From Streptomyces humicola (GTDB taxonomy: Bacteria > Actinomycetota > Actinomycetes > Streptomycetales > Streptomycetaceae): a stretch of DNA of 64,000 nt. The stretch is from assembly GCF_024436035.1 (NCBI RefSeq), contig NZ_JANFNG010000022.1, positions 1-64,000 on the forward strand, read 5' to 3'. Made by a program: the position numbers and the translations under genes. The notes under the pieces are model-generated. The model had not been told where the DNA came from and did not search any database. It saw nothing but the letters and a program-made list of their open reading frames with translations. Positions 1 to 64,000 of the stretch are shown here, in pieces (the stretch's first letter is position 1; each line of letters opens with the position of its first letter).

Positions 1-24
1 ATCCGCTGCCCCGGTCAGATGGCG

Positions 25-430
25 TCAGCCAGGGAACGCGCTCAGCACTGCCTCGACGTCGTCGTGCCAGGCGCGCAGCTCAGAGACGGTCGGGGGGAGG
101 GTGTACTGATGGAAGTGGCATGCCGCGCTGAGGCTGGACCAGACGGCTGCGTGGCGCCCGGCGAAGTCAGCGCCGAGCTGTTGGGCGAGCCAGACGGCTT
201 TGGTCTCGGCGCGGCAGTCCAACAGGCCCGGCTTCCTGGCCCGGATGTAGGTGGTAGGTGTCCAGCCGGTCCTCGAGTGCGCGGCGCAGCAGGAAGGGCG
301 CAGCGCGGGGGTGGGCGAGCCCGGAATCGGGAGCGGTGGGGTTCTTGGGCGCCGCGGGCGCCGGGGTGAGGTCGAGGAGGTCGAGGAGGTCGAGGGCGGC
401 GGCGAGGCGGTCGAAGGCGGAGGCGGTCAC
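25..430 (-). pseudogene. Uncharacterised helical protein, frameshifted
   Basis: A frame opening with GTG at 430 (overlapping the previous stop as GTGA) gives a leucine-rich segment up to about residue 60, after which the coding signal moves to another frame that continues to the stop at 25. One missing base near 245-260 would join the two into a protein of about 135 residues ending with the conserved-looking stretch TLPPTVSELRAWHDDVEAVL. Mostly alpha-helical composition; no domain recognised. Broken as it stands. Confidence 0.35.
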
Positions 431-630
431 AGCGCGCGCAGTCCCTTCGCGGCGGTCTCGGTCTTCTTTATCAAGGAGCGGGCGTCGGGGATGGGGATGG
501 AGTGGTGCGTTGCCTTGTTGCACAGGGCGATGAGGTCGGAGGTCTCTTTGCCCAGGTGCTGGGTGATTCCTTCCCCGCCGCGCAGTAGCGGCCTGTGCGG
601 GGCGCGCGTGGGCTCGACGGTGGGGTGCAC
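427..630 (-). pseudogene. Uncharacterised protein, C-terminal part
   Basis: The last 50 or so codons read like real coding sequence (acidic/basic balance, a helix-rich stretch ending in KKTETAAKGLRAL), but the N-terminal side merges into low-complexity Arg/Pro sequence, so the beginning is probably lost or frameshifted. Its TGA overlaps the GTG of the next minus-strand frame by four bases, suggesting a former two-gene operon. No family was recognised. Confidence 0.3.
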
Positions 631-914
631 GCGGTTTCAACGGCGCTTCCACGTGGACGCTCCTGGACCTACGAGTGGGGCCGAACCCGGCCAAGGTGCG
701 GCCGGACGCCTTTGGACGGGGTGGCACGGAGTGTCATGCTGGAGCTTTTTGCACGTGCTCTGGTCAGGCCAGGTTCAGGTTGGCTGAGCGTGCAGGCCCA
801 TTCCGGTGAACCAAGTCCAGGTATCGCTGGTTCCTGCTGATTCGTCAGGAACGAGAGTGATCAGATGATCCTACGTGAAGACAGGATTTCCCCGAGTGGT
901 GTCGGAGGTCTGAG

Positions 915-2681
915 ATGGTGGGAGTGCCGGTCGGCCGACGGCGCCGGAGAGCTGGCCGGAGGGTGTTGGCGGTGGTGCCCGCCCTAGCAGTTGTTACGGG
1001 CGGACCGCTGATGGCGGTGGGTGGCCCCGCTTCAGTAGCGCGGGCTGTCAACCAGGACGTGCCGAATTCGGTGAGGGTAGCCGACCCGGAGTGTCCCGCG
1101 TCGCCGCCGGTGCCGTTCTTCGTGGACGATGCGCATCAGCTGCCCGTGGCGAAGCCGGATGGGCCGCACCACTACACGTTCACGGCTGCGGTGCACTACA
1201 CCCATCACTTCGCCAGCTCTTGGCCGGCGACGAAGACTCTGGCCTACAGCACGACCAACGCCCACATGGACTACCTTGGTCCCACCATCATCAGCCGAGA
1301 GGGCCGGCCCGTCGACCTGAAGCTGGTCAACCATCTGCCGCCGCCGGGAACACCCATCTTCCCGACGTTCCCGACGACGAACAACAACAACACTCTCACC
1401 TTGCACCACCACGGTGGCCTGCAGGACGCGGAAAGCGACGGAGTACCCGCCCCCCTCGCCTTGGAGATCTGGCCCGGCCACTCGTACACCTACCACTTCC
1501 CCAACCGTCAAGCGGCGGCGCCGTTGTTCTACCACGACCACGACGATGGGAACACCGGCCCGCATATCTTTGCCGGACTCCTCGGGTACTCCCCCGAAAC
1601 CGACCGCAAGGAGCGGTCTTTCGGTCTGCCGCGCGGGCGCTTTTCCAAGACTTATGCGTTCCTGGACGGGGCGTTCGACGGCAACTACCAGCTGTGCTAC
1701 GGGGCCTTTGGTGACCTACCGGTGGTCAACGGCACCATCGCCCCCAAGCAGAGGGTCGAGCCGCGACGCTACCTGTTCACCTTGCTGAATGAATCCCCGG
1801 CCCGTTTCTACCGCCTGTCTTTGCGGCAGGTATCGGGTGCTCCCAGCAGTCCGCCGCGGATGACCGTGGTCGCCAGCGACCAGGGCTACCTGCGCCATCC
1901 TGTGAGGCTCTCCCATCTGCTCCTCGCTCCGGGCGAGCGGTACCGCATCGTCGTGGACTTCCACCACCACGGCAACCAGCGGTGGGTCCTGGCCAACGAT
2001 GCTCCTGCACCGTACCCCGGGCCGAACAATGCGCCGTACATCCCGCAGCTCATGCGATTTGATGTCGGCCCAAGAAGCAGCTCACCGGACCACTCCCGCA
2101 TCCCAGAGACGATCAAGGAGACCAACAACGGTCTACCGCTGCATGTGAAACTGCGCTACGCCCGCCTGCGTATCGTCCAAGCCGCGGAATTCGCACTTTT
2201 CAATCCCATGCTCGGAGATAAGAACCAGCCGCTGAAATACACCGAGCCCGCCACCGAGACGCCGCAGCAGGGATCTTGGGAAGTATGGGCCATCCGTAAC
2301 CATAGCCCCGATGCTCACCCCATCCACCTCCACCTGATCGACCAGCCGCAACTCATCGGGCGCTGGCACGTGGGCCAATGGACAGCCGACGGCAAACCCG
2401 TGCCCGGCACCATCGGGCCGTACGAGCCTGCCCCCGCGTTCCAATCCGGTCCCAAGGACGTCTTCGTTTCGGATCCCAACTACATCACCGCCTGGGTCAC
2501 CAAATTCCCCATCAAGGGAACCACGGTGTGGCACTGCCATATGGCTATCCATGAAGACGGCCTCAACTCGCATGGCGCAATTGAGATGATGCGCCCCCTG
2601 GTCATCGGACATAAAGCACCCAAACGCCTGCCGCGCGTCGGCACAGTGAAACGGCTCAACCGGCTGATCTCTCGGTACTGA
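915..2681 (+). CDS. Secreted multicopper oxidase (CotA/bilirubin-oxidase type)
   Basis: 588 residues. Oxidises phenolic or metal substrates with reduction of oxygen to water, acting outside the cell. The N-terminus has an arginine-rich n-region (residues 8-16) and a hydrophobic stretch ending near residue 44, consistent with a Tat signal. Copper-ligand segments are visible: HHHG (164-167), HDHD (207-210), HPIHLH (468-473) and HCHMAIHED (540-548), in the order expected for three cupredoxin domains. The overall pattern resembles CotA spore-coat laccase and bilirubin oxidase. Oddity: where the family has HED-x-DMMRP, this protein carries about seven extra residues before EMMRP, so the usual axial Met spacing of the type 1 copper is not preserved. 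No obvious copper chaperone is adjacent; the gene ends at a strong hairpin shared with the convergent small secreted protein. Confidence 0.9.
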   Translation: MVGVPVGRRRRRAGRRVLAVVPALAVVTGGPLMAVGGPASVARAVNQDVPNSVRVADPECPASPPVPFFVDDAHQLPVAKPDGPHHYTFTAAVHYTHHFASSWPATKTLAYSTTNAHMDYLGPTIISREGRPVDLKLVNHLPPPGTPIFPTFPTTNNNNTLTLHHHGGLQDAESDGVPAPLALEIWPGHSYTYHFPNRQAAAPLFYHDHDDGNTGPHIFAGLLGYSPETDRKERSFGLPRGRFSKTYAFLDGAFDGNYQLCYGAFGDLPVVNGTIAPKQRVEPRRYLFTLLNESPARFYRLSLRQVSGAPSSPPRMTVVASDQGYLRHPVRLSHLLLAPGERYRIVVDFHHHGNQRWVLANDAPAPYPGPNNAPYIPQLMRFDVGPRSSSPDHSRIPETIKETNNGLPLHVKLRYARLRIVQAAEFALFNPMLGDKNQPLKYTEPATETPQQGSWEVWAIRNHSPDAHPIHLHLIDQPQLIGRWHVGQWTADGKPVPGTIGPYEPAPAFQSGPKDVFVSDPNYITAWVTKFPIKGTTVWHCHMAIHEDGLNSHGAIEMMRPLVIGHKAPKRLPRVGTVKRLNRLISRY

Positions 2682-2707
2682 GTCCGAGCCTTCAACTGAG
2701 CACGAAC

Positions 2708-2758
2708 GCGTAGAGGAGGCGGGCACAGCCAGACCGGAGATGCCCGTCTCCTCTACGC
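2708..2758. terminator. Bidirectional terminator hairpin
   Basis: Inverted repeat with 17-base arms (2708-2724 and 2742-2758) and one mismatch, starting 27 bases after the multicopper oxidase stop and lying between two convergent genes. No long T-run, as is usual in Streptomyces. Confidence 0.75.
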
Positions 2759-2897
2759 GCGGGTGGCACCGTGATGGTGAAGGTGTACCGCGTCCGCCGT
2801 TTGCCCGACAGGGCAGTAGACCGCGGCGTCGGAGGCCTCGCCAAGGACCCGACGGGCCGCCTTCGTGGTGTTCGTGGGGCCACAGTCCGCGGAAACT

Positions 2898-3233
2898 TCA
2901 GCGGGAGACCATGGTGCAGGTCGTCGTCGACTTCCCGCCGTTCGACTTGATGACGAACTTGCTCCCGTTGAGACCGCCGATGTCAAAACGTCCCGACCGG
3001 TCCGTGGGGACGGTTCCTGAGCTGGACCCGGAGTAGGTGAGCTTTGTGTTCGGGGGGAATCCCAGACCCCACAGGTGGTACTTGCCGAGCGAATCTCTTT
3101 CGACATTGCACGTCGCGCGGGACGGGGCACCGGGCGCGATGGTGTTCGATGCCTGTGCGGCAACCGCGGGGCCCACCACGAGCGCGGGGGCGACCAGGAA
3201 CGTGAATGCTGCGACACGATGTGTCCGGATCAT
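2898..3233 (-). CDS. Small secreted protein
   Basis: 111 residues. The ATG at 3233 is preceded by GGGAGG seven bases upstream, so this start is preferred over the longer open frame. Residues 1-27 form a typical signal peptide (positive start, hydrophobic core, AxA-type cleavage near VAAQA). The mature part has a short Gly/Ser/Thr-rich beta-type composition with two cysteines that could pair. It contains a GLGFPPNTKLTYSG segment resembling the Ig-like repeats of actinomycete extracellular proteins. Function unknown; probably exported and soluble. Faces the multicopper oxidase. Confidence 0.75.
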   Translation of the reverse strand: MIRTHRVAAFTFLVAPALVVGPAVAAQASNTIAPGAPSRATCNVERDSLGKYHLWGLGFPPNTKLTYSGSSSGTVPTDRSGRFDIGGLNGSKFVIKSNGGKSTTTCTMVSR

Positions 3234-3574
3234 CGTTCGACCTCCCTTGGGTGCTACCAGCGCGACCGGTAGGACGTGACGGCTCCGTTGCCCGCGGCAG
3301 CGGTCGCGCAGGACAGCGAGGGAAAACCTTGCTCCGTCACGTGGCCTATCGCCCCATACGAGCAATAACTCCCGCCTATTCCCTTGTAGGGCATTAATGC
3401 CACGTTACTACTTTATAATACCATTAGGCTTATGGTGGGGCATCTGGGAAGGGGGCGGGGTGAGCCACCGTCGGATGCGCCTCCGCCGGTCTCCCATGAT
3501 GTCGCACAGAACGTGCCGTCCCTAGTCCGGCACCGCTTACGCATCCAACCAGCCCTCGCGTGGCTCGTGCACCG
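3234..3574. other. Intergenic region, no gene recognised
   Basis: Promoter region of the small secreted protein plus an unusually AT-rich patch (about 3385-3430) for this genome. Open frames here lack codon bias. The right limit is the inverted repeat of the insertion sequence. Confidence 0.5.
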
Positions 3575-3600
3575 CGCTGCGCCTGCCGAAAACCTCATCC
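3575..3600 (+). repeat. Left inverted repeat of the IS unit
   Basis: Matches the reverse complement of 6700-6725 at 25 of 26 positions. It starts eight bases beyond the transposase stop codon at 3608, the position expected for an IS terminus. Confidence 0.65.
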
Positions 3601-3607
3601 GGGCAGG

Positions 3608-3748
3608 TCACGCGGCATGTTGGTACTCGTGGAGGATGCCGCCGAGTCGTTCGCGTCTTCGTATGTCGAGGCGGGTGATCTGCTCCGGATCGGTGATCGG
3701 CACCGGCAGCGGGTGCAGCGGGCGGGCGTTGGCGATGCCCTGATGGGG
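3608..3748 (-). pseudogene. IS transposase, 3' exon
   Basis: Continues the transposase of 5922-6650 after the group II intron. The joined sequence reads Ser-His-Arg|Pro-His-Gln-Gly, the normal SHRPHQG motif of this transposase family, and ends LGGILHEYQHAA before the stop at 3608. The exact frame match across the junction supports the intron boundaries. Confidence 0.8.
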
Positions 3749-5921
3749 GTTGAGTCGGCCTGGAGCGCGGTGCTGGCGTTGCCGCCAGTCCGTTTCTCCA
3801 GGCCGCTCGCCGAACCCGCCGTGCGCCTTGCAACGCAACGGGCTCTCCACAAGTCCCATGCCAGGGCCTGCGGTTACCTCATCCTGCTGTCGGCCATAGC
3901 GTCGGGATGACGGTCCCGCGGTATCGGTAGCGCGTGGTGCGTACCTTTGCCGGGTCGAACAGCTCACGCTCTTGGCCGCGTGGCCACCACCGTCCGCCGC
4001 AGTAGCGGCGTCGGAGGTCCTTCCAATTGGTCTTGGGGTGCTTGCGTCGCAGCCATCCGATGACCCGTCCCCATGTGTAGTGGCTCAGGTACTGGAAAGC
4101 AGCGTGCGAGACCCCGGGGCGGAAGTACGCGCACCAGCCCCGCAGCAGCCGGTTGAGCTGGAGCAGCAGGGCGTCGAGCGGCTGGTTGGTGTCCAACTCC
4201 CGGCACCATTTGCGCACCTTGCCCATCGCGGCCTTCAGGGCTTTGCGCGAGGGGTAGGTGTAGACGTAGTGCCGGTTGCTTCCCCGCTTCCGGTGACGCT
4301 GGATGCGCCATCCGAGGAAGTCGAGGCCGTTGTCGATGTGGGTGATCAGCGTCTTTTCCTCCGACAGGCGCAAACCCATCGGGGCCAGCACCTCGGCGAC
4401 GTCGCCGCGTATCTGCTCGGCGTGTTCCCGGGTGCCGCAGACCAGCACGAGAAAGTCGTCGGCATACCGCACCAGGCGGTAGTTGGCCTTCCCGTGCCGC
4501 CGCCGCTTACTCCGCTGTGCTCGGGACGAGCCGGGACCGCCGGGGATCTGGGCGAAGTACTCGTCCAGAACCGACAGGGCCACGTTACTCAGCAGCGGCG
4601 AGAGAATCGATCCTTGCGGGGTGCCGGTGTCGGTTTCTCGCAGCTGGCCGTCCTCGGAGAGGATGCCTGCCTTGAGGAACGCCTTCACCAGGGCCAGGAC
4701 GCGTTTGTCTGCGATCCGATACCGCACACGGTCCATCAGGGCCGTGTGGTCGATCTCGTCGAAGCACGCCGTGATGTCGCCCTCGACGATCCACTCGTAG
4801 TTACGAGGTCTCGATGCGAGGTAGTGCACCTCGGCGATCGCGTCGTGGGCCCGGCGCATCGGGCGGAACCCGTAGGAGCACGGCTGGAAGTCCGCCTCGA
4901 AGATCGGCTCCAGCACCAGCTTGAGGGAGGCTTGGACCGTCCGGTCGGCCACGGAGGCGATCCCCAGGCGGCGGCGCTTGCCGTTCGCCTTGGGGATCAT
5001 GCGCTCGCGCACCGGCAACGGCCGGAACGTGCGGTCCTTGATTTGCGACCGCAGTACGTCGAGGAAGTCCTCGACGCCGCGCACGTTCTCCACGTAGTAG
5101 ACGGTATGGCCGTCCACGCCGGGCGTGCGCGCTCCCTTGTTGCCCCGCACCCGCATCCACGCCGTCAGCAAGAACGCGGGATCGGCAACGAGGTTGAATA
5201 GGTCATCGAACCTGCGATGAGGGTCCTCGCGGGCCCAACGGTGCAGCTTGGCCTGGATCTTCAGTACCCGGCGTTCCGCCGAGAAGGCGGCGTCCTCCAG
5301 TGCGTCGGTGTTCACCAACGTCCTCCTGGCATTCCAGCGTCCTTGCTGCTGACTTGCTGGCCCCCTTCGCCATGCAACCGGCTCTCCCGGCCTCGGACTA
5401 CTACGGGGCCTCCGCCCCGCCCCACGGCCGTCAGTCGGCGACAGACCTGCCCCAGGCACGGACCGGATGCCCGCGCCAGGGGCGACCGGGGACGGTTCCC
5501 ACGTTCACCACATGACCGCTCGACCAGGGCGGTGCCCAGCTCTATCCCGGCAGCATCGCCGCGGCTACGCCGCAGACCTTCACCGCGGCCTCCGGACCGG
5601 CCACCGCAACCGGCGTCGGAGACGTCCCCTCGAGGATGCAGGGGTACGAGCGCTGCACACCGGCCCAGATCCGCCAGGTTCGAGCCGGCACAACGATTAC
5701 GGGACTTCAGCCGCTGGTTCACTCGCGTTACACCTTCTGATCTCGCTTGCCGGGCCCGACCCGTCTGGCAGTACCGGACCGTCCCGTCGTTGTCGGGGCT
5801 GCTTCCCACCCTCCCCGGTGTCCCCCGGATCAGGCTGCCCCCAGCTTCACCGAGCCGCTGCGACGGCCCGGCCACGGTGGTCTTTCACCTCCGTACGGTC
5901 ATATGGCGCCTCGTGGCGCAC
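3749..5921 (-). mobile_element. Group II intron (2173 bases) with reverse transcriptase
   Basis: Reading the minus strand, the element starts with GTGCGCC at 5921 and ends in CTCAAC at 3749, matching the GUGYG...AY rule. Near its 5' end lies a domain I-like stretch (GGTGTAACGCGAGTGAAC, around 5710-5730). After the reverse transcriptase stop a domain V hairpin is readable (about 3790-3835 on the minus strand: GAGCCCG, an internal GCG pair, then CGCACGGCGGGTTCGG), followed by a domain VI stem with ggcctggag/ctccaggcc arms. The exact ends are fixed by the restored transposase frame. Confidence 0.9.
3879..5315 (-). CDS. ltrA: Group II intron reverse transcriptase/maturase
   Basis: 478 residues from the GTG at 5315, which has AGGAGG six bases upstream. 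It copies the spliced intron RNA into DNA and helps splicing. Reverse transcriptase blocks are clear: RFRPLPVRERMIPKANGKRR, LEPIFEADFQPCSYGFRP, TPQGSILSPLLSN and the catalytic RYADD (YADD at 284-287). The thumb/X domain follows (NRLLRGWCAYFRPG) with a Tyr-rich C-terminus. No HNH endonuclease motif is seen, so it resembles endonuclease-lacking bacterial maturases. Full length and uninterrupted, hence possibly active. Confidence 0.93.
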   Translation of the reverse strand: MNTDALEDAAFSAERRVLKIQAKLHRWAREDPHRRFDDLFNLVADPAFLLTAWMRVRGNKGARTPGVDGHTVYYVENVRGVEDFLDVLRSQIKDRTFRPLPVRERMIPKANGKRRRLGIASVADRTVQASLKLVLEPIFEADFQPCSYGFRPMRRAHDAIAEVHYLASRPRNYEWIVEGDITACFDEIDHTALMDRVRYRIADKRVLALVKAFLKAGILSEDGQLRETDTGTPQGSILSPLLSNVALSVLDEYFAQIPGGPGSSRAQRSKRRRHGKANYRLVRYADDFLVLVCGTREHAEQIRGDVAEVLAPMGLRLSEEKTLITHIDNGLDFLGWRIQRHRKRGSNRHYVYTYPSRKALKAAMGKVRKWCRELDTNQPLDALLLQLNRLLRGWCAYFRPGVSHAAFQYLSHYTWGRVIGWLRRKHPKTNWKDLRRRYCGGRWWPRGQERELFDPAKVRTTRYRYRGTVIPTLWPTAG

Positions 5922-6650
5922 CCGGTGGGAGTTGTAGAAGTCTTCGAACTCCCGTAGCGCGTGCAGCAGGTGCCGCTGGTTCCAGATCAAGGTGCGGTCC
6001 AGCAGATCGCGCCGGCAGGTCTGCACCCACCTTTCCATGATCGAGTTCATTCTCGGCATCCGCACCCCGCTGAGCACCACCTCGATCCCCGCGTCGTTGA
6101 GGACGGTGTCGAACAGGGCGGGGTACTTCCCGTCCCGGTCCCGGATCATGAACCGCGCCCGGCAGCTGACGTCCTCCAGGTCCGTGACGAGGTTCTTCGC
6201 GGCTTGCGCCACCCAGGATCCGGTCGGGTGCGCGGTGGTACCGAGGATCCGGATCCGGCGACTGGCGTGCTCGGTCACCGCGAACACATACAGGCGCGCC
6301 CCAGACAGCGTGACCGTTTCAAGGAAGTCGCACGCCAGCAGGGCGTCGGCCTGGGAGAGCAGGAAGTCCGCCCACGTACTGGAGGCCCGTTCGGGCGCCG
6401 GGTCGATCCCGGCCTCGTTGAGCATCTCCCAGACGGTGGAGGCGGCCACCTTGACCCCGAGAACGAGCAGTTCGCCGTGGATGCGGCGGTAGCCCCAGCT
6501 GGGATTCTCCCGGGCGAGCCGCAACACCAAGGCTCGGATGGAGCGTACGGTACGCGGCCTTCCCGAGCGCTTCGGCTGGGAGGCGGCCGCGTGGCGCCGT
6601 GCGACCAGGTTCCGGTGCCAGCGCAGCACCGTGTCCGGACGCACCAGCAC
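5922..6650 (-). pseudogene. IS481-like integrase-core transposase, 5' exon
   Basis: DDE-type transposase with rve fold: segments WGYRRIHGEL, LLACDFLETV (first Asp), RFMIRDRDGKY (second Asp) and MPRMNSIMERW (catalytic Glu) are in the expected order. The usual N-terminal helix-turn-helix is missing, so the gene starts about 90 residues into the family. Read through, exon 1 would run into the intron and stop; splicing is needed to reach the C-terminus at 3608. Together about 290 residues. Confidence 0.8.
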
Positions 6651-6699
6651 GCCCGCGCCCGAGACCCCGCATCCCCGGCGCCCCGGCTCCTACCTGGGC

Positions 6700-6725
6700 G
6701 GATGAGGTTTTCGGCAGGGGCAGCG
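6700..6725 (-). repeat. Right inverted repeat of the IS unit
   Basis: Inverted copy of 3575-3600, lying about 50 bases from the first recognisable transposase codons. It runs directly into a degenerate group II intron 3' end on the plus strand. Confidence 0.6.
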
Positions 6726-6808
6726 GTGAGAGCCGCACGCCGGGTGCGGCGAGCGGCCTGGGGAAACGGGTCGGCGGCAACGCTGAAACCGCGCCCCAGG
6801 CCGACTCA
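6712..6808 (+). mobile_element. Relic 3' end of a second group II intron
   Basis: On the plus strand the stretch contains GAGAGCC...GCACGCCGGGTGCGGCGAG, then a domain VI-like stem (ggcctgggg / ccccaggcc) and CCGACTCAAC. This matches the 3' end of the intact intron at 3749-3840 on the other strand. The central part of domain V is missing and no reverse transcriptase is attached, so it is a non-functional remnant. Confidence 0.65.
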
Positions 6809-6828
6809 ACACAGCAAAAGGCCATGCT

Positions 6829-7458
6829 TTAGCGGAGACGGGCCAGCAAGTGGGCGTCCAGGAAGCCCCGCTCGGAGGCCGGGTCGTGGAGCAGCCGCGC
6901 GAATGTGACGAACCCGGCCCCGGCCAGCAACTCGGCGAACCGGTCCGCCGGCCAGCTATAGGCGGGTGTCACCTTGTGGTCGAATTGGACCGGCTCGGGC
7001 GCGTCGGTCCCGAAGAACGAGACCAGGAGAAGGCCCCCCGGCGCCAGGACACGCGCCTGCTCGGCGAGCAGCGCAGGTAGTTCCCCAGGAGGGATGTGGA
7101 TCATTGACTAGTGGGCCAGCACGCCGCCGAGCGCCCCGTCCTCAACTGGGAGTGCCTCCATCCGGGCCTCGCCGAACTTCAGCGCCGGATGGGCCCGCCG
7201 GGCGTGGTCGACCATGGCCGGGGAGAGGTCGAGCCCGAAGGCATCCAGCCCCAGGTCGTGCAGCATGGCCGTCAGATGTCCGGGCCCGCAGCCGACATCG
7301 GCCACCCGCGAATTCCCCGTTCCACGCACCAGCTCGGCGAAGGTGCCGATCATGTTCCGCGCGAACGGCTGCGTCGCCAGTCGATTAGCGAACATCGACG
7401 CATACAGCTCGACGACCCCGTCGTGGGCCGCCCTGGGCTCGTCCTGGTGCTCCGCCAC
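6829..7458 (-). pseudogene. Class I SAM-dependent methyltransferase, interrupted by TAG
   Basis: Start at 7458 gives a Rossmann-fold methyltransferase with motif I VADVGCGPGH, then DLSPAMVDHARRAHP and the post-motif LAPGGLLLVSFFG. At 7108-7110 an in-frame TAG replaces the codon that in relatives is Tyr of an AWYS-type motif; the same frame then continues as SMIHIPPGELPALL to the natural stop at 6829. Apart from this amber codon the 209-codon gene looks complete. Methylation target unknown. The gene is not obviously in an operon. Confidence 0.8.
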
Positions 7459-7919
7459 GGGAAGGAAGTTAACACCCCCGTTCGCAGCTGTTCTCCGGCC
7501 CCGTGCCGAATCCCGCGCCGTCGTATCGGACTCGCTCGGCTACCACGACAAGGCCACCACCCGGTGGCGCGATACGCCGCTGGCGACCACAGTCGGTCAC
7601 CAGCTGGCTGGGTTCCCCGGGGAACTGGCGACAGTTGATCAGGCAATCACACCAGTACCAAGCCCGTCATCGGCCTGAAGATCACCTTCTGATTCCGGCG
7701 CCCCCGACCGCCCTGCGAGCCGAGATGTCGAGGTGTTCTGTGCGCGCCGGGAACAGCCGGTCCGGCCAGCACTGTTGCATCGACCGAGGGACCGGCGCCG
7801 CACGGGCGGGGAACACGGAGACCACAAGGTCGTCGCCCCGACAGGATCCGGGCCCTCGGGATCGCGGTACGCCCGCCGCGCACTCGGACCGAGACGTATT
7901 TCTGCAGGAGGACTGTTTC
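7459..7919. other. Intergenic region upstream of the PIG-L gene
   Basis: The PIG-L frame stays open back to 7503, but that extension has no family similarity and the internal ATG at 7920 has a clear ribosome site. Nothing else recognised here. Confidence 0.45.
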
Positions 7920-8753
7920 ATGACGGACTGGCCCTTGACGCTCATGGCAGTGCACGCCCACCCGGACGATGAGGCCACCGGAACCGGAGGGGTCCTCGCG
8001 CGGTACGCGGCGGAGGGCATCCGTACGGTTCTCGTGACGTGTACCGACGGCCGTTGCGGTGATGGACCGGGAGGTGTCAAGCCGGGCGATCCCGGGCACG
8101 ATCCGGCGGCCGTTGCCTTGATGCGCCGTCAAGAACTCGAAGCGAGCTGTGACGTCCTGAAGGTCAGCGATCTAGAGATACTGGAATATGCCGACTCCGG
8201 GATGACGGGCTGGCCGAGCAACGACGCCCCCGGATCCTTCTGGCAGACCCCCGTGGAGGAAGGCGCCGCCCGACTCGCGGAACTCATGCGGCACTACCGA
8301 CCCGATGTGGTCGTCACCTACGACGAAAACGGCTTCTACGGCCACCCCGACCACATCCAGGCCCACCGCATCACGATGGCGGCGCTGAAGATGACCGCGC
8401 TGACACCGAAGGTGTACTGGACGACGATGCCCCGCTCGATGATGCAGCGGTTCGGTGAGATCGTGCGCGAGTTTCATGAGGACATGCCGGAGCCGGACCC
8501 TGCCGAGGCCGCCGCGATGGCCGAGATCGGCCTCCCCGACGATGAGATCACCACGTGGGTGGACACCACCGCGTTCAGCGGTCAGAAGTTCGACGCGCTG
8601 GCCGCGCACGCCAGTCAGGGCGAGAACATCTTCTTCCTCAAAATGGGCAAGGAGAGGTTCGGCGAGTTGATGGGCATGGAGACCTTCGTACGTGTCCAGG
8701 ACGCCACCGGCACGGCCGTACCCGAGAACGATCTCTTCGCCGGACTGCGCTGA
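7920..8753 (+). CDS. PIG-L family (LmbE-like) zinc deacetylase
   Basis: 277 residues from the ATG at 7920, preceded by GGAGG. The fold binds zinc through HPDD (residues 14-17) and HPDH (142-145), the hallmark of PIG-L deacetylases such as MshB and Mca of mycothiol metabolism. It probably removes an acyl group from an N-acetylglucosaminide or cleaves a thiol conjugate in the cytoplasm. Similarity to MshB/Mca is general; the actual substrate cannot be told. Its 3' end is overlapped by the minus-strand transposase frame, suggesting an IS landed just downstream. Confidence 0.85.
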   Translation: MTDWPLTLMAVHAHPDDEATGTGGVLARYAAEGIRTVLVTCTDGRCGDGPGGVKPGDPGHDPAAVALMRRQELEASCDVLKVSDLEILEYADSGMTGWPSNDAPGSFWQTPVEEGAARLAELMRHYRPDVVVTYDENGFYGHPDHIQAHRITMAALKMTALTPKVYWTTMPRSMMQRFGEIVREFHEDMPEPDPAEAAAMAEIGLPDDEITTWVDTTAFSGQKFDALAAHASQGENIFFLKMGKERFGELMGMETFVRVQDATGTAVPENDLFAGLR

Positions 8754-9807
8754 TCCGCCTGTCAGACCAGGTCCCGGGAAGCTCGTCGGCCGCACGGCGT
8801 GATCGAGCGCGCTCGCACATCCGGAGGCTTGTCCACGCGGGTTCCGCTCCGGCAGCCCGCGACCAGGTCGGCTGGTTCTCGTACTCGGCGAGGACGAGCC
8901 GTGCGTGCTGTTCGTTGTAGATGAGCAGGCGGTCCGTGCACTCTGATCTTGTGGTGCGTATGAACCTTTCGGCGTGGGCGTTCATCTTCGGCGCCTGAGG
9001 CGCGCTCTTCAGGATCGAGATGTCGTCGGCTGTGAAGACGGCGTCGAAGGCCTGGGTGTGGCGGCTGTCGCGGTCGCGCAGTAGGGAGCGGAAGCCGGAG
9101 GCCCGGTCGCCGAGGTCGGCGAGAAGGTTTCTCGCGAGTTGGGTGGCCCACGCCGCGGTGGGGTGGGGAGTGACGCCGAGGATGTGCACGGTGCGGGTGC
9201 CGACCTCCATGACGAAGAACACGTACAGTCGCTTCAAGATCGCGGTGTCAACGTGGAAAGAGTCCGCGGCGGGCAAGCCCGGGGCCTGAGCACGCAGGAA
9301 CTCTCGCCAGGAGAGCCCTGCGTTGGGGCTTCGTCGGGGCGCGGGGATGAGTCCCGCGCTGCGCAGGATGCGGCGGATGGTCGAGGCTCCGACGCGGTGG
9401 CTGAGGCGCCGTAGTTGGCCCTGGATCCTGGTATAGCCCCACGTGGAGTTGTCGCGGGCCAGGCGCAGGGTGAGGGCGGTGAGTTCCTCGCAGATCGGCG
9501 GGCGTCCGGTGCGCGCGGGTTTCTGCCTCCACTTCCAGCGGAGCAGCTGACGGTGCCAGGCGAGCAGGGTGCCGGGGTTGACCAGCCGGTGCCGGCGCAG
9601 CCCGCTTGGCTGGTGCCGGGCCAGGGCGGCAAGGACCACGCGGTCCGGCCATTCACATCGCGGGCGGACGCCGAGCTGCCGACGCCGCACCGCAACCTCA
9701 TGGCGCAGCGTGAGCAGCTCGACGTCCTTGGCCTTCTCCGACCGGGACAGCAGTAGGAGCAAGCCGAGGAGCCGGAGGAAGATCAGGTAGAGCACGCGCA
9801 ACGCCAT
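8638..9807 (-). pseudogene. IS481-like transposase, C-terminus lost
   Basis: From the ATG at 9807 there is a hydrophobic leader typical of this family, the LLTLRHEVAVRRRQLG segment and HTH, then an integrase core with DSFHVDTAIL, RSLLRDRDSRHTQAF and APKMNAHAERFIRTTRSEC (catalytic Glu). After LVLAEYEN (about 8885) the family sequence stops: the expected HRPHQ motif is absent and the frame runs on through unrelated sequence and into the 3' end of the PIG-L gene. Probably a deletion derivative, unlikely to be active. Confidence 0.75.
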
Positions 9808-9898
9808 GCAGTCCGAGCTTGCCGCGATCACTCGAGAGCGCAAAGCGGCTCTTCAGGGTGCGGCATGTGACTTTTGACACCCAACAGGGGTGGTGACG

Positions 9899-10123
9899 AT
9901 GGCCTGGCAGGTGGAGGTCGACGGCAGGCGGTGCATGGCCTCCGGGATGTGCGCCGGTATGGCCCCTGAGCTGTTCGTCCTCGCCGGTGAGCATGCCCGG
10001 CCGGTGCATGGCGAGATCGATCCGGGTAAGGTGGGCGGGACGGTCTTGGACGCGGCCGACTCCTGCCCCGCCGGTGCGATCACGGTCAGGGACGCAGAGA
10101 AGGTGATCGGCCCTCGCCCCTGA
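9899..10123 (+). CDS. [3Fe-4S] ferredoxin of the P450-partner type
   Basis: 74 residues from the ATG at 9899 (AGGGG about nine bases upstream; two GTG codons at 9890 and 9893 are alternatives). Three cysteines at 12, 18 and 56 in the RCMASGMC...DSCPAG pattern bind a [3Fe-4S] cluster; the fourth position is not Cys, which is usual for actinomycete P450 ferredoxins. It would hand electrons to a cytochrome P450 in the cytoplasm, but no P450 is adjacent, so it may be an orphan or have lost its partner to the IS insertions on the left. Confidence 0.85.
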   Translation: MAWQVEVDGRRCMASGMCAGMAPELFVLAGEHARPVHGEIDPGKVGGTVLDAADSCPAGAITVRDAEKVIGPRP

Positions 10124-10164
10124 GTGCTCCGAGACCCTGAGCTCCCTAAGCGTGCCCCCAACCG

Positions 10165-11007
10165 TCAACCTTGGCTTGAAACACCCAGGCCGACGACACC
10201 GCGGTGGCGGACAACACTCAGGGCACCCCTCATCCGGGCCACCGGCACCTGGCGTACCGCGTCCTGTGCCTCCGCCTCACGGAACTCCCACCTCGAACAT
10301 GGCCCATGCCTCGCGCTCTGCGCCGCCGTCCGCAACCCTCGCGGTCGCCTGTCAGGAGGGGATAGCGCCCGCGAGCGCAGCCTGCGGGGCGATGGTCTTG
10401 GGATGGCCGAGCCGAGATTTTCTGCCCAGGCAGCCGCGTTGGCGCGCAGCTTCTGCTCGGCCTCGTCCAGTCGGCCCTGGGCAACGAGTATTGAGCCGAG
10501 CAGTGTGCCCACCTAAGGGCGAGGTGATGCGATGGGCCGAGGCCCCATTCACCTACCGTGATCGCCTCGCGCGCATCGATCTCCGCCTCGTTGAGGCGCC
10601 CCAGGCCCAGCCGCGCTGTAGCCGAGGCGAACCGTATGGCAGCTGTGTCGGATGGCAGGGTGGTGGCCTTTGCATGCTTCAGGAGCTGTTCCGCTTCCTC
10701 ATACCTATGCCGGGCGTTGAGGCTCTTCGCCAGGCCGATCTGAAGGAAGAGCAGGAAGTGTGGTGCCGCGGCCGTTGCGGTGGCTTCGCGTATCGCGGAG
10801 CGCGCGAGCGTCTCGGCCTCCGAATGACGGCAACGCTCGTTGAGGGCAAAGACCAGGCCGTTGTTGGCGGCAAGCCGAAGTGTGGTTGTGAGCGAGGTGG
10901 GAAACACCCTGTTGGCTCCGTCGATCACGGTGCGGCATTCCGCTTCAGCTTCGTCGTATCGGCCAAGGTAGGCGAGCTCCGTCGAGAGACTGCAGTGTGG
11001 CCTTGTG
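10165..11007 (-). pseudogene. TPR-repeat protein fragment, frameshifted
   Basis: Several tetratricopeptide units are visible (AYLGRYDEAEAECRTVI, RHRYEEAEQLLKHAK, GLGRLNEAEIDAREAI), typical of the C-terminal half of Streptomyces TPR regulators or NB-ARC proteins. Near 10510 the coding signal jumps frame (to LLGSILVAQGRLDEAEQKL), and the N-terminal side is cut exactly at the 35-base inverted repeat starting at 11008. Thus an element inserted into or deleted part of this gene. Confidence 0.7.
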
Positions 11008-11042
11008 CACGAGAACCGACAGCACCTGTCGACGAGTTTGGG
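11008..11042 (+). repeat. Left 35-base inverted repeat of the hydrolase cassette
   Basis: Sequence starting CACGAGAACCGACAGCACCT is repeated in inverted orientation at 12293-12327 with a single mismatch. It lies at the broken edge of the TPR gene. Confidence 0.8.
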
Positions 11043-11277
11043 AGGCGTCGGCGGCACGTCGTGTTCGATGTTCATGAGAAACGATAGGGCCACCAGTGCG
11101 CCCCGCCGTCGCGGGCCCTCCACTCGGGAAGCCGCGCTGAGACCCCGAGTAGTTCTGCGTAGTGTTCCGACTCCGTGGCATCCGGCCACGGAGCCTCCGG
11201 GAAAGCCCGTTTGGCGGACCGCGGCGACCACTGCTAGTTTTCCGGAGGCCGTGCGAGAGAACGAGGAGGTGGTACCC

Positions 11278-11331
11278 GTGAACGCAGCATCGACATGGGT
11301 GCTCCCCTCCGGGGTCACGGTCGGACGATAG
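11278..11331 (+). CDS. Possible 17-residue leader peptide
   Basis: A GTG at 11278 has an excellent ribosome site (GAGGAGG, seven bases upstream) and encodes 17 codons (VNAASTWVLPSGVTVGR) ending in TAG at 11329-11331. The stop lies in the loop of a perfect hairpin just upstream of the hydrolase gene. Size, placement and strong Shine-Dalgarno suggest a translated leader, but conservation cannot be judged here. Confidence 0.35.
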   Translation: MNAASTWVLPSGVTVGR

Positions 11332-11363
11332 GTCGTCCGGGAGCGCCGTTCAAGAGCACTCCC
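11322..11363 (+). promoter_or_regulatory. Tandem hairpins before the hydrolase start
   Basis: First hairpin: CGGACGA/TCGTCCG, seven perfect pairs with a TAGG loop (11322-11339). Second: GGGAGCGC/GCACTCCC, eight pairs with one mismatch (11339-11363), ending one base before the GAAAGG ribosome site of the hydrolase. The two share position 11339, so they could compete. Could control translation or just be structural remnants. Confidence 0.4.
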
Positions 11364-11376
11364 GAAAGGCACGACC

Positions 11377-12108
11377 ATGCAATTCACTTCTGAACAGCGC
11401 CTCGACGACGGCGTCCTCGAACGCGAATTCACCCTCGGCGAGATCCCCGGCGTCCTGTGGACGCCCGGATCCGCATCCGCACCGGCGCCGCTGATCCTGG
11501 TCGGCCACCCCGGCGGACTGCACAAGATGTACCCCCGACTGGCGGCCCGGGCCCGGCACTACGCGGCGGAGTACGGCTTCGCCGCGGCCGCCATCGAGCT
11601 CCCCGGGAGCGGTGACCGGCCCCGTTCGGCCGCCACCGAGCAGGCCCGCACCGACCTACGGCGGGCGATGGAGGCCGGCGAACCGGTCGACGAGATCGTC
11701 GACGCTCTCGTTCTCCCGCTGGTCGAAAAGGCGGTCCCGGAATGGCGGACCACCCTGGACGCCCTCCTTTCGCTGCCCGAGATCGGCGGCCCGGTCGGGT
11801 ACGAGGGGGGAGTGATCGCCATCGGCATCCGGCTGGTGGCAGTCGAGCCGCGCATCTCGGCCGCCAATCTGTTCGCCGGGAGTTTCGTGCCCGCCACTCT
11901 GTTCGAGGAGGCCCGGGAGGTCACCATTCCGCTGCAGGTCCTGCTGCAGTGGGACGACGAAGGGAACGACCGTCAGTCGGCTCTGGACCTGTTCGACGCC
12001 TTCGGCTCCAAGGAGAAGACGCTGCACGCCAATCTCGGCGGGCACACCGGCGTGCCGTCGTTCGAGATCGACGCCGGGGCCCGGTTCTTCGCCCGGCATC
12101 TAAGCTAG
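11377..12108 (+). CDS. Alpha/beta hydrolase with altered nucleophile
   Basis: 243 residues. Alpha/beta-hydrolase fold: oxyanion-hole region LVGHPGG (41-47), later strand ELPGSGDRP (74-82), and a C-terminal His in NLGGHTGVP. At the nucleophile elbow, where a G-x-S-x-G is expected, the sequence reads G-Y-E-G-G (residues 141-145), so Glu143 replaces the catalytic Ser. Either hydrolysis is lost or the reaction is different. Substrate unknown. The gene stands alone inside the 35-base inverted repeats with its own leader region and terminator, like a self-contained passenger cassette. Confidence 0.75.
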   Translation: MQFTSEQRLDDGVLEREFTLGEIPGVLWTPGSASAPAPLILVGHPGGLHKMYPRLAARARHYAAEYGFAAAAIELPGSGDRPRSAATEQARTDLRRAMEAGEPVDEIVDALVLPLVEKAVPEWRTTLDALLSLPEIGGPVGYEGGVIAIGIRLVAVEPRISAANLFAGSFVPATLFEEAREVTIPLQVLLQWDDEGNDRQSALDLFDAFGSKEKTLHANLGGHTGVPSFEIDAGARFFARHLS

Positions 12109-12210
12109 CCGCCGGCCGGCCCCGCCGTCAGACCGGCAGCAGACGGTAGGCGGTGTCGGCGAGCATGCCGCTCGTCGAGGACAGGCCCCGGCCCTCCTCA
12201 GCTCTCTACA

Positions 12211-12245
12211 GCGCGGGCCCCTGCCAACTCGGCAGGGGCCCGCGC
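12211..12245 (+). terminator. Strong terminator of the hydrolase gene
   Basis: Fifteen perfect base pairs (12211-12225 with 12231-12245), GC-rich, loop AACTC, about 100 bases after the hydrolase stop. Confidence 0.85.
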
Positions 12246-12292
12246 TGCCCGAAGCCGTGAACTGTTCTATTTCCGCAGGGCTTCGAATGCTG

Positions 12293-12327
12293 CCCAAACT
12301 CGTTGACAGGTGCTGTCGGTTCTCGTG
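12293..12327 (-). repeat. Right 35-base inverted repeat of the hydrolase cassette
   Basis: Inverted partner of 11008-11042 (34 of 35 identical). It abuts the truncated IS630-family transposase, so the cassette edge is also a junction. Confidence 0.8.
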
Positions 12328-12329
12328 AA

Positions 12330-12818
12330 CAAATCCAGCAGCGCTGTACGTTGTCATCCGACCGAGGCTGCTACTCGGTCCGCGACGACACGCTCTGGGG
12401 CGTCAACCACCGGAAGAAAGGTGCCGCGAACACCCTGGCCGCACTGAAGTCGATCCATGCCGCCCGCCCCGACGGCGCCCCGATCTACGTGATCCTGGAC
12501 AACCTGTCCGCCCACAAGGGCGAGAAGATCCGCCGCTGGGCGAAGAAGCACCGCGTCGAGCTCTGCTTTACCCCCACCTACGCGTCCTGGGCCAACCCGA
12601 TCGAGGCCCATTTCGGCCCGATGCGACAGTTCACCATCGCCAACTCCAACCACCCCAACCACATCATCCAGACCCGGGCCCTGCACGCCTACCTTCGCTG
12701 GCGCAACGCCAACGCCCGCCACCCCGACGTCCTCGCAGCCCAACGCCGTGAACGCGCCCGCATCCGCAGCGAGAAGCGCATCCGCTGGGGTGGACGGCCC
12801 CTCCAAGCCGCAGCTTGA
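12330..12818 (+). pseudogene. IS630-family transposase, C-terminal half
   Basis: The sequence contains APIYVILDNLSAHKG (second catalytic Asp) and FTPTYASWANPIEAHFGPM (catalytic Glu), characteristic of IS630/Tc1-type DDE transposases, and ends naturally at 12818. The N-terminal half, including the HTH and first Asp, is missing; the break is right after the cassette's right inverted repeat. Confidence 0.8.
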
Positions 12819-12849
12819 CCCAGCCCGCGAAACCTATGCAATCACAACA

Positions 12850-14377
12850 CTAGCGGTGGTTTGTTGACGGCGGGTTCATGCGGGAGTAGGTCGTAGGTGG
12901 AGGCTTCAACTACGGCCTGGGGGGCTTGAGATGACGAAGCGGCTGCCGTGTCCGCCTGCGCCCGGTCCGCTGGAAGCGTACGCTGCTCGCTTCGATGATC
13001 TCTTCGGGACGCTGGCTCAGCGGCGTGGGTTCCGTGAGTATCTGGCCGGGCTGCTGCTGCCGCGGGACCGGAACAAGACGCTGACCTGCCTGGCCGGGGC
13101 CGAACCGGTGGCCGGTGCCCAGCATCCAGCAGTCCAGCGGCTGCAGTTCTTCCTGTCGGAGTCGACCTGGGACTGCGAGGCCGTCAACGCCCGCCGTCTT
13201 AAACTGCTGCTGGCTGACCCGTGTACCGCCCCGCACCCGGGTGGGGTGCTGGTGGTCGACGACTCTGGGGACCGCAAGGACGGGGCGGCGACCGCGCACG
13301 TGGGCAAGCAGTATCTCGGCTCGGTCGGGAAGATCGACCGCGGCGTGGTCACCGTCACCACCTGCTGGGCGGACGAGCGCGTCTACTACCCGGTGCACGC
13401 TCACCCCTACACACCAGCCCACCACTTCCTGAAAGGCAAGAATGACCCGGGTTTTGCGCACCAGCTGCCGATCGCGATCGAACTGGCCGCGCAGGCCAAG
13501 GCGACCGGACTGGTCTTCCGGGCAGTGGCCGCCGACTGCGCCTACGGCGACCGAGACAGCTTCCGCGCCGACTTACACGAGGCCGGCCTGCCGTTCGTGA
13601 TGGCCCTCAAACCCCGGCACGGCACCTGGGCCTACGGGCGTGATGCGCATACCCCGGTCGACGCAGCCCGTCTGCCGCGCCGCGCTGACCTGGCGGGACC
13701 TGGACCATCCCGGGGACTGGACGCGCATCGAGCGCACCTTCCGTGACGGGCACACCGTCACCTGGTGGGCCGCCGAGGCCCGGCTCGGCTGGTGGGGCCC
13801 AAACGGCAACGTCCGCCTGGTCGTGGCCACCACCGCCCCGGCCACCCTGCCCGCCAAGGCCACCTGGTACCTGGCCACCGACCTGCCCCGCCCCGGATCC
13901 CCGCGCGCCGCCGAATCGCCCTATCCACCCGCCGGCCTTGCCGAGATCGTACGGATCTACGGTCTGCGGCACTGGGTCGAGCAGAGTTACACGCAGGTCA
14001 AGGACGAACTCGGCTGCGCCGACTTCCAGGTCCGCTCCGACACCGCCATCCGCCGCCACCAGACCCTGGTCAACTGCGCGTTCAGCTTCTGCTGGGACAC
14101 CTGGTTCGCCCCGCCCATACCCGCCGCTGACGAGGAGGAGCCGGTACCCAGCCGGCCAGAGAGGGGGCACTCCACCGTCCCACCAGCCCCAGCCGGCCTG
14201 CTGGCCCCGGGCACTACGGGCCGTCCGTGGCTGGCTGACGCCCTGGGCCACGCTGCAACGCTACTGGCGGGCATGGTCAACCAAGCCCCCGCCCACCGAA
14301 CTCCAGTCCCTACTCAACGCCCTCGGCACCGGCAGACCCATCGATCTCTACCGCCCGGCCTAACAAACTACCGCTAG
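12850..14377 (+). mobile_element. IS701-family insertion sequence
   Basis: Inverted ends CTAGCGGTGGTTTGTTG (12850-12866) and its near-perfect complement at 14361-14377 bound 1.53 kb holding a degenerate transposase. The ends include CTAG, a known target preference of this family. Confidence 0.75.
12931..14363 (+). pseudogene. IS701-family transposase with two frameshifts
   Basis: Starts with ATG at 12931. The DDE core is recognisable: VLVVDDSGDRKDG (first Asp), AVAADCAYGD (second Asp), IYGLRHWVEQSYTQVKDELG (Glu). A frameshift near 13670 moves the frame (to ALTWRDLDHPGDW), and a second between about 14110 and 14200 moves it again to the proper C-terminus (ELQSLLNALGTGRPIDLYRP). Inactive as written. 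Confidence 0.8.
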
Positions 14378-14454
14378 GCACTCGGTATCTCGCCCTTCAT
14401 GGGGCCCAGACTCGGCAGCTTCGTCCGGCGCGGCGGCTTCTGGTCTTCTCCAGC

Positions 14455-14640
14455 GTGATGACGTTGGCGCTGAATGTGGCGGATCCGCTGATCACCGACC
14501 AGATGGGTAAGGCCGCGTTCGGCACGGTCGGGCCGCTGTTGCTGATCGGATGGGCTGAGGTGGGACACGGCTTGCTCCAGGCCATCAGCGGAGTCCATGG
14601 GGGAGAGCCGACTGTGGAAGACCCTCTCACCGTCGAACAA
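14455..14640 (+). pseudogene. Fragment of a DUF2637/Spd-like membrane protein
   Basis: About 45 residues, MTLALNVADPLI...GKAAFGTVGPLLLIGWAEVG, resemble the second half of the multi-TM DUF2637/Spd-type proteins encoded by Streptomyces integrative plasmids. The sequence degenerates afterwards and has no proper ends. If the assignment is right, it is a trace of a conjugative element. Confidence 0.4.
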
Positions 14641-14674
14641 CACCCGGTTAAGGCGGCACCGCGACCGACCAGCG

Positions 14675-14846
14675 CTAGACCCGTACTTCGCAGGTCGCCG
14701 AAAAGGTTCGCCGCAGCGGCATCCCGGCGCCCGATCTCGACCGGGCCGGACCGAGGCAGCCACTCCCGCCACGGTTCCGATCAGCGAGCGATCAGCTACG
14801 ACCGCTTGATCTTCACGATCGGGTGACCTGCGAAGTACGAGGCTAG
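14675..14846. mobile_element. MITE-like element, 172 bp
   Basis: Terminal inverted repeats of 22 bases (14675-14696 and 14825-14846), both starting with CTAG and sharing GTACTTCGCAGGTC exactly. No coding capacity inside. The ends match the left end of the IS1380-family fragment at 20077-20098 (CTAGTCCCGTACTTCGCGGG), so it is probably a non-autonomous derivative moved by an IS1380-type transposase. Confidence 0.65.
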
Positions 14847-15108
14847 AGAGCCGGACGCGCTGGCTTCAGGCTCGCCCCTTCAGCCACCCGCCGAACAGCC
14901 CGATCGGGAGCCCAACTCGGAAGACGACCTCCTAGAGCGCGCCCGTCGAGAAGATGTGTGGCACTGGGAGACCTATCAACGGCCCATCTCGGCCGAGAAC
15001 TTGCGCAAGCGCCTCCGTATCGGGGTGTAACCTCCGCTCCCTGCCCGCGAGGTGGGCCACCATGCAACTCTCCTTGGTGAACGGCCAGTTCAACCCGGGA
15101 GGTGCGTG

Positions 15109-15999
15109 GTGGCCCACTCCCAGCATGACCTACTCCGCCTGTTGGAGTCACTACGCTCGTCGGACGGACTCGAACTCGTCCGGTCAGTGGCCGAGCGGAT
15201 GCTCCAGGAACTGATCGAGGCCGAGGCCAGCGCGAAGATCGGCGCGGGGTGGAACGAGCACACCGACACCCGTACCGCGTTGCGTAACGGGCACCGGGAC
15301 GAGACGCTGAGCACCCAGGCCGGTGACCTGGACCTCGCGATCCCCAAGCTGCGGTCGGGGAACTTATTCCCGAGCTTGTTGGAGCGACGGCGCCGGATCA
15401 ATCAGGCCCTGTACGCCGTCATCATGGAGGCCTACGTCCACGGTGTCTCCACTCGCTCGGTCGACGACCTGGTCAAAGCCCTCGGTGCGGACACCGGGAT
15501 CTCCAAGAGCGAGGTCTCGCGGATCTGCGCTGACCTCGACCGGCAGCTGACCGCGTTCCGCACCCGGCCGCTGGACCATGTGCGCTTCCCCTACCTGTAC
15601 CTCGATGCCACCTATTGCAAGGCCCGGGTCGAGCACCAGATCGTGTCCCGGGCCGTGGTCATCGTCACCGCCGTGACCGAGGACGGGGGCCGTGAGGTGC
15701 TGGGGGTGAAGGTCGGGGACAGGCAGACCGAGCTGTTCTGGACCCAGTTTCTGCGCCACCTGCGCGAACGCGGTCTGACCGGCGTCCGGCTCGTGATCGG
15801 TGACCACCACACCGGCCTGGTCAAGGCCATCCGCAAGGTGATGATCGGCGCGGCCTACCAGCGCTGCCGGGTCTACTTCCTTTATCTGGACAGTTCGAGG
15901 TTGTTTGGGGGCCTTTTCCCTCGGGCGTGTGTCATTCGATCAGGCGAGGTCAGGGCCCTTGTCGACGTAGGAGCTGAGCTCGTCGATGCGTTTCTTTAG
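15109..15999 (+). pseudogene. IS256-family transposase, C-terminus truncated
   Basis: A GTG at 15109 with GGGAGG upstream opens a mutator-type transposase (first Asp in YLYLDATYCK, second in LVIGDHHTGLVKA). Family similarity ends at QRCRVYFL near 15885; the rest of the frame to 15999 is unrelated, so the last third, with the catalytic Glu, is lost. Closely related to the second IS256 copy at 24.35-25.39 kb. Confidence 0.8.
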
Positions 16000-16400
16000 G
16001 ACTGCGGCATCGAATCGGCCCTTGGCCCACTGCTGCCAGAGGCCGTCGGGCTGCAGAAACCGGCCCGCGTGGTTGGTTCCCCGAAGTTCATCGATGTGCA
16101 GGAGGGCGCCGAGTGCCCAGGGCTGGGTCGTACTGGCAGTCGTCCCGCGGCAGGTAGTGGTCCAGGTAGGCGGTGAGGATCTCGGCGTCCTGTTCGGCGC
16201 CAAGGCGGGCGAGGGCGAAGCAGTAGCCCTGACCGGCGTAGACCAGCTCGCTCGCCAGCAGCATCGTGCCGAGGCGCTCGCGAAACTGCTCGCGGCGGCT
16301 GATCCCGATCAGCCAGGCGGCGGTGATGCGCGACCGCCACTCGCAGTCGAGCAGGACGCCCAGCTCGTGGTCGGTGATCTGGTGCGCGTAACAAGCTGAA
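15940..16400 (-). pseudogene. DUF6000-family protein, frameshifted and truncated
   Basis: On the minus strand about 90 codons (ITDHELGVLLDCEWRSRI, then LASELVYAGQGYCFALARLG) lie in one frame and the C-terminus (ALGALLHIDELRGTNHAGRF, ending at 15940) in another, with the shift near 16125. The pattern fits DUF6000 proteins, common in Streptomyces and of unknown function. The N-terminus is missing; an IS5 fragment abuts it. Confidence 0.6.
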
Positions 16401-16521
16401 GGCCTGGCGGGGCATCGCGACTCGATATGACAAGGCGCCCGAGAGCTACCTCGCCGACCTCCATCTCCGCGCCTCGATGATCTGGATCAACGACCTCCTG
16501 CAGGGAACCGGTTGCGACTGA
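16387..16521 (+). pseudogene. IS5-family transposase, C-terminal fragment
   Basis: About 45 codons with WRGIATRYDKAPESYLADLH, the conserved C-terminal motif of IS5-type transposases (catalytic Glu in PESYLA), ending at the TGA at 16519-16521. No upstream part. Confidence 0.7.
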
Positions 16522-16589
16522 GCGTCCCGGTTGGTGGGCTGGGCACCGCAGTTGGCCCCAGAATGGCTGCCCTGGGCGCGGCTCTGCGT

Positions 16590-17540
16590 CTACCGGAAGC
16601 CGAGGTGCGGATCGGTTCCGGCCAGCTCACCGCTGGCGGCCCACAGGCGAGCAGCGATAGCCGGATCGGCCATATGAGAGGGGACGTGCTCACGCCGTGG
16701 TGTGCCACGCAGGCCGAAGACCCTCGGCCCCCACAGCTGCCCTCCCCGCACCCCCGAGTCGAGGACGGCACGGACGACGGGCCATGCTCCGGCGTCCTTG
16801 CCCTGTACCAAGAGCCCTGCGGGCAAGGCGCGCAGTCGCTCGCCGGGGGTGGTCACGCGCACCGGCGGGCGGGACGGGGTGAGAGAGTCCAGTGCGCCGC
16901 CGGGGTGGGCCACCACGCTGAGCACCGTGCTGCCGACGGCACGCAGGCGGCGATCGAGTTCGAAGCCGAAGCACATCTGCGCCAGCTTCGATCGGCCGTA
17001 GGTGCGCTTGGGCCGGTAGTCCTGGGTCGACTGCAGATCGCCCAGGTCCAGTCGCTCGGACCGCGCCGCGAAGCTTCCCACCGTCACGATGCGGCCTGCT
17101 GGCGTCGCTGACAGCAGGGGGGCCAGCTGCTGGGTGAGCGCGAAGTGGCCGAGGTGGTTCGTGCCGAACATCAGCTCGTGGCCGTCTTCGGTCTCTCGAC
17201 GCGGCGGGTCGTCGAGCGCGACCCCTGCGTTATAGACCACCGCGTCGAGATGATCGAGGTCCAGCCTGTCCACGGCGGTCTTGAGGGACGACAGGTCGGC
17301 GAGGTCGAGTTGAAGGTGCCCTACGTGCGCGCCGGAGACGCGCGAGTGGATCGAGGCCATGGCGGCTTCGGCCTTCGCGGCGTCCCGGCTGCCGAGTACG
17401 ACGAAGGCGCCGGTGGCGGCGAGCTGCTCCGCGACGAAGTAGCCGATCCCGGCGTTACCGCCGGTGACCAGGAAGGTCCTGCCCTCGGCAGACGGCAGCC
17501 GGTGAACGTCCCACGGCCGGCTCTGAGATGCGAAAGACAC
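16590..17540 (-). CDS. SDR-family oxidoreductase
   Basis: 316 residues from the GTG at 17540, which has AAGGAG eight bases upstream. Classical features of short-chain dehydrogenases: cofactor-binding TGGNAGIG (residues 26-33), structural NAG (104-106), catalytic Tyr181-x3-Lys185 in YGRSK, with the Ser in TVGSFAAR (153-160). The sequence resembles the retinol-dehydrogenase/WWOX-like atypical branch, which commonly uses NADP(H). Substrate unknown; cytosolic. No functional neighbours, so no pathway can be assigned. Confidence 0.85.
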   Translation of the reverse strand: MSFASQSRPWDVHRLPSAEGRTFLVTGGNAGIGYFVAEQLAATGAFVVLGSRDAAKAEAAMASIHSRVSGAHVGHLQLDLADLSSLKTAVDRLDLDHLDAVVYNAGVALDDPPRRETEDGHELMFGTNHLGHFALTQQLAPLLSATPAGRIVTVGSFAARSERLDLGDLQSTQDYRPKRTYGRSKLAQMCFGFELDRRLRAVGSTVLSVVAHPGGALDSLTPSRPPVRVTTPGERLRALPAGLLVQGKDAGAWPVVRAVLDSGVRGGQLWGPRVFGLRGTPRREHVPSHMADPAIAARLWAASGELAGTDPHLGFR

Positions 17541-18003
17541 GATGACAGGCTCCTTGCGCTCGGGCAGCGTGCTCATGGGGAGCACCAACCCACCCAAGGT
17601 CGCAACCTCCACCGACATACCGCCGACAGATCACGGTCACCGCCGACAAGCTTCCGACACCCCTCCGGACAACTACAGAGAGCCAGAAGGCCGCTACGCC
17701 TTGCCCCGCGCAGAACTGAGCGCGAACCCCGCAGGGTGAGGCACCCAGTGGTCACTCGGGCGCTCAGTCACTTCGGTTGATCACAACCGCACACAGTCCC
17801 TAGCTAGGAGCGTTTGACGGTCTCGCGGGAGGCCGCGCAGGGCACAGTGGGGTGGAGTCGAGCTGCGGCGTAGGTATGGGCTGTATGCGCGGCGGACGGC
17901 GAGCTCACCATGGTCGTAAAGGCCACACGCGGGCGAGCATTTCCGCGAGTTGGTGGAGGGCCCGGCGCCGCTATTGGGCCAGGCCCGAGCCCGAGCCCGA
18001 GGG
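17541..18003. other. Intergenic region, no gene recognised
   Basis: Open frames on both strands are short and Arg/Pro-rich without family similarity. It holds the promoter of the SDR gene on its left edge. Confidence 0.45.
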
Positions 18004-18351
18004 CTACTCGGCAGGCAGGGCCTCCCGCATCGCCTTTGCGGTGGTAGTCGGGTCGTAGTCCTCGGCAACGCCTTCGACCAGGATGATGTCGCCTTCGATG
18101 TGCCGCGCGCGCAGCGGTGCGATCTCCTGGTAGGCGGGTGAGTCCCACCAGGCCCGCGCCTCGGCGATCCCGGGGAAGCTGATCACCACGACGTGCCCGG
18201 GCCAGCTGCCCTCCTTCACCTCGTGCTGCGTAGCGTGCACGAGGAAGCGGCCACCGTACGGCTCGAAGGTGGCAGTGACGCGCTCGATGTACTCAGCGAT
18301 CTCCGGGTGTGGTGCGGCATCCTGCAAGTGGGCTATGGCGTAGGCGGGCAT
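18004..18351 (-). CDS. DUF1330 protein (ferredoxin-like dimeric fold)
   Basis: 115 residues. The sequence matches the DUF1330 pattern: AYAIAHLQDAAPHPEIAEYI at the start, central GGRFLVHA and VVVISFPGIAEARAWWDSPAYQ. These small dimeric alpha/beta proteins are of unknown role, sometimes near catabolic genes. The ATG at 18351 has AAGGACT upstream. Complete and undamaged, unlike its neighbours. Confidence 0.8.
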   Translation of the reverse strand: MPAYAIAHLQDAAPHPEIAEYIERVTATFEPYGGRFLVHATQHEVKEGSWPGHVVVISFPGIAEARAWWDSPAYQEIAPLRARHIEGDIILVEGVAEDYDPTTTAKAMREALPAE

Positions 18352-18461
18352 GGAGTCCTTCCGGCCGGTCGGGCTTCGACCCGACGATCATGGCATTTGG
18401 ACGCGTCAGGGTCTATGACCCGACAGGTAAGCGCCCCAGCCCGCGGCGCGGATCTATGAAG

Positions 18462-18745
18462 CTATGAGCCGCGGCGGCTTGACCCGGGAAGGCAAGAGAT
18501 CGGAACTTCGCCGAGCCGTCGGGCTTCCGCGGGGCGCCAAGCAGCCAGTACGGCGAGTTCACCCATCCCCTCGAAGCTCGGCCCCTCCCAATTCGACGGA
18601 GAGGCGACGACCTGGAGGTCCACCTCGGTTCCGAACCGGCGAGCGGCTTCAAACAGTCGCCGCAACAATTCCAGTGCTCGGGGGTCCAGTGCGCCGACGA
18701 ACGCGTACCACGTACGGGAGACCTGGTCGAAAGTCGCGATGGTTC
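18462..18745 (-). pseudogene. Uncharacterised protein, N-terminally truncated
   Basis: A continuous minus-strand frame (TWYAFVGALDPRALELLRRL, then DLQVVASPSNWEGPSFEGMG) has good codon bias but no start, and joins IS5 sequence at about 18750. It appears to be the C-terminal 90 residues of a soluble protein cut by the IS. No family recognised. Confidence 0.45.
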
Positions 18746-18752
18746 AAAGCAA

Positions 18753-19133
18753 TTATCCCTGTTCATCCCATGAGGCCGGATCTGCAGGAGCGGAAAGGAT
18801 GTCCTCGCTGAGGTGCATCTCGGCGGCGTCGTGGTGAGCGCGCGCGGTGGTGGAATTGATACTGACCAGCGACAGGTCCACCTCGCCCCGCTTCGCGGCT
18901 TCTGCGATGGCGCCCTCCAACAAGGCAGAAAACGCCTGCGTCACGCCACTGCCGAAAACGGTTGTGCACGGTCGACCAGGCACCGAACTCCTGCGGCATC
19001 TCCCGCCACTGTCCGCCGGTCTTGAACCGCCCAATCACGCCCTCGAACTGCTCCCGCAGCCGCCCGGGGTACGGACCTCGCCGATAGGCAGGTACGGCCC
19101 GATGAACTCCCACTCACCGTCTGTCAGTTGCAC
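18753..19133 (-). pseudogene. IS5-family transposase, N-terminal half, frameshifted
   Basis: From the GTG at 19133 (VQLTDGEWEFIGPYLPI) one frame runs through GVIGRFKTGGQWREMPQEFG to about 18925, then another carries SALLEGAIAEAAKRGEVDLS and the catalytic Asp region SINSTTARAHHDA. It stops near 18753 without the middle and C-terminal parts. The missing C-terminal motif of the same family occurs at 16387-16521 on the opposite strand. Confidence 0.7.
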
Positions 19134-19223
19134 TCGCGTCACACAAGAAGATCTATCCACCCCCGGGCACGCCGCGGGGCGAAATCTGGGACTGCCACCA
19201 TCCGCCATCGAGGCGAACTGGGT

Positions 19224-19511
19224 TCAGCCGAGACCACGATGCGCGGCCCACAACTCCCCGGCACGGCTGGAAGCTTCGGCGACCAGGGCCGCCAGTTCGG
19301 GTTTGTCTGGGACGGGGAACGAGACGTACGCGCCCCGACCACCACCGACTGGGCGGCCATAGGCCTTTACGGCGAGGTGACCGTCCGGGAGAAGCCGGAC
19401 GTTGAGTGTGGTCAGCGTGAACGCTTCACCGCGTCGAGTGCCAGTCCAGCGGAGCGCCTGCGGGATCGTGACATTGATCGCCAGAGCACTCACTTCCAGG
19501 TCGCTGTTCAT
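19224..19511 (-). CDS. Small uncharacterised protein
   Basis: 95 residues from an ATG at 19511. Acidic N-terminus, a central beta-rich segment (EAFTLTTLNVRLLPDGHLAV) and a helical C-terminus. No cysteine, no membrane segment. It reads as an intact soluble protein but no family was recognised, and the neighbours are IS remnants, so context gives no hint. Confidence 0.5.
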   Translation of the reverse strand: MNSDLEVSALAINVTIPQALRWTGTRRGEAFTLTTLNVRLLPDGHLAVKAYGRPVGGGRGAYVSFPVPDKPELAALVAEASSRAGELWAAHRGLG

Positions 19512-20076
19512 GGACGGATGATCTCACGCGAGTCGCCGCAGGCGGCCGCCACCCGCTTATGCAGCAGACAGTTTGATCACGACTCGATACGCGCCCTAGT
19601 GGTGGCCCAGTCGGTTCCCGGGCTACGCGGCGGAAACGTCTGCAGATAGGTATCGATCCGAAGGGCGGCCGCCACCTCGAAGCATTTCGCGTGGCTGGAC
19701 GGCTCCGTTGGTGTTGCGATCCTGGCGGCCGAGAATCGCAACGCCGCGCACGCCGCCCACATGCCCCGGGAGGATCGGCGTCCGGCCGTCGCCACGGTTG
19801 CACCTCTTCCGTAGCCGGCCTCCGTCGTCAGCCACTGCGGTGCCGCGGTGGGCGATGGAGGCGTCACGTAAGCCGGTGAGCGTGGCCGTCCGTCCTGGCC
19901 CCGACATACGGACGCGTTTCGAACAGGGGCTCAGGAAACGTCACGGCGTGACGTTTCCTCGTGGCCGTCAGGCAGATCGGGTCCTGTGCCCGCTCGGCCC
20001 GGCGTCCGCGCATGTGGACCGGCCACGCCGAGCCCAGCGAGCTTGGCGTGGCCCGGTTCGTGCTGCTTGGCCCCGT
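19512..20076. other. Stretch without a recognised gene
   Basis: Several short open frames on both strands. One minus-strand segment (about 19577-19740, AKCFEVAAALRIDTYLQTFP) could be the tail of a lost gene, but no start or family is visible. Ends at the IS1380-like terminus at 20077. Confidence 0.35.
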
Positions 20077-20505
20077 CTAGTCCCGTACTTCGCGGGTCGT
20101 TGATTCGTATGGTGTGACCGGTGTGGGGGTGTCCCCGGCCGGTGGTGTGGCGTTGGGTGGGGTGTGTCGATGACTTCCCGGTCCCCGCGGCCACGGTCTC
20201 AGCGTCAGCGCCTTGATGTGGTGGTGACATCCGTGGTGGAGAAGCGTCTGGGCGCTCTGCCTGTCGCTGCCGAGTTTCTGCGCCGGCTGGATGTGGCGGG
20301 GATCGTCGACGGGCTGTGCCTGGGCGGTGCGAGCGGACACCTGACGCACGGGCAGGTGATTGAGGCGCTGGTGGCCAATCGGCTGACCTCGCCCGCGCCG
20401 CTGGTGCGGGTTGGTGACTGGGCCCGTACCTGGGCGGTTGAGGAGGTCTTCGGTATCGAGCCGGTTCTGCTCAACGACGACCGTCTGGCCCGGGCCCTGG
20501 CCGGG
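20077..20505 (+). mobile_element. IS1380-family element, left end only
   Basis: The terminal sequence at 20077-20098 is followed by the N-terminal 110 codons of a transposase (ATG at 20170; LDVVVTSVVEKRLGALPVAA, then HLTHGQVIEALVANRLTSP), typical of IS1380 (DDE) transposases. Family similarity stops at LARAL near 20505, where unrelated DUF4097 sequence on the other strand begins. Confidence 0.75.
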
Positions 20506-20511
20506 GGCGGC

Positions 20512-20812
20512 GCCGACGGTGATGTCGCCGGACTGGGTGCTGAGCACGACCGTGCCGCCCATGGCCTCGGCGATGGTGATGTCGCCCTGTGCGGTGCTGA
20601 TCTCCGCGGCCCCGCCCAGCCGGCCGACCTCGATGTCGCCGGCGACCGCGGTGAGATGGATGCTCGCGGCCTCGTCCAGCTTGATCTGGCGGTACGCGCC
20701 TTCGAAAGCGACGTCGCCGAGGCGGCCGACGGTCCGGAGTTCGGCGCTGGCTGCCTTGGCCTCGACCCGGGAACCGGCGGGCAGCTTGACCGTCACCTCG
20801 ATGGATCTACTG
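20512..20812 (-). pseudogene. DUF4097 (adhesin-like beta-helix) fragment
   Basis: About 100 minus-strand codons show the repeating pattern of DUF4097 domains (VKLPAGSRVEAKAASAELRT, GRLGDVAFEG, GGAAEISTAQGDITI, TQSGDITVGAAPG). Both ends are cut: one at the IS1380 fragment, the other near 20812. Such proteins often sit beside membrane or antisigma genes; nothing of that remains here. Confidence 0.65.
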
Positions 20813-20986
20813 GTTCTTCGCCGCAGAACTCGCGGCCGGCACCGGCAGGCCATCGGCATCATCGACCTTCCGCTGTCCGACCCCGCCCCGCCCGGAGCGG
20901 AGTGGATCGAGGCCTACCGGCACAGGGCGCCCTGAACACGAAGGCTGGCATCTATCAACGCCGAGGCCGATTACGCGGGCCGATCG

Positions 20987-21760
20987 ATGCGGCCCCACCG
21001 GCTGGCCTCGCTGGTGGACCGGCTGGACAAGTCCCGGGCGACGGTGGCTCGGCTCGGCGCCACCATGCAGATCCGCATCAGCGACTCCTATCACCGGCTA
21101 CGGGTACGCGAACTGGAGCTCACCGCTGATTACCTGGCCAAGCAGGAAGAGGAGAAGGAACGCCGACGCGAGCTGCGCGAGCGCCAGCGTGAGGAAGAAA
21201 AGCTGCAACGCGAGGTCGAGCGCGAACGTGCCCGCCTGGCCAAGGAACAGGCCCATTACCGCGGCGCACTGCAGCGGTTGCGCGCTGCCTCAGAAGGCGG
21301 GGCAGTCGATGAGGCCGAGGTGGCGCAACTGGAACAGCAGCTTGCCGAGCACGATGCGGCGATGGCAGCGGTCGACGCACGCGAAGCCAACATCCGCGCG
21401 GGCTACGTATACGTCATCTCCAACATCGGCGCCTTCGGCGAAAGCATCGTCAAGATCGGCTTGACACGTCGACTCGAGCCCATGGACCGGGTCAATGAGC
21501 TGGGCGACGCCTCAGTGCCGTTCCGCTTCGATGTCCATGCCCTGATCTTCTCCGAAGACGCGGTAGGCCTGGAGCGCACCTTGCACCAGGAGTTCGACGA
21601 CCGACGGGTGAACCGGGTCAATCTGCGTCGGGAGTTCTTCTACGTCCGACCCGCCGAGGTCCGCGAGGCGCTCCAGCGCTTCGCCGGCCAGCACCTGCTG
21701 CAGTTCCGCGAGGAAGCCGAGGCACCCGAGTGGCGCGCATCCGGCGGACGCTTGCAATAA
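20987..21760 (+). CDS. DUF4041/GIY-YIG nuclease, SNIPE-like, N-terminally truncated
   Basis: 257 residues from the ATG at 20987; similarity to DUF4041 proteins begins slightly upstream (SINAEADYAG), just after an in-frame TGA, so the N-terminal part is missing. Residues 45-130 form a charged coiled coil (KQEEEKERRRELRERQ). Residues 139-235 form a Mug113/T5orf172-type GIY-YIG nuclease domain with GYVYVISN, VKIGLTRR and the downstream REFFYV motif. The architecture matches SNIPE-type anti-phage nucleases, which use an N-terminal membrane anchor; that part is not present. Flanking IS debris probably caused the loss. Confidence 0.7.
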   Translation: MRPHRLASLVDRLDKSRATVARLGATMQIRISDSYHRLRVRELELTADYLAKQEEEKERRRELRERQREEEKLQREVERERARLAKEQAHYRGALQRLRAASEGGAVDEAEVAQLEQQLAEHDAAMAAVDAREANIRAGYVYVISNIGAFGESIVKIGLTRRLEPMDRVNELGDASVPFRFDVHALIFSEDAVGLERTLHQEFDDRRVNRVNLRREFFYVRPAEVREALQRFAGQHLLQFREEAEAPEWRASGGRLQ

Positions 21761-22115
21761 CGCTACACGCGCTCAGGCCTCGCGGGTGCCCGAGATGATG
21801 TGCATGTTCACAACGAGGCACCGCCCGTTCAGCGTTCCGGAGCGGCGTGGGGTCAGGAGGCTGCGGCATCGCTGGGATCCAACTGCCGTGCGCCTGAGCA
21901 GCGTGATCGTGTATGGAGTGCTGGTGATCCAAGGAATCAGGCCTCGAAGCTGAGGCGTTGGTGGCGTTCACGCAGATCCGTCCGCTCGCCCTTTGCGAAG
22001 TACTGGTCCGCCCGGAACGAGTCTGTTCAGGTGCATGATCGGCGGTTGGGCGCGATCGGCCCAGGGGGTGAGGAGGGCGGCCTGGCAGCATGGTGTCCCG
22101 TGCTGTTGCGCCTGG
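21761..22115. other. Intergenic region, nothing recognised
   Basis: 355 bases between the SNIPE-like gene and the convergent MOSC fusion gene. No clear open frame with coding bias and no strong hairpin. Confidence 0.45.
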
Positions 22116-23891
22116 TCACAGGTCGAGGACCAGGTCTGCCGGTGGCTGCGAGCAGCAGATGAGGGCGTTGCCTTCTGCCGGTGCGTCGACCGGCTCTGGC
22201 GAGTAGTCGACGCGGCCCGACAGTACGGGGGTCTCGCAGGTGTGGCAGACGCCGGTACGGCAGGACCACCGTGTGGGTACGTCGCACGCTTCAGCGAGTT
22301 CGAGCAGTGTCCCGTAGCTGGGATGCCACGGCACGGCGAGGCCGCTGCGGGCGAATGAGACGGTGGGGCCGGGCTCCTGGCCGGGAGGGTGAGCGGGCTG
22401 GTGGGGGACTTTGCCGGATTGCGGCACCATGCCCGGCGTGATGGGCGACAGTGCGCCGAAGGTCTCGGTGTGGATGTGGTTGGGCGCGAGCCCGCGGGCT
22501 GCGAGGGCGCTGGTCATGTCCTGCATGAACGCGGTCGGTCCGCATATGTAGGCGTCCGCGTCCTGCGGGGGATCCAGGTCGCGTATTTTCTGGGCGGAGA
22601 GCCTCCCGGCCATTGTGTAATCGATGCCTATCCGGTCGCTGTCGCGCGGACGGCTGTATGCAATGTGGGTGCGGCTGTTGGGCAGACGTGCCAGCAGGTT
22701 GCGCGTCTCGTCAGCGAAAGGATGGTTGCGGCCGTCCCGTGCCGCGTGCAGCCACCACACGGGGCGTCGGGGGCGTGCGTCGGCAAGTGCGTGCAGCATG
22801 GCCAGGACGGGAGTCGCGCCGATGCCGGCTGACAGCAGTAGGACAGGTGTATCACCGTCGGTGAGGGTGAATGTTCCTCGCGGCGCAGCCACTTCGAGGA
22901 GGTCGTCCACCTTCAGATGCTGGCGCATGTAGGTGCTCGCGGCGCCGCGCGGCTCCTGCTTGACGCTGATCCGGTAGGCCGCGGCGCCTGGCCGGCCGGA
23001 CAGCGAGTAGCTGCGGATCAAGGGCGGGCTGTCGGTGTCCGGCCGCAGCCGCACCGTGAGGAATTGGCCGGGCAGTCCCGCCGGAAGCGGTCGGCCGTCG
23101 GTTGAGGTCATGGTCAGGGAGAAGACGCTGCTGGTTTCTGCGTCGATGCGGGCTACTTTCAGCCAACGGAATCCGGGCCAGGCCGGCGGCGGGCTGACGG
23201 CGGCCGAGGTGAGGCCGGCGTTGCCGGCAGTCGCGCCCGGTTGGCGGTCCTCCTCTTCGAGGAGGGACTGCATGGAGGCCTTCCAGCCCGGGCTCAGCGC
23301 GGGGATGCGCAGGGCACGCTCGACTTGGCTTCGCTCGTGGCCCGGCAGATAGAGAAGGGCATCGATCTCCGTGACGGTCATCTCTTCGGGGCCTGAAGCG
23401 ATCTTGGCGATCTCGTCGCCGGCCTCGACCTGGCCTTCGGTGAGTACGCGCAGATAGAAGCCCGGACGGTGGTGGGAGACGAGCAAAGCGGCCATTTGCG
23501 GCTCGTCCATCCGCAGCCCTACCCGGTAGCAGGTCACGCGGGGTTGGGTGACCTCGAAGACCGCGCTTCCGATGCGGTAGCGGTCGCCGATGCACACCTC
23601 GTTGTCGGGCAGTCCGTCGACCGTGAAGTTCTCGCCGAACTGGCCGAGCGTGAAGTCGTTTCGATTCAGCTGTTCCTGCCAGTAGCGATACGAGTCGATC
23701 TGGTAGACCAGCACGGCGCGCTGCTCACCGCCGTGTCCGGCGAGGTCGCCCTGGCCGTCGCCGTCCACATTGAGCCGCCGGACCGTGCGAGGCCCGGTGA
23801 CGGGCTGCTTCCAGATCCCAGTGTGTGTTGTCTTTCCGTGCCAAGGGACACCCTTGGGCAGGCCCACGTTCACGGAGATCAAAGTGGCCAC
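22116..23891 (-). CDS. MOSC domain / ferredoxin reductase / [2Fe-2S] fusion protein
   Basis: 591 residues from a GTG at 23891 with GGGAGA upstream. Domains in order: MOSC sulfur-carrier domain (about 1-210; GENFTVDGL, and PRVTCYRVGLR with the likely sulfur-binding Cys), an FAD/NAD(P) reductase module (about 235-480; RSYSLSG for FAD, LLSAGIGATPVLAML for NAD(P), ICGPTAFM), and a plant-type [2Fe-2S] domain (cysteines in WSCRTGVCHTC and LICCSQP). The order MOSC-FNR-Fd resembles YiiM-like proteins fused to their reductase and could reduce N-hydroxylated compounds using NAD(P)H. Cytosolic; apparently monocistronic. Confidence 0.88.
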   Translation of the reverse strand: MATLISVNVGLPKGVPWHGKTTHTGIWKQPVTGPRTVRRLNVDGDGQGDLAGHGGEQRAVLVYQIDSYRYWQEQLNRNDFTLGQFGENFTVDGLPDNEVCIGDRYRIGSAVFEVTQPRVTCYRVGLRMDEPQMAALLVSHHRPGFYLRVLTEGQVEAGDEIAKIASGPEEMTVTEIDALLYLPGHERSQVERALRIPALSPGWKASMQSLLEEEDRQPGATAGNAGLTSAAVSPPPAWPGFRWLKVARIDAETSSVFSLTMTSTDGRPLPAGLPGQFLTVRLRPDTDSPPLIRSYSLSGRPGAAAYRISVKQEPRGAASTYMRQHLKVDDLLEVAAPRGTFTLTDGDTPVLLLSAGIGATPVLAMLHALADARPRRPVWWLHAARDGRNHPFADETRNLLARLPNSRTHIAYSRPRDSDRIGIDYTMAGRLSAQKIRDLDPPQDADAYICGPTAFMQDMTSALAARGLAPNHIHTETFGALSPITPGMVPQSGKVPHQPAHPPGQEPGPTVSFARSGLAVPWHPSYGTLLELAEACDVPTRWSCRTGVCHTCETPVLSGRVDYSPEPVDAPAEGNALICCSQPPADLVLDL

Positions 23892-24257
23892 GTGCCCATC
23901 TCCCTCATCGGGCTGCGTCCCCACTCCTGCCACGCTAATACCGCGGACGTACCACGCAAACCGGTGTACGGGTGGTCCGGGCGGGGTGGCGGGGGAGGGG
24001 CAGCGCCTGTCGCCTCAGAAGTCTGGAGTGCAACCTGGATCTCCTCGGGCCCCGTGAGCGCGTCTTAATCCGTCGTGCTCAGGACCGGCCTACACGGCCT
24101 CGCAGTCCGTCGCCCATTGGAGCTTCCTCGAATAGGCGCGATCAGAGCGCGATACGGGCTCCAACAACCTGGTACGGCGGCATACGGGCACCGAGCTGAC
24201 GGCTACGGTGCGGCACGGCTGGCTACGGAGGGTCGCGACGCCACTGGGGATCAAGGG
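23892..24257. other. Intergenic region before the tRNA fragment
   Basis: No gene with coding bias. The tRNA 5' part expected for the 3' fragment that follows is not found here. Confidence 0.45.
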
Positions 24258-24288
24258 GGCGCAGGTTCAAGTCCTGTCGTCCCGACCA
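24258..24288 (+). repeat. tRNA 3' end without tRNA body (likely att site)
   Basis: The sequence reads as a T-arm (CAGG TTCAAGT CCTG) followed by the 3' acceptor strand TCGTCCCGA and CCA. No matching 5' acceptor strand (TCGGGAC) or D/anticodon arms lie upstream. Site-specific integrases of actinomycete elements use tRNA 3' ends as attachment sites and leave such copies on the far side of the element. Which tRNA it derives from was not determined. Confidence 0.6.
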
Positions 24289-24304
24289 GCGTTTTCGCAG
24301 GGCG

Positions 24305-24338
24305 AAGGCCATTTCCGTGAGTAACGGAGGCGGCCTTT
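24305..24338 (+). terminator. tRNA-type terminator hairpin
   Basis: AAGGCC (24305-24310) pairs with GGCCTTT (24332-24338), with an inner CCGT/ACGG stem. Located directly after the tRNA 3' end, as in complete tRNA genes, supporting its origin from one. Confidence 0.6.
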
Positions 24339-24351
24339 GTCGGTTTTGCGC

Positions 24352-25392
24352 TGACCACGCAGGCCGGCGACCTGGACCTGGCCATACCCAAGCTGCGCTC
24401 GGGCAGCTTCTTCCCCAGCCTGCTGGAGCGCCGCCGCATCGACCAGGCCCTGTTCGCCGTCATCATGGAGGCGTACGTCCACGGAGTGTCCACCCGCTCG
24501 GTCGACGAGTTGGTCAAGGCCCTTGGCGCGGACAGCGGGATCTCCAAGAGCGAGGTCTCGCGGATCTGCGCCGGTCTGGACACCCAGCTGACCGCTTTCC
24601 GCACCCGGCCCCTGGGCCATGTCCGGTTCCCCTACATGTACCTGGACGCGACGTACTGCAAGGCCAGGGTCGCGCACCAGATCGTCTCCCGGGCCGTGGT
24701 GATCGCCACCGGTATCACCGAGGACGGCGGCCGAGAGGTGCTAGGGGTGATGGTCGGCGACAGCGAGACCGAGGTGTTCTGGACCCAGTTCCTCCGCCAC
24801 CTGCGCGAACGTGGCCTGAACGGGGTCCGGCTCGTGCTCGGCGACCACCACTCGGGCCTGGTCAAGGCGATCCGCGAGGTGATGATCGGCGCCTCCTGCC
24901 AGCGTTGCCGGGTGCACTTCCTGCGCAGCGTCTTCGGCGTGATCCCGAAGGACGCCGCCGAGATGGTCGCCGCCACCATCCGCACCATCTTTGCCCAGCC
25001 TGACCAGGCCGCCTGTCCGCGGCCAGCTCGATACGGTCGCAGACATGCTCAGCGCGCAGTTCCCGCAGGTCAAGCAGATGCTCCTGGAAGCCAAAGACGA
25101 CCTGACGGCCTTCGCGGCCTTCCCGGAACGCCATTGGAAGAAGATCCAGTCCACAAATCCGCTGGAGCGGGTCGACCGAGAAATCAAGCGTCGCGTCGAC
25201 GTCGTCCAGGTCTTCCCCAACGACGACTCGCTGCTGCGGCTGGTCACCGCAGTGCTCTTCGAGATGCACGACGAGTGGATCGCATCCCCCCGCCGTTCGT
25301 CCCCGAGGGGAGCATGGACCAGATCTACCCCGCCGAGCTTCGCGAAAGTGCCCCCGGACTACCCAACACCACCAACACAACGGCCGATTGAT
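24352..25392 (+). pseudogene. IS256-family transposase, N-truncated with frameshifts
   Basis: Begins inside the family at TTQAGDLDLAIPKLRSG, runs through the first two Asp regions (YMYLDATYCK, LVLGDHHSG), shifts frame near 24995 (to VRGQLDTVADMLSAQFP, then FPERHWKKIQSTNPLER with the catalytic Glu), and shifts back near 25290 (PEGSMDQIYP) to a stop at 25390-25392. A start codon and about 80 N-terminal residues are missing. Inactive. Confidence 0.8.
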
Positions 25393-25519
25393 CGGCTACA
25401 CCACGACAGGGGACACCACCGGGGCTCGCTGATCACCTCCGCAGGCCCCCGCTCCTCATCGTCAGCGCGGCCAAGCCGTAGGACAGCCCAGGGGAACGCC
25501 GGTCTGCGCCGCGAGTCGG

Positions 25520-26389
25520 TCAGATGAGGGAGATGCCCGTGGCGATACTCGCGGTGCCGCCGACTCGGATCAGCGGACCTGCGGGACCGGGACGGGTCCT
25601 GGTGGCTATGGTGGCGATGGTGGAGGGTTGGCCGAGCGAGTCTCCCATGTCGACGTCGAGCGCGGAGAGGCCGTGGCCGGCGAGGTGTGCGGCCAGGCAG
25701 GCGGTGCTGTTGGCGTTGGCGATGTCTTCGGGGACACCGATCGAGGGGGCGAACATGCGGGCCGCGGCTCGTCCGTCAGGTGACGGCGTGCTGTAGACGT
25801 AGCAGCCCAGCAGTCCCAGCCGGTCGCACGCCGCGCGAAGGCGGGGCATGCTGGGCGCCAGATCTGCCAGGGCATGACGATCGGCGACTTGCACCAGCAT
25901 CCGTGGGCGTCCCACCGAGGCGATACGGCAACCTGCCGACGCTTCTGCGGGATCCATGCCCAAGGCGGCAAGGACCGGTTCGCTCTCGGCCGCGGCGGGG
26001 GTGCGTAGCCGGACGGGGCCGGGATCGAATACGGCTTCGTACCGGTTGTCGCCGCCGGTGGCCCGACCGAGGAAGGTCCGGCTCCCAGCGCGCAGTACTG
26101 CCTCGTACTCCCGCGCCTGGGCGCGTTCGGCGAGTACCGCCAGCGCGGCCACGGTGCCGTGACCGCAGGCGGGCAGTTCTCCGGCAGCGGTGAAGAAGCG
26201 CAGCGACGCAGCCGGACGGCCGGGCCCGTGTTCCTCGACCGAGGTGAACACGGCATGTGACGTGCCCGCCGCGACCGGGACCGTACGACGGTCGGCGGCA
26301 GTCAGCAGCGTCTCATCGACCACCGCGGTCGGGCTCCCGCCCCGCCCAGCACGCCGGCAGGCGTGGACGATCGTGACGTGGAGACTCAC
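25520..26389 (-). CDS. PhzF-family isomerase-like protein
   Basis: 289 residues from the GTG at 26389 (AGGAG seven bases upstream). PhzF-like two-lobed fold: GGSPTAVVDE near the N-terminus, AASLRFFTAAGELPACGHGT (the EPCGHA-like block), VGRPRMLVQVADRHALADLA in the second lobe, and ANANSTACLAAHLAGHG near the end. Members isomerise or epimerise small acids; the PhzF phenazine enzyme is the best known, but no phenazine genes are here. The usual GGNP is GGSP. Lies just downstream of the broken decarboxylase-like gene, probably once in the same operon. Confidence 0.8.
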   Translation of the reverse strand: MSLHVTIVHACRRAGRGGSPTAVVDETLLTAADRRTVPVAAGTSHAVFTSVEEHGPGRPAASLRFFTAAGELPACGHGTVAALAVLAERAQAREYEAVLRAGSRTFLGRATGGDNRYEAVFDPGPVRLRTPAAAESEPVLAALGMDPAEASAGCRIASVGRPRMLVQVADRHALADLAPSMPRLRAACDRLGLLGCYVYSTPSPDGRAAARMFAPSIGVPEDIANANSTACLAAHLAGHGLSALDVDMGDSLGQPSTIATIATRTRPGPAGPLIRVGGTASIATGISLI

Positions 26390-26445
26390 GGAATTGCTCC
26401 TGCATCGTGCCGGGATGGGGCTTCGGTCGGTGGTGGGTGAGATGG

Positions 26446-27017
26446 TCAGCGGGACGGAAACGGGGTCGCCCAGGATTCCTGGTCCAGGAGGAGCCCGTTG
26501 GCCAGGTAGCTGATGGTTCGTACCAGCCGGCCAGCACGAGAAACTCAAGGAGCTGGGCGTCCTCGTAGTGGTCGCGCAGGGCGTTCCAGGCAGGCTGAGA
26601 GAGCTGCGCGGTGTCGTGCAGCTCGTCGACTGCGTCGAGCAGTGCCGCATGGCGGGGCAGCCATCCGGCGTCCGCGGCACTGTTGGTTCCGGTGGTCGCC
26701 CGATGCTGTTGTGGGCTGAGTCCGACCTTCTGGGCAAAGGCCGCGGCGTGCACTCCCTATTCGTAGGCGCAGCCGGAGCGCGCGGTCACCCGGGCGATGA
26801 CGATCTCGCGGTCGATGGTGGGCAGGAGTCCGTGGCCCAGCAGCCCGGCGCCCAGGGGGAACGTCCGTGAGGTCAGCTCGGGGTTGCGGTGCAGCGTCCG
26901 GAACAGCGTGAGCGGCTCGTGGGTGACGCCGGGAGGCATCCAGCGGCGGAGTGCCTGACCAATGGGAGCAGGGTACGGCGGGTTGAGCGGTTCGATGCGC
27001 GGCATGCGACGCTCCAT
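26446..27017 (-). pseudogene. Carboxymuconolactone decarboxylase (AhpD-like) family, nonsense plus frameshift
   Basis: From 27017 or the nearby ATG (MPRIEPLNPPYPAPIG) the frame gives a CMD/AhpD-like protein with FRTLHRNPELTSRTFPLGAG. After SGCAYE an amber TAG stands where relatives have Trp (E-W-G-x-H), then the same frame continues with AAAFAQKVGLSP and LLDAVDELHDTAQLS. Near 26520 one missing base shifts the frame, after which RTISYLANGLLLDQESWATP completes the protein to 26446. Two independent lesions make it non-functional. Confidence 0.8.
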
Positions 27018-27040
27018 GGTGCTTCGATTTTCGCATCACT

Positions 27041-27470
27041 ATGATGCTTCGACAAGCGAAGCGCAACGAGCGGATATGGAAGCCAGAGCGCCTCGGCCGG
27101 GCGTGCCGGCGAGGATCCGAGACGGGCCGTCCGGTGATGGCCGCGCTCGACCTGCTCGGCAGGCGCTGGACGTTGCGCATCCTGTGGGAGCTGAGCCAAG
27201 CCCCGGCGGGCTTCCGCGAACTCCAGCGCCGCTGCGAGGGCATGTCCTCCAGCGTGCTCAAGCACCCGACTCGACGAGCTGGCCGACACCCGCCTGCTCA
27301 CCCTGCACCGTGACGGCTATCACCTCACCCCGCTTGGTGAGGGTCTCGTCGAGGCGCTTCGCCCGCTGAACGCCTGGAGCCGACGATGGGCGAACGAAAC
27401 CTCCACCGACACGGCAGGAGAACGTGTCTCTTCAAAGCGTAGGATGCGCAAGGCACAGTCACCGTACTGA
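27041..27470 (+). pseudogene. HxlR-family transcriptional regulator, frameshifted
   Basis: Divergent from the CMD gene, the usual arrangement for HxlR regulators and their targets. The winged-helix signature GRRWTLRILWELSQAPAGF is intact, followed by RELQRRCEGMSSSVLK. One extra C near 27264 throws the frame; in the next frame the protein goes on (TRLDELADTRLLTLHRDGYH, then ALRPLNAWSRRWANE) to 27470. The intact gene would encode about 140 residues. Regulator and target are thus both broken. Confidence 0.8.
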
Positions 27471-27480
27471 CGGGGGGTTC

Positions 27481-27891
27481 ATGGAACCGGAGATCGCCGC
27501 ACTCGCAACCAGCGCGGGTACTACGGTCGTCACACTTATGGCTACCGATGCCTGGCACCGTACTCGGGACGGAATCGTGTCTCTGTGGAGGCGGGTACAT
27601 CCCGAGCGAGCCGAGTCCATCGCGGCCGAACTCGATGCCACCCGCGAGGACGTGATCGCCGCGCGCTCGGCTGGCGACGAGAACGTCGAGCCTGAGCTTC
27701 AAAGGGAGTGGCAAGGGCGGGTGCGGCGGCTCCTCGCGGCCCGACCAGAGATAGCCCTGGAGTTGCGGGCCCTTCTGGACGAGCTGGGCCCTCAGCCGGT
27801 GACCGATTCGGCCATCACTCAGCATGCCATCGCCTCCGGGCAGGCACGGATCTATCAGGCTGGTCGTGACCAACACATCGCGGAACGGTGA
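27481..27891 (+). CDS. Small partner protein of the STAND NTPase
   Basis: 136 residues. A short hydrophobic N-terminal segment (ALATSAGTTVVTLMA, residues 7-21) is followed by charged helical sequence. The C-terminus carries the tag ARIYQAGRDQHI (about 121-132), nearly repeated at the N-terminus of the next protein (GRVYQASRDQYI). Such tags are common in Streptomyces NTPase-linked effector/adaptor systems and may mediate homotypic pairing. The gene overlaps the STAND gene by four bases (GTGA), implying translational coupling. Biochemical function unknown; a role as sensor or effector of the NTPase is inference. Confidence 0.65.
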   Translation: MEPEIAALATSAGTTVVTLMATDAWHRTRDGIVSLWRRVHPERAESIAAELDATREDVIAARSAGDENVEPELQREWQGRVRRLLAARPEIALELRALLDELGPQPVTDSAITQHAIASGQARIYQAGRDQHIAER

Positions 27892-30044
27892 GCGGTGTGA
27901 TGCAGGGCCGCGCTGACGGCCAAGGCCGCGTGTACCAGGCCTCCCGCGACCAGTACATCATCGAGCATCACCACCATGGCGATGCGGGCTCACATGCCTG
28001 GACGAGTCCGGACTCGATACGCCGACCGGCCGTCGGCCGTGCCCCGACGGTTCTCCGGGATCGTACGGAGCTCATGAACCACCTGCAGGAGGCCGTCGAG
28101 TCCGGCACCGGCAACCAGGTGTACGTGCTTCATGGCATGGGAGGCTGCGGCAAGACGGCCGTCGCCTACACGCTCTTTCAGCGCGTCACAGCGGCGGGCC
28201 GCCGCATCGGCCTGTGGGTCAACGCGTCCGACGCTGCCACATTGCGCGGCGGAATGCTCGCCGTCGCCGCGGACCGAGGTGCACAGGGAAGCGAACTCCT
28301 GGCCGCGAGGAGTGGTCTGCGGGCCCCTGCGGACCTGGTGTGGGGACGGCTCGATCAGTCCGACGTGCCATGGCTGCTCGTGCTCGACAACGCTGACGAC
28401 CCCGCCGTCCTCCAAGACGGTGGATGGCTCCGTGCCAGTCCTCGCGGGACGGTGCTGGTCACCACTCGACAGGCAGCCGCACGCTGGTGGCCATACGCCG
28501 AGTTGCACCACGTCGGCGTGTTGCCGCGTGAACATGCAGCGCAGGTGCTGTGCGACCTTGCCCCGGAGAGCGGCACCGTGGAGGAGGCAGCCGAGATCGC
28601 GGACCGGCTGGGACGGCTGCCGCTGGCGCTCACCCTCGCGGGCGGCTTCCTTGCCCACCAGGTGATCGAGCCATGGACGATGGCGCAATACGGTCATCGG
28701 CTCCAGGAGTGCGGTCACGTAGACCTCATCGACCAAGGCGCAGTCGCACTTCGACGAGAGGATGCCCGACACTTGGTGAGCAGCACGTGGCAATTCTCCT
28801 TGGACGCACTTGCCGCGCAGGGGCTTCCGGAGTCAACGGCCCTGCTACGGCTGCTTGCTTGTTACGGGTCCGACCCGCTGCCACTGTCTTTGTTGAGCGG
28901 CCCCCAACTGTCCGCCGTATTACCGCCGGCACGAGTCGAAGCCGCGCTGCGCGGACTGCTCGACCAATCCTTGACCACGCTGGTCGATGTCGGCCTGCGT
29001 TGTGTGCAGACCCACGGAGTGCTGCTCGCCAGCGTCGCGGCAGGCAGCCCGGCCCAGCAGGTCACGACGGTCATGGCCACGGCGGCTCGGCTGCTCGGCG
29101 CCGTCATCCCCGCCATTCCTGACGTCGGGCCGCCGGATCTGCGGCTGCGCCTGCTCGCGCCGCACGCCCTCACCCTGCTGCGGCACGCCACTGACGTGTC
29201 AGTCGCCGTTGAGGCTCTCGATGCCGCCGTGAGACTGGCCATCGCACTCCATCGCACCGGCGACTACCTGACTGCCTTGGAGGTCGCCTCCACCTCGGCG
29301 GCCATCACAGAACCTGCTCTCGGACCGGACCATCGGCTGGTACTGCAGGCACACGCACGAACCGGCCGAGCTCTATGCCGTCTTGGCCGGTTTGAGGAGG
29401 CCGAAGCCCTTCACCGCCGCGTGCTTGCGGATCGAGAGCGACTCTTCGGTCCCGACGATCCCGACACACTGGACAGTAGCTTCGGTCTCGAATTCCCCTT
29501 GGAACAACTCGGCAGGATCCAGGAGGCCACCGAACTCCTGAAGCAGACCATCGGACGCCAACAGCGGGTGCTGGGCAACTACCACCCCCTCACCCTACGC
29601 TCCCGCGTCATGTTGCTTGAATGCCTGCCCGCCTCCGAACTCGGCGCCGTGATCGATGGCGCCGCGATGCCGCTTCCCGAAGAATGCGCCTCACTACTGG
29701 GCCCGGAACACTCGATCACCCTGGAAGCACAACTCAACTACGCCTTGGCGCTGCACACGCTGGGCCGCTTCCAGCCGGCCGAGGAACAGGCCCATCGGGT
29801 CGCCGACGAATTCCAACGACGTTATGGTCCTGACTACCCCATCACCCTCTCGGCCCGGACTCTTTGCGCACGGATCCAGGCTTCACTTGGCAACCTTGTT
29901 TCAGCGATCGAGATGATGACGGATGTATCGGACCGACGCGAGCGGAGCCTTGGTGCCGAGCATCCGTACACGGCCTACAGTCGTCGGCTCGTGGAAGAGT
30001 TCCGGGCCACGGCGGCGGCCGGCCGGACACCTGTCGATCCCTGA
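27888..30044 (+). CDS. STAND-type NB-ARC/TPR ATPase
   Basis: 718 residues. N-terminal tag GRVYQASRDQYI (13-24) plus a His run, then an NB-ARC NTPase domain: P-loop GMGGCGKT (83-90), Walker B-like WLLVLDNADD (162-171), and RLPLAL (243-248) as in plant and bacterial NB-ARC proteins. From about residue 440 the protein is made of tetratricopeptide repeats (ALCRLGRFEEAEALHRRVL and several weaker copies) that usually sense a ligand or protein. In actinomycetes such proteins act as regulators or as abortive-infection-type defence switches. Intact, with only the small upstream gene as partner. Confidence 0.85.
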   Translation: MSGVMQGRADGQGRVYQASRDQYIIEHHHHGDAGSHAWTSPDSIRRPAVGRAPTVLRDRTELMNHLQEAVESGTGNQVYVLHGMGGCGKTAVAYTLFQRVTAAGRRIGLWVNASDAATLRGGMLAVAADRGAQGSELLAARSGLRAPADLVWGRLDQSDVPWLLVLDNADDPAVLQDGGWLRASPRGTVLVTTRQAAARWWPYAELHHVGVLPREHAAQVLCDLAPESGTVEEAAEIADRLGRLPLALTLAGGFLAHQVIEPWTMAQYGHRLQECGHVDLIDQGAVALRREDARHLVSSTWQFSLDALAAQGLPESTALLRLLACYGSDPLPLSLLSGPQLSAVLPPARVEAALRGLLDQSLTTLVDVGLRCVQTHGVLLASVAAGSPAQQVTTVMATAARLLGAVIPAIPDVGPPDLRLRLLAPHALTLLRHATDVSVAVEALDAAVRLAIALHRTGDYLTALEVASTSAAITEPALGPDHRLVLQAHARTGRALCRLGRFEEAEALHRRVLADRERLFGPDDPDTLDSSFGLEFPLEQLGRIQEATELLKQTIGRQQRVLGNYHPLTLRSRVMLLECLPASELGAVIDGAAMPLPEECASLLGPEHSITLEAQLNYALALHTLGRFQPAEEQAHRVADEFQRRYGPDYPITLSARTLCARIQASLGNLVSAIEMMTDVSDRRERSLGAEHPYTAYSRRLVEEFRATAAAGRTPVDP

Positions 30045-30089
30045 CCTGGAACCCCGGCCTGCGCCCGGCCCCGGCAGACAGTCCGCGTG

Positions 30090-30660
30090 CCTTCCTCCCG
30101 GTCCGTCATTGTCTGCCAGCTGGTATTGGCGTCGGGCGGGGTCGGCTGTGTATCGGGCGCGCTCCAGCCGCTGCTGCCACAGCCGGTCCAGTGCCGTTCG
30201 CTCCGCTTCGGCCTGCTCGGCGGCGCGCAAGGACACCTCCAACGCAGCCGGTGCGATCGCTGCCATGACCTGGTCGACCACATACGCATCCAGAGCGGGG
30301 CCTGCGATGTGCTGACACAGCTGACCAGTCCCGTAGCTGGCACGCAGATAGCCGCAGTGGTAGTTGTGCGAGGGAAAAGGGCTGGCCGGCGAATGGTAGC
30401 TGACCGTCATCCGATGGCCGCCGCACAGACCGCACCGCAACAGCCCGGCCAGCAACGCTGACCCAGTGCACGCGGCGCCGGCAACGGCAGCGATCTGCCG
30501 GTTGGCTTCCATCCGAGCCAAGTTGGTCTCGTAGCGCTCCGGGGTGAGGTAGGCCGGCATCCGGCCGGGCAGGACCACATGCCACTCATCCATGCTCCTC
30601 ACCACCCTGCCCGTGCTGGGCCGCCCAGGCCCGTACCGCTCCAGAATGGCTGCACAGGGC
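30090..30660 (-). pseudogene. Large serine recombinase, C-terminal fragment
   Basis: The sequence holds the distal part of a serine recombinase: GPGRPSTGRVV, EWHVVLPGRMPAYLTPERYE (the recombinase domain), the zinc ribbon LLRCGLCGGHRM...YHCGY and GPALDAYVVDQVM, then a coiled-coil segment (AAEQAEAERTALDRLW). The catalytic N-terminal domain is absent and the C-terminus degenerates near 30090. It is fused in frame to the metE fragment on its upstream side. Confidence 0.75.
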
Positions 30661-30689
30661 TTGGCCTGCTGTTTTGTCGAGTGATCAGC

Positions 30690-31741
30690 CCACGGCACCG
30701 TCATGGGCTCGGGGCGGGAGATGTCGCCGACGAGGATCGGTGGGCGGACGTAGCGGGTGCCGTAGGACTGGACCCAGCCGTGCTGGGTGGCGAGGTAGCC
30801 GGTGAGCTGTTCGGCGAAGTACTGGACCATGTCGTTGCGCTCAGGCTCGCCGTGCACCAGGACATCCAGTCCGGCCGTCTCCTGGAAGGTGATCACCTCC
30901 TGGATCTCGGCCTTGATGCGGTGCTCGTACGCGGCGGTGTCGATTCGGCCCGCGCGCAGGTCGGCGCGGGCGGTGCGCAGTTGAGCGGTCTGCGGGAAGG
31001 AGCCGGTGGTGGTCGTCGGCCGTAGGGGCAGACCGAGGTGGGCGCGCTCGGCCGCGTTCAGTTCGGCCGGGGTGCGGTCCTGGACGAGGGCCGGCTCGTC
31101 GAACTGCACCCACTCGGCGCCGGCCGCGCGCAGGTCGGCGAGGACCTCGGCGTACGCCGGGAGCAGCCGGTCGAGGAGGGTGAGCGGGTCGAAGCCGGCG
31201 GCCACGCCAAAGGCGGGCTTGGCGAGGAGGAGGTAGGTGATGGGGCCGACGAGGACGGGCCGGGGCGTCAGGCCCAGAGCGAGGGCCTCCTTGAGTTCCG
31301 CGACCTGCTTGGCGGAGTCGGCCGTGAAAACGGTGTCCGGGGCCAATTCCGGGACCAGATAGTGGTAGTTGGTGTCGAACCACTTGGTCATCTCCAGCGG
31401 CGCGACGTCCTGGGTGCCGCGCGCCATGGCGAAATACCCGTCCAACGCGTCGCCGGCGACGGCATCCCGGTGGCGTTCCGGAATGGCGCCGACCATGATG
31501 GTGGTGTCCAGGACGTGGTCGTCGTACGAGAAGTCGCCGGTCGGCACCTCGTCGATACCGGCCTCGGCAAGCTGCCGCCAGTTGGCGGTGCGCAGGTCGG
31601 CGGCGGTGGCGCGGAGGGCGTCGGCGGTGACGAGGCCCTTCCAGTAGCCCTCGATCGCCTTCTTCAGTTCCCGGTTCCGTCCCTGGCGTGGGTAGCCGTA
31701 CACGTGGCCCGTGCTGCCGCGGCTGCGGGCGTGGTGGTCAC
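30690..31741 (-). pseudogene. metE: Cobalamin-independent methionine synthase, broken
   Basis: The original start is probably the GTG at 31741 (AAGGAG six bases upstream). A single missing base near 31702 frameshifts the gene after about 12 codons; downstream the proper frame gives the N-terminal domain (YGYPRQGRNRELKKAIEGYW, EMTKWFDTNYHYLVPE) and the linker to the catalytic domain (YVRPPILVGDISRPEPMTV). At about 30690 family similarity ends abruptly and recombinase sequence begins, so the zinc-binding, homocysteine-binding half is missing. The upstream cobalamin riboswitch remains. Methionine synthesis must depend on another enzyme. Confidence 0.88.
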
Positions 31742-31904
31742 GGAGATCTCCTTCGCGAGATGAATCCCTGAGGTCCCGGGGACGGGACGAGAACGCGAAG
31801 GGTGACGGACCGGACGGCAGCGGCCCCTGGCCGTCCGTTCGGTTGTGTACGCCGACCCGCCCTCGAGGTCACCGGGATGTCCGTGCACGAGTGGTTCGCG
31901 CACG

Positions 31905-32120
31905 GGCAGTTGGCAGGTCTTCGGACTCGCGGGCACGTCCTCACAGGGGAGGACACCTACTGGCCGTCGCTTCCCAGGCCCTGTTCTTCGGGCCCAGTGC
32001 GTATGACGGCGGTCGTTCCCGCTCACCGCTGCGGGGCAGTCCCGGATTCTCACCGGGTTCCCTCTTGCGACGCTCCCGCCTGGCGGACGGGGCGAACCAG
32101 CTGCACCGGCCACCCTAGGG
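31905..32120 (-). promoter_or_regulatory. Cobalamin riboswitch of the broken metE
   Basis: Read on the minus strand: GGCCGGTGCA at the start, the core GAGGGAACCCGGTGAGAATC, ACTGCCCCGCAGCGGTGA, a B12-box-like GACGGCCAGTAGG, and the closing GAGTCCGAAGACCTGCC. This matches the cobalamin riboswitch consensus. Upstream of metE it normally shuts expression off when B12 is available, leaving methionine synthesis to MetH. Confidence 0.9.
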
Positions 32121-32203
32121 GGCCGTCCGGTTGTCTGTCGGGTCATGTCCAGCATTCGTAAAGCGAGGTGAGACACGCGGTCGACGTGCTTGGAACGGGC
32201 CGA

Positions 32204-32236
32204 GGGCGGGAAGCGCCACACCTGCGCTTCCCGCCC
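32204..32236. terminator. Hairpin between the riboswitch and the HBDH fragment
   Basis: Thirteen perfect pairs, GGGCGGGAAGCGC (32204-32216) with GCGCTTCCCGCCC (32224-32236), loop of seven bases. It lies downstream of the minus-strand ArsR/HBDH pair. Confidence 0.75.
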
Positions 32237-32313
32237 TTCCCCTGCGAGGAGCCGCCGGATCCATCGACCGGCGGTCCCGCCCGGGGCCCCTCAGCCCGGA
32301 CGCGCCAGGCTCC

Positions 32314-32646
32314 TCAGCCCTGGCCGTATACGTGGAACCCCCGGCCGGTCTTGCGGCCCAGCAGTCCCGCCGCCACCATCCGCTGGAGCAGCAGGGGAGG
32401 GGCGTAGAGGGGTTCCTTGAACTCGTCGTAGAGCGACTCGGCGATCGAGGCCACGGTGTCCAGCCCGATCAGGTCCGCGAGCCTGAGCGGTCCCATCGGG
32501 TGGGCGCAGCCCAGCTCCATGCCCGTGTCGATGTCGGCGGCGGTGGCGAAGCCGGACTCCGTCATGCGGATCGCCGCCAGCAGGCAGGGGATGAGGAGTG
32601 CGTTGACGACGAAGCCTGCCCGGTCCCGGGAGTGGACGAGCGTCAT
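32314..32646 (-). pseudogene. 3-hydroxyacyl-CoA dehydrogenase, C-terminal domain only
   Basis: 110 codons correspond to the C-terminal helical domain of 3-hydroxybutyryl-CoA dehydrogenase (VHSRDRAGFVVNALLIPCLL, MELGCAHPMGPLRLADLIGL, RKTGRGFHVYG). The NAD-binding Rossmann half with the catalytic His is missing, so it cannot be an enzyme. The first possible ATG (32646) overlaps the ArsR stop as ATGA, which may be coincidence or may allow translation of the orphan domain. Confidence 0.75.
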
Positions 32647-33029
32647 CGCTTGCCCCCGCGGGCGGCTGCGCCCGCGCGTGTCGGGGTGGCCATCGTGATC
32701 AGGGGGAGGAGGGTTTCGTCGGCCAGTTGGTAGCGGATCACCCGTCCGTCGCGTGTTCCGGTGACCACGCCCGCCGCACGCAGGAGCCGGAGGGCTTGGG
32801 AGACCGCGGTGGCGTTCATGCCAGTGGCCAGGGCGAGGTCGGTGACGCTGATGGGTCCCGCTTGGCTGATGCAGAGCAGCATCGCCAGCCGGTGGGGGTC
32901 GCTGAGCAGGGAGAAGCGGTCGGCCCATGTGGCGAGGTGTTCCGGATCGCCGAGTGCCTCGATGGCCTCGCATACCCGGTGGTCGTCGATGGACGGTTGG
33001 TGAGCCCGCTCGGCTGGGACTAGGTGCAT
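32643..33029 (-). CDS. ArsR/SmtB-family regulator, likely Ni/Co sensor
   Basis: 128 residues from the ATG at 33029 (GGGAGA upstream). Winged helix: DPHRLAMLLCISQAGPISVT and ATGMNATAVSQALRLLRAAG (recognition helix), then the wing GTRDGRVIRYQLAD. N-terminal His residues (HLVPAERAHQ) and Cys27, plus C-terminal residues, could bind metal. It is divergent from the NiCoT transporter, so it probably represses metal-transport genes and releases DNA on metal binding. The operator should lie in 33030-33090. Confidence 0.8.
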   Translation of the reverse strand: MHLVPAERAHQPSIDDHRVCEAIEALGDPEHLATWADRFSLLSDPHRLAMLLCISQAGPISVTDLALATGMNATAVSQALRLLRAAGVVTGTRDGRVIRYQLADETLLPLITMATPTRAGAAARGGKR

Positions 33030-33089
33030 GTGACAACTCTCCCACATCACCTCATCAATTGCGCAGACTTGAAGGGGAGGTCCGCCTGG

Positions 33090-33300
33090 CTCTACGCTGA
33101 CGTGGTCTCCGCCGACCGCGGTGATGGTGCAGCCTCAGCGAAACCCGGTGTGAACCCGGTACTGTCCCGCAACGGTGAAGCCCCTGTGATGGGGGATGAG
33201 TCCGGTCGCCTGTTGCCGCATCCACGGATACCAGCCTCGCAGGAAGGTCGGTCCGGCCCAGGTCCTCCGGGTTGCTGGCCAGGCCCCGAGCCTGTGAGCA
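33090..33300 (+). promoter_or_regulatory. Cobalamin riboswitch of the NiCoT gene
   Basis: Plus strand: GATGGTGCAGCC near the start, AAACCCGGTGTGAACCCGGT, ACTGTCCCGCAACGGTGA, ATGAGTCCGGTCGCCTG, and the closing region before the AGGAGG of the transporter. Consensus elements of a cobalamin riboswitch are in order. When B12 is plentiful, expression of the cobalt uptake gene would stop. Confidence 0.88.
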
Positions 33301-33318
33301 TCCCGAGGAGGATGCCCA

Positions 33319-34458
33319 GTGTCAGCTTTGACGGCCAAGGCCCGAACGATCGTGCACGCGCTGCACCCCGCCGAGTGGGGCAGGCTCGGGGCGATGACCC
33401 TGGTGATCCTGGCGCTCAACGGCTTCGGCTGGGGCATCTTCATCTTCACGGTGCTGCCCCACCACTTCCGCTACGACAAGTTGGGCGTCGGCCTCGGCGT
33501 GGCGGTGACCGCGTGGACCTTGGGCGCCCGGCACGCCTTCGACGCGGACCACATCTCCGCGATCGACAACTCCACGCGCAAGCTCATGGCGGACGGGAAG
33601 AGGCCGCTGGGCAGCGGTTTCTTCTTCGCGCTGGGCCACTCCACCATCGTGGTCGCCGTCGGCGTGGGTATCACGATCGCCGCCAAGGCCGTGTTCGGGG
33701 CGATGGTCGACCCGAACTCCACCTACGAGACGCTGGGCGGCATGCTCGGAACGCTGACGTCGGCGGGGTTCCTGTATCTGATCGCGGCGCTGAACCTGGT
33801 GGTGCTCAGCGGGATCGCCAAGGTGTTCCGCGACATGCGCCGCGGCACGTTCGACGAGGAGGAACTCGAACGCCAACTCCAGGCCCGAGGATTGATGTGG
33901 CGCTTCTTCGGCCGGTTCATGCGCTCGATCAACCACACCTGGCAGCTGTTCTTTGTCGGCATGGTCTTCGGTGTCGGCTTCGACACCGCCACCGAGGTCG
34001 TCCTGCTGGCGGCGACCGCGTACGCCGCGACCTCGGGACTGCCCTTCTACGCGGTGCTCGCCCTGCCCCTCCTTTTCTCCGGCGGCATGATCCTGTTCGA
34101 CACCCTCGACGGCTGCTTCATGAACTTCGCCTACGGGTGGGCCTTCGCCCGGCCGGTGCGCAAGGTCTACTACAACCTGGTCATCACGGGCCTGTCCATC
34201 GCCGCTGCCTTCCTGATCGGCACGATCGAGGTCCTCGGCGTGCTGACCAGCGAACTGCACCTGAGCGGTCCCTTCTGGGACTTCATGGCCAACTTCGACA
34301 TCAACCGCGCCGGCTTCGTGATCGCCGGGCTCTTCGCCGCCACCTGGGTCGCGGCCCTCCTCTTCTGGCGATTCGGCAAGTTCGAAGCCCGATGGCAGGC
34401 CGACCTGGCAGAACCCTCCGCCCCCTGCGCCCCCGAACAGCCGCAGGCCGCTGGCTGA
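33319..34458 (+). CDS. NiCoT-family nickel/cobalt transporter
   Basis: 379 residues from the GTG at 33319 (GAGGAGG upstream). Eight or so transmembrane helices. The NiCoT signature RHAFDADHI at residues 71-79 and further family motifs (GFFFALGHSTIV, GVGFDTATEV) identify a secondary permease for Ni2+/Co2+ of the HoxN/NixA/NhlF type. The cobalamin riboswitch upstream suggests cobalt supply for B12 synthesis rather than nickel for urease. The divergent ArsR gene adds metal-level control. Confidence 0.93.
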   Translation: MSALTAKARTIVHALHPAEWGRLGAMTLVILALNGFGWGIFIFTVLPHHFRYDKLGVGLGVAVTAWTLGARHAFDADHISAIDNSTRKLMADGKRPLGSGFFFALGHSTIVVAVGVGITIAAKAVFGAMVDPNSTYETLGGMLGTLTSAGFLYLIAALNLVVLSGIAKVFRDMRRGTFDEEELERQLQARGLMWRFFGRFMRSINHTWQLFFVGMVFGVGFDTATEVVLLAATAYAATSGLPFYAVLALPLLFSGGMILFDTLDGCFMNFAYGWAFARPVRKVYYNLVITGLSIAAAFLIGTIEVLGVLTSELHLSGPFWDFMANFDINRAGFVIAGLFAATWVAALLFWRFGKFEARWQADLAEPSAPCAPEQPQAAG

Positions 34459-34679
34459 CGCGCCGTCGCCGCCCCAGTCGGCCTGAGACGCTCCAGGCGC
34501 CTTCAACAACTTCCGTATGTGCACTGGATGATCGCCTCAGGGTCGGCGAATTGGCCTGCGAATCGTCTCCGTTTGCGGACAGAACTGTGCAGACGCCGAG
34601 GCGTGTGATCGCTTTACTTCGATACGGGGCACCGCTCAACCGGTCTCCGTTGCTGCGGGACTGCCGAGCTGAAGGGTTC

Positions 34680-34713
34680 GGCCGCCGTCGACCACATCGG
34701 GTCGACGGCGGCC
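34680..34713. terminator. Terminator after rpsR
   Basis: GGCCGCCGTCGAC (34680-34692) pairs perfectly with GTCGACGGCGGCC (34701-34713), 16 bases past the rpsR stop on the minus strand. It can also stop transcription coming from the NiCoT gene. Confidence 0.85.
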
Positions 34714-34729
34714 GAATGTGTGTGCGGGC

Positions 34730-34975
34730 CTATCGTGAGGCGTAGGGGAGCAGTGCCATCTCGCGGGCGTTCTTGATGGCCTGGGCGACTCGGCGCTGCT
34801 GTTGCAGCGTGACGCCGGTGACGCGGCGGCTGCGGATCTTGCCGCGGTCGGAGATGAACTTCCTCAGCAGGTCGGTGTCCTTGTAGTCGATGTAGGTGAT
34901 GCCTGCTGCATCGAGAGGGTTGGCGCGCTTGCGGGGGGCGCGGTCGCGGCCTTTGGAGTACGTACGGGGGGACAT
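34730..34975 (-). CDS. rpsR: Ribosomal protein bS18, zinc-free paralogue
   Basis: 81 residues with the S18 core [20 protein letters not shown] and [20 protein letters not shown]. No cysteine, so it belongs to the C-minus type made under zinc starvation. Last gene of the minus-strand zinc-response operon (rpmG-rpmE-CobW-like-rpsR), 31 bases after the CobW-like stop. Confidence 0.95.
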
Positions 34976-35006
34976 GCCAGAACCTTTCTCGGTGGATCTG
35001 CCGGGG

Positions 35007-36161
35007 TCAGGGGACCGGGTCGAGGAATTCGTCGAAGGTGTGGGGCAGGTGCTGCCAGGCGTCCCGCCCGGCCGTGTATTCGGCGTCGGTGAGCAGGCAG
35101 GAGTCGAGGAGCTCCGCCAGGGCGTCGTGGTCGAGGCCGGGTGAGGTGAAGGTGAGGTGTTGGCGGCGGTCGCCGTGTTCGGGGTGCCAGTCGAGGGCGG
35201 CGGCTGCCCGGCGTTCGGGCGGGACCATCTCCCAGGCGGCGTCCGGGAGTGCGGCCAGCCAGGGGCCTGCCGACTCCACGCACAGGGCGCCGCCTGCCGC
35301 GTCCCAGCTCAGCAGGGTGTCGGGGCGGTCGGCGAGCCAGAAGCGGCCGCGGCTGCGGGCGGCGGCGCACGCGAGGTCCTCCAGCGCTGCGTAGAGCCGC
35401 GCTGGGTGGAATGGGCGGTCGGCGCGCCAGACGAGGGTGGTCACGCCGTGTTCGTCGGCCTCTTGCGGCAGGAGTGCGCAGGCGGGGTGTTGCCGTGCGG
35501 CTGCCGCGGCGAGGTCGAAGCCGGCCAGTAGGGCGGGGCCCAAGGTGCCGTCGCCGACGCGGAGTCGCCGTGCGGCGGGGGTGAGTTGGGCGAGGAGTGC
35601 GTGGTCGGTGTCGTCGGCGTCCTGTTCGCCGTCGGCGAGGGCGAGGAGGGTGGGGTATTCGATCTGCCGGGCGTAGGTGTCTGCGATGGTGCGCTGGTCG
35701 GTTGGGGCTGCGGCGAGGCCGGCCTCGGCGAGGTCGTCGCCGTTGGCGAGGTATGGCAGGACGAGGGCGGGGTCGACCGCGGTGGCGACCCCGGTCACCT
35801 CCAGCGCTTCGTCTTCGGCGGCGATGACGGAGGCCATGGCCTGCGGTTCGACGGAGTCCCACAGTTCGACGACGGCGAGCCGGTAGGTGCCGGAGTCCGC
35901 AAGGTGCAGCAGTTCGGGGACGAGGTCTTCGCGCAGGGCGCAGCAGGCGCAGTCGTTGACCAGTGGGGTGTGGCCGCTGCTGACCGGTCCGTGTGCGTCG
36001 CGGATGGTGCGGTGTACGGACCCTGCCGGCGCGGCGGACAGGTCGTGGTGGAGGACGACGGTGCCGGGCACGGTGCGCAGGATGTCGCCGACCGCGGCGC
36101 GGCGGGCGCCTTCGCACAGGCCGGCGACGATCGCCACGGGCAGCCGCGCGGAGCTGCTCAC
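35007..36161 (-). CDS. CobW/COG0523-like protein without a P-loop
   Basis: 384 residues from the GTG at 36161, overlapping the L31 stop by GTGA. It aligns with the zinc-related CobW GTPases found in the same operon of other Streptomyces: CxCC metal motif in [12 protein letters not shown] (71-74), [17 protein letters not shown], and a C-terminal domain ([44 protein letters not shown]). The Walker A that should read GFLGAGKTT is GLCEGARRA (14-22), lacking Lys and Thr; GTP hydrolysis is therefore doubtful and it may act as a binding-only zinc chaperone. Co-expressed with zinc-free ribosomal proteins. Confidence 0.85.
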
Positions 36162-36409
36162 TGCGTCCTCCGTCCGTAGCGGCGTTCGAAGCGTTCGACG
36201 CGTCCGGCGGTGTCCAGTACGCGCTGGGTGCCGGTGTAGAAGGGGTGGCTGGCCGAGGAGATCTCGACGTCGATGACGGGGTAGGTGTTGCCGTCCTCCC
36301 AGTCGATGGTCTTGTCGCTGGTGGCGGTGGAGCGGGTGAGGAAGGCGAAGTCGGCTGCGCGGTCGCGGAAGACGACCGGCCGGTATTCGGGGTGGATGCC
36401 GGGCTTCAT
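36158..36409 (-). CDS. rpmE: Ribosomal protein bL31, type B (zinc-free)
   Basis: 83 residues, longer than the zinc-binding form, with [20 protein letters not shown] and [20 protein letters not shown]. The CxxC of zinc-binding L31 is absent. It would replace the zinc-loaded L31 on ribosomes when Zur is released. Confidence 0.95.
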
Positions 36410-36415
36410 GGGTGG

Positions 36416-36580
36416 TCAGCGCTCCTCTCGGAAGTCGACGTGACGGCCGGCGACGGGGTCGTACTTGCGTAGGACCAGCCGGTCGGGGTCGTTGCGGCGG
36501 TTCTTGCGGGTCACGTAGGTGTAGCCGGTTCCGGCGGTGGACTTGAGCTTGATGATCGGGCGGAGTTCGTTGCGGGCCAT
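36416..36580 (-). CDS. rpmG: Ribosomal protein bL33, zinc-free paralogue
   Basis: 54 residues from the ATG at 36580. The L33 pattern ([34 protein letters not shown]) lacks the two CxxC pairs. First gene of the minus-strand zinc operon, six bases before rpmE. Confidence 0.95.
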
Positions 36581-36600
36581 GACGCCACGATACACAGAAC

Positions 36601-36618
36601 TGGTTTTCATTTTCATCA
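36601..36618. promoter_or_regulatory. Zur box in the divergent ribosomal-protein promoter
   Basis: TGGTTTTCATTTTCATCA between rpmG (minus) and rpmB (plus) resembles the Zur operator of actinomycetes (TGAAAATGATTTTCA type). One site placed here would control both operons; zinc-loaded Zur represses them. Confidence 0.75.
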
Positions 36619-36666
36619 AGGGCTAAGGTGAGGACCTCTACCTCGACCGCCCACCGGAGGGAAACC

Positions 36667-36903
36667 GTGTCAGCCCATTGCCAGCTCACCGGCCGCAAGC
36701 CCGCATTCGGCAACAGCATCTCCCACTCGCACCGGCGCACCAGGCGCCGCTTCGATGCGAACATCCAGCACAAGCGCTACTGGCTGCCCAGCGAAGGCCG
36801 TCACGTCCGGCTCACACTCAGCGCCAAGGGCATCAAGACCGTCGACAGCATCGGGATCGAGGCGGCCGTCGCCCGCATCCGCGCCCGGGGAGGGAAGGTC
36901 TGA
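36667..36903 (+). CDS. rpmB: Ribosomal protein bL28, zinc-free paralogue
   Basis: 78 residues from the GTG at 36667 (CGGAGG upstream). L28 core: [20 protein letters not shown] and [20 protein letters not shown]. The second-half cysteine pair of the zinc form is missing. The stop overlaps the rpsN start (TGATG). Confidence 0.95.
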
Positions 36904-37208
36904 TGGCGAAGAAGAGCAAGATCGCGAAGAACGAACAGCGCCGCGCCATCGTCGCCCGCCACGCCGAGCGCCGAGCGGAGCTCAAGGCGATCACCGCCAG
37001 CCCCCACACCACCGACGACGAGCGCGCAGCAGCCCAGCGGGAACTGCGCCGGCAACCGCGCGACGCCAGCGCTACCCGCCTGCGCAACCGCGACTCCGTC
37101 GACGGCCGCCCCCGCGGCCACCTGCGCGCCTTCGGCATCTCCCGCATCCGGCTGCGCGAGATGGCGCACGCGGGAGAGCTGCCCGGCGTCCGCAAGAGCA
37201 GCTGGTAA
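36903..37208 (+). CDS. rpsN: Ribosomal protein uS14, zinc-free long form
   Basis: 101 residues with [20 protein letters not shown] and the RNA-binding [19 protein letters not shown]. The long form without CxxC motifs replaces the short zinc-binding S14 during zinc starvation. Coupled to rpmB. Confidence 0.95.
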
Positions 37209-37288
37209 CAGTTGCGCGCAACGTCAGTTGGGGCTGCCGCCGGTTGCGGGAGGCGGTAGCCGCGGAGCCGTCTGCCGGGTCAAGGGGT

Positions 37289-37329
37289 GGCAATGATTTT
37301 CATCTCTGATCGATGTGAAAATCATTGCC
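37289..37329. promoter_or_regulatory. Long palindrome with Zur half-sites
   Basis: GGCAATGATTTTCA (37289-37302) and TGAAAATCATTGCC (37316-37329) are perfect inverted copies separated by 13 bases. It follows rpsN and precedes the small membrane ORF and the Zur-type regulator. TGATTTTCA/TGAAAATCA half-sites are Zur/Fur-like, so it may be an operator for the next genes, a terminator for rpsN, or both. Confidence 0.55.
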
Positions 37330-37357
37330 ATCTACTGTTTCCGGCATCACCCCACCG

Positions 37358-37543
37358 ATGGACGACCGCTGCGCGGCCGTCCATCCGATCGCCGCGGCCT
37401 ATCAGGCGAACTGGCCCGTCGGCTTCTTCGTGACCGCCTTTGCCTTCGCCGCCTATGTCCTGGCCCACGCGGTCCGCTGGGCGCGCGAGACATACCGCAA
37501 GACCCAGGCCCAAAAACCGCTTGCCGCTGCAGAAGCGGCATAA
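37358..37543 (+). CDS. Small single-span membrane protein
   Basis: 61 residues from the ATG at 37358. One hydrophobic segment (WPVGFFVTAFAFAAYVLAHA) followed by a positive tail (RWARETYRKTQ). It sits between a Zur-like palindrome and the Zur-type regulator, so zinc regulation is plausible. No family recognised; start not certain. Confidence 0.45.
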   Translation: MDDRCAAVHPIAAAYQANWPVGFFVTAFAFAAYVLAHAVRWARETYRKTQAQKPLAAAEAA

Positions 37544-37613
37544 CTGCCCGGCCCTCGACCCATTCGCCCATCCGTACCGCAGTCCCCGCGGAGACCTTAG
37601 GGAAAGCCCGGTG

Positions 37614-38063
37614 ATGGCAAGCAACCGACCTGACATCGGGCCATCGCAGGAAGTGGCGGTGATCGGACGCCCGACGCAGCAACGCGAAGTCGTATTGCGC
37701 GCCTTGGTCGCGGCGGGGGAGTTCGTCAGCGCCCAGGCTCTGCACCAACGCCTGGTGTCCGATGGGTCGTCTGTCGGGCTGTCCACGGTGTACCGCACCC
37801 TGACCGCCCTGGCCAAGGCCGGGCGCGCCGACGTCGTGCGGGACATCAAAGGTGAACGCCTCTTCCGTTATCGCCCTGGCCCTGACCATCGTCACTACCT
37901 GCTGTGCACGGAGTGCAGCCTCAGCCTGCCCGTCGATTCCGACCCTGTGGAGAGCTGGGTAGAAAAGATCGCGGGGACCTCCGGATTCGCGAACGTCCGT
38001 CACGCCGTGGAACTCAGCGGCGTCTGCCCGGACAGCGCCCAGCGGCGACCCCAGGCCCAATGA
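37614..38063 (+). CDS. zur: Zur-type Fur-family repressor
   Basis: 149 residues from the ATG at 37614 (GGAAAG upstream; the overlapping GTG at 37611 is possible). Winged-helix DNA-binding part (QREVVLRALVAAGEFVSAQA, VGLSTVYRTLTALAKAGRAD) and dimerisation/metal part (PDHRHYLLCTECSLSLPVDS). The structural zinc site normally uses four Cys: C98, C101 and C138 are present, but the fourth position is Ser141 (VCPDS). It lies among Zur-box genes, but whether it is the main Zur or a secondary copy is not known. Confidence 0.8.
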   Translation: MASNRPDIGPSQEVAVIGRPTQQREVVLRALVAAGEFVSAQALHQRLVSDGSSVGLSTVYRTLTALAKAGRADVVRDIKGERLFRYRPGPDHRHYLLCTECSLSLPVDSDPVESWVEKIAGTSGFANVRHAVELSGVCPDSAQRRPQAQ

Positions 38064-38245
38064 GGAATGCATGCCGTTCGGCATCATTCGTTGTCTCGGG
38101 GTGGAGCAGCACCGACGGCATGGAGAGCGACCTCCGAGCCACCTTGTACCGCAAGGACATGATCACGCTGCCGTGATCCCAGTGAGCCGGCCGCACCTGT
38201 CGGTCACCTGCGATGCCTCTTCGAGCAGCACAGAACCCCAACCAG

Positions 38246-38263
38246 TTTGAAAATGAAATCCAC
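38246..38263 (+). promoter_or_regulatory. Zur box before rpmF
   Basis: TTTGAAAATGAAATCCAC lies about 50 bases before the L32 start and resembles the site between rpmG and rpmB. Confidence 0.6.
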
Positions 38264-38311
38264 TTGCATGTAGCGTTGGGGCGGAAACCATTTCAGCCGA
38301 GGAGCCGCGTC

Positions 38312-38482
38312 ATGGCCGTGCCCAAGCGCAAGATGTCCCGCAGCAACACCCGTCACCGGCGAGCCCAATGGAAGGCGAGCACGCCCGACCTCGTACCGAT
38401 CACCATCGACGGACGGCAATACCAGGTCCCGCGCCGGCTCGTACGCGCCTACGAGCGCGGCCTGCTGCTTCCCGAAGGCTGA
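38312..38482 (+). CDS. rpmF: Ribosomal protein bL32, zinc-free paralogue
   Basis: 56 residues, [20 protein letters not shown] then a C-terminus without the CxxC pairs of zinc-binding L32. GAGGAG upstream. Completes the zinc-sparing ribosomal set. Confidence 0.93.
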
Positions 38483-38489
38483 TCGCGTC

Positions 38490-38648
38490 ATGAGTGAACG
38501 GCTGCCGGTCACGGTCCTGTCCGGGTTCCTCGGCTCCTCGGCATGCACGGCACCACTGCGGTCTGCTGGGGCACCTTCGTCGGCCGAGGCTGGACGGAAT
38601 TCCTCGCGGCCCGAGCTGCTGACGATCCGTAGCGACGTGAGTGTATGA
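38490..38648 (+). pseudogene. Remnant of a CobW-type GTPase gene
   Basis: Starts MSERLPVTVLSGFLG, exactly the opening of COG0523 GTPases before the P-loop, then breaks after 15 residues (SSACTAPLRS) into unrelated sequence and a stop at 38648. The gene body is deleted. Position after rpmF is typical for the intact zinc-response operon. Confidence 0.65.
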
Positions 38649-38701
38649 CTCCTCGAGCAGCACAGGGTTCGGGCCGTCGGAGGGCGATGCGCGGGCGCAG
38701 C

Positions 38702-38724
38702 TGGAAATGAAAACCATTTCAATA
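38702..38724 (+). promoter_or_regulatory. Zur-box-like site
   Basis: Sequence TGGAAATGAAAACCATTTCA contains the palindrome TGAAAACCATTTCA. It lies just ahead of an ATG (38738) whose open frame is not recognisable. Confidence 0.5.
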
Positions 38725-38737
38725 TAGGGTTGGCTTC

Positions 38738-39147
38738 ATGGCGCGCCCCATCCTGTGTCCGTACATCGAGGCGAAGCAGATACCGGAACCAGTCGGACAC
38801 TTGCGCTCCAGCAGGGCCCAGGCAGTGGTCCGGTATGGCTCGTCGTGGACATGTACGTCCTCGGTCATCGGCCGCGGCTTCCGTGTACATGCGAGGGCGT
38901 CGGCCATGGCCGCCCGTGTGCGTTCCGGCGTCCGCCGTCTCTGCTACCGAGCGCGCCGCCGTCTGCTGACGCTCATCGAGCTGCAAAGGAGAGTCATGCT
39001 GCTGCGCTACCACCGTTCCCGGCAAATGCGTCACCGGGCTTGCCTGTACCGGCAGTCCGTGCCGGACCGTCGGGATCGGCGAGGCGGGTGGGCGGAGGAG
39101 ACCGCCTCTGATCCGGCCCGTGCCCACCGCGAGGGAGCCTGGGGACG
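38738..39147. other. Region after the last Zur-like site, no recognised gene
   Basis: A plus-strand frame opens at 38738 (MARPILCPYIEAKQ) but soon becomes Arg-rich without family similarity. Minus-strand frames are equally weak. It may hold a remnant of a zinc-regulated gene. Confidence 0.3.
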
Positions 39148-40296
39148 TCAGTACAGGAACCGGTAGTCGGCGGGGTCCCATGCGAGGACGGCATAGATCT
39201 GCACCATCGCGGCCTGCTCAAGTGTCTGCGTCCGCATGGAGTGGGCGGGTTGCGATCGCGTCCGAGCGTCGTTGCCGCCGGAGCCGTCCGTGCCGTCCGT
39301 GAAGCGGAAGAGCCCGGTGCTGGTGTCGTAGCAGCGATCCCAGACGGCGTCTGCGTATCGGGACATGGAGTCGCGGAAGGTGTGGCCCCCGGTCGCCGCG
39401 TCGAGCAACAGCAGGTTCTTGAAGTAGATCGAATTGAAGTACGGGGGCTGGGAGAGGAGCCCCGTGCCGGTCGTGTAGTGGGCGAGGGACGCCTCCGCGA
39501 GGCGCGCCGCCCGGTCGAGATACACCTTGTCGCCGGTGGCCTCGAGGAGCAGTACATTGACGCCGACGGGCACGCCCTGGTTGTACGACCAGAACGTGGT
39601 CTCCACAGCGCCGTCGAGGCTGATGTGGTCCCAGTACAGGCCCTGCGGGCTCAACAGGCAGCCGTTGGTCCACTCGTACATCGCGCGAGCCCCCGTCAAG
39701 TACGGCTCCCGGCCGGTGATCAGATACAGACGCAGCCCGAGGAATGCTCCCGGCATGTTGGATACGGTGTTGCGGTCACGGCTCCACCCCGCCTGGGTCC
39801 AGAACACGCCTCCGGGGAAGGCATGGTGGCGGTCGCTGTCCCAGCCGGACGCCACGAGTTCGAAGATCTCCTCGGCGCGGGCGAGCGCCTGGCGGTCGCC
39901 GCATATCAGGTACCGCTGGACGTCGAGCAGCCCCACCCACTCGTTGTCGTCGTAGAAGAGGTCGCCGCCGGGCCCGTAGGGGCGCAGCGGATACGAGGCA
40001 TAGCCGGGCCGCCCCGTCGCGCCGCCTGACGCCATCCAGTACCGCTCCTGGCCCACCGCGCGGGCGGCGAGGTCGTCGAGGTAGGCGGTGCCCTGGCTGC
40101 CGGGGAGCCCGGCCAGGTCCAGCGTGGCGCCGTGCACCTGGGAGAACGGCCACTCATAGGAGTACGCATTGTCGCCGGGCGCGACCGGGTACCGCTCGCG
40201 GTACAGACCGGAGCCGTCACCAACGGCGAGATGGCACTGCAGCGCCCGGTAGGCATCCGCCGCCCGCGCCGCGTTCCGCTGCGCCCCTGGACCCAC
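39148..40296 (-). CDS. GH76-family glycoside hydrolase
   Basis: 382 residues from a GTG at 40296. An (alpha/alpha)6-barrel enzyme of family GH76, known for endo-alpha-1,6-mannanases. The catalytic Asp pair is in FYDDNEW (D116-D117), with GGVFWTQAGWSRDRNTVSN, FWSYNQGVPVGVNVLLLEAT and the C-terminal EQAAMVQIYAVLAWDP blocks. No signal peptide is seen; either the enzyme is cytosolic or the N-terminus was lost, as the start lies 56 bases from an IS481-like transposase fragment. No sugar transporter nearby. Confidence 0.85.
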   Translation of the reverse strand: MGPGAQRNAARAADAYRALQCHLAVGDGSGLYRERYPVAPGDNAYSYEWPFSQVHGATLDLAGLPGSQGTAYLDDLAARAVGQERYWMASGGATGRPGYASYPLRPYGPGGDLFYDDNEWVGLLDVQRYLICGDRQALARAEEIFELVASGWDSDRHHAFPGGVFWTQAGWSRDRNTVSNMPGAFLGLRLYLITGREPYLTGARAMYEWTNGCLLSPQGLYWDHISLDGAVETTFWSYNQGVPVGVNVLLLEATGDKVYLDRAARLAEASLAHYTTGTGLLSQPPYFNSIYFKNLLLLDAATGGHTFRDSMSRYADAVWDRCYDTSTGLFRFTDGTDGSGGNDARTRSQPAHSMRTQTLEQAAMVQIYAVLAWDPADYRFLY

Positions 40297-40351
40297 CCCT
40301 CCACTCTGCCTCCGCCGACGGCGGTCGGCGAGTCGGCCGGCCTCTGGATCG

Positions 40352-40440
40352 GTTGCCGGTCCGGTCCAGCAGCTCGCGTCGGCACGTTTGTATCCAGCGC
40401 TCCATGAGAGAGTTCATGCCCGCTATCTGGATGCCGGTGA
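40352..40440 (-). pseudogene. IS481-like transposase fragment
   Basis: About 29 codons (GMNSLMERWIQTCRRELLDR) match the catalytic Glu region of the transposase at 5922-6650. No more of the element is present. Confidence 0.65.
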
Positions 40441-40826
40441 GGCCACACGAAGGACCTTGACGGGGACGCGCTGGAGCTGATGAAGATGCCCCTTCCCAAG
40501 GACCGGGAGGAAAGCTGCGGCCCAGAATTCCGGTACGTCCCAGCCAAGCTCTGAGCGGCCGTTACCTCGGCCGCGCATCATGAGCCCATGGACTCTGACG
40601 AGCTCGGTGACGAGGCGGGCGGTCCTTCAGCCACATTCGCGCCGCCATCCTGGCGCCGGCATCGATCGTCTGCCAGAAGCCGTGGGCGCCGACGGCGGCG
40701 GCAAGCTTCTGTTCCTGTGTGACCAGCTCGTCGACCTGAGCGCGATCGGCGCCGCACAGTTGCCTGAGGTTGTGCCCGACCTGAAGGAAGCCGACTGACC
40801 GGGCCCGGCGGACAGCCGGGTACGCC
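40441..40826. other. Stretch without an intact gene
   Basis: A plus-strand tail (about 40455-40553, GDALELMKMPLPKDREESCG) looks like the C-terminus of a deleted gene. Otherwise nothing recognised. Confidence 0.35.
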
Positions 40827-40940
40827 TTACAAGGCGGGAGCGGTCGCTCGGCGGATGGTGCGGTCCAAGCGGACGACGATCAGGGCGATGTCGTCGCGGG
40901 CACCGCTGCTGACGCCGAGGCGGTTCAGCAGCGCGTCGGG
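40827..40940 (-). pseudogene. SpoIIE/PP2C phosphatase C-terminal remnant
   Basis: The last 35 or so codons before the stop at 40827 (LLNRLGVSSGARDDIALIVV) match the C-terminal motif of PP2C-type SpoIIE phosphatases (the GxxDDIALxV block). The remainder of the gene is not present. No gene is recognised from here to 41190. Confidence 0.5.
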
Positions 40941-41190
40941 GTGGCTTCCCCGCGGCGTGCGAGCACACCACCACGGAGGGGCCCAGGTCCCGAAGCGACC
41001 AAGCTGCTGGTCAGCTGGCGCCTGGGCCTGCAGGGTCCGACTGGGAAGGCGTATTTCGTCCTTTCGGGTCCACGCCATCGGCTACCCACCTCGCGCAGGC
41101 TGACAGGGTGCCGTCCATACCGCCGGGCACGGTGTCCGCAGTCAGCGGCCACAAGCCAGGGCCGCCTGATCACGGCCTGGAGGAGGTGCC

Positions 41191-41667
41191 ATGGGTGACA
41201 GCAGGCGCGGGGTGGCGGCACGCGCGCGGACGTACACGGTCAGGTGCGGGAGCTGCGGCAAGGGGAACCGGATTCCGGCCGCCGCCGAGGGCATCCCCAA
41301 ATGCGGCAACTGTCACAGCCTACTACCGTGGGTCGTGGACGCCACCGACCAGGACTTCGCCGAGATCGCCGAACAGGCTTCGCTGCCCGTCCTGGTGGAC
41401 ATGTGGGCGACCTGGTGCGGTCCGTGCCGGATGGTCAGCCCTGCCCTGGAACAGGTCGCGCGGGAAATGGCCGGCCGGATCAAACTCGTCAAAGTAGACG
41501 TCGACAGGTCACCGCGGTTGCAGCAGCGGTTCATGGTGCAAGCCGTACCGACCCTGCTGATCCTCGACCGAGGAAAGGAGATCGCACGGCAGGCGGGCGC
41601 AGCGCCACCCCACGTACTGCGGGACTGGGCGGAAAGAGCCCTCGCAGGCCGCACCCGGCCGACATGA
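41191..41667 (+). CDS. trxC: Thioredoxin with N-terminal zinc finger (thioredoxin-2 type)
   Basis: 158 residues. CxxC pairs at C19/C22 and C38/C41 form the N-terminal zinc ribbon of thioredoxin 2; the active site WCGPC lies at 75-79 in a normal thioredoxin fold ending RQAGAAPPHVLRDWAERALA. It reduces disulfides in the cytoplasm and is often induced by oxidative stress. GAGGTGCC upstream. First gene of a redox operon with the UBP zinc finger and the reductase-like gene. Confidence 0.9.
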   Translation: MGDSRRGVAARARTYTVRCGSCGKGNRIPAAAEGIPKCGNCHSLLPWVVDATDQDFAEIAEQASLPVLVDMWATWCGPCRMVSPALEQVAREMAGRIKLVKVDVDRSPRLQQRFMVQAVPTLLILDRGKEIARQAGAAPPHVLRDWAERALAGRTRPT

Positions 41668-41683
41668 GCTCCGGAGGCCAGCC

Positions 41684-41944
41684 ATGACTGTCATGCCCGA
41701 CCCTCACCTGAGCCTGGTCCGCGACGTCAGGCCCAAGACCCCGGGTTGCGAGGAGTGCCTGCGCACCGGCATGGGCTGGGTGCACCTGCGCCTGTGCCTC
41801 ACCTGCGGCCATGTGGGCTGCTGCGACTCCTCACCGGGACGCCACGCCAGAGCGCACGCGGCGGCCGTCGGACACCCCATCGTCCGTTCACTGCAGCCAG
41901 GAGAGAACTGGCGCTGGTGCTTCGCGCACGAGGCGTTCGTATGA
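41684..41944 (+). CDS. UBP-type zinc finger protein
   Basis: 86 residues with the ZnF-UBP pattern: GCEECLRTGMGWVHLRLCL, CGHVGCCDSSPGRHA and a following AVGHPIVRSLQPGENWRWCF. In bacteria these small domains occur with thioredoxin reductase-like genes; ligand unknown. The gene starts 17 bases after the thioredoxin stop and ends 33 bases before the reductase. Confidence 0.88.
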   Translation: MTVMPDPHLSLVRDVRPKTPGCEECLRTGMGWVHLRLCLTCGHVGCCDSSPGRHARAHAAAVGHPIVRSLQPGENWRWCFAHEAFV

Positions 41945-41977
41945 GCCGCCGACCGCAGGCTTGGCGGAGGAGTCGTC

Positions 41978-43672
41978 ATGGATAGCAACGACGCCGTGCA
42001 GCACGAGGAGACACCCGACACACACGGTGCTTACCCACGGCTTTCGGATCAGCAGATCGAGGTGCTCAGCGTATGCGGCGAACAGCGGAAGGTGCGGGCC
42101 GGTGAAGTCCTCTTCATGGAAGGTCAGCCCTGCTCCCACTTCTTCGTCGTGCTCAGCGGCAAGGTGGCGATCGTCGAGGGCTACGGGGTGGACCAACGCG
42201 TCGTACACGTACACGGCCCGCGAAGTTTCCTCGGAGAAATGGGGCTCCTGGAAGGCCAGACCGCCTTCTTCACCGGCGTGGTTACCGAAGACGGCACGAT
42301 CCTCGCGGTCCCGGTCTCCGAGCTGCGCGGACTACTGGCCAGCGAACCCGCCCTCGGCGACCTCATCCTCCGCGCATATCTGATGCGCCGCTCAGAGCTG
42401 GTGGGACGGGGAGCCGGTTTCCGGATCGTGGGCTCGGAATTCTCTCCCGACACTTGTCGTCTGCTCCAGTTCGCCGCCCGCAACCGGCTTCCCCATCACT
42501 GGATCGACCTGGAGAAGGATCGCCAGGCCGAGGCACTGCTGAACCGGCTGGGCATCGCTCCCTCCGAGACGCCCGTTGTGATCCTGGGCGGCGACAAGGT
42601 ACTCCGCAACCCGGACAGCGCCGAGTTGGCCAACGCGCTGGGCTTGCGCCGTCCGGCGCCGGAGGCGGACACCCGTGACCTGCTGGTGATAGGCGCCGGA
42701 CCGGCCGGCCTGGCTGCCGCCGTCTACGCCGCCTCGGAGGGCCTGCAGACGACCGTGGTGGACGACGAGGCAACCGGAGGCCAGGCGGCCACCTCGTCCC
42801 GCATCGAGAACTACCTCGGGTTTCCTGCGGGAATCTCCGGGGCGGAACTCGCCGAGCGCGCCGTGGTGCAGGCCAGCCGGTTCGGAGCCGAAATCAACGT
42901 CCCCGCCGGCGCCGTCGGGCTGGAACGGCGGGACGGCCACTATGTCGTCCGGTTCGACGACGGCGCGTCGGCCGCCTCCCGTACCGTCGTTCTCGCCACG
43001 GGCGCCCGCTACCGCCGGCTGGACGCCCCGGGCATCGAGGCGCTGGAGGGACTGGGCGTGCACTACGCGGCCACGATCTGGGAGGCGAGAAGGTGTCGTG
43101 CCGACCCGGTCGCGGTGGTGGGCGGAGGGAACTCGGCGGGGCAAGCCGCACTCTTCCTCGCCCGGCAGTCACTGCCCGTCTACCTCCTGGTACGCGGTGG
43201 CGATCTCGGCGCGGACATGTCGCGCTACCTCGTGGACCGGATCGAGCGGCATCCGCGGATCAACGTGCTGCTGCACACCGAGGTACGCGAGGTGAACGGC
43301 ACCAACTGGGTCGAGTTCGTGATCGTGGAGGACAACCGCACCGGGGAGCGCCGCACCCTTCCCGTGCGCGCGCTGTTCGTCTTCATCGGGGCCGTCCCGT
43401 GCACATCCTGGCTCGCGGGAGTGGTGGCGCTCGACTCGCGCGGCTTCGTGCTCACCGGCCAGGACGCACTGCCTGCCTGCGACGAGGACGAGTGGGGACA
43501 CCTCGACCGTATCCCCATGGCGCTGGAGACCAATCACCCGGGACTCTTCGCCGTGGGTGACGTGCGCAGCGGATCGATCAAGCGCGTCGCCTCCGCCATC
43601 GGCGAGGGCGCCATGGCCGTACGCCTGCTTCACCAGCGTCTTAGGGAGGTGGGAGCGACCGTACCTAGATGA
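41978..43672 (+). CDS. cNMP-binding/thioredoxin reductase-like flavoprotein
   Basis: 564 residues from the ATG at 41978 (GGAGG upstream). Three parts: a cyclic-nucleotide-binding domain (about 20-150; FMEGQPCSHFFVVLSGKVAI, GPRSFLGEMGLLEGQ), a short glutaredoxin-like linker (NRLPHHWIDLEKDRQAEALL), then an FAD/NAD(P) reductase (GAGPAGLAAAVYAASEGL, TSSRIENYLGFPAGISG, VVGGGNSAGQAALFLARQ, GDVRSGSIKRVASAIGEG). The CATC dithiol of real thioredoxin reductases is missing between the two nucleotide sites (AATIWEARRCRADPV), so it cannot reduce thioredoxin by the usual route. The operon with thioredoxin and a UBP finger suggests a redox-sensing or alternative reductase role. Confidence 0.85.
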   Translation: MDSNDAVQHEETPDTHGAYPRLSDQQIEVLSVCGEQRKVRAGEVLFMEGQPCSHFFVVLSGKVAIVEGYGVDQRVVHVHGPRSFLGEMGLLEGQTAFFTGVVTEDGTILAVPVSELRGLLASEPALGDLILRAYLMRRSELVGRGAGFRIVGSEFSPDTCRLLQFAARNRLPHHWIDLEKDRQAEALLNRLGIAPSETPVVILGGDKVLRNPDSAELANALGLRRPAPEADTRDLLVIGAGPAGLAAAVYAASEGLQTTVVDDEATGGQAATSSRIENYLGFPAGISGAELAERAVVQASRFGAEINVPAGAVGLERRDGHYVVRFDDGASAASRTVVLATGARYRRLDAPGIEALEGLGVHYAATIWEARRCRADPVAVVGGGNSAGQAALFLARQSLPVYLLVRGGDLGADMSRYLVDRIERHPRINVLLHTEVREVNGTNWVEFVIVEDNRTGERRTLPVRALFVFIGAVPCTSWLAGVVALDSRGFVLTGQDALPACDEDEWGHLDRIPMALETNHPGLFAVGDVRSGSIKRVASAIGEGAMAVRLLHQRLREVGATVPR

Positions 43673-43674
43673 TG

Positions 43675-44226
43675 CCCGGCGCGAGCACGGCATCGACCTG
43701 CACGGGCCGATCGCCGCCAGCACCGCCGCTACGGCCGGCGGCCCCTTCGGGCAGGACGCGTTCACCATCGATTGGAATCGCGAGCAGGTGACCTGCCCGA
43801 TCGGCGCCGTCAGCACACAGTGGGCCGAGCGGCATTCCCAGCAGGGCCTGCCCGTCATCCGGGTCCGTTTCACCCCGGCCGACTGCCGCCCCTGCCCTCA
43901 CCTGCGAGACTGCGCCAACCCACCCAAGGCCAAGCGCCGCGAGCTGAACCTGCGGCGCCGGGACGAACACGAAGTTGTCCGCGAGGCCCGCGCTGAGCAG
44001 CAGACCGACGAGTGGAAAGAGCGCTACAAGATCCGGGACGGAGTCGAGGGCACCATGGCCGGGGCGTGTTCCGGTGCGGTCTGCGCAGATCCCGCTACCG
44101 CGGCCTGGCGAAGACAGCCTCCAGCACCAGCTCACCGGCGCCGCGATCAACCTCGCCCGCATCGACGCCCAATTCGCGTACCACGTCAGCGAGATCGTTC
44201 CTGCGAAGCAACACGTTGATTCTTGA
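43675..44226 (+). pseudogene. IS1182-family transposase, C-terminal, frameshifted
   Basis: The sequence starts inside the family (REHGIDLHGPIAASTAATAG), continues FTIDWNREQVTCPIGAVSTQ, CRPCPHLRDCANPPKAKRRE and YKIRDGVEGTMA (catalytic Glu region), then shifts frame twice (RCGLRRSRYRGLAKT, then QLTGAAINLARIDAQFAY) to the stop at 44226. It abuts the reductase stop within a few bases. Confidence 0.75.
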
Positions 44227-44262
44227 CGGCTTCACTGGCTGGGGCAGCGTCGGCACTCTCCT

Positions 44263-44452
44263 CTATGCCCGAGCCGCTTGCAGGCCGACCGTGACGTTTG
44301 CCGTCACTGCGCGAATCGGATTCTCAGGGAGGGGGGTCGCCGTGGCACCCTCGGTGCGAAGTTCCTGGAGCAGCTTCTTGGCTTGAGCCAGGAGTTTCTG
44401 CTGGCGTTCGATGCGCTTGATTTGTTCATCGAAGCGTCGCTGTGCGTGCCAT
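44263..44452 (-). pseudogene. Coiled-coil fragment of unknown origin
   Basis: A minus-strand frame with strong heptad pattern (RRFDEQIKRIERQQKLLAQA then KKLLQELRTEGATATP) runs to a stop at 44263 but has no start; it takes over in a different frame just where the ArsR fragment ends. Possibly the tail of a regulator. Confidence 0.35.
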
Positions 44453-44600
44453 CACTCCCGACTCCCGCAGGACCTTCAGATGGTGCGAGAGCGTCGACTT
44501 GGCGATGGGGTAGTCGAGTTGCCCGCAGACCCGGGAGCCTTCCAGGTGCATGACACGTGCGATGTCCCGCGCCGAGCGTTCGCTCGTAGCGGGTATCCGT
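44426..44600 (-). pseudogene. ArsR-family regulator fragment
   Basis: About 55 codons show the helix-turn-helix of ArsR regulators (ERSARDIARVMHLEGSRVCG, then IAKSTLSHHLKVLRESGVM). The N-terminus and the wing are missing and the frame stops at 44426. Confidence 0.55.
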
Positions 44601-44736
44601 TGTGGCAGGCTCCCTCGGCGTCGGCATCGCGTGGAGCTGGCCTGTCCGGCGTGAAAATCCCGGTTCGGATTGCTGACCCGGGCGTTTGTCTGGCCAGGGT
44701 TAGACATCCCATACGCGGTGGGCGTCAAGCTGCGGC

Positions 44737-45048
44737 TTGGTGTTGGTGTGTCTGCGGCGCCCAGGCGGCGACTTCGTCGTAGGTGCTGCGCTGCGGAGGC
44801 AGCCGTGCACGAAACACTGCAGGCAGGTCTTCGCGCTGGTGTGGCAGCAGGTCCCCCGCCACGGCACGCCGCGCCCCGTTCTCAGGCTCGCCGGCCTGGA
44901 TCCCGACGCACGGTACCGGGACACCCGTACCGGTACCGTGCACCACGCGTCGGTACTGACCGGGCACGGGATCGCACCCGAGCTGCCGGCCGGGGACTGG
45001 TCGAGCGAAGTCGGCAGACGATGTCGGGTCCCGCACCCGGCCACGTAG
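44737..45048 (+). pseudogene. GH36 alpha-galactosidase C-terminal remnant
   Basis: The last third, LRLAGLDPDARYRDTRTGTV and LTGHGIAPELPAGDWSSE, matches the C-terminal beta domain of GH36 alpha-galactosidases. Upstream codons are scrambled. The end is also frameshifted compared with the family (which ends ALVHLRR-like). Confidence 0.5.
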
Positions 45049-45205
45049 CGGCCCCGCAGGTCAGCGCCTCTGCAGAACTGAAGGCGTGTCACCTCACGGG
45101 AGACCGCGCACACTGCTTGACCTTCTGCGATTTCCCGAGTGCGGTTGCAGCATTAGGAGCGTCATGCCAGTGCCGGAGACCGGTCGGTAATGAGGGCACA
45201 CGACC

Positions 45206-45844
45206 TCAGTGATCGCGTCGAGGCGTCCTTCCCATTCGGTGCAGTAGTCGCATCTGCTGCGATGCGTCGTGGTCGAGTACTCCCGGGGGAACGGCAAAGA
45301 AACGGTGGGTAGTTTCAACAGCGGTGGGCGTCTCAGGAAGTCCTTGATAGATGTCGTCGAGGTGCTCGTCGATCCATGCGACGAGGCTGGGATCGAGGGT
45401 GTCGTCCAGACCGACAGCCCGGGCGAGATCCCATGTGTGGACCGTGGTGTCCGTGATCCTCACGGCTAGTGCTTGCTGGCCGGTCACCGGGCCCAGGGGA
45501 TAATCCAGAACCTGCTGCAGGGCGCCGGCCCTTCCGAAGGCTCGTGCGCATTCCTGGACGGATCGGGTGTACGCGCAAGTCGGATCGGTACCCAGCGCGT
45601 CAGCATCCCGTAGTCGTAGGAAGCCCGCACCGTCACCACCGTGCAACAGGCGGACGTAGTTAAGGTTGCCCCGAGTCACGTGGTTGACCAACTGCCGCAC
45701 GGTCCACTCCGTGCAGGGAGTTGGCCAGGTCCACTGCTCGGATTGCACTGCTCGCAGCATTTTCTCAAATCCGCTGCTGGTCAGGAGGAATCGATCGATG
45801 AGCCCGTCGAAGAGAATGACCATGCGGACCAGCATGCTGGCCAC
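45206..45844 (-). CDS. TIGR03086/DinB-like mycothiol-type metal-binding protein
   Basis: 212 residues (start uncertain; ATGs at 45835 and 45823 are alternatives). N-terminal four-helix MDMPI domain with the family motif WPTPCTEWTVRQLVNHVTRG, which binds a divalent metal, and AVRITDTTVHTWDLARAVGL, then a small C-terminal domain. Relatives include mycothiol-dependent maleylpyruvate isomerase and unassigned DinB-like proteins. Function in this strain unknown. It is the last gene before the biosynthetic cluster. Confidence 0.8.
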   Translation of the reverse strand: MASMLVRMVILFDGLIDRFLLTSSGFEKMLRAVQSEQWTWPTPCTEWTVRQLVNHVTRGNLNYVRLLHGGDGAGFLRLRDADALGTDPTCAYTRSVQECARAFGRAGALQQVLDYPLGPVTGQQALAVRITDTTVHTWDLARAVGLDDTLDPSLVAWIDEHLDDIYQGLPETPTAVETTHRFFAVPPGVLDHDASQQMRLLHRMGRTPRRDH

Positions 45845-46129
45845 GGGCGGCTAATGCCGGTAGCCACTGGCGGCCGTGTCCGGATTCCGGTTTGAGAGTT
45901 GTCCGGCCCACACCGAAGACAAGAATGTAAGAAAGTCTGAATAATGCTGGCCGCGGGTGCAATTATCACGCAGCGACGTTGCGGGTGCCGATAAATCATC
46001 CGCCCAGGTGACGGCCTTGATCACCATGTCTGGCTGCGCCCGCCGATCAACCCGCTTCTTCACGTAGGCAGCGGCGGGCGGCATCATGATCTGTCGTGCA
46101 CTCAGTCGGCACCGTTTGAATTTCGTCGC

Positions 46130-48031
46130 TCACCAGAGGTAACTCGCGCCGTCCACCGGACCGGTGGGCACCGGCCGCAGGGCGCGGGCCACCGAGCGCA
46201 GGGTGCACGGGGATGAGAAGTGGTGTGAACGCAGGCCCACCAGGCCGCGGCGGCGCAGGGTCTCCACTACGGCGGGGGCGGCGAGGGCCAGGCCGCCGGC
46301 GGCGACGTAACTGAGTGCCATGTTCTCCACCGGGTGGCCGTGCGTCTCCCGGATCGCCTCGGACAGCTCCCGCTCCTCGGCGGTCGACGGGACCAGCACG
46401 GGACTGGCGTGCGCGGGCCGCCAGCCGTCCGCCGGGGCGTCGGCCGGCCACCATGTCGTATCGCCGCCGGCGTCGGTCGCGAGCAGCGGCAGGTAGCGGT
46501 GCGGGGCAACGACGTCCAGGTTGTGACCGAGGTGGGCCAGCACGTGCTCGTGCACGTCGAACAGCGAGGTACCCGGAGCCACCGCCAGTCGGGCCACCAC
46601 CTCCCGGTCGTCGGTGTCGACCCGCACCGCTCGGACCCCGGGGGCCGACCGCAGCACCCGTTCGACCGAGCCCGGGTGAACCCAGCTGCCGGCCACCGGC
46701 CGGCACCGCGTGGCGGCCGCGAACCCGTCCGGCAAGAGGACATCGGCCTCCCGGACCGGCGCCCGCGGTGTGTCCGCCATGAATTCCAGCAGGCGTGGCA
46801 GCACGTCGACGAAGGCGTGGACGGTCCGTTCCGGAAGCATCAGCGCGTCCACGTCGAAGTCGACCGTGACGCGGGTGCCTTGTACATAGACGTAGACCAC
46901 GCAGCACCACGGGCGACCGGTGCGGTCCCACTCATCGGTGCACCCGGTCAGCAGCGCCGGACCGGACGTGGCGGCGTCGCCGGGAGCGGCGGGCCTGGAC
47001 GGGCCCTGGAAGTTGAAGAAAACCGGGACCACCGAACCGACCCCGCGCGCGGCGGCGGCCCGCGAGCGGGACTCCGGCGGGGTGTGGCCATGGCGCAGAT
47101 CCTCCTCGTAGGAACGGAGCGTCGCCGCGCACATCGTGCCCAGCGCCGTGTCGAAGCCGGCGTCGTCGTCGATCTCCACCAGCATGTCGACGGGGCGCAT
47201 CTGGCATTCGATGCCGTGGTCCGGTTCGACCCGGTGGGCTACGTAGTTGGAGCAGAGCATCTCGCGCCGCCCGGAGTAGCGGGAGAGCAGCCACGCGATG
47301 GCGAACATGAAGACCATCGGGCGGGTCGCCGTGCTCGCGGCGCAGATCCGGTCCACCAGCGGCAGCAGCCCCTCGTACCGGGCAGAGGTGAACAGGTAGC
47401 GCGGCTCGGGAACGTCACCCGCGGCACGTGGCGCGGGCACCTGGGGGGCCCGGACAGACGGGTCGGTCCGGGCCCGGCCGGCAGCGGCGGCGGGCAGCGG
47501 CCGCACCGTGTCCGCGACTCGGTCCAGCGGCTGCCGGAGCGGCAGCGGCGCCGCGCGGCCGTGGCACAAGGCGAGAAACTGCTCCTGCCAGTTCCGCAGG
47601 CCGGCGCCGTCACTGATGATGTGGTCGAAGACCAGGCTGACGAAGCGGACCTCGCCCTGCTCGGCGAAGAACCGGACGGCCCACAGCGGCCGCGGCGAGT
47701 CGGCCCCCACGGACAGCGACGTCGACCGGCGCTGGTACTCCTCCAGCGTGGCCAGAGGAGCGACCGACACCGGAGGCCGGAAGGCCGCCGGGTCCAGGAC
47801 GGCCTGGCAGGGCAGGCCGTCCGGTCCGACGACGAAGAGCGTGCGCAGGATCTCGTGCCGGGCGATGAGTGCCGAGAACGCCGCGGTGGCCGTGTCGACG
47901 GCGATGCCGCGGGGTATCTCCCACAGTTTGCTCCACGAGGGGAACAGCTCGCCCTGACCGCGCCAGTAGGACCGCAGCCACATGCGCTGCTGCGCCGGGG
48001 TGAGCGGTCCGCTGCGGATGACACTCGACAT
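46130..48031 (-). CDS. Free-standing NRPS condensation protein with degenerate carrier
   Basis: 633 residues. Residues 1-430 form a condensation domain; the active-site motif is DHIISDG (136-142), keeping the catalytic second His but with Asp for the first. Residues 440-545 look like the small C-terminal subdomain of an adenylation domain (GSWVHPGSVERVLRSAPGVR, VVARLAVAPGTSLFDV). Residues 555-625 have the length and pattern of a peptidyl carrier protein (LSEAIRETHGHPVENMALSY, LRSHHFSSPCTLRSVARALR), but the GGxS motif reads GGLA (579-582), so no phosphopantetheine can attach. It probably condenses an amino acid held on the separate carrier (48050-48289) with another acyl unit. First gene of the cluster's left side. 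Confidence 0.85.
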   Translation of the reverse strand: MSSVIRSGPLTPAQQRMWLRSYWRGQGELFPSWSKLWEIPRGIAVDTATAAFSALIARHEILRTLFVVGPDGLPCQAVLDPAAFRPPVSVAPLATLEEYQRRSTSLSVGADSPRPLWAVRFFAEQGEVRFVSLVFDHIISDGAGLRNWQEQFLALCHGRAAPLPLRQPLDRVADTVRPLPAAAAGRARTDPSVRAPQVPAPRAAGDVPEPRYLFTSARYEGLLPLVDRICAASTATRPMVFMFAIAWLLSRYSGRREMLCSNYVAHRVEPDHGIECQMRPVDMLVEIDDDAGFDTALGTMCAATLRSYEEDLRHGHTPPESRSRAAAARGVGSVVPVFFNFQGPSRPAAPGDAATSGPALLTGCTDEWDRTGRPWCCVVYVYVQGTRVTVDFDVDALMLPERTVHAFVDVLPRLLEFMADTPRAPVREADVLLPDGFAAATRCRPVAGSWVHPGSVERVLRSAPGVRAVRVDTDDREVVARLAVAPGTSLFDVHEHVLAHLGHNLDVVAPHRYLPLLATDAGGDTTWWPADAPADGWRPAHASPVLVPSTAEERELSEAIRETHGHPVENMALSYVAAGGLALAAPAVVETLRRRGLVGLRSHHFSSPCTLRSVARALRPVPTGPVDGASYLW

Positions 48032-48049
48032 GGTTGGTCGCGCCGTCGG

Positions 48050-48289
48050 TCAGGAGGCCGCGGCGGCCAGCCGGGAGTCGAGCAGCCGGGCGAGTTTGCC
48101 GAACTCTTTCTCCACCACCACCTCTATCGCGTCCACCGAGACGCCGAACGTCTCCTGGATCCGCGCGGCCAGGTGGACGGCGGTGATGGAGGTACCGCCG
48201 CAGTCGAAGAAGTCCGTGTCGCCGGTCACCTCCTCGCAGTTGAGCAGATCGGCCCACAGCGCGGCCAGCTTCGTCTGTGCGTCGTGCAC
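48050..48289 (-). CDS. Free-standing carrier protein
   Basis: 79 residues. Phosphopantetheine site is Ser34 in FFDCGGTSITAVHLA. Composition and the D-x-FFDCGG pattern fit peptidyl carriers better than fatty-acid ACPs. Lies 19 bases from the condensation protein and 52 from the PGM1-like ligase, suggesting it carries the intermediate handled by these two. Confidence 0.92.
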   Translation of the reverse strand: MHDAQTKLAALWADLLNCEEVTGDTDFFDCGGTSITAVHLAARIQETFGVSVDAIEVVVEKEFGKLARLLDSRLAAAAS

Positions 48290-48340
48290 GGTTCGCCCTC
48301 CGGTTCGGTCATGCAGGAATGTGGTGCGATGAGCTGTTGC

Positions 48341-49714
48341 TCAGCCGGCCGCGGTGAACAGCGGGGCGAGCGCGCGGTCGCAGGCCCATGCCCGGTCCAG
48401 GTCCTCGGCGACCACGCAGTACATGACGCCGTTGGTGCCGTCGAAGGCGTTGGTCAGGACCACGCCGGTTCGGTTCTGCGGCGTGTACGCCAGGCCCGCT
48501 TCGGTCAGGCGGGCCAGCGTCGTGGCGAACGACGGGGTCGACCAGCCCTCCGGCCAGACCCGTTCGAGGATGATCCGGTCTTTGCCGTAGCCGGGACCGA
48601 CGACTGTCTCCCCGATCACCCCGTAGATATGGGTCGAGCCGGTGACCCGGCCGTTGAACTCGGTGAACAGCACCTCCCGTTCAGGGGTGACGATCGCGTC
48701 CGGGCAGACGACGCCGCGGTAGCCGATGGCGTACAGCCCGCGCGCCAGCCGTTCGGCGCCGTCGATGAGGGCGGCGTACACTTCGGGCTCCAGGCCGGGT
48801 GCGGGCATCACCTGGCCGACGGCATAGGGGGCGGACAGCAGTTCACCGGTGCCGGCGAGCCGCGGGCCGTCGTCGTCGACCAGATACTCGGCGAAGAAGG
48901 CCGAGCTGTCCGGCACATAGCGCTCGACCACCGGGCGGCCGCGGCCCTGGGCGGTCAGCCACTCCCAGCGGTCCTCCAGGTAGCCGCGTACGTCCGCGCG
49001 GCCGTGGACGGTCACCACACGGCGGGCGCCGATCGGCCGGACAGGCCGACCCGCGGCGAGGATCTCGTTGCCGTGGCCGCCAGAGAGGAAGTCGTGCTTG
49101 ACCACGACCGGTTCGCCGCCGGCGAGCAGGTCGAGGATGGCCTGCTCGGCGACCTCCCGGCCGGTGCAGACCTGACCGGGCGGCACGGCGGCACCCACCC
49201 CGCCGGCCACCGCCCGGAACATCGACTTGCTGTTGGTGAGCATCCCTCCCGCCTGGGCGACGAATCCGTGCCCCGGCATGGCGCGCTCGACGCCCAGCGA
49301 GCGCGCGAGCCGGGCCACCGCCGGGTCCGGCCACAGCGCCGACAGGTGCACGACCTCGCGGTCGCCGACCGCATCGGCGATGGCGGCCGCGCACTTGGGG
49401 TCCGCGAGCCGCTCCGGGGTCAGGGCGCCTTCGGTGCCGGGCGTCGCGGGCGGCGCCACGAAGGCGAGGGAGGCAGGATCGGTGCCGGTCAGCCCGGTCA
49501 CGTAGGCCACGAAGTCGGCCTGGGGCGCGGTCGGCAGCACCAGGACGTCGCCGTCCCGGGCGAACCACACCAGACGCTGCACCCACCACCCGGTCCATCC
49601 CCGGTCGTCTCGCACGTCCTCACTGAAGTCGTTGCCCACGAGGATCCGGGTGGTGGGGTGCGTCCCCCATCCGTTGTCCGGGACTTCGGCCCGGTCGCGC
49701 GTCAGGATCAACAC
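48341..49714 (-). CDS. PGM1-type ATP-grasp peptide ligase
   Basis: 457 residues. N-terminal pre-ATP-grasp Rossmann part (ILVGNDFSEDVRDDRGWTGW), central ATP-grasp fold (PVVVKHDFLSGGHGNEILA for ATP, VCPDAIVTPEREVLFTEFNG and RVTGSTHIYGVIGE for metal), then a C-terminal domain (TGVVLTNAFDGTNGVMYCVV) typical of PGM1, the pheganomycin peptide ligase. PGM1 joins an N-terminal non-proteinogenic amino acid, derived from dihydroxyphenylglycine, to peptides. With dpgA-C in the same cluster a similar substrate is likely. The stop lies 52 bases before the carrier gene and the start overlaps the NRPS stop by four codons' distance (49708-49714). Confidence 0.85.
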   Translation of the reverse strand: MLILTRDRAEVPDNGWGTHPTTRILVGNDFSEDVRDDRGWTGWWVQRLVWFARDGDVLVLPTAPQADFVAYVTGLTGTDPASLAFVAPPATPGTEGALTPERLADPKCAAAIADAVGDREVVHLSALWPDPAVARLARSLGVERAMPGHGFVAQAGGMLTNSKSMFRAVAGGVGAAVPPGQVCTGREVAEQAILDLLAGGEPVVVKHDFLSGGHGNEILAAGRPVRPIGARRVVTVHGRADVRGYLEDRWEWLTAQGRGRPVVERYVPDSSAFFAEYLVDDDGPRLAGTGELLSAPYAVGQVMPAPGLEPEVYAALIDGAERLARGLYAIGYRGVVCPDAIVTPEREVLFTEFNGRVTGSTHIYGVIGETVVGPGYGKDRIILERVWPEGWSTPSFATTLARLTEAGLAYTPQNRTGVVLTNAFDGTNGVMYCVVAEDLDRAWACDRALAPLFTAAG

Positions 49715-52212
49715 GACTGCTCCTGTTCGACGTGCTCACCGATGGCCCGGGTCACGGCGGCCACGGTCGGGCTCTTGAGGAAGTCGATCAGCGGGATGTC
49801 CACCCCGAACTCGTCGCGGACGGCCGACAGCATCTCCAGTACTCGGAGGGAATCGCCGCCGCTGACCATGAAACTGGCATTCACCCCGACGGCGGTGACG
49901 CCCAGGACCCGGCACCAGATGTCCGCCACCGACTGCTCGACGGGCGTCCGCGGGGCGTCGTCACCGCTGCGGGGCAGCTCTTCCGGCAGCGGGAGCGCGC
50001 ACCGGTCGAGCTTGCCGGTGGGACCGACCGGAAAGCCGTCCAGCACCGTGATCCGCCAGGGCACCGCGTAGTCGGGCAGGATCCCGGCCAGATAGCTGGT
50101 CAGCTGCTCGACGTCGGGCGGGAACGGGGTCGCGGCGGTGACATAGGCGAGCAGCCGGTCCCCGCCGGAGCGCTCGTCGCCGATGAGCGCCGCCTGGGCC
50201 ACGGTGGGGTGCGCGCGCAGCGCGGCCTCGATCTCGCCCGGTTCCAGCCGGTGGCCGCGGACCTTGAGCTGCCGGTCCTTGCGCCCCTGAAAGACCAGGG
50301 ATCCGTCGGGCCGGCGGCGCACCAGGTCGCCGGTGCGGTGAAAGCGGACACCGTCCGGGCCGGTGCCGAAGGCCCGCGCGGTCGCCTCGGGCTGCCGCCA
50401 GTAGCCGGCCGCCACGCGGTCGCTGACGATCTCGAGTTCGCCGTACACCTCGGTCGGGTGCCCGTCCGGGTCGAGCAGGCGGACCCGCACGCCGTTGGCC
50501 GGGTGACCGACCGGCAGCACTGCGCCGGTCAGGTCGGCACGGCCGGCCAGGTGTTGGAGCGCCACTGTGCACTCGGTGGGCCCGAGCCCGTTGACCAGTG
50601 CACTGTCCGGCGGGAACGCGGCCAGGAACCGCCGGAAATCCTGCCGGCCGGCCTCCTCACCGCCGAGCACCACCATGCGCACCGTGGCCAGTTGCGGTGT
50701 GGGAGGGCCCGACTCCGGCAGGTCGCCGACCAGGTGGCGGAAGAGCGTCGGAGTGCAGTGCACCACGGTGGTGCCGACCGCGGCAAGCCGTTCGCGCAGG
50801 GCCGGCGCGGGCAGCAGCGGGTCGACGACGTGCAGGCTCGCGCCGCTCAGCAGGGCACCGAACAGGTCCATGACTGCCGCGTCGAAGGTGAAGCGGGCCA
50901 GCAGTGGCAGCCGGTCCCCGGGGCCCAGGCGTATTCGATCGGCGTAGGCCAGCGCGTGCTCCAGGACATTGTGGTGCGTCTGCTCCACCGCCTTGGGCCG
51001 GCCCGTGGAGCCGGAGGTGAAGAGCAGGTACGCGGGGGAGCCGGCCGCGACCGGAGCCGGAGCCGGCGCGTCGGCGGTCGGGCCCACCGGGTACAGCGGA
51101 ACCACCTGTCGGCCCTTTGCCAGTACGCAGGCACGACCGGCCAGCGCCGGGCTGCAGGCGATGGCGGTCACATCAGCGCTCGCCAGGATCCGCGACAGCC
51201 GGCCATCCGGCATCCGCGGGTCCAACGGTACATAGGCAGCGCCGGACTTCAGGGCTGCCCACACCCCGAGGACGGCGTCCACGTCGTGCTCACAGAGCAG
51301 CGCGAGCCGGGTGCCCGGCCCGGCCGACCGCCGCAGCCGATGGGCCAGGACCGTGGTGACCCGGTCCAGCGCGGCGTAGCTGTAGTCGCCGCCAGCGCCG
51401 CTGAGCGCGGGGAGGTCCGCGTGCTCGGCGGCCACCGCGGACAACCGCTGCGGCAACGACTCCTGCGGCCCGGCGGGGGCGAGTGGCCGGTATCCCGGCG
51501 GGGTTGGCGGCGCCCACAGCGGCGGTGGTCCGGGCTCGTCGAGCAACCGGAGGTCACGTAGGGGAAGTTCGGGCCTGCGAGCGGCCTCGGTCAGCAGCGT
51601 CACCAGGTGGCGCAGCATCCAGGCGGCCGTCGCGCGGGCGAACAGGCTCGCGTTGAAGCCCAGGCACAGCACCGCGACCCCGTCCCGGCGTTCCAGGGAC
51701 AGATCCAGGTCCGGCTCGGCGTCCGGGTCCGGCCCCGCGCCGGGTGCCAGCAGGACCACGCGGACCAGCCCGAAGCCGGCCGGGACCAGGTCCGTCGCGG
51801 GAAGTTCGGCGGCATGCCGCAGGTCACGGCCGGCGGTCCGCGCCGTCCGTTCGACCTCCTCGGCGAAGGTTAAGTCGGGTTCGACATCCACCCGTACCGG
51901 GAGTGGCCCGGCGGTCGGGGCCGGGTCGCCTGGTGTCCGGTGGTCCAGGCCGATCACCGGATGGGCTACTGCGGTGTGCCGGTGCAGCACGACGGCGAAC
52001 GCGGTGAGCAGCGCGGCCGCCGTTCCGTCACCGCCCGAGGTGTCGTCCGGGCCGAGGAGTGCGGCCGCGCCACCGCCGAGCGAGACCTCCTCGACCGCCC
52101 GACGGTACTCGCGGGCAGTCAGCCGGGGCGTGTCCGTCGCCAGTTCGACCGGCGCCGCGCCGGCGAGGCGTTCCGGCCAGTAGCCGGTGTCCCGGCTGGG
52201 CGTGCTCCCCAT
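49708..52212 (-). CDS. NRPS: partial condensation lobe - adenylation - carrier
   Basis: 834 residues. Residues 1-225 look like only the second lobe of a condensation domain (VRVDVEPDLTFAEEVERTAR, WMLRHLVTLLTEAARRPELP); the HHxxxDG lobe is missing. The adenylation domain follows: LLFTSGSTGRPKAVEQTHHN, FTFDAAVMDLFGALLSGASL, NGLGPTECTVAL, GELEIVSDRVAAGYWRQP, TGDLVRRRPDGSLVFQGRKD, GPTGKLDR (Lys for the final contact). By eye the ten specificity positions read D-A-M-H-V-G-G-V-A-K, with Asp for the amino group; no known substrate was matched from memory. A carrier domain with GGDS ends the protein. One amino acid is therefore activated and loaded here. Confidence 0.9.
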   Translation of the reverse strand: MGSTPSRDTGYWPERLAGAAPVELATDTPRLTAREYRRAVEEVSLGGGAAALLGPDDTSGGDGTAAALLTAFAVVLHRHTAVAHPVIGLDHRTPGDPAPTAGPLPVRVDVEPDLTFAEEVERTARTAGRDLRHAAELPATDLVPAGFGLVRVVLLAPGAGPDPDAEPDLDLSLERRDGVAVLCLGFNASLFARATAAWMLRHLVTLLTEAARRPELPLRDLRLLDEPGPPPLWAPPTPPGYRPLAPAGPQESLPQRLSAVAAEHADLPALSGAGGDYSYAALDRVTTVLAHRLRRSAGPGTRLALLCEHDVDAVLGVWAALKSGAAYVPLDPRMPDGRLSRILASADVTAIACSPALAGRACVLAKGRQVVPLYPVGPTADAPAPAPVAAGSPAYLLFTSGSTGRPKAVEQTHHNVLEHALAYADRIRLGPGDRLPLLARFTFDAAVMDLFGALLSGASLHVVDPLLPAPALRERLAAVGTTVVHCTPTLFRHLVGDLPESGPPTPQLATVRMVVLGGEEAGRQDFRRFLAAFPPDSALVNGLGPTECTVALQHLAGRADLTGAVLPVGHPANGVRVRLLDPDGHPTEVYGELEIVSDRVAAGYWRQPEATARAFGTGPDGVRFHRTGDLVRRRPDGSLVFQGRKDRQLKVRGHRLEPGEIEAALRAHPTVAQAALIGDERSGGDRLLAYVTAATPFPPDVEQLTSYLAGILPDYAVPWRITVLDGFPVGPTGKLDRCALPLPEELPRSGDDAPRTPVEQSVADIWCRVLGVTAVGVNASFMVSGGDSLRVLEMLSAVRDEFGVDIPLIDFLKSPTVAAVTRAIGEHVEQEQSC

Positions 52213-52732
52213 GCTTCCCCCTGATCCTCGTGTCCGTCATCGCGGAGCCGGTGGACCGGTCAGCTTTGGCCGCAGTACGCGCCGCATTGGACCGCACAAC
52301 GTAAACCGTTTCAGGGGGTCCCCTCATGGTGCGTGTACCACGCATTCGACTTCACCCCGCCGAGCCCGGCCACTGTGACACGGGTCGATCAGAGCGTCAA
52401 GCAATACCGTCCGTCGCCGATGTCGACCGGTGCACCGCGGCACCAAGGAATTCGACCCGCCGGTCGGCCGTGTCCAAGTGCGTCTGGGAATCCTTGACAC
52501 CCCCTGCCTCGGACCATAGCCTGACTGGCGCTTGGGGATCGTGCTGTCGTGCCCAGGGGGATTCATCTGACGTCGGGCCACGTTGACCTGCGTTGCTTCG
52601 CTGGAATTCACAGGACCCATTGAATGCTCCGATTGTTTTTGTGCCCGCCGCTACTGCGGTGACGTGCCGTGCCGAATTACACCTCGCACGACTGGGTGTA
52701 CGTTCCCGTTCCCGGACATGAGGTGAACACCA
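52213..52732. promoter_or_regulatory. Divergent promoter region in the cluster
   Basis: 520 bases between the minus-strand NRPS operon and the plus-strand methyltransferase/LLM gene. No gene with coding bias. It should hold promoters for both directions; no clear operator repeat was seen. Confidence 0.45.
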
Positions 52733-54382
52733 GTGATTGACGACGCGTTCATGGAGACCGTGGCGACGCTGTCGGTCCCCGAGACGGGCACGGACTCCAC
52801 CGCCCCGCTGCTGTATCGGCTCATCCGATCGGTCCGCCCGCGGCGCGTCCTTGCAATCGGCATGGGCTACACCACCCCGTTTCTGGCCATGGCGCTGCAG
52901 GACAATGCCACGGCCGAACCGCAGCCGTCGTCCGAAACCGGCCACGACGACGTGCCCCACCGGCCACGGCTGGTGTGCGTCGACCGGACGTCCGACCCCG
53001 CCTCCTGCATGCCCCAGGCGCTGAAGGTGCTCGACCGGCTGGGCGTCCGGGACTTGTGCACGGTGATCGAGAGCGGCCCGCGCGGGGCGGCCCACACGGT
53101 CCGCGACGAGCTGGGACTGATCGACTTCGCCTGGATCGACACATGGGACACGCCCGCGTTCCTGCGCGAGTACGGGCCGCTGCTCAACCCGGCCGGCGGC
53201 ATCCTGGCCGGCCCGCACGGCGAACTGCTGGAGGTGACCAACCTGCGCGCACGGCACCGCACTGGCCGGCACGGCGCCACGCTGATCAGCCGCATCCGCG
53301 ACCACGCCGATCCGCAGGAGCTGCGGCCGCAGGCCGCCGGCGGCGACCCGACCGGGGTGGAGGTCCACTCGGTCACCCCGGAGTCGGTCAGCGAACACCA
53401 GCAGTTCCGAACCGGATTCCTCGAGCGGCTGACGCACGCCGCCCAGGCCTCGGAGGAGGCCGGCTGGTCCGGCATCCTGGTCCCGCACAACCTGCACGAG
53501 GTGGACCCCTGGATCGTGGCGACGTACCTGGGGGCCGTGACGACCTCGCTCGTGCCGCTGATCGCGGTGCAGCCGGCCTGCACGCCGCCGCATACCGCGG
53601 CCGCTTGCGCCGCGGCGTACGCGAGGCTCTACGGGAGGCCGTTGGACTTCAACCTGGTGGCCGGGGCCCGGGATGACGAGATGCGCCGGATCGGGGACAC
53701 CCTCAGCCATGACGAGCGCTACGACCGGATGCGCCAGTACGGGCGGATCCTGCGGGCGCTGCTGAACGGCGAGGAGGTCGACGAGTGCGGCTCCCACTAC
53801 ACCTACCGCGGTTTCCGGCTGGAGCCGCGACCGCAGGTGCTGGAGAAGTGCCGGATCTTCGTCGCCGGCTCGTCGCCCGCGAGCCTGGCGACCGCCCGGG
53901 AGATCGCCGACGTTGTCGTCACGCACCCCGCGCCGTTCGACGAGTGGCGTGAGTCGTTCCTGGAACCGCTGCTGGCCAGTGGCTACACCGGCCGGATCGG
54001 CATTCGCATCGGCCTGTTGTGCAGAGCGGACGGCGACGTGGCGTGGCGCACGGCCGAGGAACGCTTCCCCGAGTCGTGGGCCGGACGCCAGGAGACGCTA
54101 CTGAAGACGCGGTCGCAGAACGTCTGGTCCCGCCAACTGGCCCTGCGGGCAGTCGAGGAAGGCCCGCAGACGGCCGCCGCGGCGCGTGAGCCGTACTGGC
54201 TCGGGGCCTTCCGTAGCGGCCGGGCCAGCGCGCCGTTCCTGGTGGGCGCCTATGACGAGGTGGCCGAGCGGCTCGCCGAGTACGTCGGCGCCGGGGTCGG
54301 GCATGTGCTGCTCAACGGCGGGCTGGAAGAGGACTATCCGCACATCCGCCGGGCGGTCGAACGTGCCGCGGGTTCGATGTGA
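52733..54382 (+). CDS. Methyltransferase-like domain fused to LLM flavin monooxygenase
   Basis: 549 residues from a GTG at 52733. Residues 1-200 resemble a class I SAM methyltransferase (RRVLAIGMGYTTPFLAMALQ, RLVCVDRT, LGLIDFAWIDTWDTPAFLRE), though the glycine motif is atypical. Residues 220-549 are a luciferase-like (LLM) TIM barrel as in alkanesulfonate monooxygenases (EEAGWSGILVPHNLHEVDPW, PLDFNLVAGARDDEMRRIGD, YTYRGFRLEPRPQVLEKCRI, APFLVGAYDEVAERLAEYVG). LLM enzymes of natural-product clusters hydroxylate or N-oxidise carrier-bound or free intermediates with FMNH2. The fused first domain may bind the substrate instead of methylating. The stop overlaps the next ORF start. Confidence 0.85.
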   Translation: MIDDAFMETVATLSVPETGTDSTAPLLYRLIRSVRPRRVLAIGMGYTTPFLAMALQDNATAEPQPSSETGHDDVPHRPRLVCVDRTSDPASCMPQALKVLDRLGVRDLCTVIESGPRGAAHTVRDELGLIDFAWIDTWDTPAFLREYGPLLNPAGGILAGPHGELLEVTNLRARHRTGRHGATLISRIRDHADPQELRPQAAGGDPTGVEVHSVTPESVSEHQQFRTGFLERLTHAAQASEEAGWSGILVPHNLHEVDPWIVATYLGAVTTSLVPLIAVQPACTPPHTAAACAAAYARLYGRPLDFNLVAGARDDEMRRIGDTLSHDERYDRMRQYGRILRALLNGEEVDECGSHYTYRGFRLEPRPQVLEKCRIFVAGSSPASLATAREIADVVVTHPAPFDEWRESFLEPLLASGYTGRIGIRIGLLCRADGDVAWRTAEERFPESWAGRQETLLKTRSQNVWSRQLALRAVEEGPQTAAAAREPYWLGAFRSGRASAPFLVGAYDEVAERLAEYVGAGVGHVLLNGGLEEDYPHIRRAVERAAGSM

Positions 54383-55314
54383 ACCATCCGCCGAACACTC
54401 AGGGACCCGACCAGACCATGCCGACCGTCTACCTGTCGTCCATCGGCCACGTCCACGGCGAGCCGCGTGAGGTGTCGGAACTCGACGCGCTGCTGCCCGC
54501 GCCCGCTCCGGCCGGCGGCGGACTGGCCACCTACCGGGCCAGCGACCTGGACACCTGGGAGCTGGCGGCGCTGGCCGCCGAACACACCCTGCTCGGCTGC
54601 CCGTCTTCCCCCGACGTCCTGCTGTACGTGACCCAGAACGACGCCGACACCGTCGACTCGCTGGCCCGCCTGATGTACCGGCTCGGCCTGCTGGACGTTG
54701 AGCACCTGGTGGTCGCCGGGCACGACTGCGGCAACTTTGGCCCGTCACTGCGCGTCGCCATGGATCTGCTGCGCGATCCGGCCCGCGAGCGGGTGCTCCT
54801 CGTGCTGGCCGACCGGGCCGGCAGCGCCCGTCGCCGGGTGATGGCCAACGGGATGTCGGTGTTCAGCGACGGTGCGGCGGCCTGCCTGGTGACCGCGCGG
54901 GAGCCCGGGGGCGGCGGCCCGCGATTCGCCGTGGAGGCGGTCGCGACGCGCACCCGGGTGCGGCCGGACGCCGGCGACGGCGCCCAGGCGGGCATTCTCG
55001 CGACGGTGGAACTGGCCCGCGGGAGCGTCTCCGACCTGGCACGGATCACCGGCCTGGCGGTCATGGAGTACGACCACGTGATGTTCGCCAACTACCGTAC
55101 GGACTCACAGCAGTTCCTCGCCCAGGCCATGGGATTCCCGCCGGAGAGACTGCTGCTCGGCTCCGTCGGCCGGCTTGCGCACTGCTTCTCCGCCGACATC
55201 CTGGTCACCCTGGACGAGCAGTACACGACCGGTGGGCTCGCACCCGGCAGCCGGCTGCTCGCCGCGGCGACCGGCCCGTCCTCCTGGTCGACGATCGCCC
55301 TTCGCACCCTGTGA
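54379..55314 (+). CDS. KAS III-like condensing enzyme
   Basis: 311 residues from the overlapping ATG at 54379 (or 298 from the ATG at 54418). Thiolase-fold protein with nucleophile region VAGHDCGNFGPSL (Cys117) and the C-terminal half of KAS III (EYDHVMFANYRTDSQQFLAQ, LLLGSVGRLAHCFSADILVT). The first catalytic His (HQAN in FabH) is replaced by Phe in MFAN, so decarboxylative condensation is doubtful. Such KAS III relatives in antibiotic clusters act as acyltransferases from a carrier. Coupled with the LLM fusion gene. Confidence 0.8.
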   Translation: MNHPPNTQGPDQTMPTVYLSSIGHVHGEPREVSELDALLPAPAPAGGGLATYRASDLDTWELAALAAEHTLLGCPSSPDVLLYVTQNDADTVDSLARLMYRLGLLDVEHLVVAGHDCGNFGPSLRVAMDLLRDPARERVLLVLADRAGSARRRVMANGMSVFSDGAAACLVTAREPGGGGPRFAVEAVATRTRVRPDAGDGAQAGILATVELARGSVSDLARITGLAVMEYDHVMFANYRTDSQQFLAQAMGFPPERLLLGSVGRLAHCFSADILVTLDEQYTTGGLAPGSRLLAAATGPSSWSTIALRTL

Positions 55315-55332
55315 CGTGCCCGGACCCGTCCG

Positions 55333-56556
55333 TCAGCGTGCCGGTTCCGCGACAAGCCGGTAACGTCTGATCACCTCGGCCGCCGCCGCCTCCACGCCGG
55401 CGCTGTCGGCGGCGCGCAGCAGGAAGCGGCCGCCGATGTGGTCGTAGCCCCCGTCCCCGGTGAAGACCCGGCCCACCTCGGGAAGGATCTCCCCGTAGAC
55501 CTCCGGGACCAGGTCGAGCAGCGGTGTGCGCGAGACCACCCGGGAGGGCAGCGGGCGGGGTTCCGGAACGGCCACCCAGCCGCCACCCCTGGGCTGGGGC
55601 AGTCGGGCGGGGTCGGTCGCCGGGGGCAGCCCGAGGGTGACGCGGAAGGCCTCGGCGAACAGGTCGATGCCGAACAGGTCACGGTGGATCGTCGGGATGT
55701 CGGCACCGCCGGGGCGGATACCCACCTCCAGGAAGACCAGTTCGCCGCTGTCCGCCTCGATCAGTTCCAGGTGGAATGGACCGTCGTCGAGCCCGAGCGC
55801 GTCCAGGCACCCGGCGGTGAAGGCCACGGCGCGGTCGGCGCGCGGGCCCGGGTCGATGACGGCGGAGCCCATCGGCAGGCCGTGGGCGAAGTCCAGGCAG
55901 GTGTTGAGGTAGGCGGACGCGCTGACGAAGTGGAAGCCGCCGCCGCGGCGGATGCCGTCGATATGCAGCACCGTGCCGGACACGTACTCCTCGCACTGGT
56001 GGTCGGCCCGGTCCACGTCCTTCAACGCGGTGCGCAGTTCCTCCAGGTCCTCGATGACGACGACGCCGCGGGAGGCCGCCTCCGCCCTGGGTTTGAGGAC
56101 CAGGGGGAGCCCGACGGCCTCGGCCACGGATTCGGCGCTGCTGCCTTCGTCCAGTGCCACGAAGGCGGGCACCCGCAGCCCCGCCGCGGCGACCGCCTGC
56201 TTCATCGTCGGCTTGTCCTTGAACCGGCGGACGAAGTCCTCACGCCAGCCGGGGACTTCGAGGTCCGCGCGCAGCCGGGCGGTGGCGATCACGTCGCGCT
56301 CGGAGATGCCGACCACGCCGTCGAACGGCCCGTGCTTGGCCATCAACGCCTCCGCCTTGGCCAGCAGCGTGTCGTGGCCGAGGCTGTCGACGACGACGGT
56401 GTCGAGCGCGGCCGAGCGGTCGATGACCGGCAGCCCGGCAGGCAGCGTCACAAAGGCCAGCCTGCAGTCGATACCGGCGGCGAACCTCTGGTAGTGACCG
56501 CATTCATCGTCGAAACGGTTGATCACCAGATACTGGGGAATGCGGTGGTCAGACAC
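55333..56556 (-). CDS. ATP-grasp ligase
   Basis: 407 residues. Pre-ATP-grasp domain (YLVINRFDDECGHYQRFAAG, FDGVVGISERDVIATARLRA), ATP-grasp core (FKDKPTMKQAVAAAGLRVPA, GLPLVLKPRAEAASRGVVVI, CEEYVSGTVLHIDGIRRGGG, LELIEADSGELVFLEVGIRP) and a C-terminal cap. It forms an amide by activating a carboxylate with ATP, as in dapdiamide or rhizocticin ligases. Partner residues unknown. It overlaps the small ATP-grasp-like gene by eight bases, pointing to a joint role, and converges on the KAS III-like gene. Confidence 0.88.
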   Translation of the reverse strand: MSDHRIPQYLVINRFDDECGHYQRFAAGIDCRLAFVTLPAGLPVIDRSAALDTVVVDSLGHDTLLAKAEALMAKHGPFDGVVGISERDVIATARLRADLEVPGWREDFVRRFKDKPTMKQAVAAAGLRVPAFVALDEGSSAESVAEAVGLPLVLKPRAEAASRGVVVIEDLEELRTALKDVDRADHQCEEYVSGTVLHIDGIRRGGGFHFVSASAYLNTCLDFAHGLPMGSAVIDPGPRADRAVAFTAGCLDALGLDDGPFHLELIEADSGELVFLEVGIRPGGADIPTIHRDLFGIDLFAEAFRVTLGLPPATDPARLPQPRGGGWVAVPEPRPLPSRVVSRTPLLDLVPEVYGEILPEVGRVFTGDGGYDHIGGRFLLRAADSAGVEAAAAEVIRRYRLVAEPAR

Positions 56557-56920
56557 AGCGCACCATGTCCTCGATGCGGGCCCGGCGCTCCAGGGCCTCG
56601 GGGTAGGCGTCGGCGACGAACAGCGCGCAGCCGAGCCGGCAGCGGAAGTCTCCGTACGGCTGCAGCGTGTCGCCCGGTCCGGCGGTCATGCTCACCTCCT
56701 GGACGAAGTCGGCCTCTCGCAGGCGTTCCAGGACGTCGACGGCGGTCAGCACCCGGTCCGGCAGGACGCGCTCCTCGCGGTTGTAGAAGGCGACCACGGT
56801 TTCCAGCCCGAGGTCGTGTGCCGCGTACATCAGGTCGAACGCCGAGGTCGTCGGTTCGACAATGAGCACTCGCTTGCGGTCGTGCGAAGATGTGTCAGGC
56901 ATCCCGTCAGCCCCCGTCAC
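56549..56920 (-). CDS. Short ATP-grasp-like protein lacking the core
   Basis: 123 residues (or 117 from the ATG at 56902). The start KRVLIVEPTTSAFDLMYAAH has the Rossmann pattern of pre-ATP-grasp domains, and the end FVADAYPEALERRARIEDMV resembles the extreme C-terminus of such ligases, but the ATP-binding middle is absent. Could be a deletion product, or a small subunit or substrate-binding helper of the ligase whose gene it overlaps. Confidence 0.55.
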   Translation of the reverse strand: MTGADGMPDTSSHDRKRVLIVEPTTSAFDLMYAAHDLGLETVVAFYNREERVLPDRVLTAVDVLERLREADFVQEVSMTAGPGDTLQPYGDFRCRLGCALFVADAYPEALERRARIEDMVRCV

Positions 56921-56953
56921 TCTGTCGAGATCACTGCCGTGGCCGATCCGGCG

Positions 56954-58033
56954 CTACTTCGTCCCGGTGCTGAGCCCGTGTTCGTACGAGAGTCCGGCGG
57001 TCGTCCGCACGTCGTTGAAGCCGGCCCGGCGCAGCCACTCCTCGTAGTCGCGGGCCGGGTACGCCATTCCGCGGCCACTGGCCAGCACGTTGAAGTACAG
57101 GCCGAGGCGGGCGCCGAAGATGCCGTCGGTCTCGTCGTCGGAGACGTTGTAGCCGTAGGCGAGGACCCGTCCGCCCGCGGGCAGGGCGTCATACGCCTTG
57201 CCCAGCAGGTGCATGATCTCCTTCTCGGAGAAGATCTCCAGCACATGGCTGAAGAGCACGGCGTCGGTGCCGCCGGGGAAGTCGTCCTGGAACATGTCGC
57301 CGGGGTGCAGATCGACCCGGTCGGGGAAGCTCGTCGCTGCCCGGTCGAGTCGGGAGACGCTCGGCATGTCGAACACGGTGCACTTCAGGCCGGGGTAGCG
57401 CGCGGCGAGCCGGGCCGACGTGGTGCCGTCGCCGCCGCCCACGTCCAGCAGGTGCCGCACCGAGGCGAACTCCGGTTGACAGACCAGCGAGTCGACCGAG
57501 CGCAGCGTGAAGGCGCTCATCGCCCGGTGGAAGACCGCTTCCAGCTGCGGGTTGTGCGCCAGCCGCTGATAGAGCGTGGGCTCGTCGCCGGGGTGGTCGG
57601 CGAGGGCGGTGTTGGTGCCGCCGCGCAGGGCCGTGGTCATCTGGCCGAAGGCCGGGTAGTAGATCTCTTTCCAGCCGATCAGTATGTGCGCCCAGCTGTC
57701 CTCCGCGTCCGAGGCCAGCAGGTCGCTCGCGACCGGGGAGTTGACGTACCCGCCGTCCTCGCGGCGCACCAGCCCGGTGGTGCAGACCGCCTGCAGCAGG
57801 ACGCGCAGCTGGTGGGCCGGGACGCCGGTCGCCGAGCCGATCCGCTCCGCGTCGCAGCCTGGCTGCTCGGCGAGGAGGCGGAAGATGCCGAGTTCGACCG
57901 CCGTGGTTACCGCGTTGAACAGGGCTGGTGCGTTTACCAGGAAATGAAACCGGTCCAGAACGGGATCGTCGTCCCCGTGCGGATTGGTCACGTTTGTCCT
58001 TAATCGAACGTTGGGCTTGATGACGGTCTCCAT
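56954..58033 (-). CDS. O-methyltransferase (plant-type/Methyltransf_2 family)
   Basis: 359 residues (a GTG at 57991 with AGGA upstream may be the true start, giving 345). N-terminal winged-helix dimerisation part (ALFNAVTTAVELGIFRLLAE, VPAHQLRVLLQAVCTTGLVR), then the SAM domain: HLLDVGGGDGTTSARLAARY (motif I), VDLHPGDMFQDDFPGGTDAV, FSHVLEIFSEKEIMHLLGKA. These enzymes methylate phenolic hydroxyls of aromatic polyketides. A dihydroxyphenyl group made by dpgA-C is the obvious candidate. Head-to-head with dpgA, sharing a promoter region. Confidence 0.88.
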   Translation of the reverse strand: METVIKPNVRLRTNVTNPHGDDDPVLDRFHFLVNAPALFNAVTTAVELGIFRLLAEQPGCDAERIGSATGVPAHQLRVLLQAVCTTGLVRREDGGYVNSPVASDLLASDAEDSWAHILIGWKEIYYPAFGQMTTALRGGTNTALADHPGDEPTLYQRLAHNPQLEAVFHRAMSAFTLRSVDSLVCQPEFASVRHLLDVGGGDGTTSARLAARYPGLKCTVFDMPSVSRLDRAATSFPDRVDLHPGDMFQDDFPGGTDAVLFSHVLEIFSEKEIMHLLGKAYDALPAGGRVLAYGYNVSDDETDGIFGARLGLYFNVLASGRGMAYPARDYEEWLRRAGFNDVRTTAGLSYEHGLSTGTK

Positions 58034-58302
58034 GCCGCCATGCCGCGAAGGTCATGCCATAACGAAAAGGACTCCGTTCGTGATCTTAAGAAAATGGCGT
58101 GCCGGGCGTCAACGGCGCCCCTCTGTGACGCAGGTCACGATGGGCCACTCGTTGCGACGGTCAAATCCGTGTGCTTGCATGAATGAGCGGTTGTGATGCC
58201 CGATCCGGAATTGATTATTTCCTGGCTGCCGGCGGCCGGCGCGGGCATCGTTTCGGGGAATACGATGGGCTCCTTGACACGGAGTTTTGCGGGGGACGAG
58301 AC

Positions 58303-59430
58303 GTGGCACAGATGGTTCACTCGCGGCGCACGGCACCAGTGGGAATCGGTGAAGAGACCGGGGAGTTATTCCCCAGAATCATGGGTGTCGGCACGGCCTG
58401 GCCGGATACCTCCTACACCCAGCAGGAAATGCTGGACACTTTTGGCATCACCGACCCGCGGGTGAGATCGGTATTTCTGAACAGCGCCATCGAACGGCGC
58501 GGACTCACCCTGCCCCCGCTGGCCGCGGACGGCTCGCCGGTTGTCGAGACCCAGGGGGAATTGCTGCGGAAGCATGTGCGCAGCGGTCTGGCCATGGGGC
58601 GCGAGGCCGTCACCAGATGCCTCGCGGACGCCGGAGCCGAGGTGGCGGACATCCGCTACCTGTGCTGTGTCACTTCGACCGGGTTCGCGACGCCCGGCTT
58701 CTCAGCCCTGCTGCTGAAATCCCTGGGCATCGAACCGTACTGCGCGCGGCTGGACGTGGTCGGCATGGGCTGCAACGCCGGGCTCAACGCCCTGACAGCC
58801 GTGGCCGGCTGGGCCGGCGCGCACCCCGGCGATCTCGCGCTGATGGTCTGCATCGAGGCGTGCTCCGCCGCCTATGTCTTCGATGGAACCATGCGCTCTT
58901 CCGTCGTCAACAGCCTCTTCGGTGACGGGTCTGCGGCCGTCGCCGTGCGCGCGGCCCCGGCACCCGCCGACCCCGAGAGCGATCCGGCCGGTGCGGCGAT
59001 CCTGCGCTTCTCCAGCCGCATCATCCCGGACGCCATCGACGCCATGCGCTACGACTGGGATGACGACCACGGCAAGTTCAGCTTCTCTCTGGACCCGCAG
59101 GTGCCCTACGTCGTCGGGGCGCACGCCGAACTCTCCCTCTCCAGGCTCCTGGACGGCACCGGTCTGCAGCCCTCCGACATCGCCCACTGGATCGTGCACT
59201 CCGGGGGGAAGAAGGTCATCGACTCGGTTCGGGTGAACCTCGGACTGACCCGTCACGACGTGCGGCACACCATCGGGGTGCTGCGCGACCACGGCAACGT
59301 CTCCAGCGGGTCATTCCTGTTCTCCTACCGTCGGCTGCTCGACGAGGGATGCATCGAACCGGGCGACTACGGCGTCCTGATGACCATGGGACCGGGATCA
59401 ACCATCGAGATGGCCTTGGTGGGATGGTGA
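58303..59430 (+). CDS. dpgA: 3,5-Dihydroxyphenylacetyl-CoA synthase, type III PKS
   Basis: 375 residues from the GTG at 58303, placed behind GGGGGA; the frame is open further upstream but without similarity. Condenses four malonyl-CoA into 3,5-dihydroxyphenylacetyl-CoA. Catalytic triad Cys157 (GMGCNAGLNAL), His299 (WIVHSGG) and Asn332 (DHGNVSSGS) of chalcone-synthase-like enzymes. DpgA-type sequence throughout (RSVFLNSAIERRGLTLPP, DAMRYDWDDDHGKFSFSLDP, GDYGVLMTMGPGSTIEMAL). Starts an operon dpgA-dpgB-dpgC-aminotransferase-P450 with start/stop overlaps at each junction. Confidence 0.95.
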   Translation: MAQMVHSRRTAPVGIGEETGELFPRIMGVGTAWPDTSYTQQEMLDTFGITDPRVRSVFLNSAIERRGLTLPPLAADGSPVVETQGELLRKHVRSGLAMGREAVTRCLADAGAEVADIRYLCCVTSTGFATPGFSALLLKSLGIEPYCARLDVVGMGCNAGLNALTAVAGWAGAHPGDLALMVCIEACSAAYVFDGTMRSSVVNSLFGDGSAAVAVRAAPAPADPESDPAGAAILRFSSRIIPDAIDAMRYDWDDDHGKFSFSLDPQVPYVVGAHAELSLSRLLDGTGLQPSDIAHWIVHSGGKKVIDSVRVNLGLTRHDVRHTIGVLRDHGNVSSGSFLFSYRRLLDEGCIEPGDYGVLMTMGPGSTIEMALVGW

Positions 59431-60182
59431 CGGAAGGAATCGCCGCCGCGATGGCAACGGAACTGGAACTCAGCGAACTGCCCGACGGACTCGGCCTGAT
59501 GGTGCGGTTCGACGGGCAGCGGTCCGTCGCGGAGCTGACATCGGCCGTCAACACGGTCTGCGCGCGGGCGGAGAGCGGTGACGAGCAGACCGTCGTGGTG
59601 CTCTGCTTCGACGCGATGTCGGCGGACTGCCGCCAGTGGCCCGGAGAGGTGGACGTCCAGCAGGTCAACCGGTGGGAGCGCGCGGTGCGCCGGCTGGAGC
59701 GGCTGCCGGCGGTCAGCATCGCCATGCTTCAGGGCACGTGCGGCGGGCCGGCCCTGGACCTGCTGCTCGCAGCCGACTTCCGCATCGGCACCTCCGACCT
59801 GCGGCTGCTGCTGCCGGTCAACGACGAGCACTTCTGGCCCGGCATGTCCGTCTACCGGCTGGTGCGGCATCTCGGCGTGGCCCGCGCCCGGCAGATCGTC
59901 CTGTGGGGCACCGACATCCCGCTGGACAAGGCGCTGGACCTGGGCCTCATCGACCACGTCGACGACGACGTAGCCGAGGCGGTGCGCACCGCCACCGTGC
60001 TCACGGGCCGGCTGTCGGGCCGGGAGATGGCCGTGCGCCGCCAACTGCTGCTGGAGGCTGCGTCGGCCGAGTACGACGACGCGGTGGGCACGCATCTGGC
60101 CGCCTGCGACCGTGAGTTGCGGCGACTGCGCGGCTCCGCGGGCCAGCTGCCGCTGGCTGCCACGGAAAGGTCCGGGTCGTGA
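59427..60182 (+). CDS. dpgB: DpgB-like enoyl-CoA hydratase family protein
   Basis: 251 residues from the GTG overlapping the dpgA stop (GTGA). Crotonase fold: SIAMLQGTCGGPALDLLLAA (oxyanion hole), FRIGTSDLRLLLPVNDEHFW, RARQIVLWGTDIPLDKALDL. In glycopeptide pathways DpgB helps DpgA release and aromatise dihydroxyphenylacetyl-CoA. No dpgD copy is seen in the window, so this one may serve both roles, or dpgD lies beyond 64 kb. Confidence 0.9.
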   Translation: MTEGIAAAMATELELSELPDGLGLMVRFDGQRSVAELTSAVNTVCARAESGDEQTVVVLCFDAMSADCRQWPGEVDVQQVNRWERAVRRLERLPAVSIAMLQGTCGGPALDLLLAADFRIGTSDLRLLLPVNDEHFWPGMSVYRLVRHLGVARARQIVLWGTDIPLDKALDLGLIDHVDDDVAEAVRTATVLTGRLSGREMAVRRQLLLEAASAEYDDAVGTHLAACDRELRRLRGSAGQLPLAATERSGS

Positions 60183-61522
60183 GCGACAGGTTCGAGGCGT
60201 TCGGGGCGCGGGCGCCCGAGTTCGACGGAGACCTGGACGGCGACCGCGCGGCACTGGCGCGGTACGCGGCCGCCGGCGAGGAACTGCTGGCGGCCCTGCC
60301 GTCCCGGCCCGGGCGCGATGCAACTCAGCGGCGCTCGGCCGAGGCGGTCCTCGCGGCCTGCCGGGCCTGCAGGCGCGACTTCCTGGGGCGGCATACCGAA
60401 GCCGTCTACGACCTGCTCACCGACGGCCGCACCCGCCAGGTCCGGCTCCCGGAGCTGGTGTACACGGCGGCCGACCGGTTCCCGGGGCTCGTGCCGACCC
60501 GCGCGCAGATGGCCGAAGAACTCGCCCGTATCCAGGCGGACAAGGACGGCAGGGAGATCGACCAGGGTGTCTTCGCTGGCGCCGTGCTGCGCTCGCCGGT
60601 GGCGGGCCGGCACCTGGTCGAGACGATGCTCACCCCCACGGAGTGCGCCCTCGACCTGCTGGAGACCTTCCGGCGCACGGGCCGGGTGGAGCTGGGGACC
60701 GTCGAGGTCGAGCGCATCGGACATGGCGCGTACCTGACGTTCCGCAACACCGGATGCCTCAACGCCGAGGACAACCGGCTGATCCGCGACCTGGAGACCG
60801 CGGTCGACCTCGCGCTGCTGGACGACGAGGTCCGGGTCGGTGTGCTGCGCGGCGGAGAGGTGGACCATCCGCGCTACCACGGCAGACGGGTCTTCAGCGC
60901 CGGCATCAACCTCAAGGACCTGCGGAACGGGGCGATCTCCCTCATCGACTTCCTGCTGGGCCGCGAACTCGGCTACATCCACAAGATGCTGCGCGGTCTG
61001 CTGGTGGACCCGGCCCCGGGCGCTTGGTCGGACCGCACGGTCAGCAAGCCGTGGGTAGCCGCGGTCGACTCCTTCGCCATCGGCGGCGGGATGCAGCTCC
61101 TGCTGGTGATGGACCGGGTCATCGCCGAGACGGACGCCTATTTCAGCCTGCCGGCCGCGGAGGAGGGCATCGTGCCGGGCCTGGGCAATCTGCGGCTGAC
61201 CCGGCTGACCGGAGCCCGGCCGGCCCGCCGGATCATCCTCGGCGGCGCACGGATCGCGGCCGGCGACCCACAGGCGGACCTGCTGTGCGACGAGGTCGTG
61301 TCCGCCGGGGAGATGGCCGGCGCAGTCGAGCGCGCGGTGCGCGAACTCGGCGTTCCGGCCGTCGCGACCAACCGCCGGATGCTCAACCTCGCCGAGGAGC
61401 CGGTGGATCTCTTCCGCGAGTATCTGGCCGAGTTCGCGGTCGCCCAGGTGGCCCGGGCGTACAGCGACGATGTCCTGGCCAAGGTCGAGCGGCGCTGGCA
61501 GCGGTCACAGGCTCGCGGATGA
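60179..61522 (+). CDS. dpgC: 3,5-Dihydroxyphenylacetyl-CoA 1,2-dioxygenase
   Basis: 447 residues, starting with GTG inside the dpgB stop. Cofactor-free oxygenase of the crotonase superfamily: converts dihydroxyphenylacetyl-CoA and O2 to 3,5-dihydroxyphenylglyoxylate. Helical N-terminal domain, then the DpgC landmarks NTGCLNAEDNRLIRDLETAV, HPRYHGRRVFSAGINLKDL, LGYIHKMLRGLLVDP, VDSFAIGGGMQLLLVMDRVI, AEEGIVPGLGNLRLTRLTGA. Full length. Confidence 0.95.
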   Translation: MSDRFEAFGARAPEFDGDLDGDRAALARYAAAGEELLAALPSRPGRDATQRRSAEAVLAACRACRRDFLGRHTEAVYDLLTDGRTRQVRLPELVYTAADRFPGLVPTRAQMAEELARIQADKDGREIDQGVFAGAVLRSPVAGRHLVETMLTPTECALDLLETFRRTGRVELGTVEVERIGHGAYLTFRNTGCLNAEDNRLIRDLETAVDLALLDDEVRVGVLRGGEVDHPRYHGRRVFSAGINLKDLRNGAISLIDFLLGRELGYIHKMLRGLLVDPAPGAWSDRTVSKPWVAAVDSFAIGGGMQLLLVMDRVIAETDAYFSLPAAEEGIVPGLGNLRLTRLTGARPARRIILGGARIAAGDPQADLLCDEVVSAGEMAGAVERAVRELGVPAVATNRRMLNLAEEPVDLFREYLAEFAVAQVARAYSDDVLAKVERRWQRSQARG

Positions 61523-62820
61523 CGGAGGACACGGCCTTGTTCGACGCCGCCGACCTGCACGGCTCACTGCGCGACCCACTCCTCGGATCGCTGGGCTTCC
61601 TCAACGAGGTGATGGGCCGTTACCCGGAGGCCATCTCCTTCGCGCCCGGGGCACCGCATCCGGACACCCTGGAGAGCGTCGATCTCACCGCCTGCGTCGA
61701 CCGGTTCGTCGACCACGAGGTGGCCCTCGGCGCCACCCCCGGCCAGGCACGGCGAAGGGTGTACGAGTACGGGCCGAGCCGCGGTCTCATCAACGGGCTC
61801 GTCAGCGAGGCGCTGCGCCGGGACCACGGGATCGAAGCCGGCCCGGAGAGCCTGGTCATCACGGCCGGGGCGCAGGAGGGGATGCTGCTGGTGCTGCGCG
61901 CGCTGTTCGCGTCGCCCCGCGATGTGCTGGCGGTCGCCAATCCCTGCTTCGTGGGCATCACCGGGTCAGCCCGTCTGCTCGACCTGGACCTGGTGAGCAT
62001 CGACGAGAGCCCGGACGGGATCGACCTCGACGGCCTGGCCGCCGCCTGCCGCGCGTGCCGGGCGGCAGGCCGGTCGGTGCGTGCGCTGTACGTGGCCCCG
62101 GACTTCTCCAACCCGGGTGGCACGACGATGTCGCCGGCCTGCCGCCGACAGCTACTCGACCTCGCTGGCCAGGAGGACTTCCTGGTCATCGAGGACAACA
62201 CCTACGGATTCACCGCGGCCACCGACCAGGCGCTGCCGCCGCTGAAGGCGCTGGACACCGACCGGCGCGTGGTGCACATCGGCACATTCGCCAAGATCGC
62301 CTTCCCCGGCGCGCGGGTCGGCTACGTGGTCGCCGACCAGCCGGTCGCCGGAGAGGTCGGCACGCATCCACTCGCCGACGACCTGGCCACGCTCAAGACC
62401 GTGGTCACGGTGAACACCTCACCGCTGTGCCAGGCGGTCATCGGCGGCCTGCTTCTGCAACATGGCGGCTCTCTTGTTGCGTTGGGCCGGCGCAAATCGG
62501 CGCTCTACCGGCGTAATCTGACACACCTGACGGATGCCCTCGACCACCACCTGGGCGAGCTGCCGCCCGCGGGCATCACATGGAACCGGCCGCGAGGCGG
62601 GTTCTTCGTCCGCATGCGGCTGCCGGTCCCGGCGGACGCCGCGCTGCTGGAGGTCTCGGCGCAGAAGTACGGGGTCCTGTGGACGCCGATGGCGCAGTTC
62701 TACCTGGACAGCTCGGGCGAACGGCAGCTGCGGCTGTCGTGCAGCTACCTCGACCCCGACCAGATCGACGAAGGGGTGCGGCGGCTGACCGCATTCGTGA
62801 AGGGAGAGGTCGGCTCATGA
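61519..62820 (+). CDS. PLP aminotransferase for the dihydroxyphenylglycine pathway
   Basis: 433 residues, overlapping dpgC as ATGA. Fold type I aminotransferase of the MocR/aspartate-like class I/II: substrate-arm YEYGPSRGLINGLVSEALRR, VITAGAQEGMLLVLRALFAS, APDFSNPGGTTMSPACRRQL, and the PLP lysine Lys259 in IGTFAKIAFPGARVGYVV. It should transaminate 3,5-dihydroxyphenylglyoxylate to 3,5-dihydroxyphenylglycine, the HpgT role in vancomycin-type clusters. Confidence 0.92.
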   Translation: MTEDTALFDAADLHGSLRDPLLGSLGFLNEVMGRYPEAISFAPGAPHPDTLESVDLTACVDRFVDHEVALGATPGQARRRVYEYGPSRGLINGLVSEALRRDHGIEAGPESLVITAGAQEGMLLVLRALFASPRDVLAVANPCFVGITGSARLLDLDLVSIDESPDGIDLDGLAAACRACRAAGRSVRALYVAPDFSNPGGTTMSPACRRQLLDLAGQEDFLVIEDNTYGFTAATDQALPPLKALDTDRRVVHIGTFAKIAFPGARVGYVVADQPVAGEVGTHPLADDLATLKTVVTVNTSPLCQAVIGGLLLQHGGSLVALGRRKSALYRRNLTHLTDALDHHLGELPPAGITWNRPRGGFFVRMRLPVPADAALLEVSAQKYGVLWTPMAQFYLDSSGERQLRLSCSYLDPDQIDEGVRRLTAFVKGEVGS

Positions 62821-64000
62821 CCGGCATCGACGGGCACCCCACTGCGCGCCGCGCCCCGTTCGACCCGCCACCGGAACTGACCGCCTGCCTCGAAGACGAA
62901 CCGATCCGCCGGATGCGCTACCCGGACGGCCACGTGGGCTGGCTGGTCACCAGTCACGAGCTGGCCCGCAGCGTGCTCGCCGACCGGCGCTTCAGCGCTC
63001 GCTCGGAGTTCAAGCGCCCGCCCGTCGCCCGGCCCAGCATCGAGCCCTTCTATGGCGCACCAGCCCTGCCCGGCTGGATGGTCGACATGGACGCCCCCGA
63101 GCACACGCGGCTGCGCCGGCTGCTGACGGGCAGGTTCACCCTGCGCCGGATGCGGGAGCTGCGCCCGCGGATCGAGGCCGTCGTCGAGGACCTGCTGGAC
63201 GCCATGGAACGCCGCGCAGGCCCCGCCGACCTGGTGGAGTGCTTCTCACTGCCGGTCCCGTCGGTGATGATCTGCGAGCTGCTCGGGGTCCCCTACGCGG
63301 AACGCGCCGCCTTCCAGCACTACACGGAGGTGCTCTTCAGCCTCTCCTCCGGCGCCGAGGACGCGGCCGGGGCGATGGACGAGCTGTACGTGCTGCTGCG
63401 GCGCCTGGCGAAGGGCGACGCGGCCGCCACCGCGGACGGTCTGCTCGCCGCGCTCGCCGCGGACGGGACGGACCCGGAGGAGATCGCCGGCATCGGCACC
63501 CTGCTGCTGACCGCCGGGCACGAGACGACGTCGAGCATGCTGAGCCTGTCCGTCTTCGCGCTGCTGACCCATCCCGAGCAGCTGGCCCGGCTCGTCGCCA
63601 ACCCGGGTGAGGTCGACAACGCTGTCGAGGAGCTGCTGCGCTACCTGACCGTCTTCCACTTCGGTGTGCCGCGCACCCCACTGGAGGACGTGGAGTTGGC
63701 GGGCCGGCTGCTGAAGGCTGGCGAGTCGGTCACCGTGTCACTGCCCGCCGCCAACCGTGATCCGCGGGTGTTCGACGACCCCGGCCGTCTGGATCTCGGC
63801 CGCAGAACCTCCTCTCATCTGGCCTTCGGATACGGCGTTCACCAGTGTCTGGGACAGAACCTGGCCCGGGTGGAGATGGGCGTCGCCCTGCCCGCACTCT
63901 TACGCCGCTTCCCGGCCCTGTCCCTCGCCGTCCCGGCCGAGCAGGTGCCCCTCGCCCTGGACATGGGCGTCTACGGCGTTCACCGGCTCCCGGTCATGTG
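62817..64000 (+). CDS. Cytochrome P450 (runs off the window)
   Basis: 394 codons visible, starting with an ATG that overlaps the aminotransferase stop by four bases; only a few C-terminal residues should be missing. I-helix LTAGHETTSSM, K-helix EELLR, and the heme loop FGYGVHQCLGQNLAR with Cys344. The CYP105-like pattern fits hydroxylation or oxidative modification of the growing product. It needs a ferredoxin; none is in the cluster part seen. Confidence 0.9.
   Translation, partial: MTGIDGHPTARRAPFDPPPELTACLEDEPIRRMRYPDGHVGWLVTSHELARSVLADRRFSARSEFKRPPVARPSIEPFYGAPALPGWMVDMDAPEHTRLRRLLTGRFTLRRMRELRPRIEAVVEDLLDAMERRAGPADLVECFSLPVPSVMICELLGVPYAERAAFQHYTEVLFSLSSGAEDAAGAMDELYVLLRRLAKGDAAATADGLLAALAADGTDPEEIAGIGTLLLTAGHETTSSMLSLSVFALLTHPEQLARLVANPGEVDNAVEELLRYLTVFHFGVPRTPLEDVELAGRLLKAGESVTVSLPAANRDPRVFDDPGRLDLGRRTSSHLAFGYGVHQCLGQNLARVEMGVALPALLRRFPALSLAVPAEQVPLALDMGVYGVHRLPVM

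Follow-up and report, generated by a model that had tools for sequence, protein, structure and literature searches.

The stretch of DNA analysed here (the window) covers positions 1 to 64,000 of a 101,942-base contig of Streptomyces humicola, and its last 18 kb bring together genes for 3,5-dihydroxyphenylglycine (Dpg), parts of nonribosomal peptide synthetases (NRPSs) and ATP-grasp ligases. The question raised by this locus is whether these parts belong together, and how they relate to the Dpg/PGM1 pathway of pheganomycin. The 46-64 kb stretch was re-annotated using codon-position GC and profile scans, and every gene listed for it in the original prediction was found (Table 1), including the three dpg genes with their aminotransferase, the lone carrier, the PGM1-like ligase and the KAS III-like protein. 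The genes named show the codon-position GC of coding sequence, with a GC3 of about 0.8-0.92. The aminotransferase is real, but the open reading frame first listed for it (61470-62516) was ruled out as a gene by codon-position GC. Furthermore, the predicted 18-kb set is present but is not the whole cluster, which runs on beyond the window to a right limit near 84.5 kb of the contig; at the left edge, GC climbs from about 66% to about 72%. The region from 46 to about 84.5 kb is a real, uncharacterised antibiotic-type cluster; it is related to the pheganomycin pathway but hybrid in make-up, a free-standing peptide ligase being placed next to NRPS enzymes.

Table 1. Features of the cluster, in window coordinates up to 64,000 and in contig coordinates where marked.
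Feature	Position	Strand	Basis
Stand-alone condensation (C) protein, 633 aa	46130..48031	-	PF00668 1e-15
Stand-alone PCP	48050..48289	-	PF00550 1e-13
PGM1-like ATP-grasp peptide ligase	48341..49714	-	PF18604/PF18105; PDB 3wvq E 2e-136
A-PCP NRPS, preceded by the C-terminal half of a C domain	49708..52212	-	profile scans
Degraded MT24 copy, in frame ahead of LLM	52733..53359	+	alignment to intact MT24
LLM, FMNH2-dependent luciferase-like monooxygenase	53360..54382	+	PF00296
KAS III-like protein	54379..55314	+	KAS III fold; profile and structure search
Second ATP-grasp protein, L-amino-acid-ligase-like	55333..56556	-	PF13535
ATP-grasp ligase relic	56549..56902	-	PF18603; two-part match to MAP5-34 ligase
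O-methyltransferase (OMT), Methyltransf_2 with dimerisation domain	56954..58033	-	profile match
dpgA, type III PKS	58381..59430	+	NF042429 627 bits, cut-off 425
dpgB	59424..60182	+	NF042431 235 bits, cut-off 140
dpgC, dioxygenase	60179..61522	+	NF042432 587 bits, cut-off 530
Aminotransferase class I/II (putative Dpg-forming role)	61519..62820	+	PF00155 1e-24
Cytochrome P450	62817..64000 (end at contig 64004, just outside the window)	+	PF00067 7e-36
Probable StrR-like regulator (ParB/HTH)	contig 64117-65127		by eye
MT24, class I methyltransferase, intact copy	contig 65222-65968		
DAO, ThiO-like FAD amino-acid oxidase	contig 66114-67544		
Two ABC exporters	contig 67750-71159		
NRPS C-A-PCP-TE	contig 71214-75161		
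NRPS PCP-C-A-PCP-C-A-PCP	contig 75228-81959		
MbtH	contig 81991-82218		
Second KAS III-like gene	contig 82215-83135		
EctB-like diaminobutyrate transaminase	contig 83162-84520		

The flank to the left of the cluster is rich in transposases and introns. A group II intron with its own maturase is found at 3749-5318 and, at 29901-32116, a cobalamin riboswitch lies ahead of a metE gene that has a recombinase zinc-ribbon piece in place of its C-terminal half; NicO and CobW genes adjoin this region. Within the cluster, a 36-bp near-perfect palindrome (GGTGTCCAACTG..CAGTTGGACACC, contig 64018-64053, perfect over 64021-64050) sits between the P450 gene and the probable StrR-like regulator. The search for StrR/Bbr-type operator patterns gave this one palindrome and no second good copy, therefore no regulon is claimed.

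All three Dpg proteins score above the curated cut-offs of their equivalog-level NCBIfam profiles. The dpgA-C genes are adjacent and the aminotransferase lies within the same operon; dpgD was looked for in the cluster and not found. Formation of Dpg is assigned because the function of the DpgA-C families is established. The P450 shows 63-64% identity to P450s in pheganomycin-type clusters.

A ligase was counted as PGM1-type when it showed the Pre-ATP-grasp, ATP-grasp and PGM1_C domains and matched PGM1 over its full length. The PGM1-like ligase of the window shows all of them, with a whole-length match to the crystallised PGM1 (PDB 3wvq) at 52% identity and a conserved ngr-tgsthiy motif region. 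The second ATP-grasp ligase is present as predicted, as a PF13535 protein only about 32% identical to the ligases beside orthologous Kitasatospora clusters, but a ligase relic beside it had been missed. This relic lies just upstream, overlaps the gene by a few bases, and consists of residues 1-47 fused to 342-405 of a ligase of this kind, the ATP-grasp core being deleted.

Several of the remaining proteins are linked to carriers. The stand-alone PCP has the intact serine of its GGTS motif. The predicted lone condensation protein does contain a C domain, with FDHIISDG in place of HHxxxDG and the second His retained; however, an alignment of three orthologues shows that it continues into an AMP-binding_C-like piece and ends in a carrier-like helical domain whose serine is replaced. 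Its low-confidence structure model (mean pLDDT 61, pTM 0.47) matches C domains and was used for domain assignment alone. The A-PCP NRPS has the A and PCP domains expected of it, but these are preceded by half a C domain. Its pocket, DAMHVGGVA, is essentially invariant among orthologues, as DAMHVGG(V/L/M)(A/V); the automatic read-out of A at position 278 in MAP5-34 was due to a misplaced anchor, the sequence there being VLHCTPT. Since H278 and G301 also occur in the Hpg and Dpg codes, Dpg is a plausible substrate of this domain by analogy. Downstream of the window, the large NRPSs contain C, A and PCP domains with intact motifs, starting with a PCP at the N-terminus and finishing with a TE, with MbtH alongside, and thus form an NRPS assembly line. 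Judged by published codes, their pockets are DVQFAAHLV, presumably proline-like, DMTKLGVVN, presumably Asx-like, and DIWQLTADD, which has no assignment but may suit a basic residue, for example diaminobutyrate.

The model of the KAS III-like protein (pLDDT 83) shows the KAS III fold, and its top neighbour by TM-score is the acyltransferase ChlB3. Across five orthologues, Cys117, the nucleophile, is invariant and HCF(S/A)AD is found at the Asn loop; the Cys-His-Asn triad of FabH was tested in the same five and is absent, the FabH His position being Phe or Pro. Together, these features point to a probable acyltransferase rather than a ketosynthase. The predicted LLM fusion (52733-54382) contains an intact LLM, alkanesulfonate-monooxygenase-like (E 2e-29 to SsuD structures) and 64-73% identical to stand-alone LLM genes of relatives, but the part fused to it is a truncated, degraded MT24 copy. 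This copy corresponds to the first 209 residues of the fusion, is 50% identical to the intact MT24, lacks about 35 residues and has the glycine loop LEVGMGY changed to LAIGMGY. MT24 and LLM are separate adjoining genes in K. humi, Kitasatospora sp. MAP5-34 and the genome G160, therefore the fusion is most simply read as a duplication remnant. A sequence search found no solved-structure relative of MT24. The OMT is 64-73% identical across five relatives.

To place the cluster, 395 genomes of the family were sampled. Six of them encode a PGM1-like ligase sharing 66-76% identity with that of the window, and five of these six contain the full core of A-PCP, PGM1-like ligase, LLM, MT24, KAS III-like protein, OMT and ABC pair: K. 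humi, MAP5-34, Streptomyces sp. CBMA123 (cluster spread over two contigs), S. caeruleatus and G160. Core genes are 49-77% identical among clusters and their order varies; since the core is common to five other genomes, the parts belong together and their neighbourhood is not due to chance. Most of the five also contain the Dpg genes, the P450, the PCP and the C protein, the C proteins of S. caeruleatus being different, and clear orthologues of the large NRPSs, MbtH and the EctB-like gene are not found in all relatives. From K. humi, dpgB, dpgC and the aminotransferase have been lost, and dpgA survives there as a 36-residue relic beside an intact amidinotransferase; despite this, K. humi retains the A-PCP protein, the PGM1-like ligase and the tailoring genes, so that either another source supplies Dpg or the A-PCP protein uses a different substrate. 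The sixth relative (G241) lacks the full core; alongside the Dpg genes, P450, OMT and ABC pair it has the beginning of an A-PCP gene. A scan for the LLM in about 85,000 species gave only four loci, although diverged copies can escape such a scan, which depends on exact matches of short peptide words.

Other PGM1-like loci of the sample differ in their company. In G241, one locus (L045:13601-18770) has a PGM1-like ligase, Dpg genes and an amidinotransferase whose immediate neighbours are a PLP decarboxylase and a pair of siderophore synthetases (IucA/IucC), which suggests an arylglycine-siderophore hybrid. Another, L048:5921-9609 (G085), shows a PGM1-like ligase and Dpg genes beside an MFS exporter and a protein resembling lantibiotic dehydratases. 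Three loci (L049, L050 and L051) represent a further cluster type with carbamoyltransferase, DAO, formyltransferase, WelO5-like, FemAB-like and KAS III-like proteins and NRPS; their A-PCP proteins have the adenylation core deleted and the carrier intact.

Compared with pheganomycin of Streptomyces cirratus, the cluster shares the PGM1-type ligase, Dpg genes, aminotransferase, a related P450 and ABC exporters. In contrast, it lacks the amidinotransferase and the B12 radical-SAM methylase, no precursor-peptide gene was recognised in it (short open reading frames in three gaps, inspected by eye, show no repeated core-like ends), and it adds the A-PCP, PCP and C proteins, two large NRPSs, LLM, MT24, OMT, KAS III-like proteins and the second ligase. 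While the ligase of the window is only 52% identical to PGM1, two other Streptomyces loci, one on a plasmid of S. globosus, have ligases at 77-78% beside Dpg genes, amidinotransferase, P450 and B12 radical-SAM, and look like true pheganomycin-type clusters. Since the guanidinylating enzyme is missing, the cluster of the window is not a member of that type; the best-supported reading is a variant of pheganomycin-like Dpg/PGM1 pathways outside the type proper. In resorcinomycin, a Dpg-derived guanidino acid is likewise joined by an ATP-grasp ligase, and to our knowledge the product is a dipeptide made without NRPS modules. The Dpg pathways of glycopeptides and feglymycin share dpgA-C with the aminotransferase, MbtH and NRPS; the cluster of the window has far fewer modules, and we know of no PGM1-type ligase or LLM in those pathways. 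A literature search gave no match to a cluster of Dpg genes, ATP-grasp ligase and NRPS, nor to the A-domain pockets. The gene set, unrecognised in the original prediction, is thus related to and distinct from pheganomycin, but it is not unique, having orthologous clusters in five genomes; with close relatives in a few strains of Streptomyces and Kitasatospora, it is not a new type of system.

No amidinotransferase was found in the contig, in the whole genome or in S. caeruleatus, in searches that recovered the positive controls of MAP5-34 and K. humi. The other four of the five core relatives have a pheganomycin-type amidinotransferase, an enzyme left aside in the original prediction, and no DAO; the amidinotransferase, of 380 residues (E 1e-45 against solved inosamine-phosphate and glycine amidinotransferases), is as expected for a guanidino-arylglycine. 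DAO is found in both core clusters without amidinotransferase (86% identical to each other) and in none of the four with it. The concatenated core tree is deeply split into two groups, one made up of the cluster of the window and both Kitasatospora clusters, the other of S. caeruleatus, CBMA123 and G160 (support 1.0). With the DAO-bearing clusters on opposite sides of this split, amidinotransferase seems to have been exchanged for a shared DAO in two lineages, which with six clusters is a pattern and not a proof. DAO homologues 37-57% identical occur elsewhere in the family, one more of them in this genome. A general pairing of PGM1-like ligases with an amidinotransferase was ruled out: one lies within about 11 kb at 30 of the 47 PGM1-like loci of the family sample and is missing there in 17 (hand count).

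From these data we infer, at roughly even confidence, that 46130 to about 84520 directs a short peptide containing Dpg or a derivative, in a pathway that brings together tailoring on a carrier, assembly by an NRPS line and bond formation by ATP-grasp ligation. DpgA-C and the aminotransferase would make Dpg, which the A-PCP protein may load, as such or modified, onto its carrier, where OMT, MT24, LLM and P450 would act on it as tailoring enzymes. Units bound to carriers would then be handed on or coupled by the KAS III-like acyltransferases together with the stand-alone C protein, moving through the lone PCP toward the NRPS line, which would start with an empty PCP, add three residues, the first pocket being proline-like, and release by TE. 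At least one remaining amide bond would be formed on free acids by the PGM1-like ligase, modelled on the role of PGM1 in pheganomycin, and perhaps by the second ATP-grasp ligase. Against this Dpg pathway we count the loss of Dpg genes in K. humi, the absence from some relatives of clear orthologues for the large NRPSs, for MbtH and for the EctB-like gene, and the relics, which show that the cluster has been eroding. Decay to the point where the product is no longer made is nevertheless highly improbable: the deleted ligase, the degraded methyltransferase and the left flank with its transposases and introns would fit it, but an intact MT24 exists, and the genes of the main enzymes are strongly codon-biased and encode complete proteins uninterrupted by stop codons.

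The locus could also hold two neighbouring pathways, with the Dpg/PGM1 genes at 46-67 kb forming one sub-cluster and the NRPS at about 71-84.5 kb being unrelated to it. In favour of this, neither K. humi nor MAP5-34 shows an evident orthologue of the large NRPSs next to its core, but we consider it quite improbable: a second KAS III-like gene, of a family otherwise tied to these clusters, lies directly behind MbtH, and in CBMA123 a PCP-first NRPS with a similar pocket ending in ADD adjoins the lone PCP. Somewhat unlikely, but less so, is a strict pheganomycin logic with the NRPS replacing the ribosome, where a free tetrapeptide-like chain would be N-capped by the PGM1-like ligase with a free, amine-blocked Dpg derivative and the A-PCP/KAS III/C set would make a separate building block. 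PGM1 works on a capped arylglycine, whose acid group it activates for joining to the amine of a peptide, and both the frequency of amidinotransferases near PGM1-like ligases and the DAO in the two clusters without one agree with such a cap; yet most NRPS parts would be dispensable, when those parts are the conserved core, and oxidation of Dpg to the keto acid would reverse the aminotransferase step. A further and in our view unlikely reading is that a PGM1-type ligase was re-purposed to finish an NRPS-made peptide, that DAO replaced the guanidinylating enzyme in two lineages, the arylglycine cap being blocked or activated by oxidation, and that a KAS III-fold protein shuttles an aminoacyl unit between carriers.

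If the combined pathway is correct, these clusters would represent a pathway family where ATP-grasp ligation, which needs no template, and assembly by an NRPS converge on a single arylglycine unit, together with a natural swap of the N-capping enzyme and candidate aminoacyl-shuttling enzymes of the KAS III fold. The cluster of the window is an orphan whose relatives make for an instructive comparison, and together they would offer a small set of candidate producers, several of them culture-collection or sequenced strains, of an arylglycine peptide that is probably undescribed.
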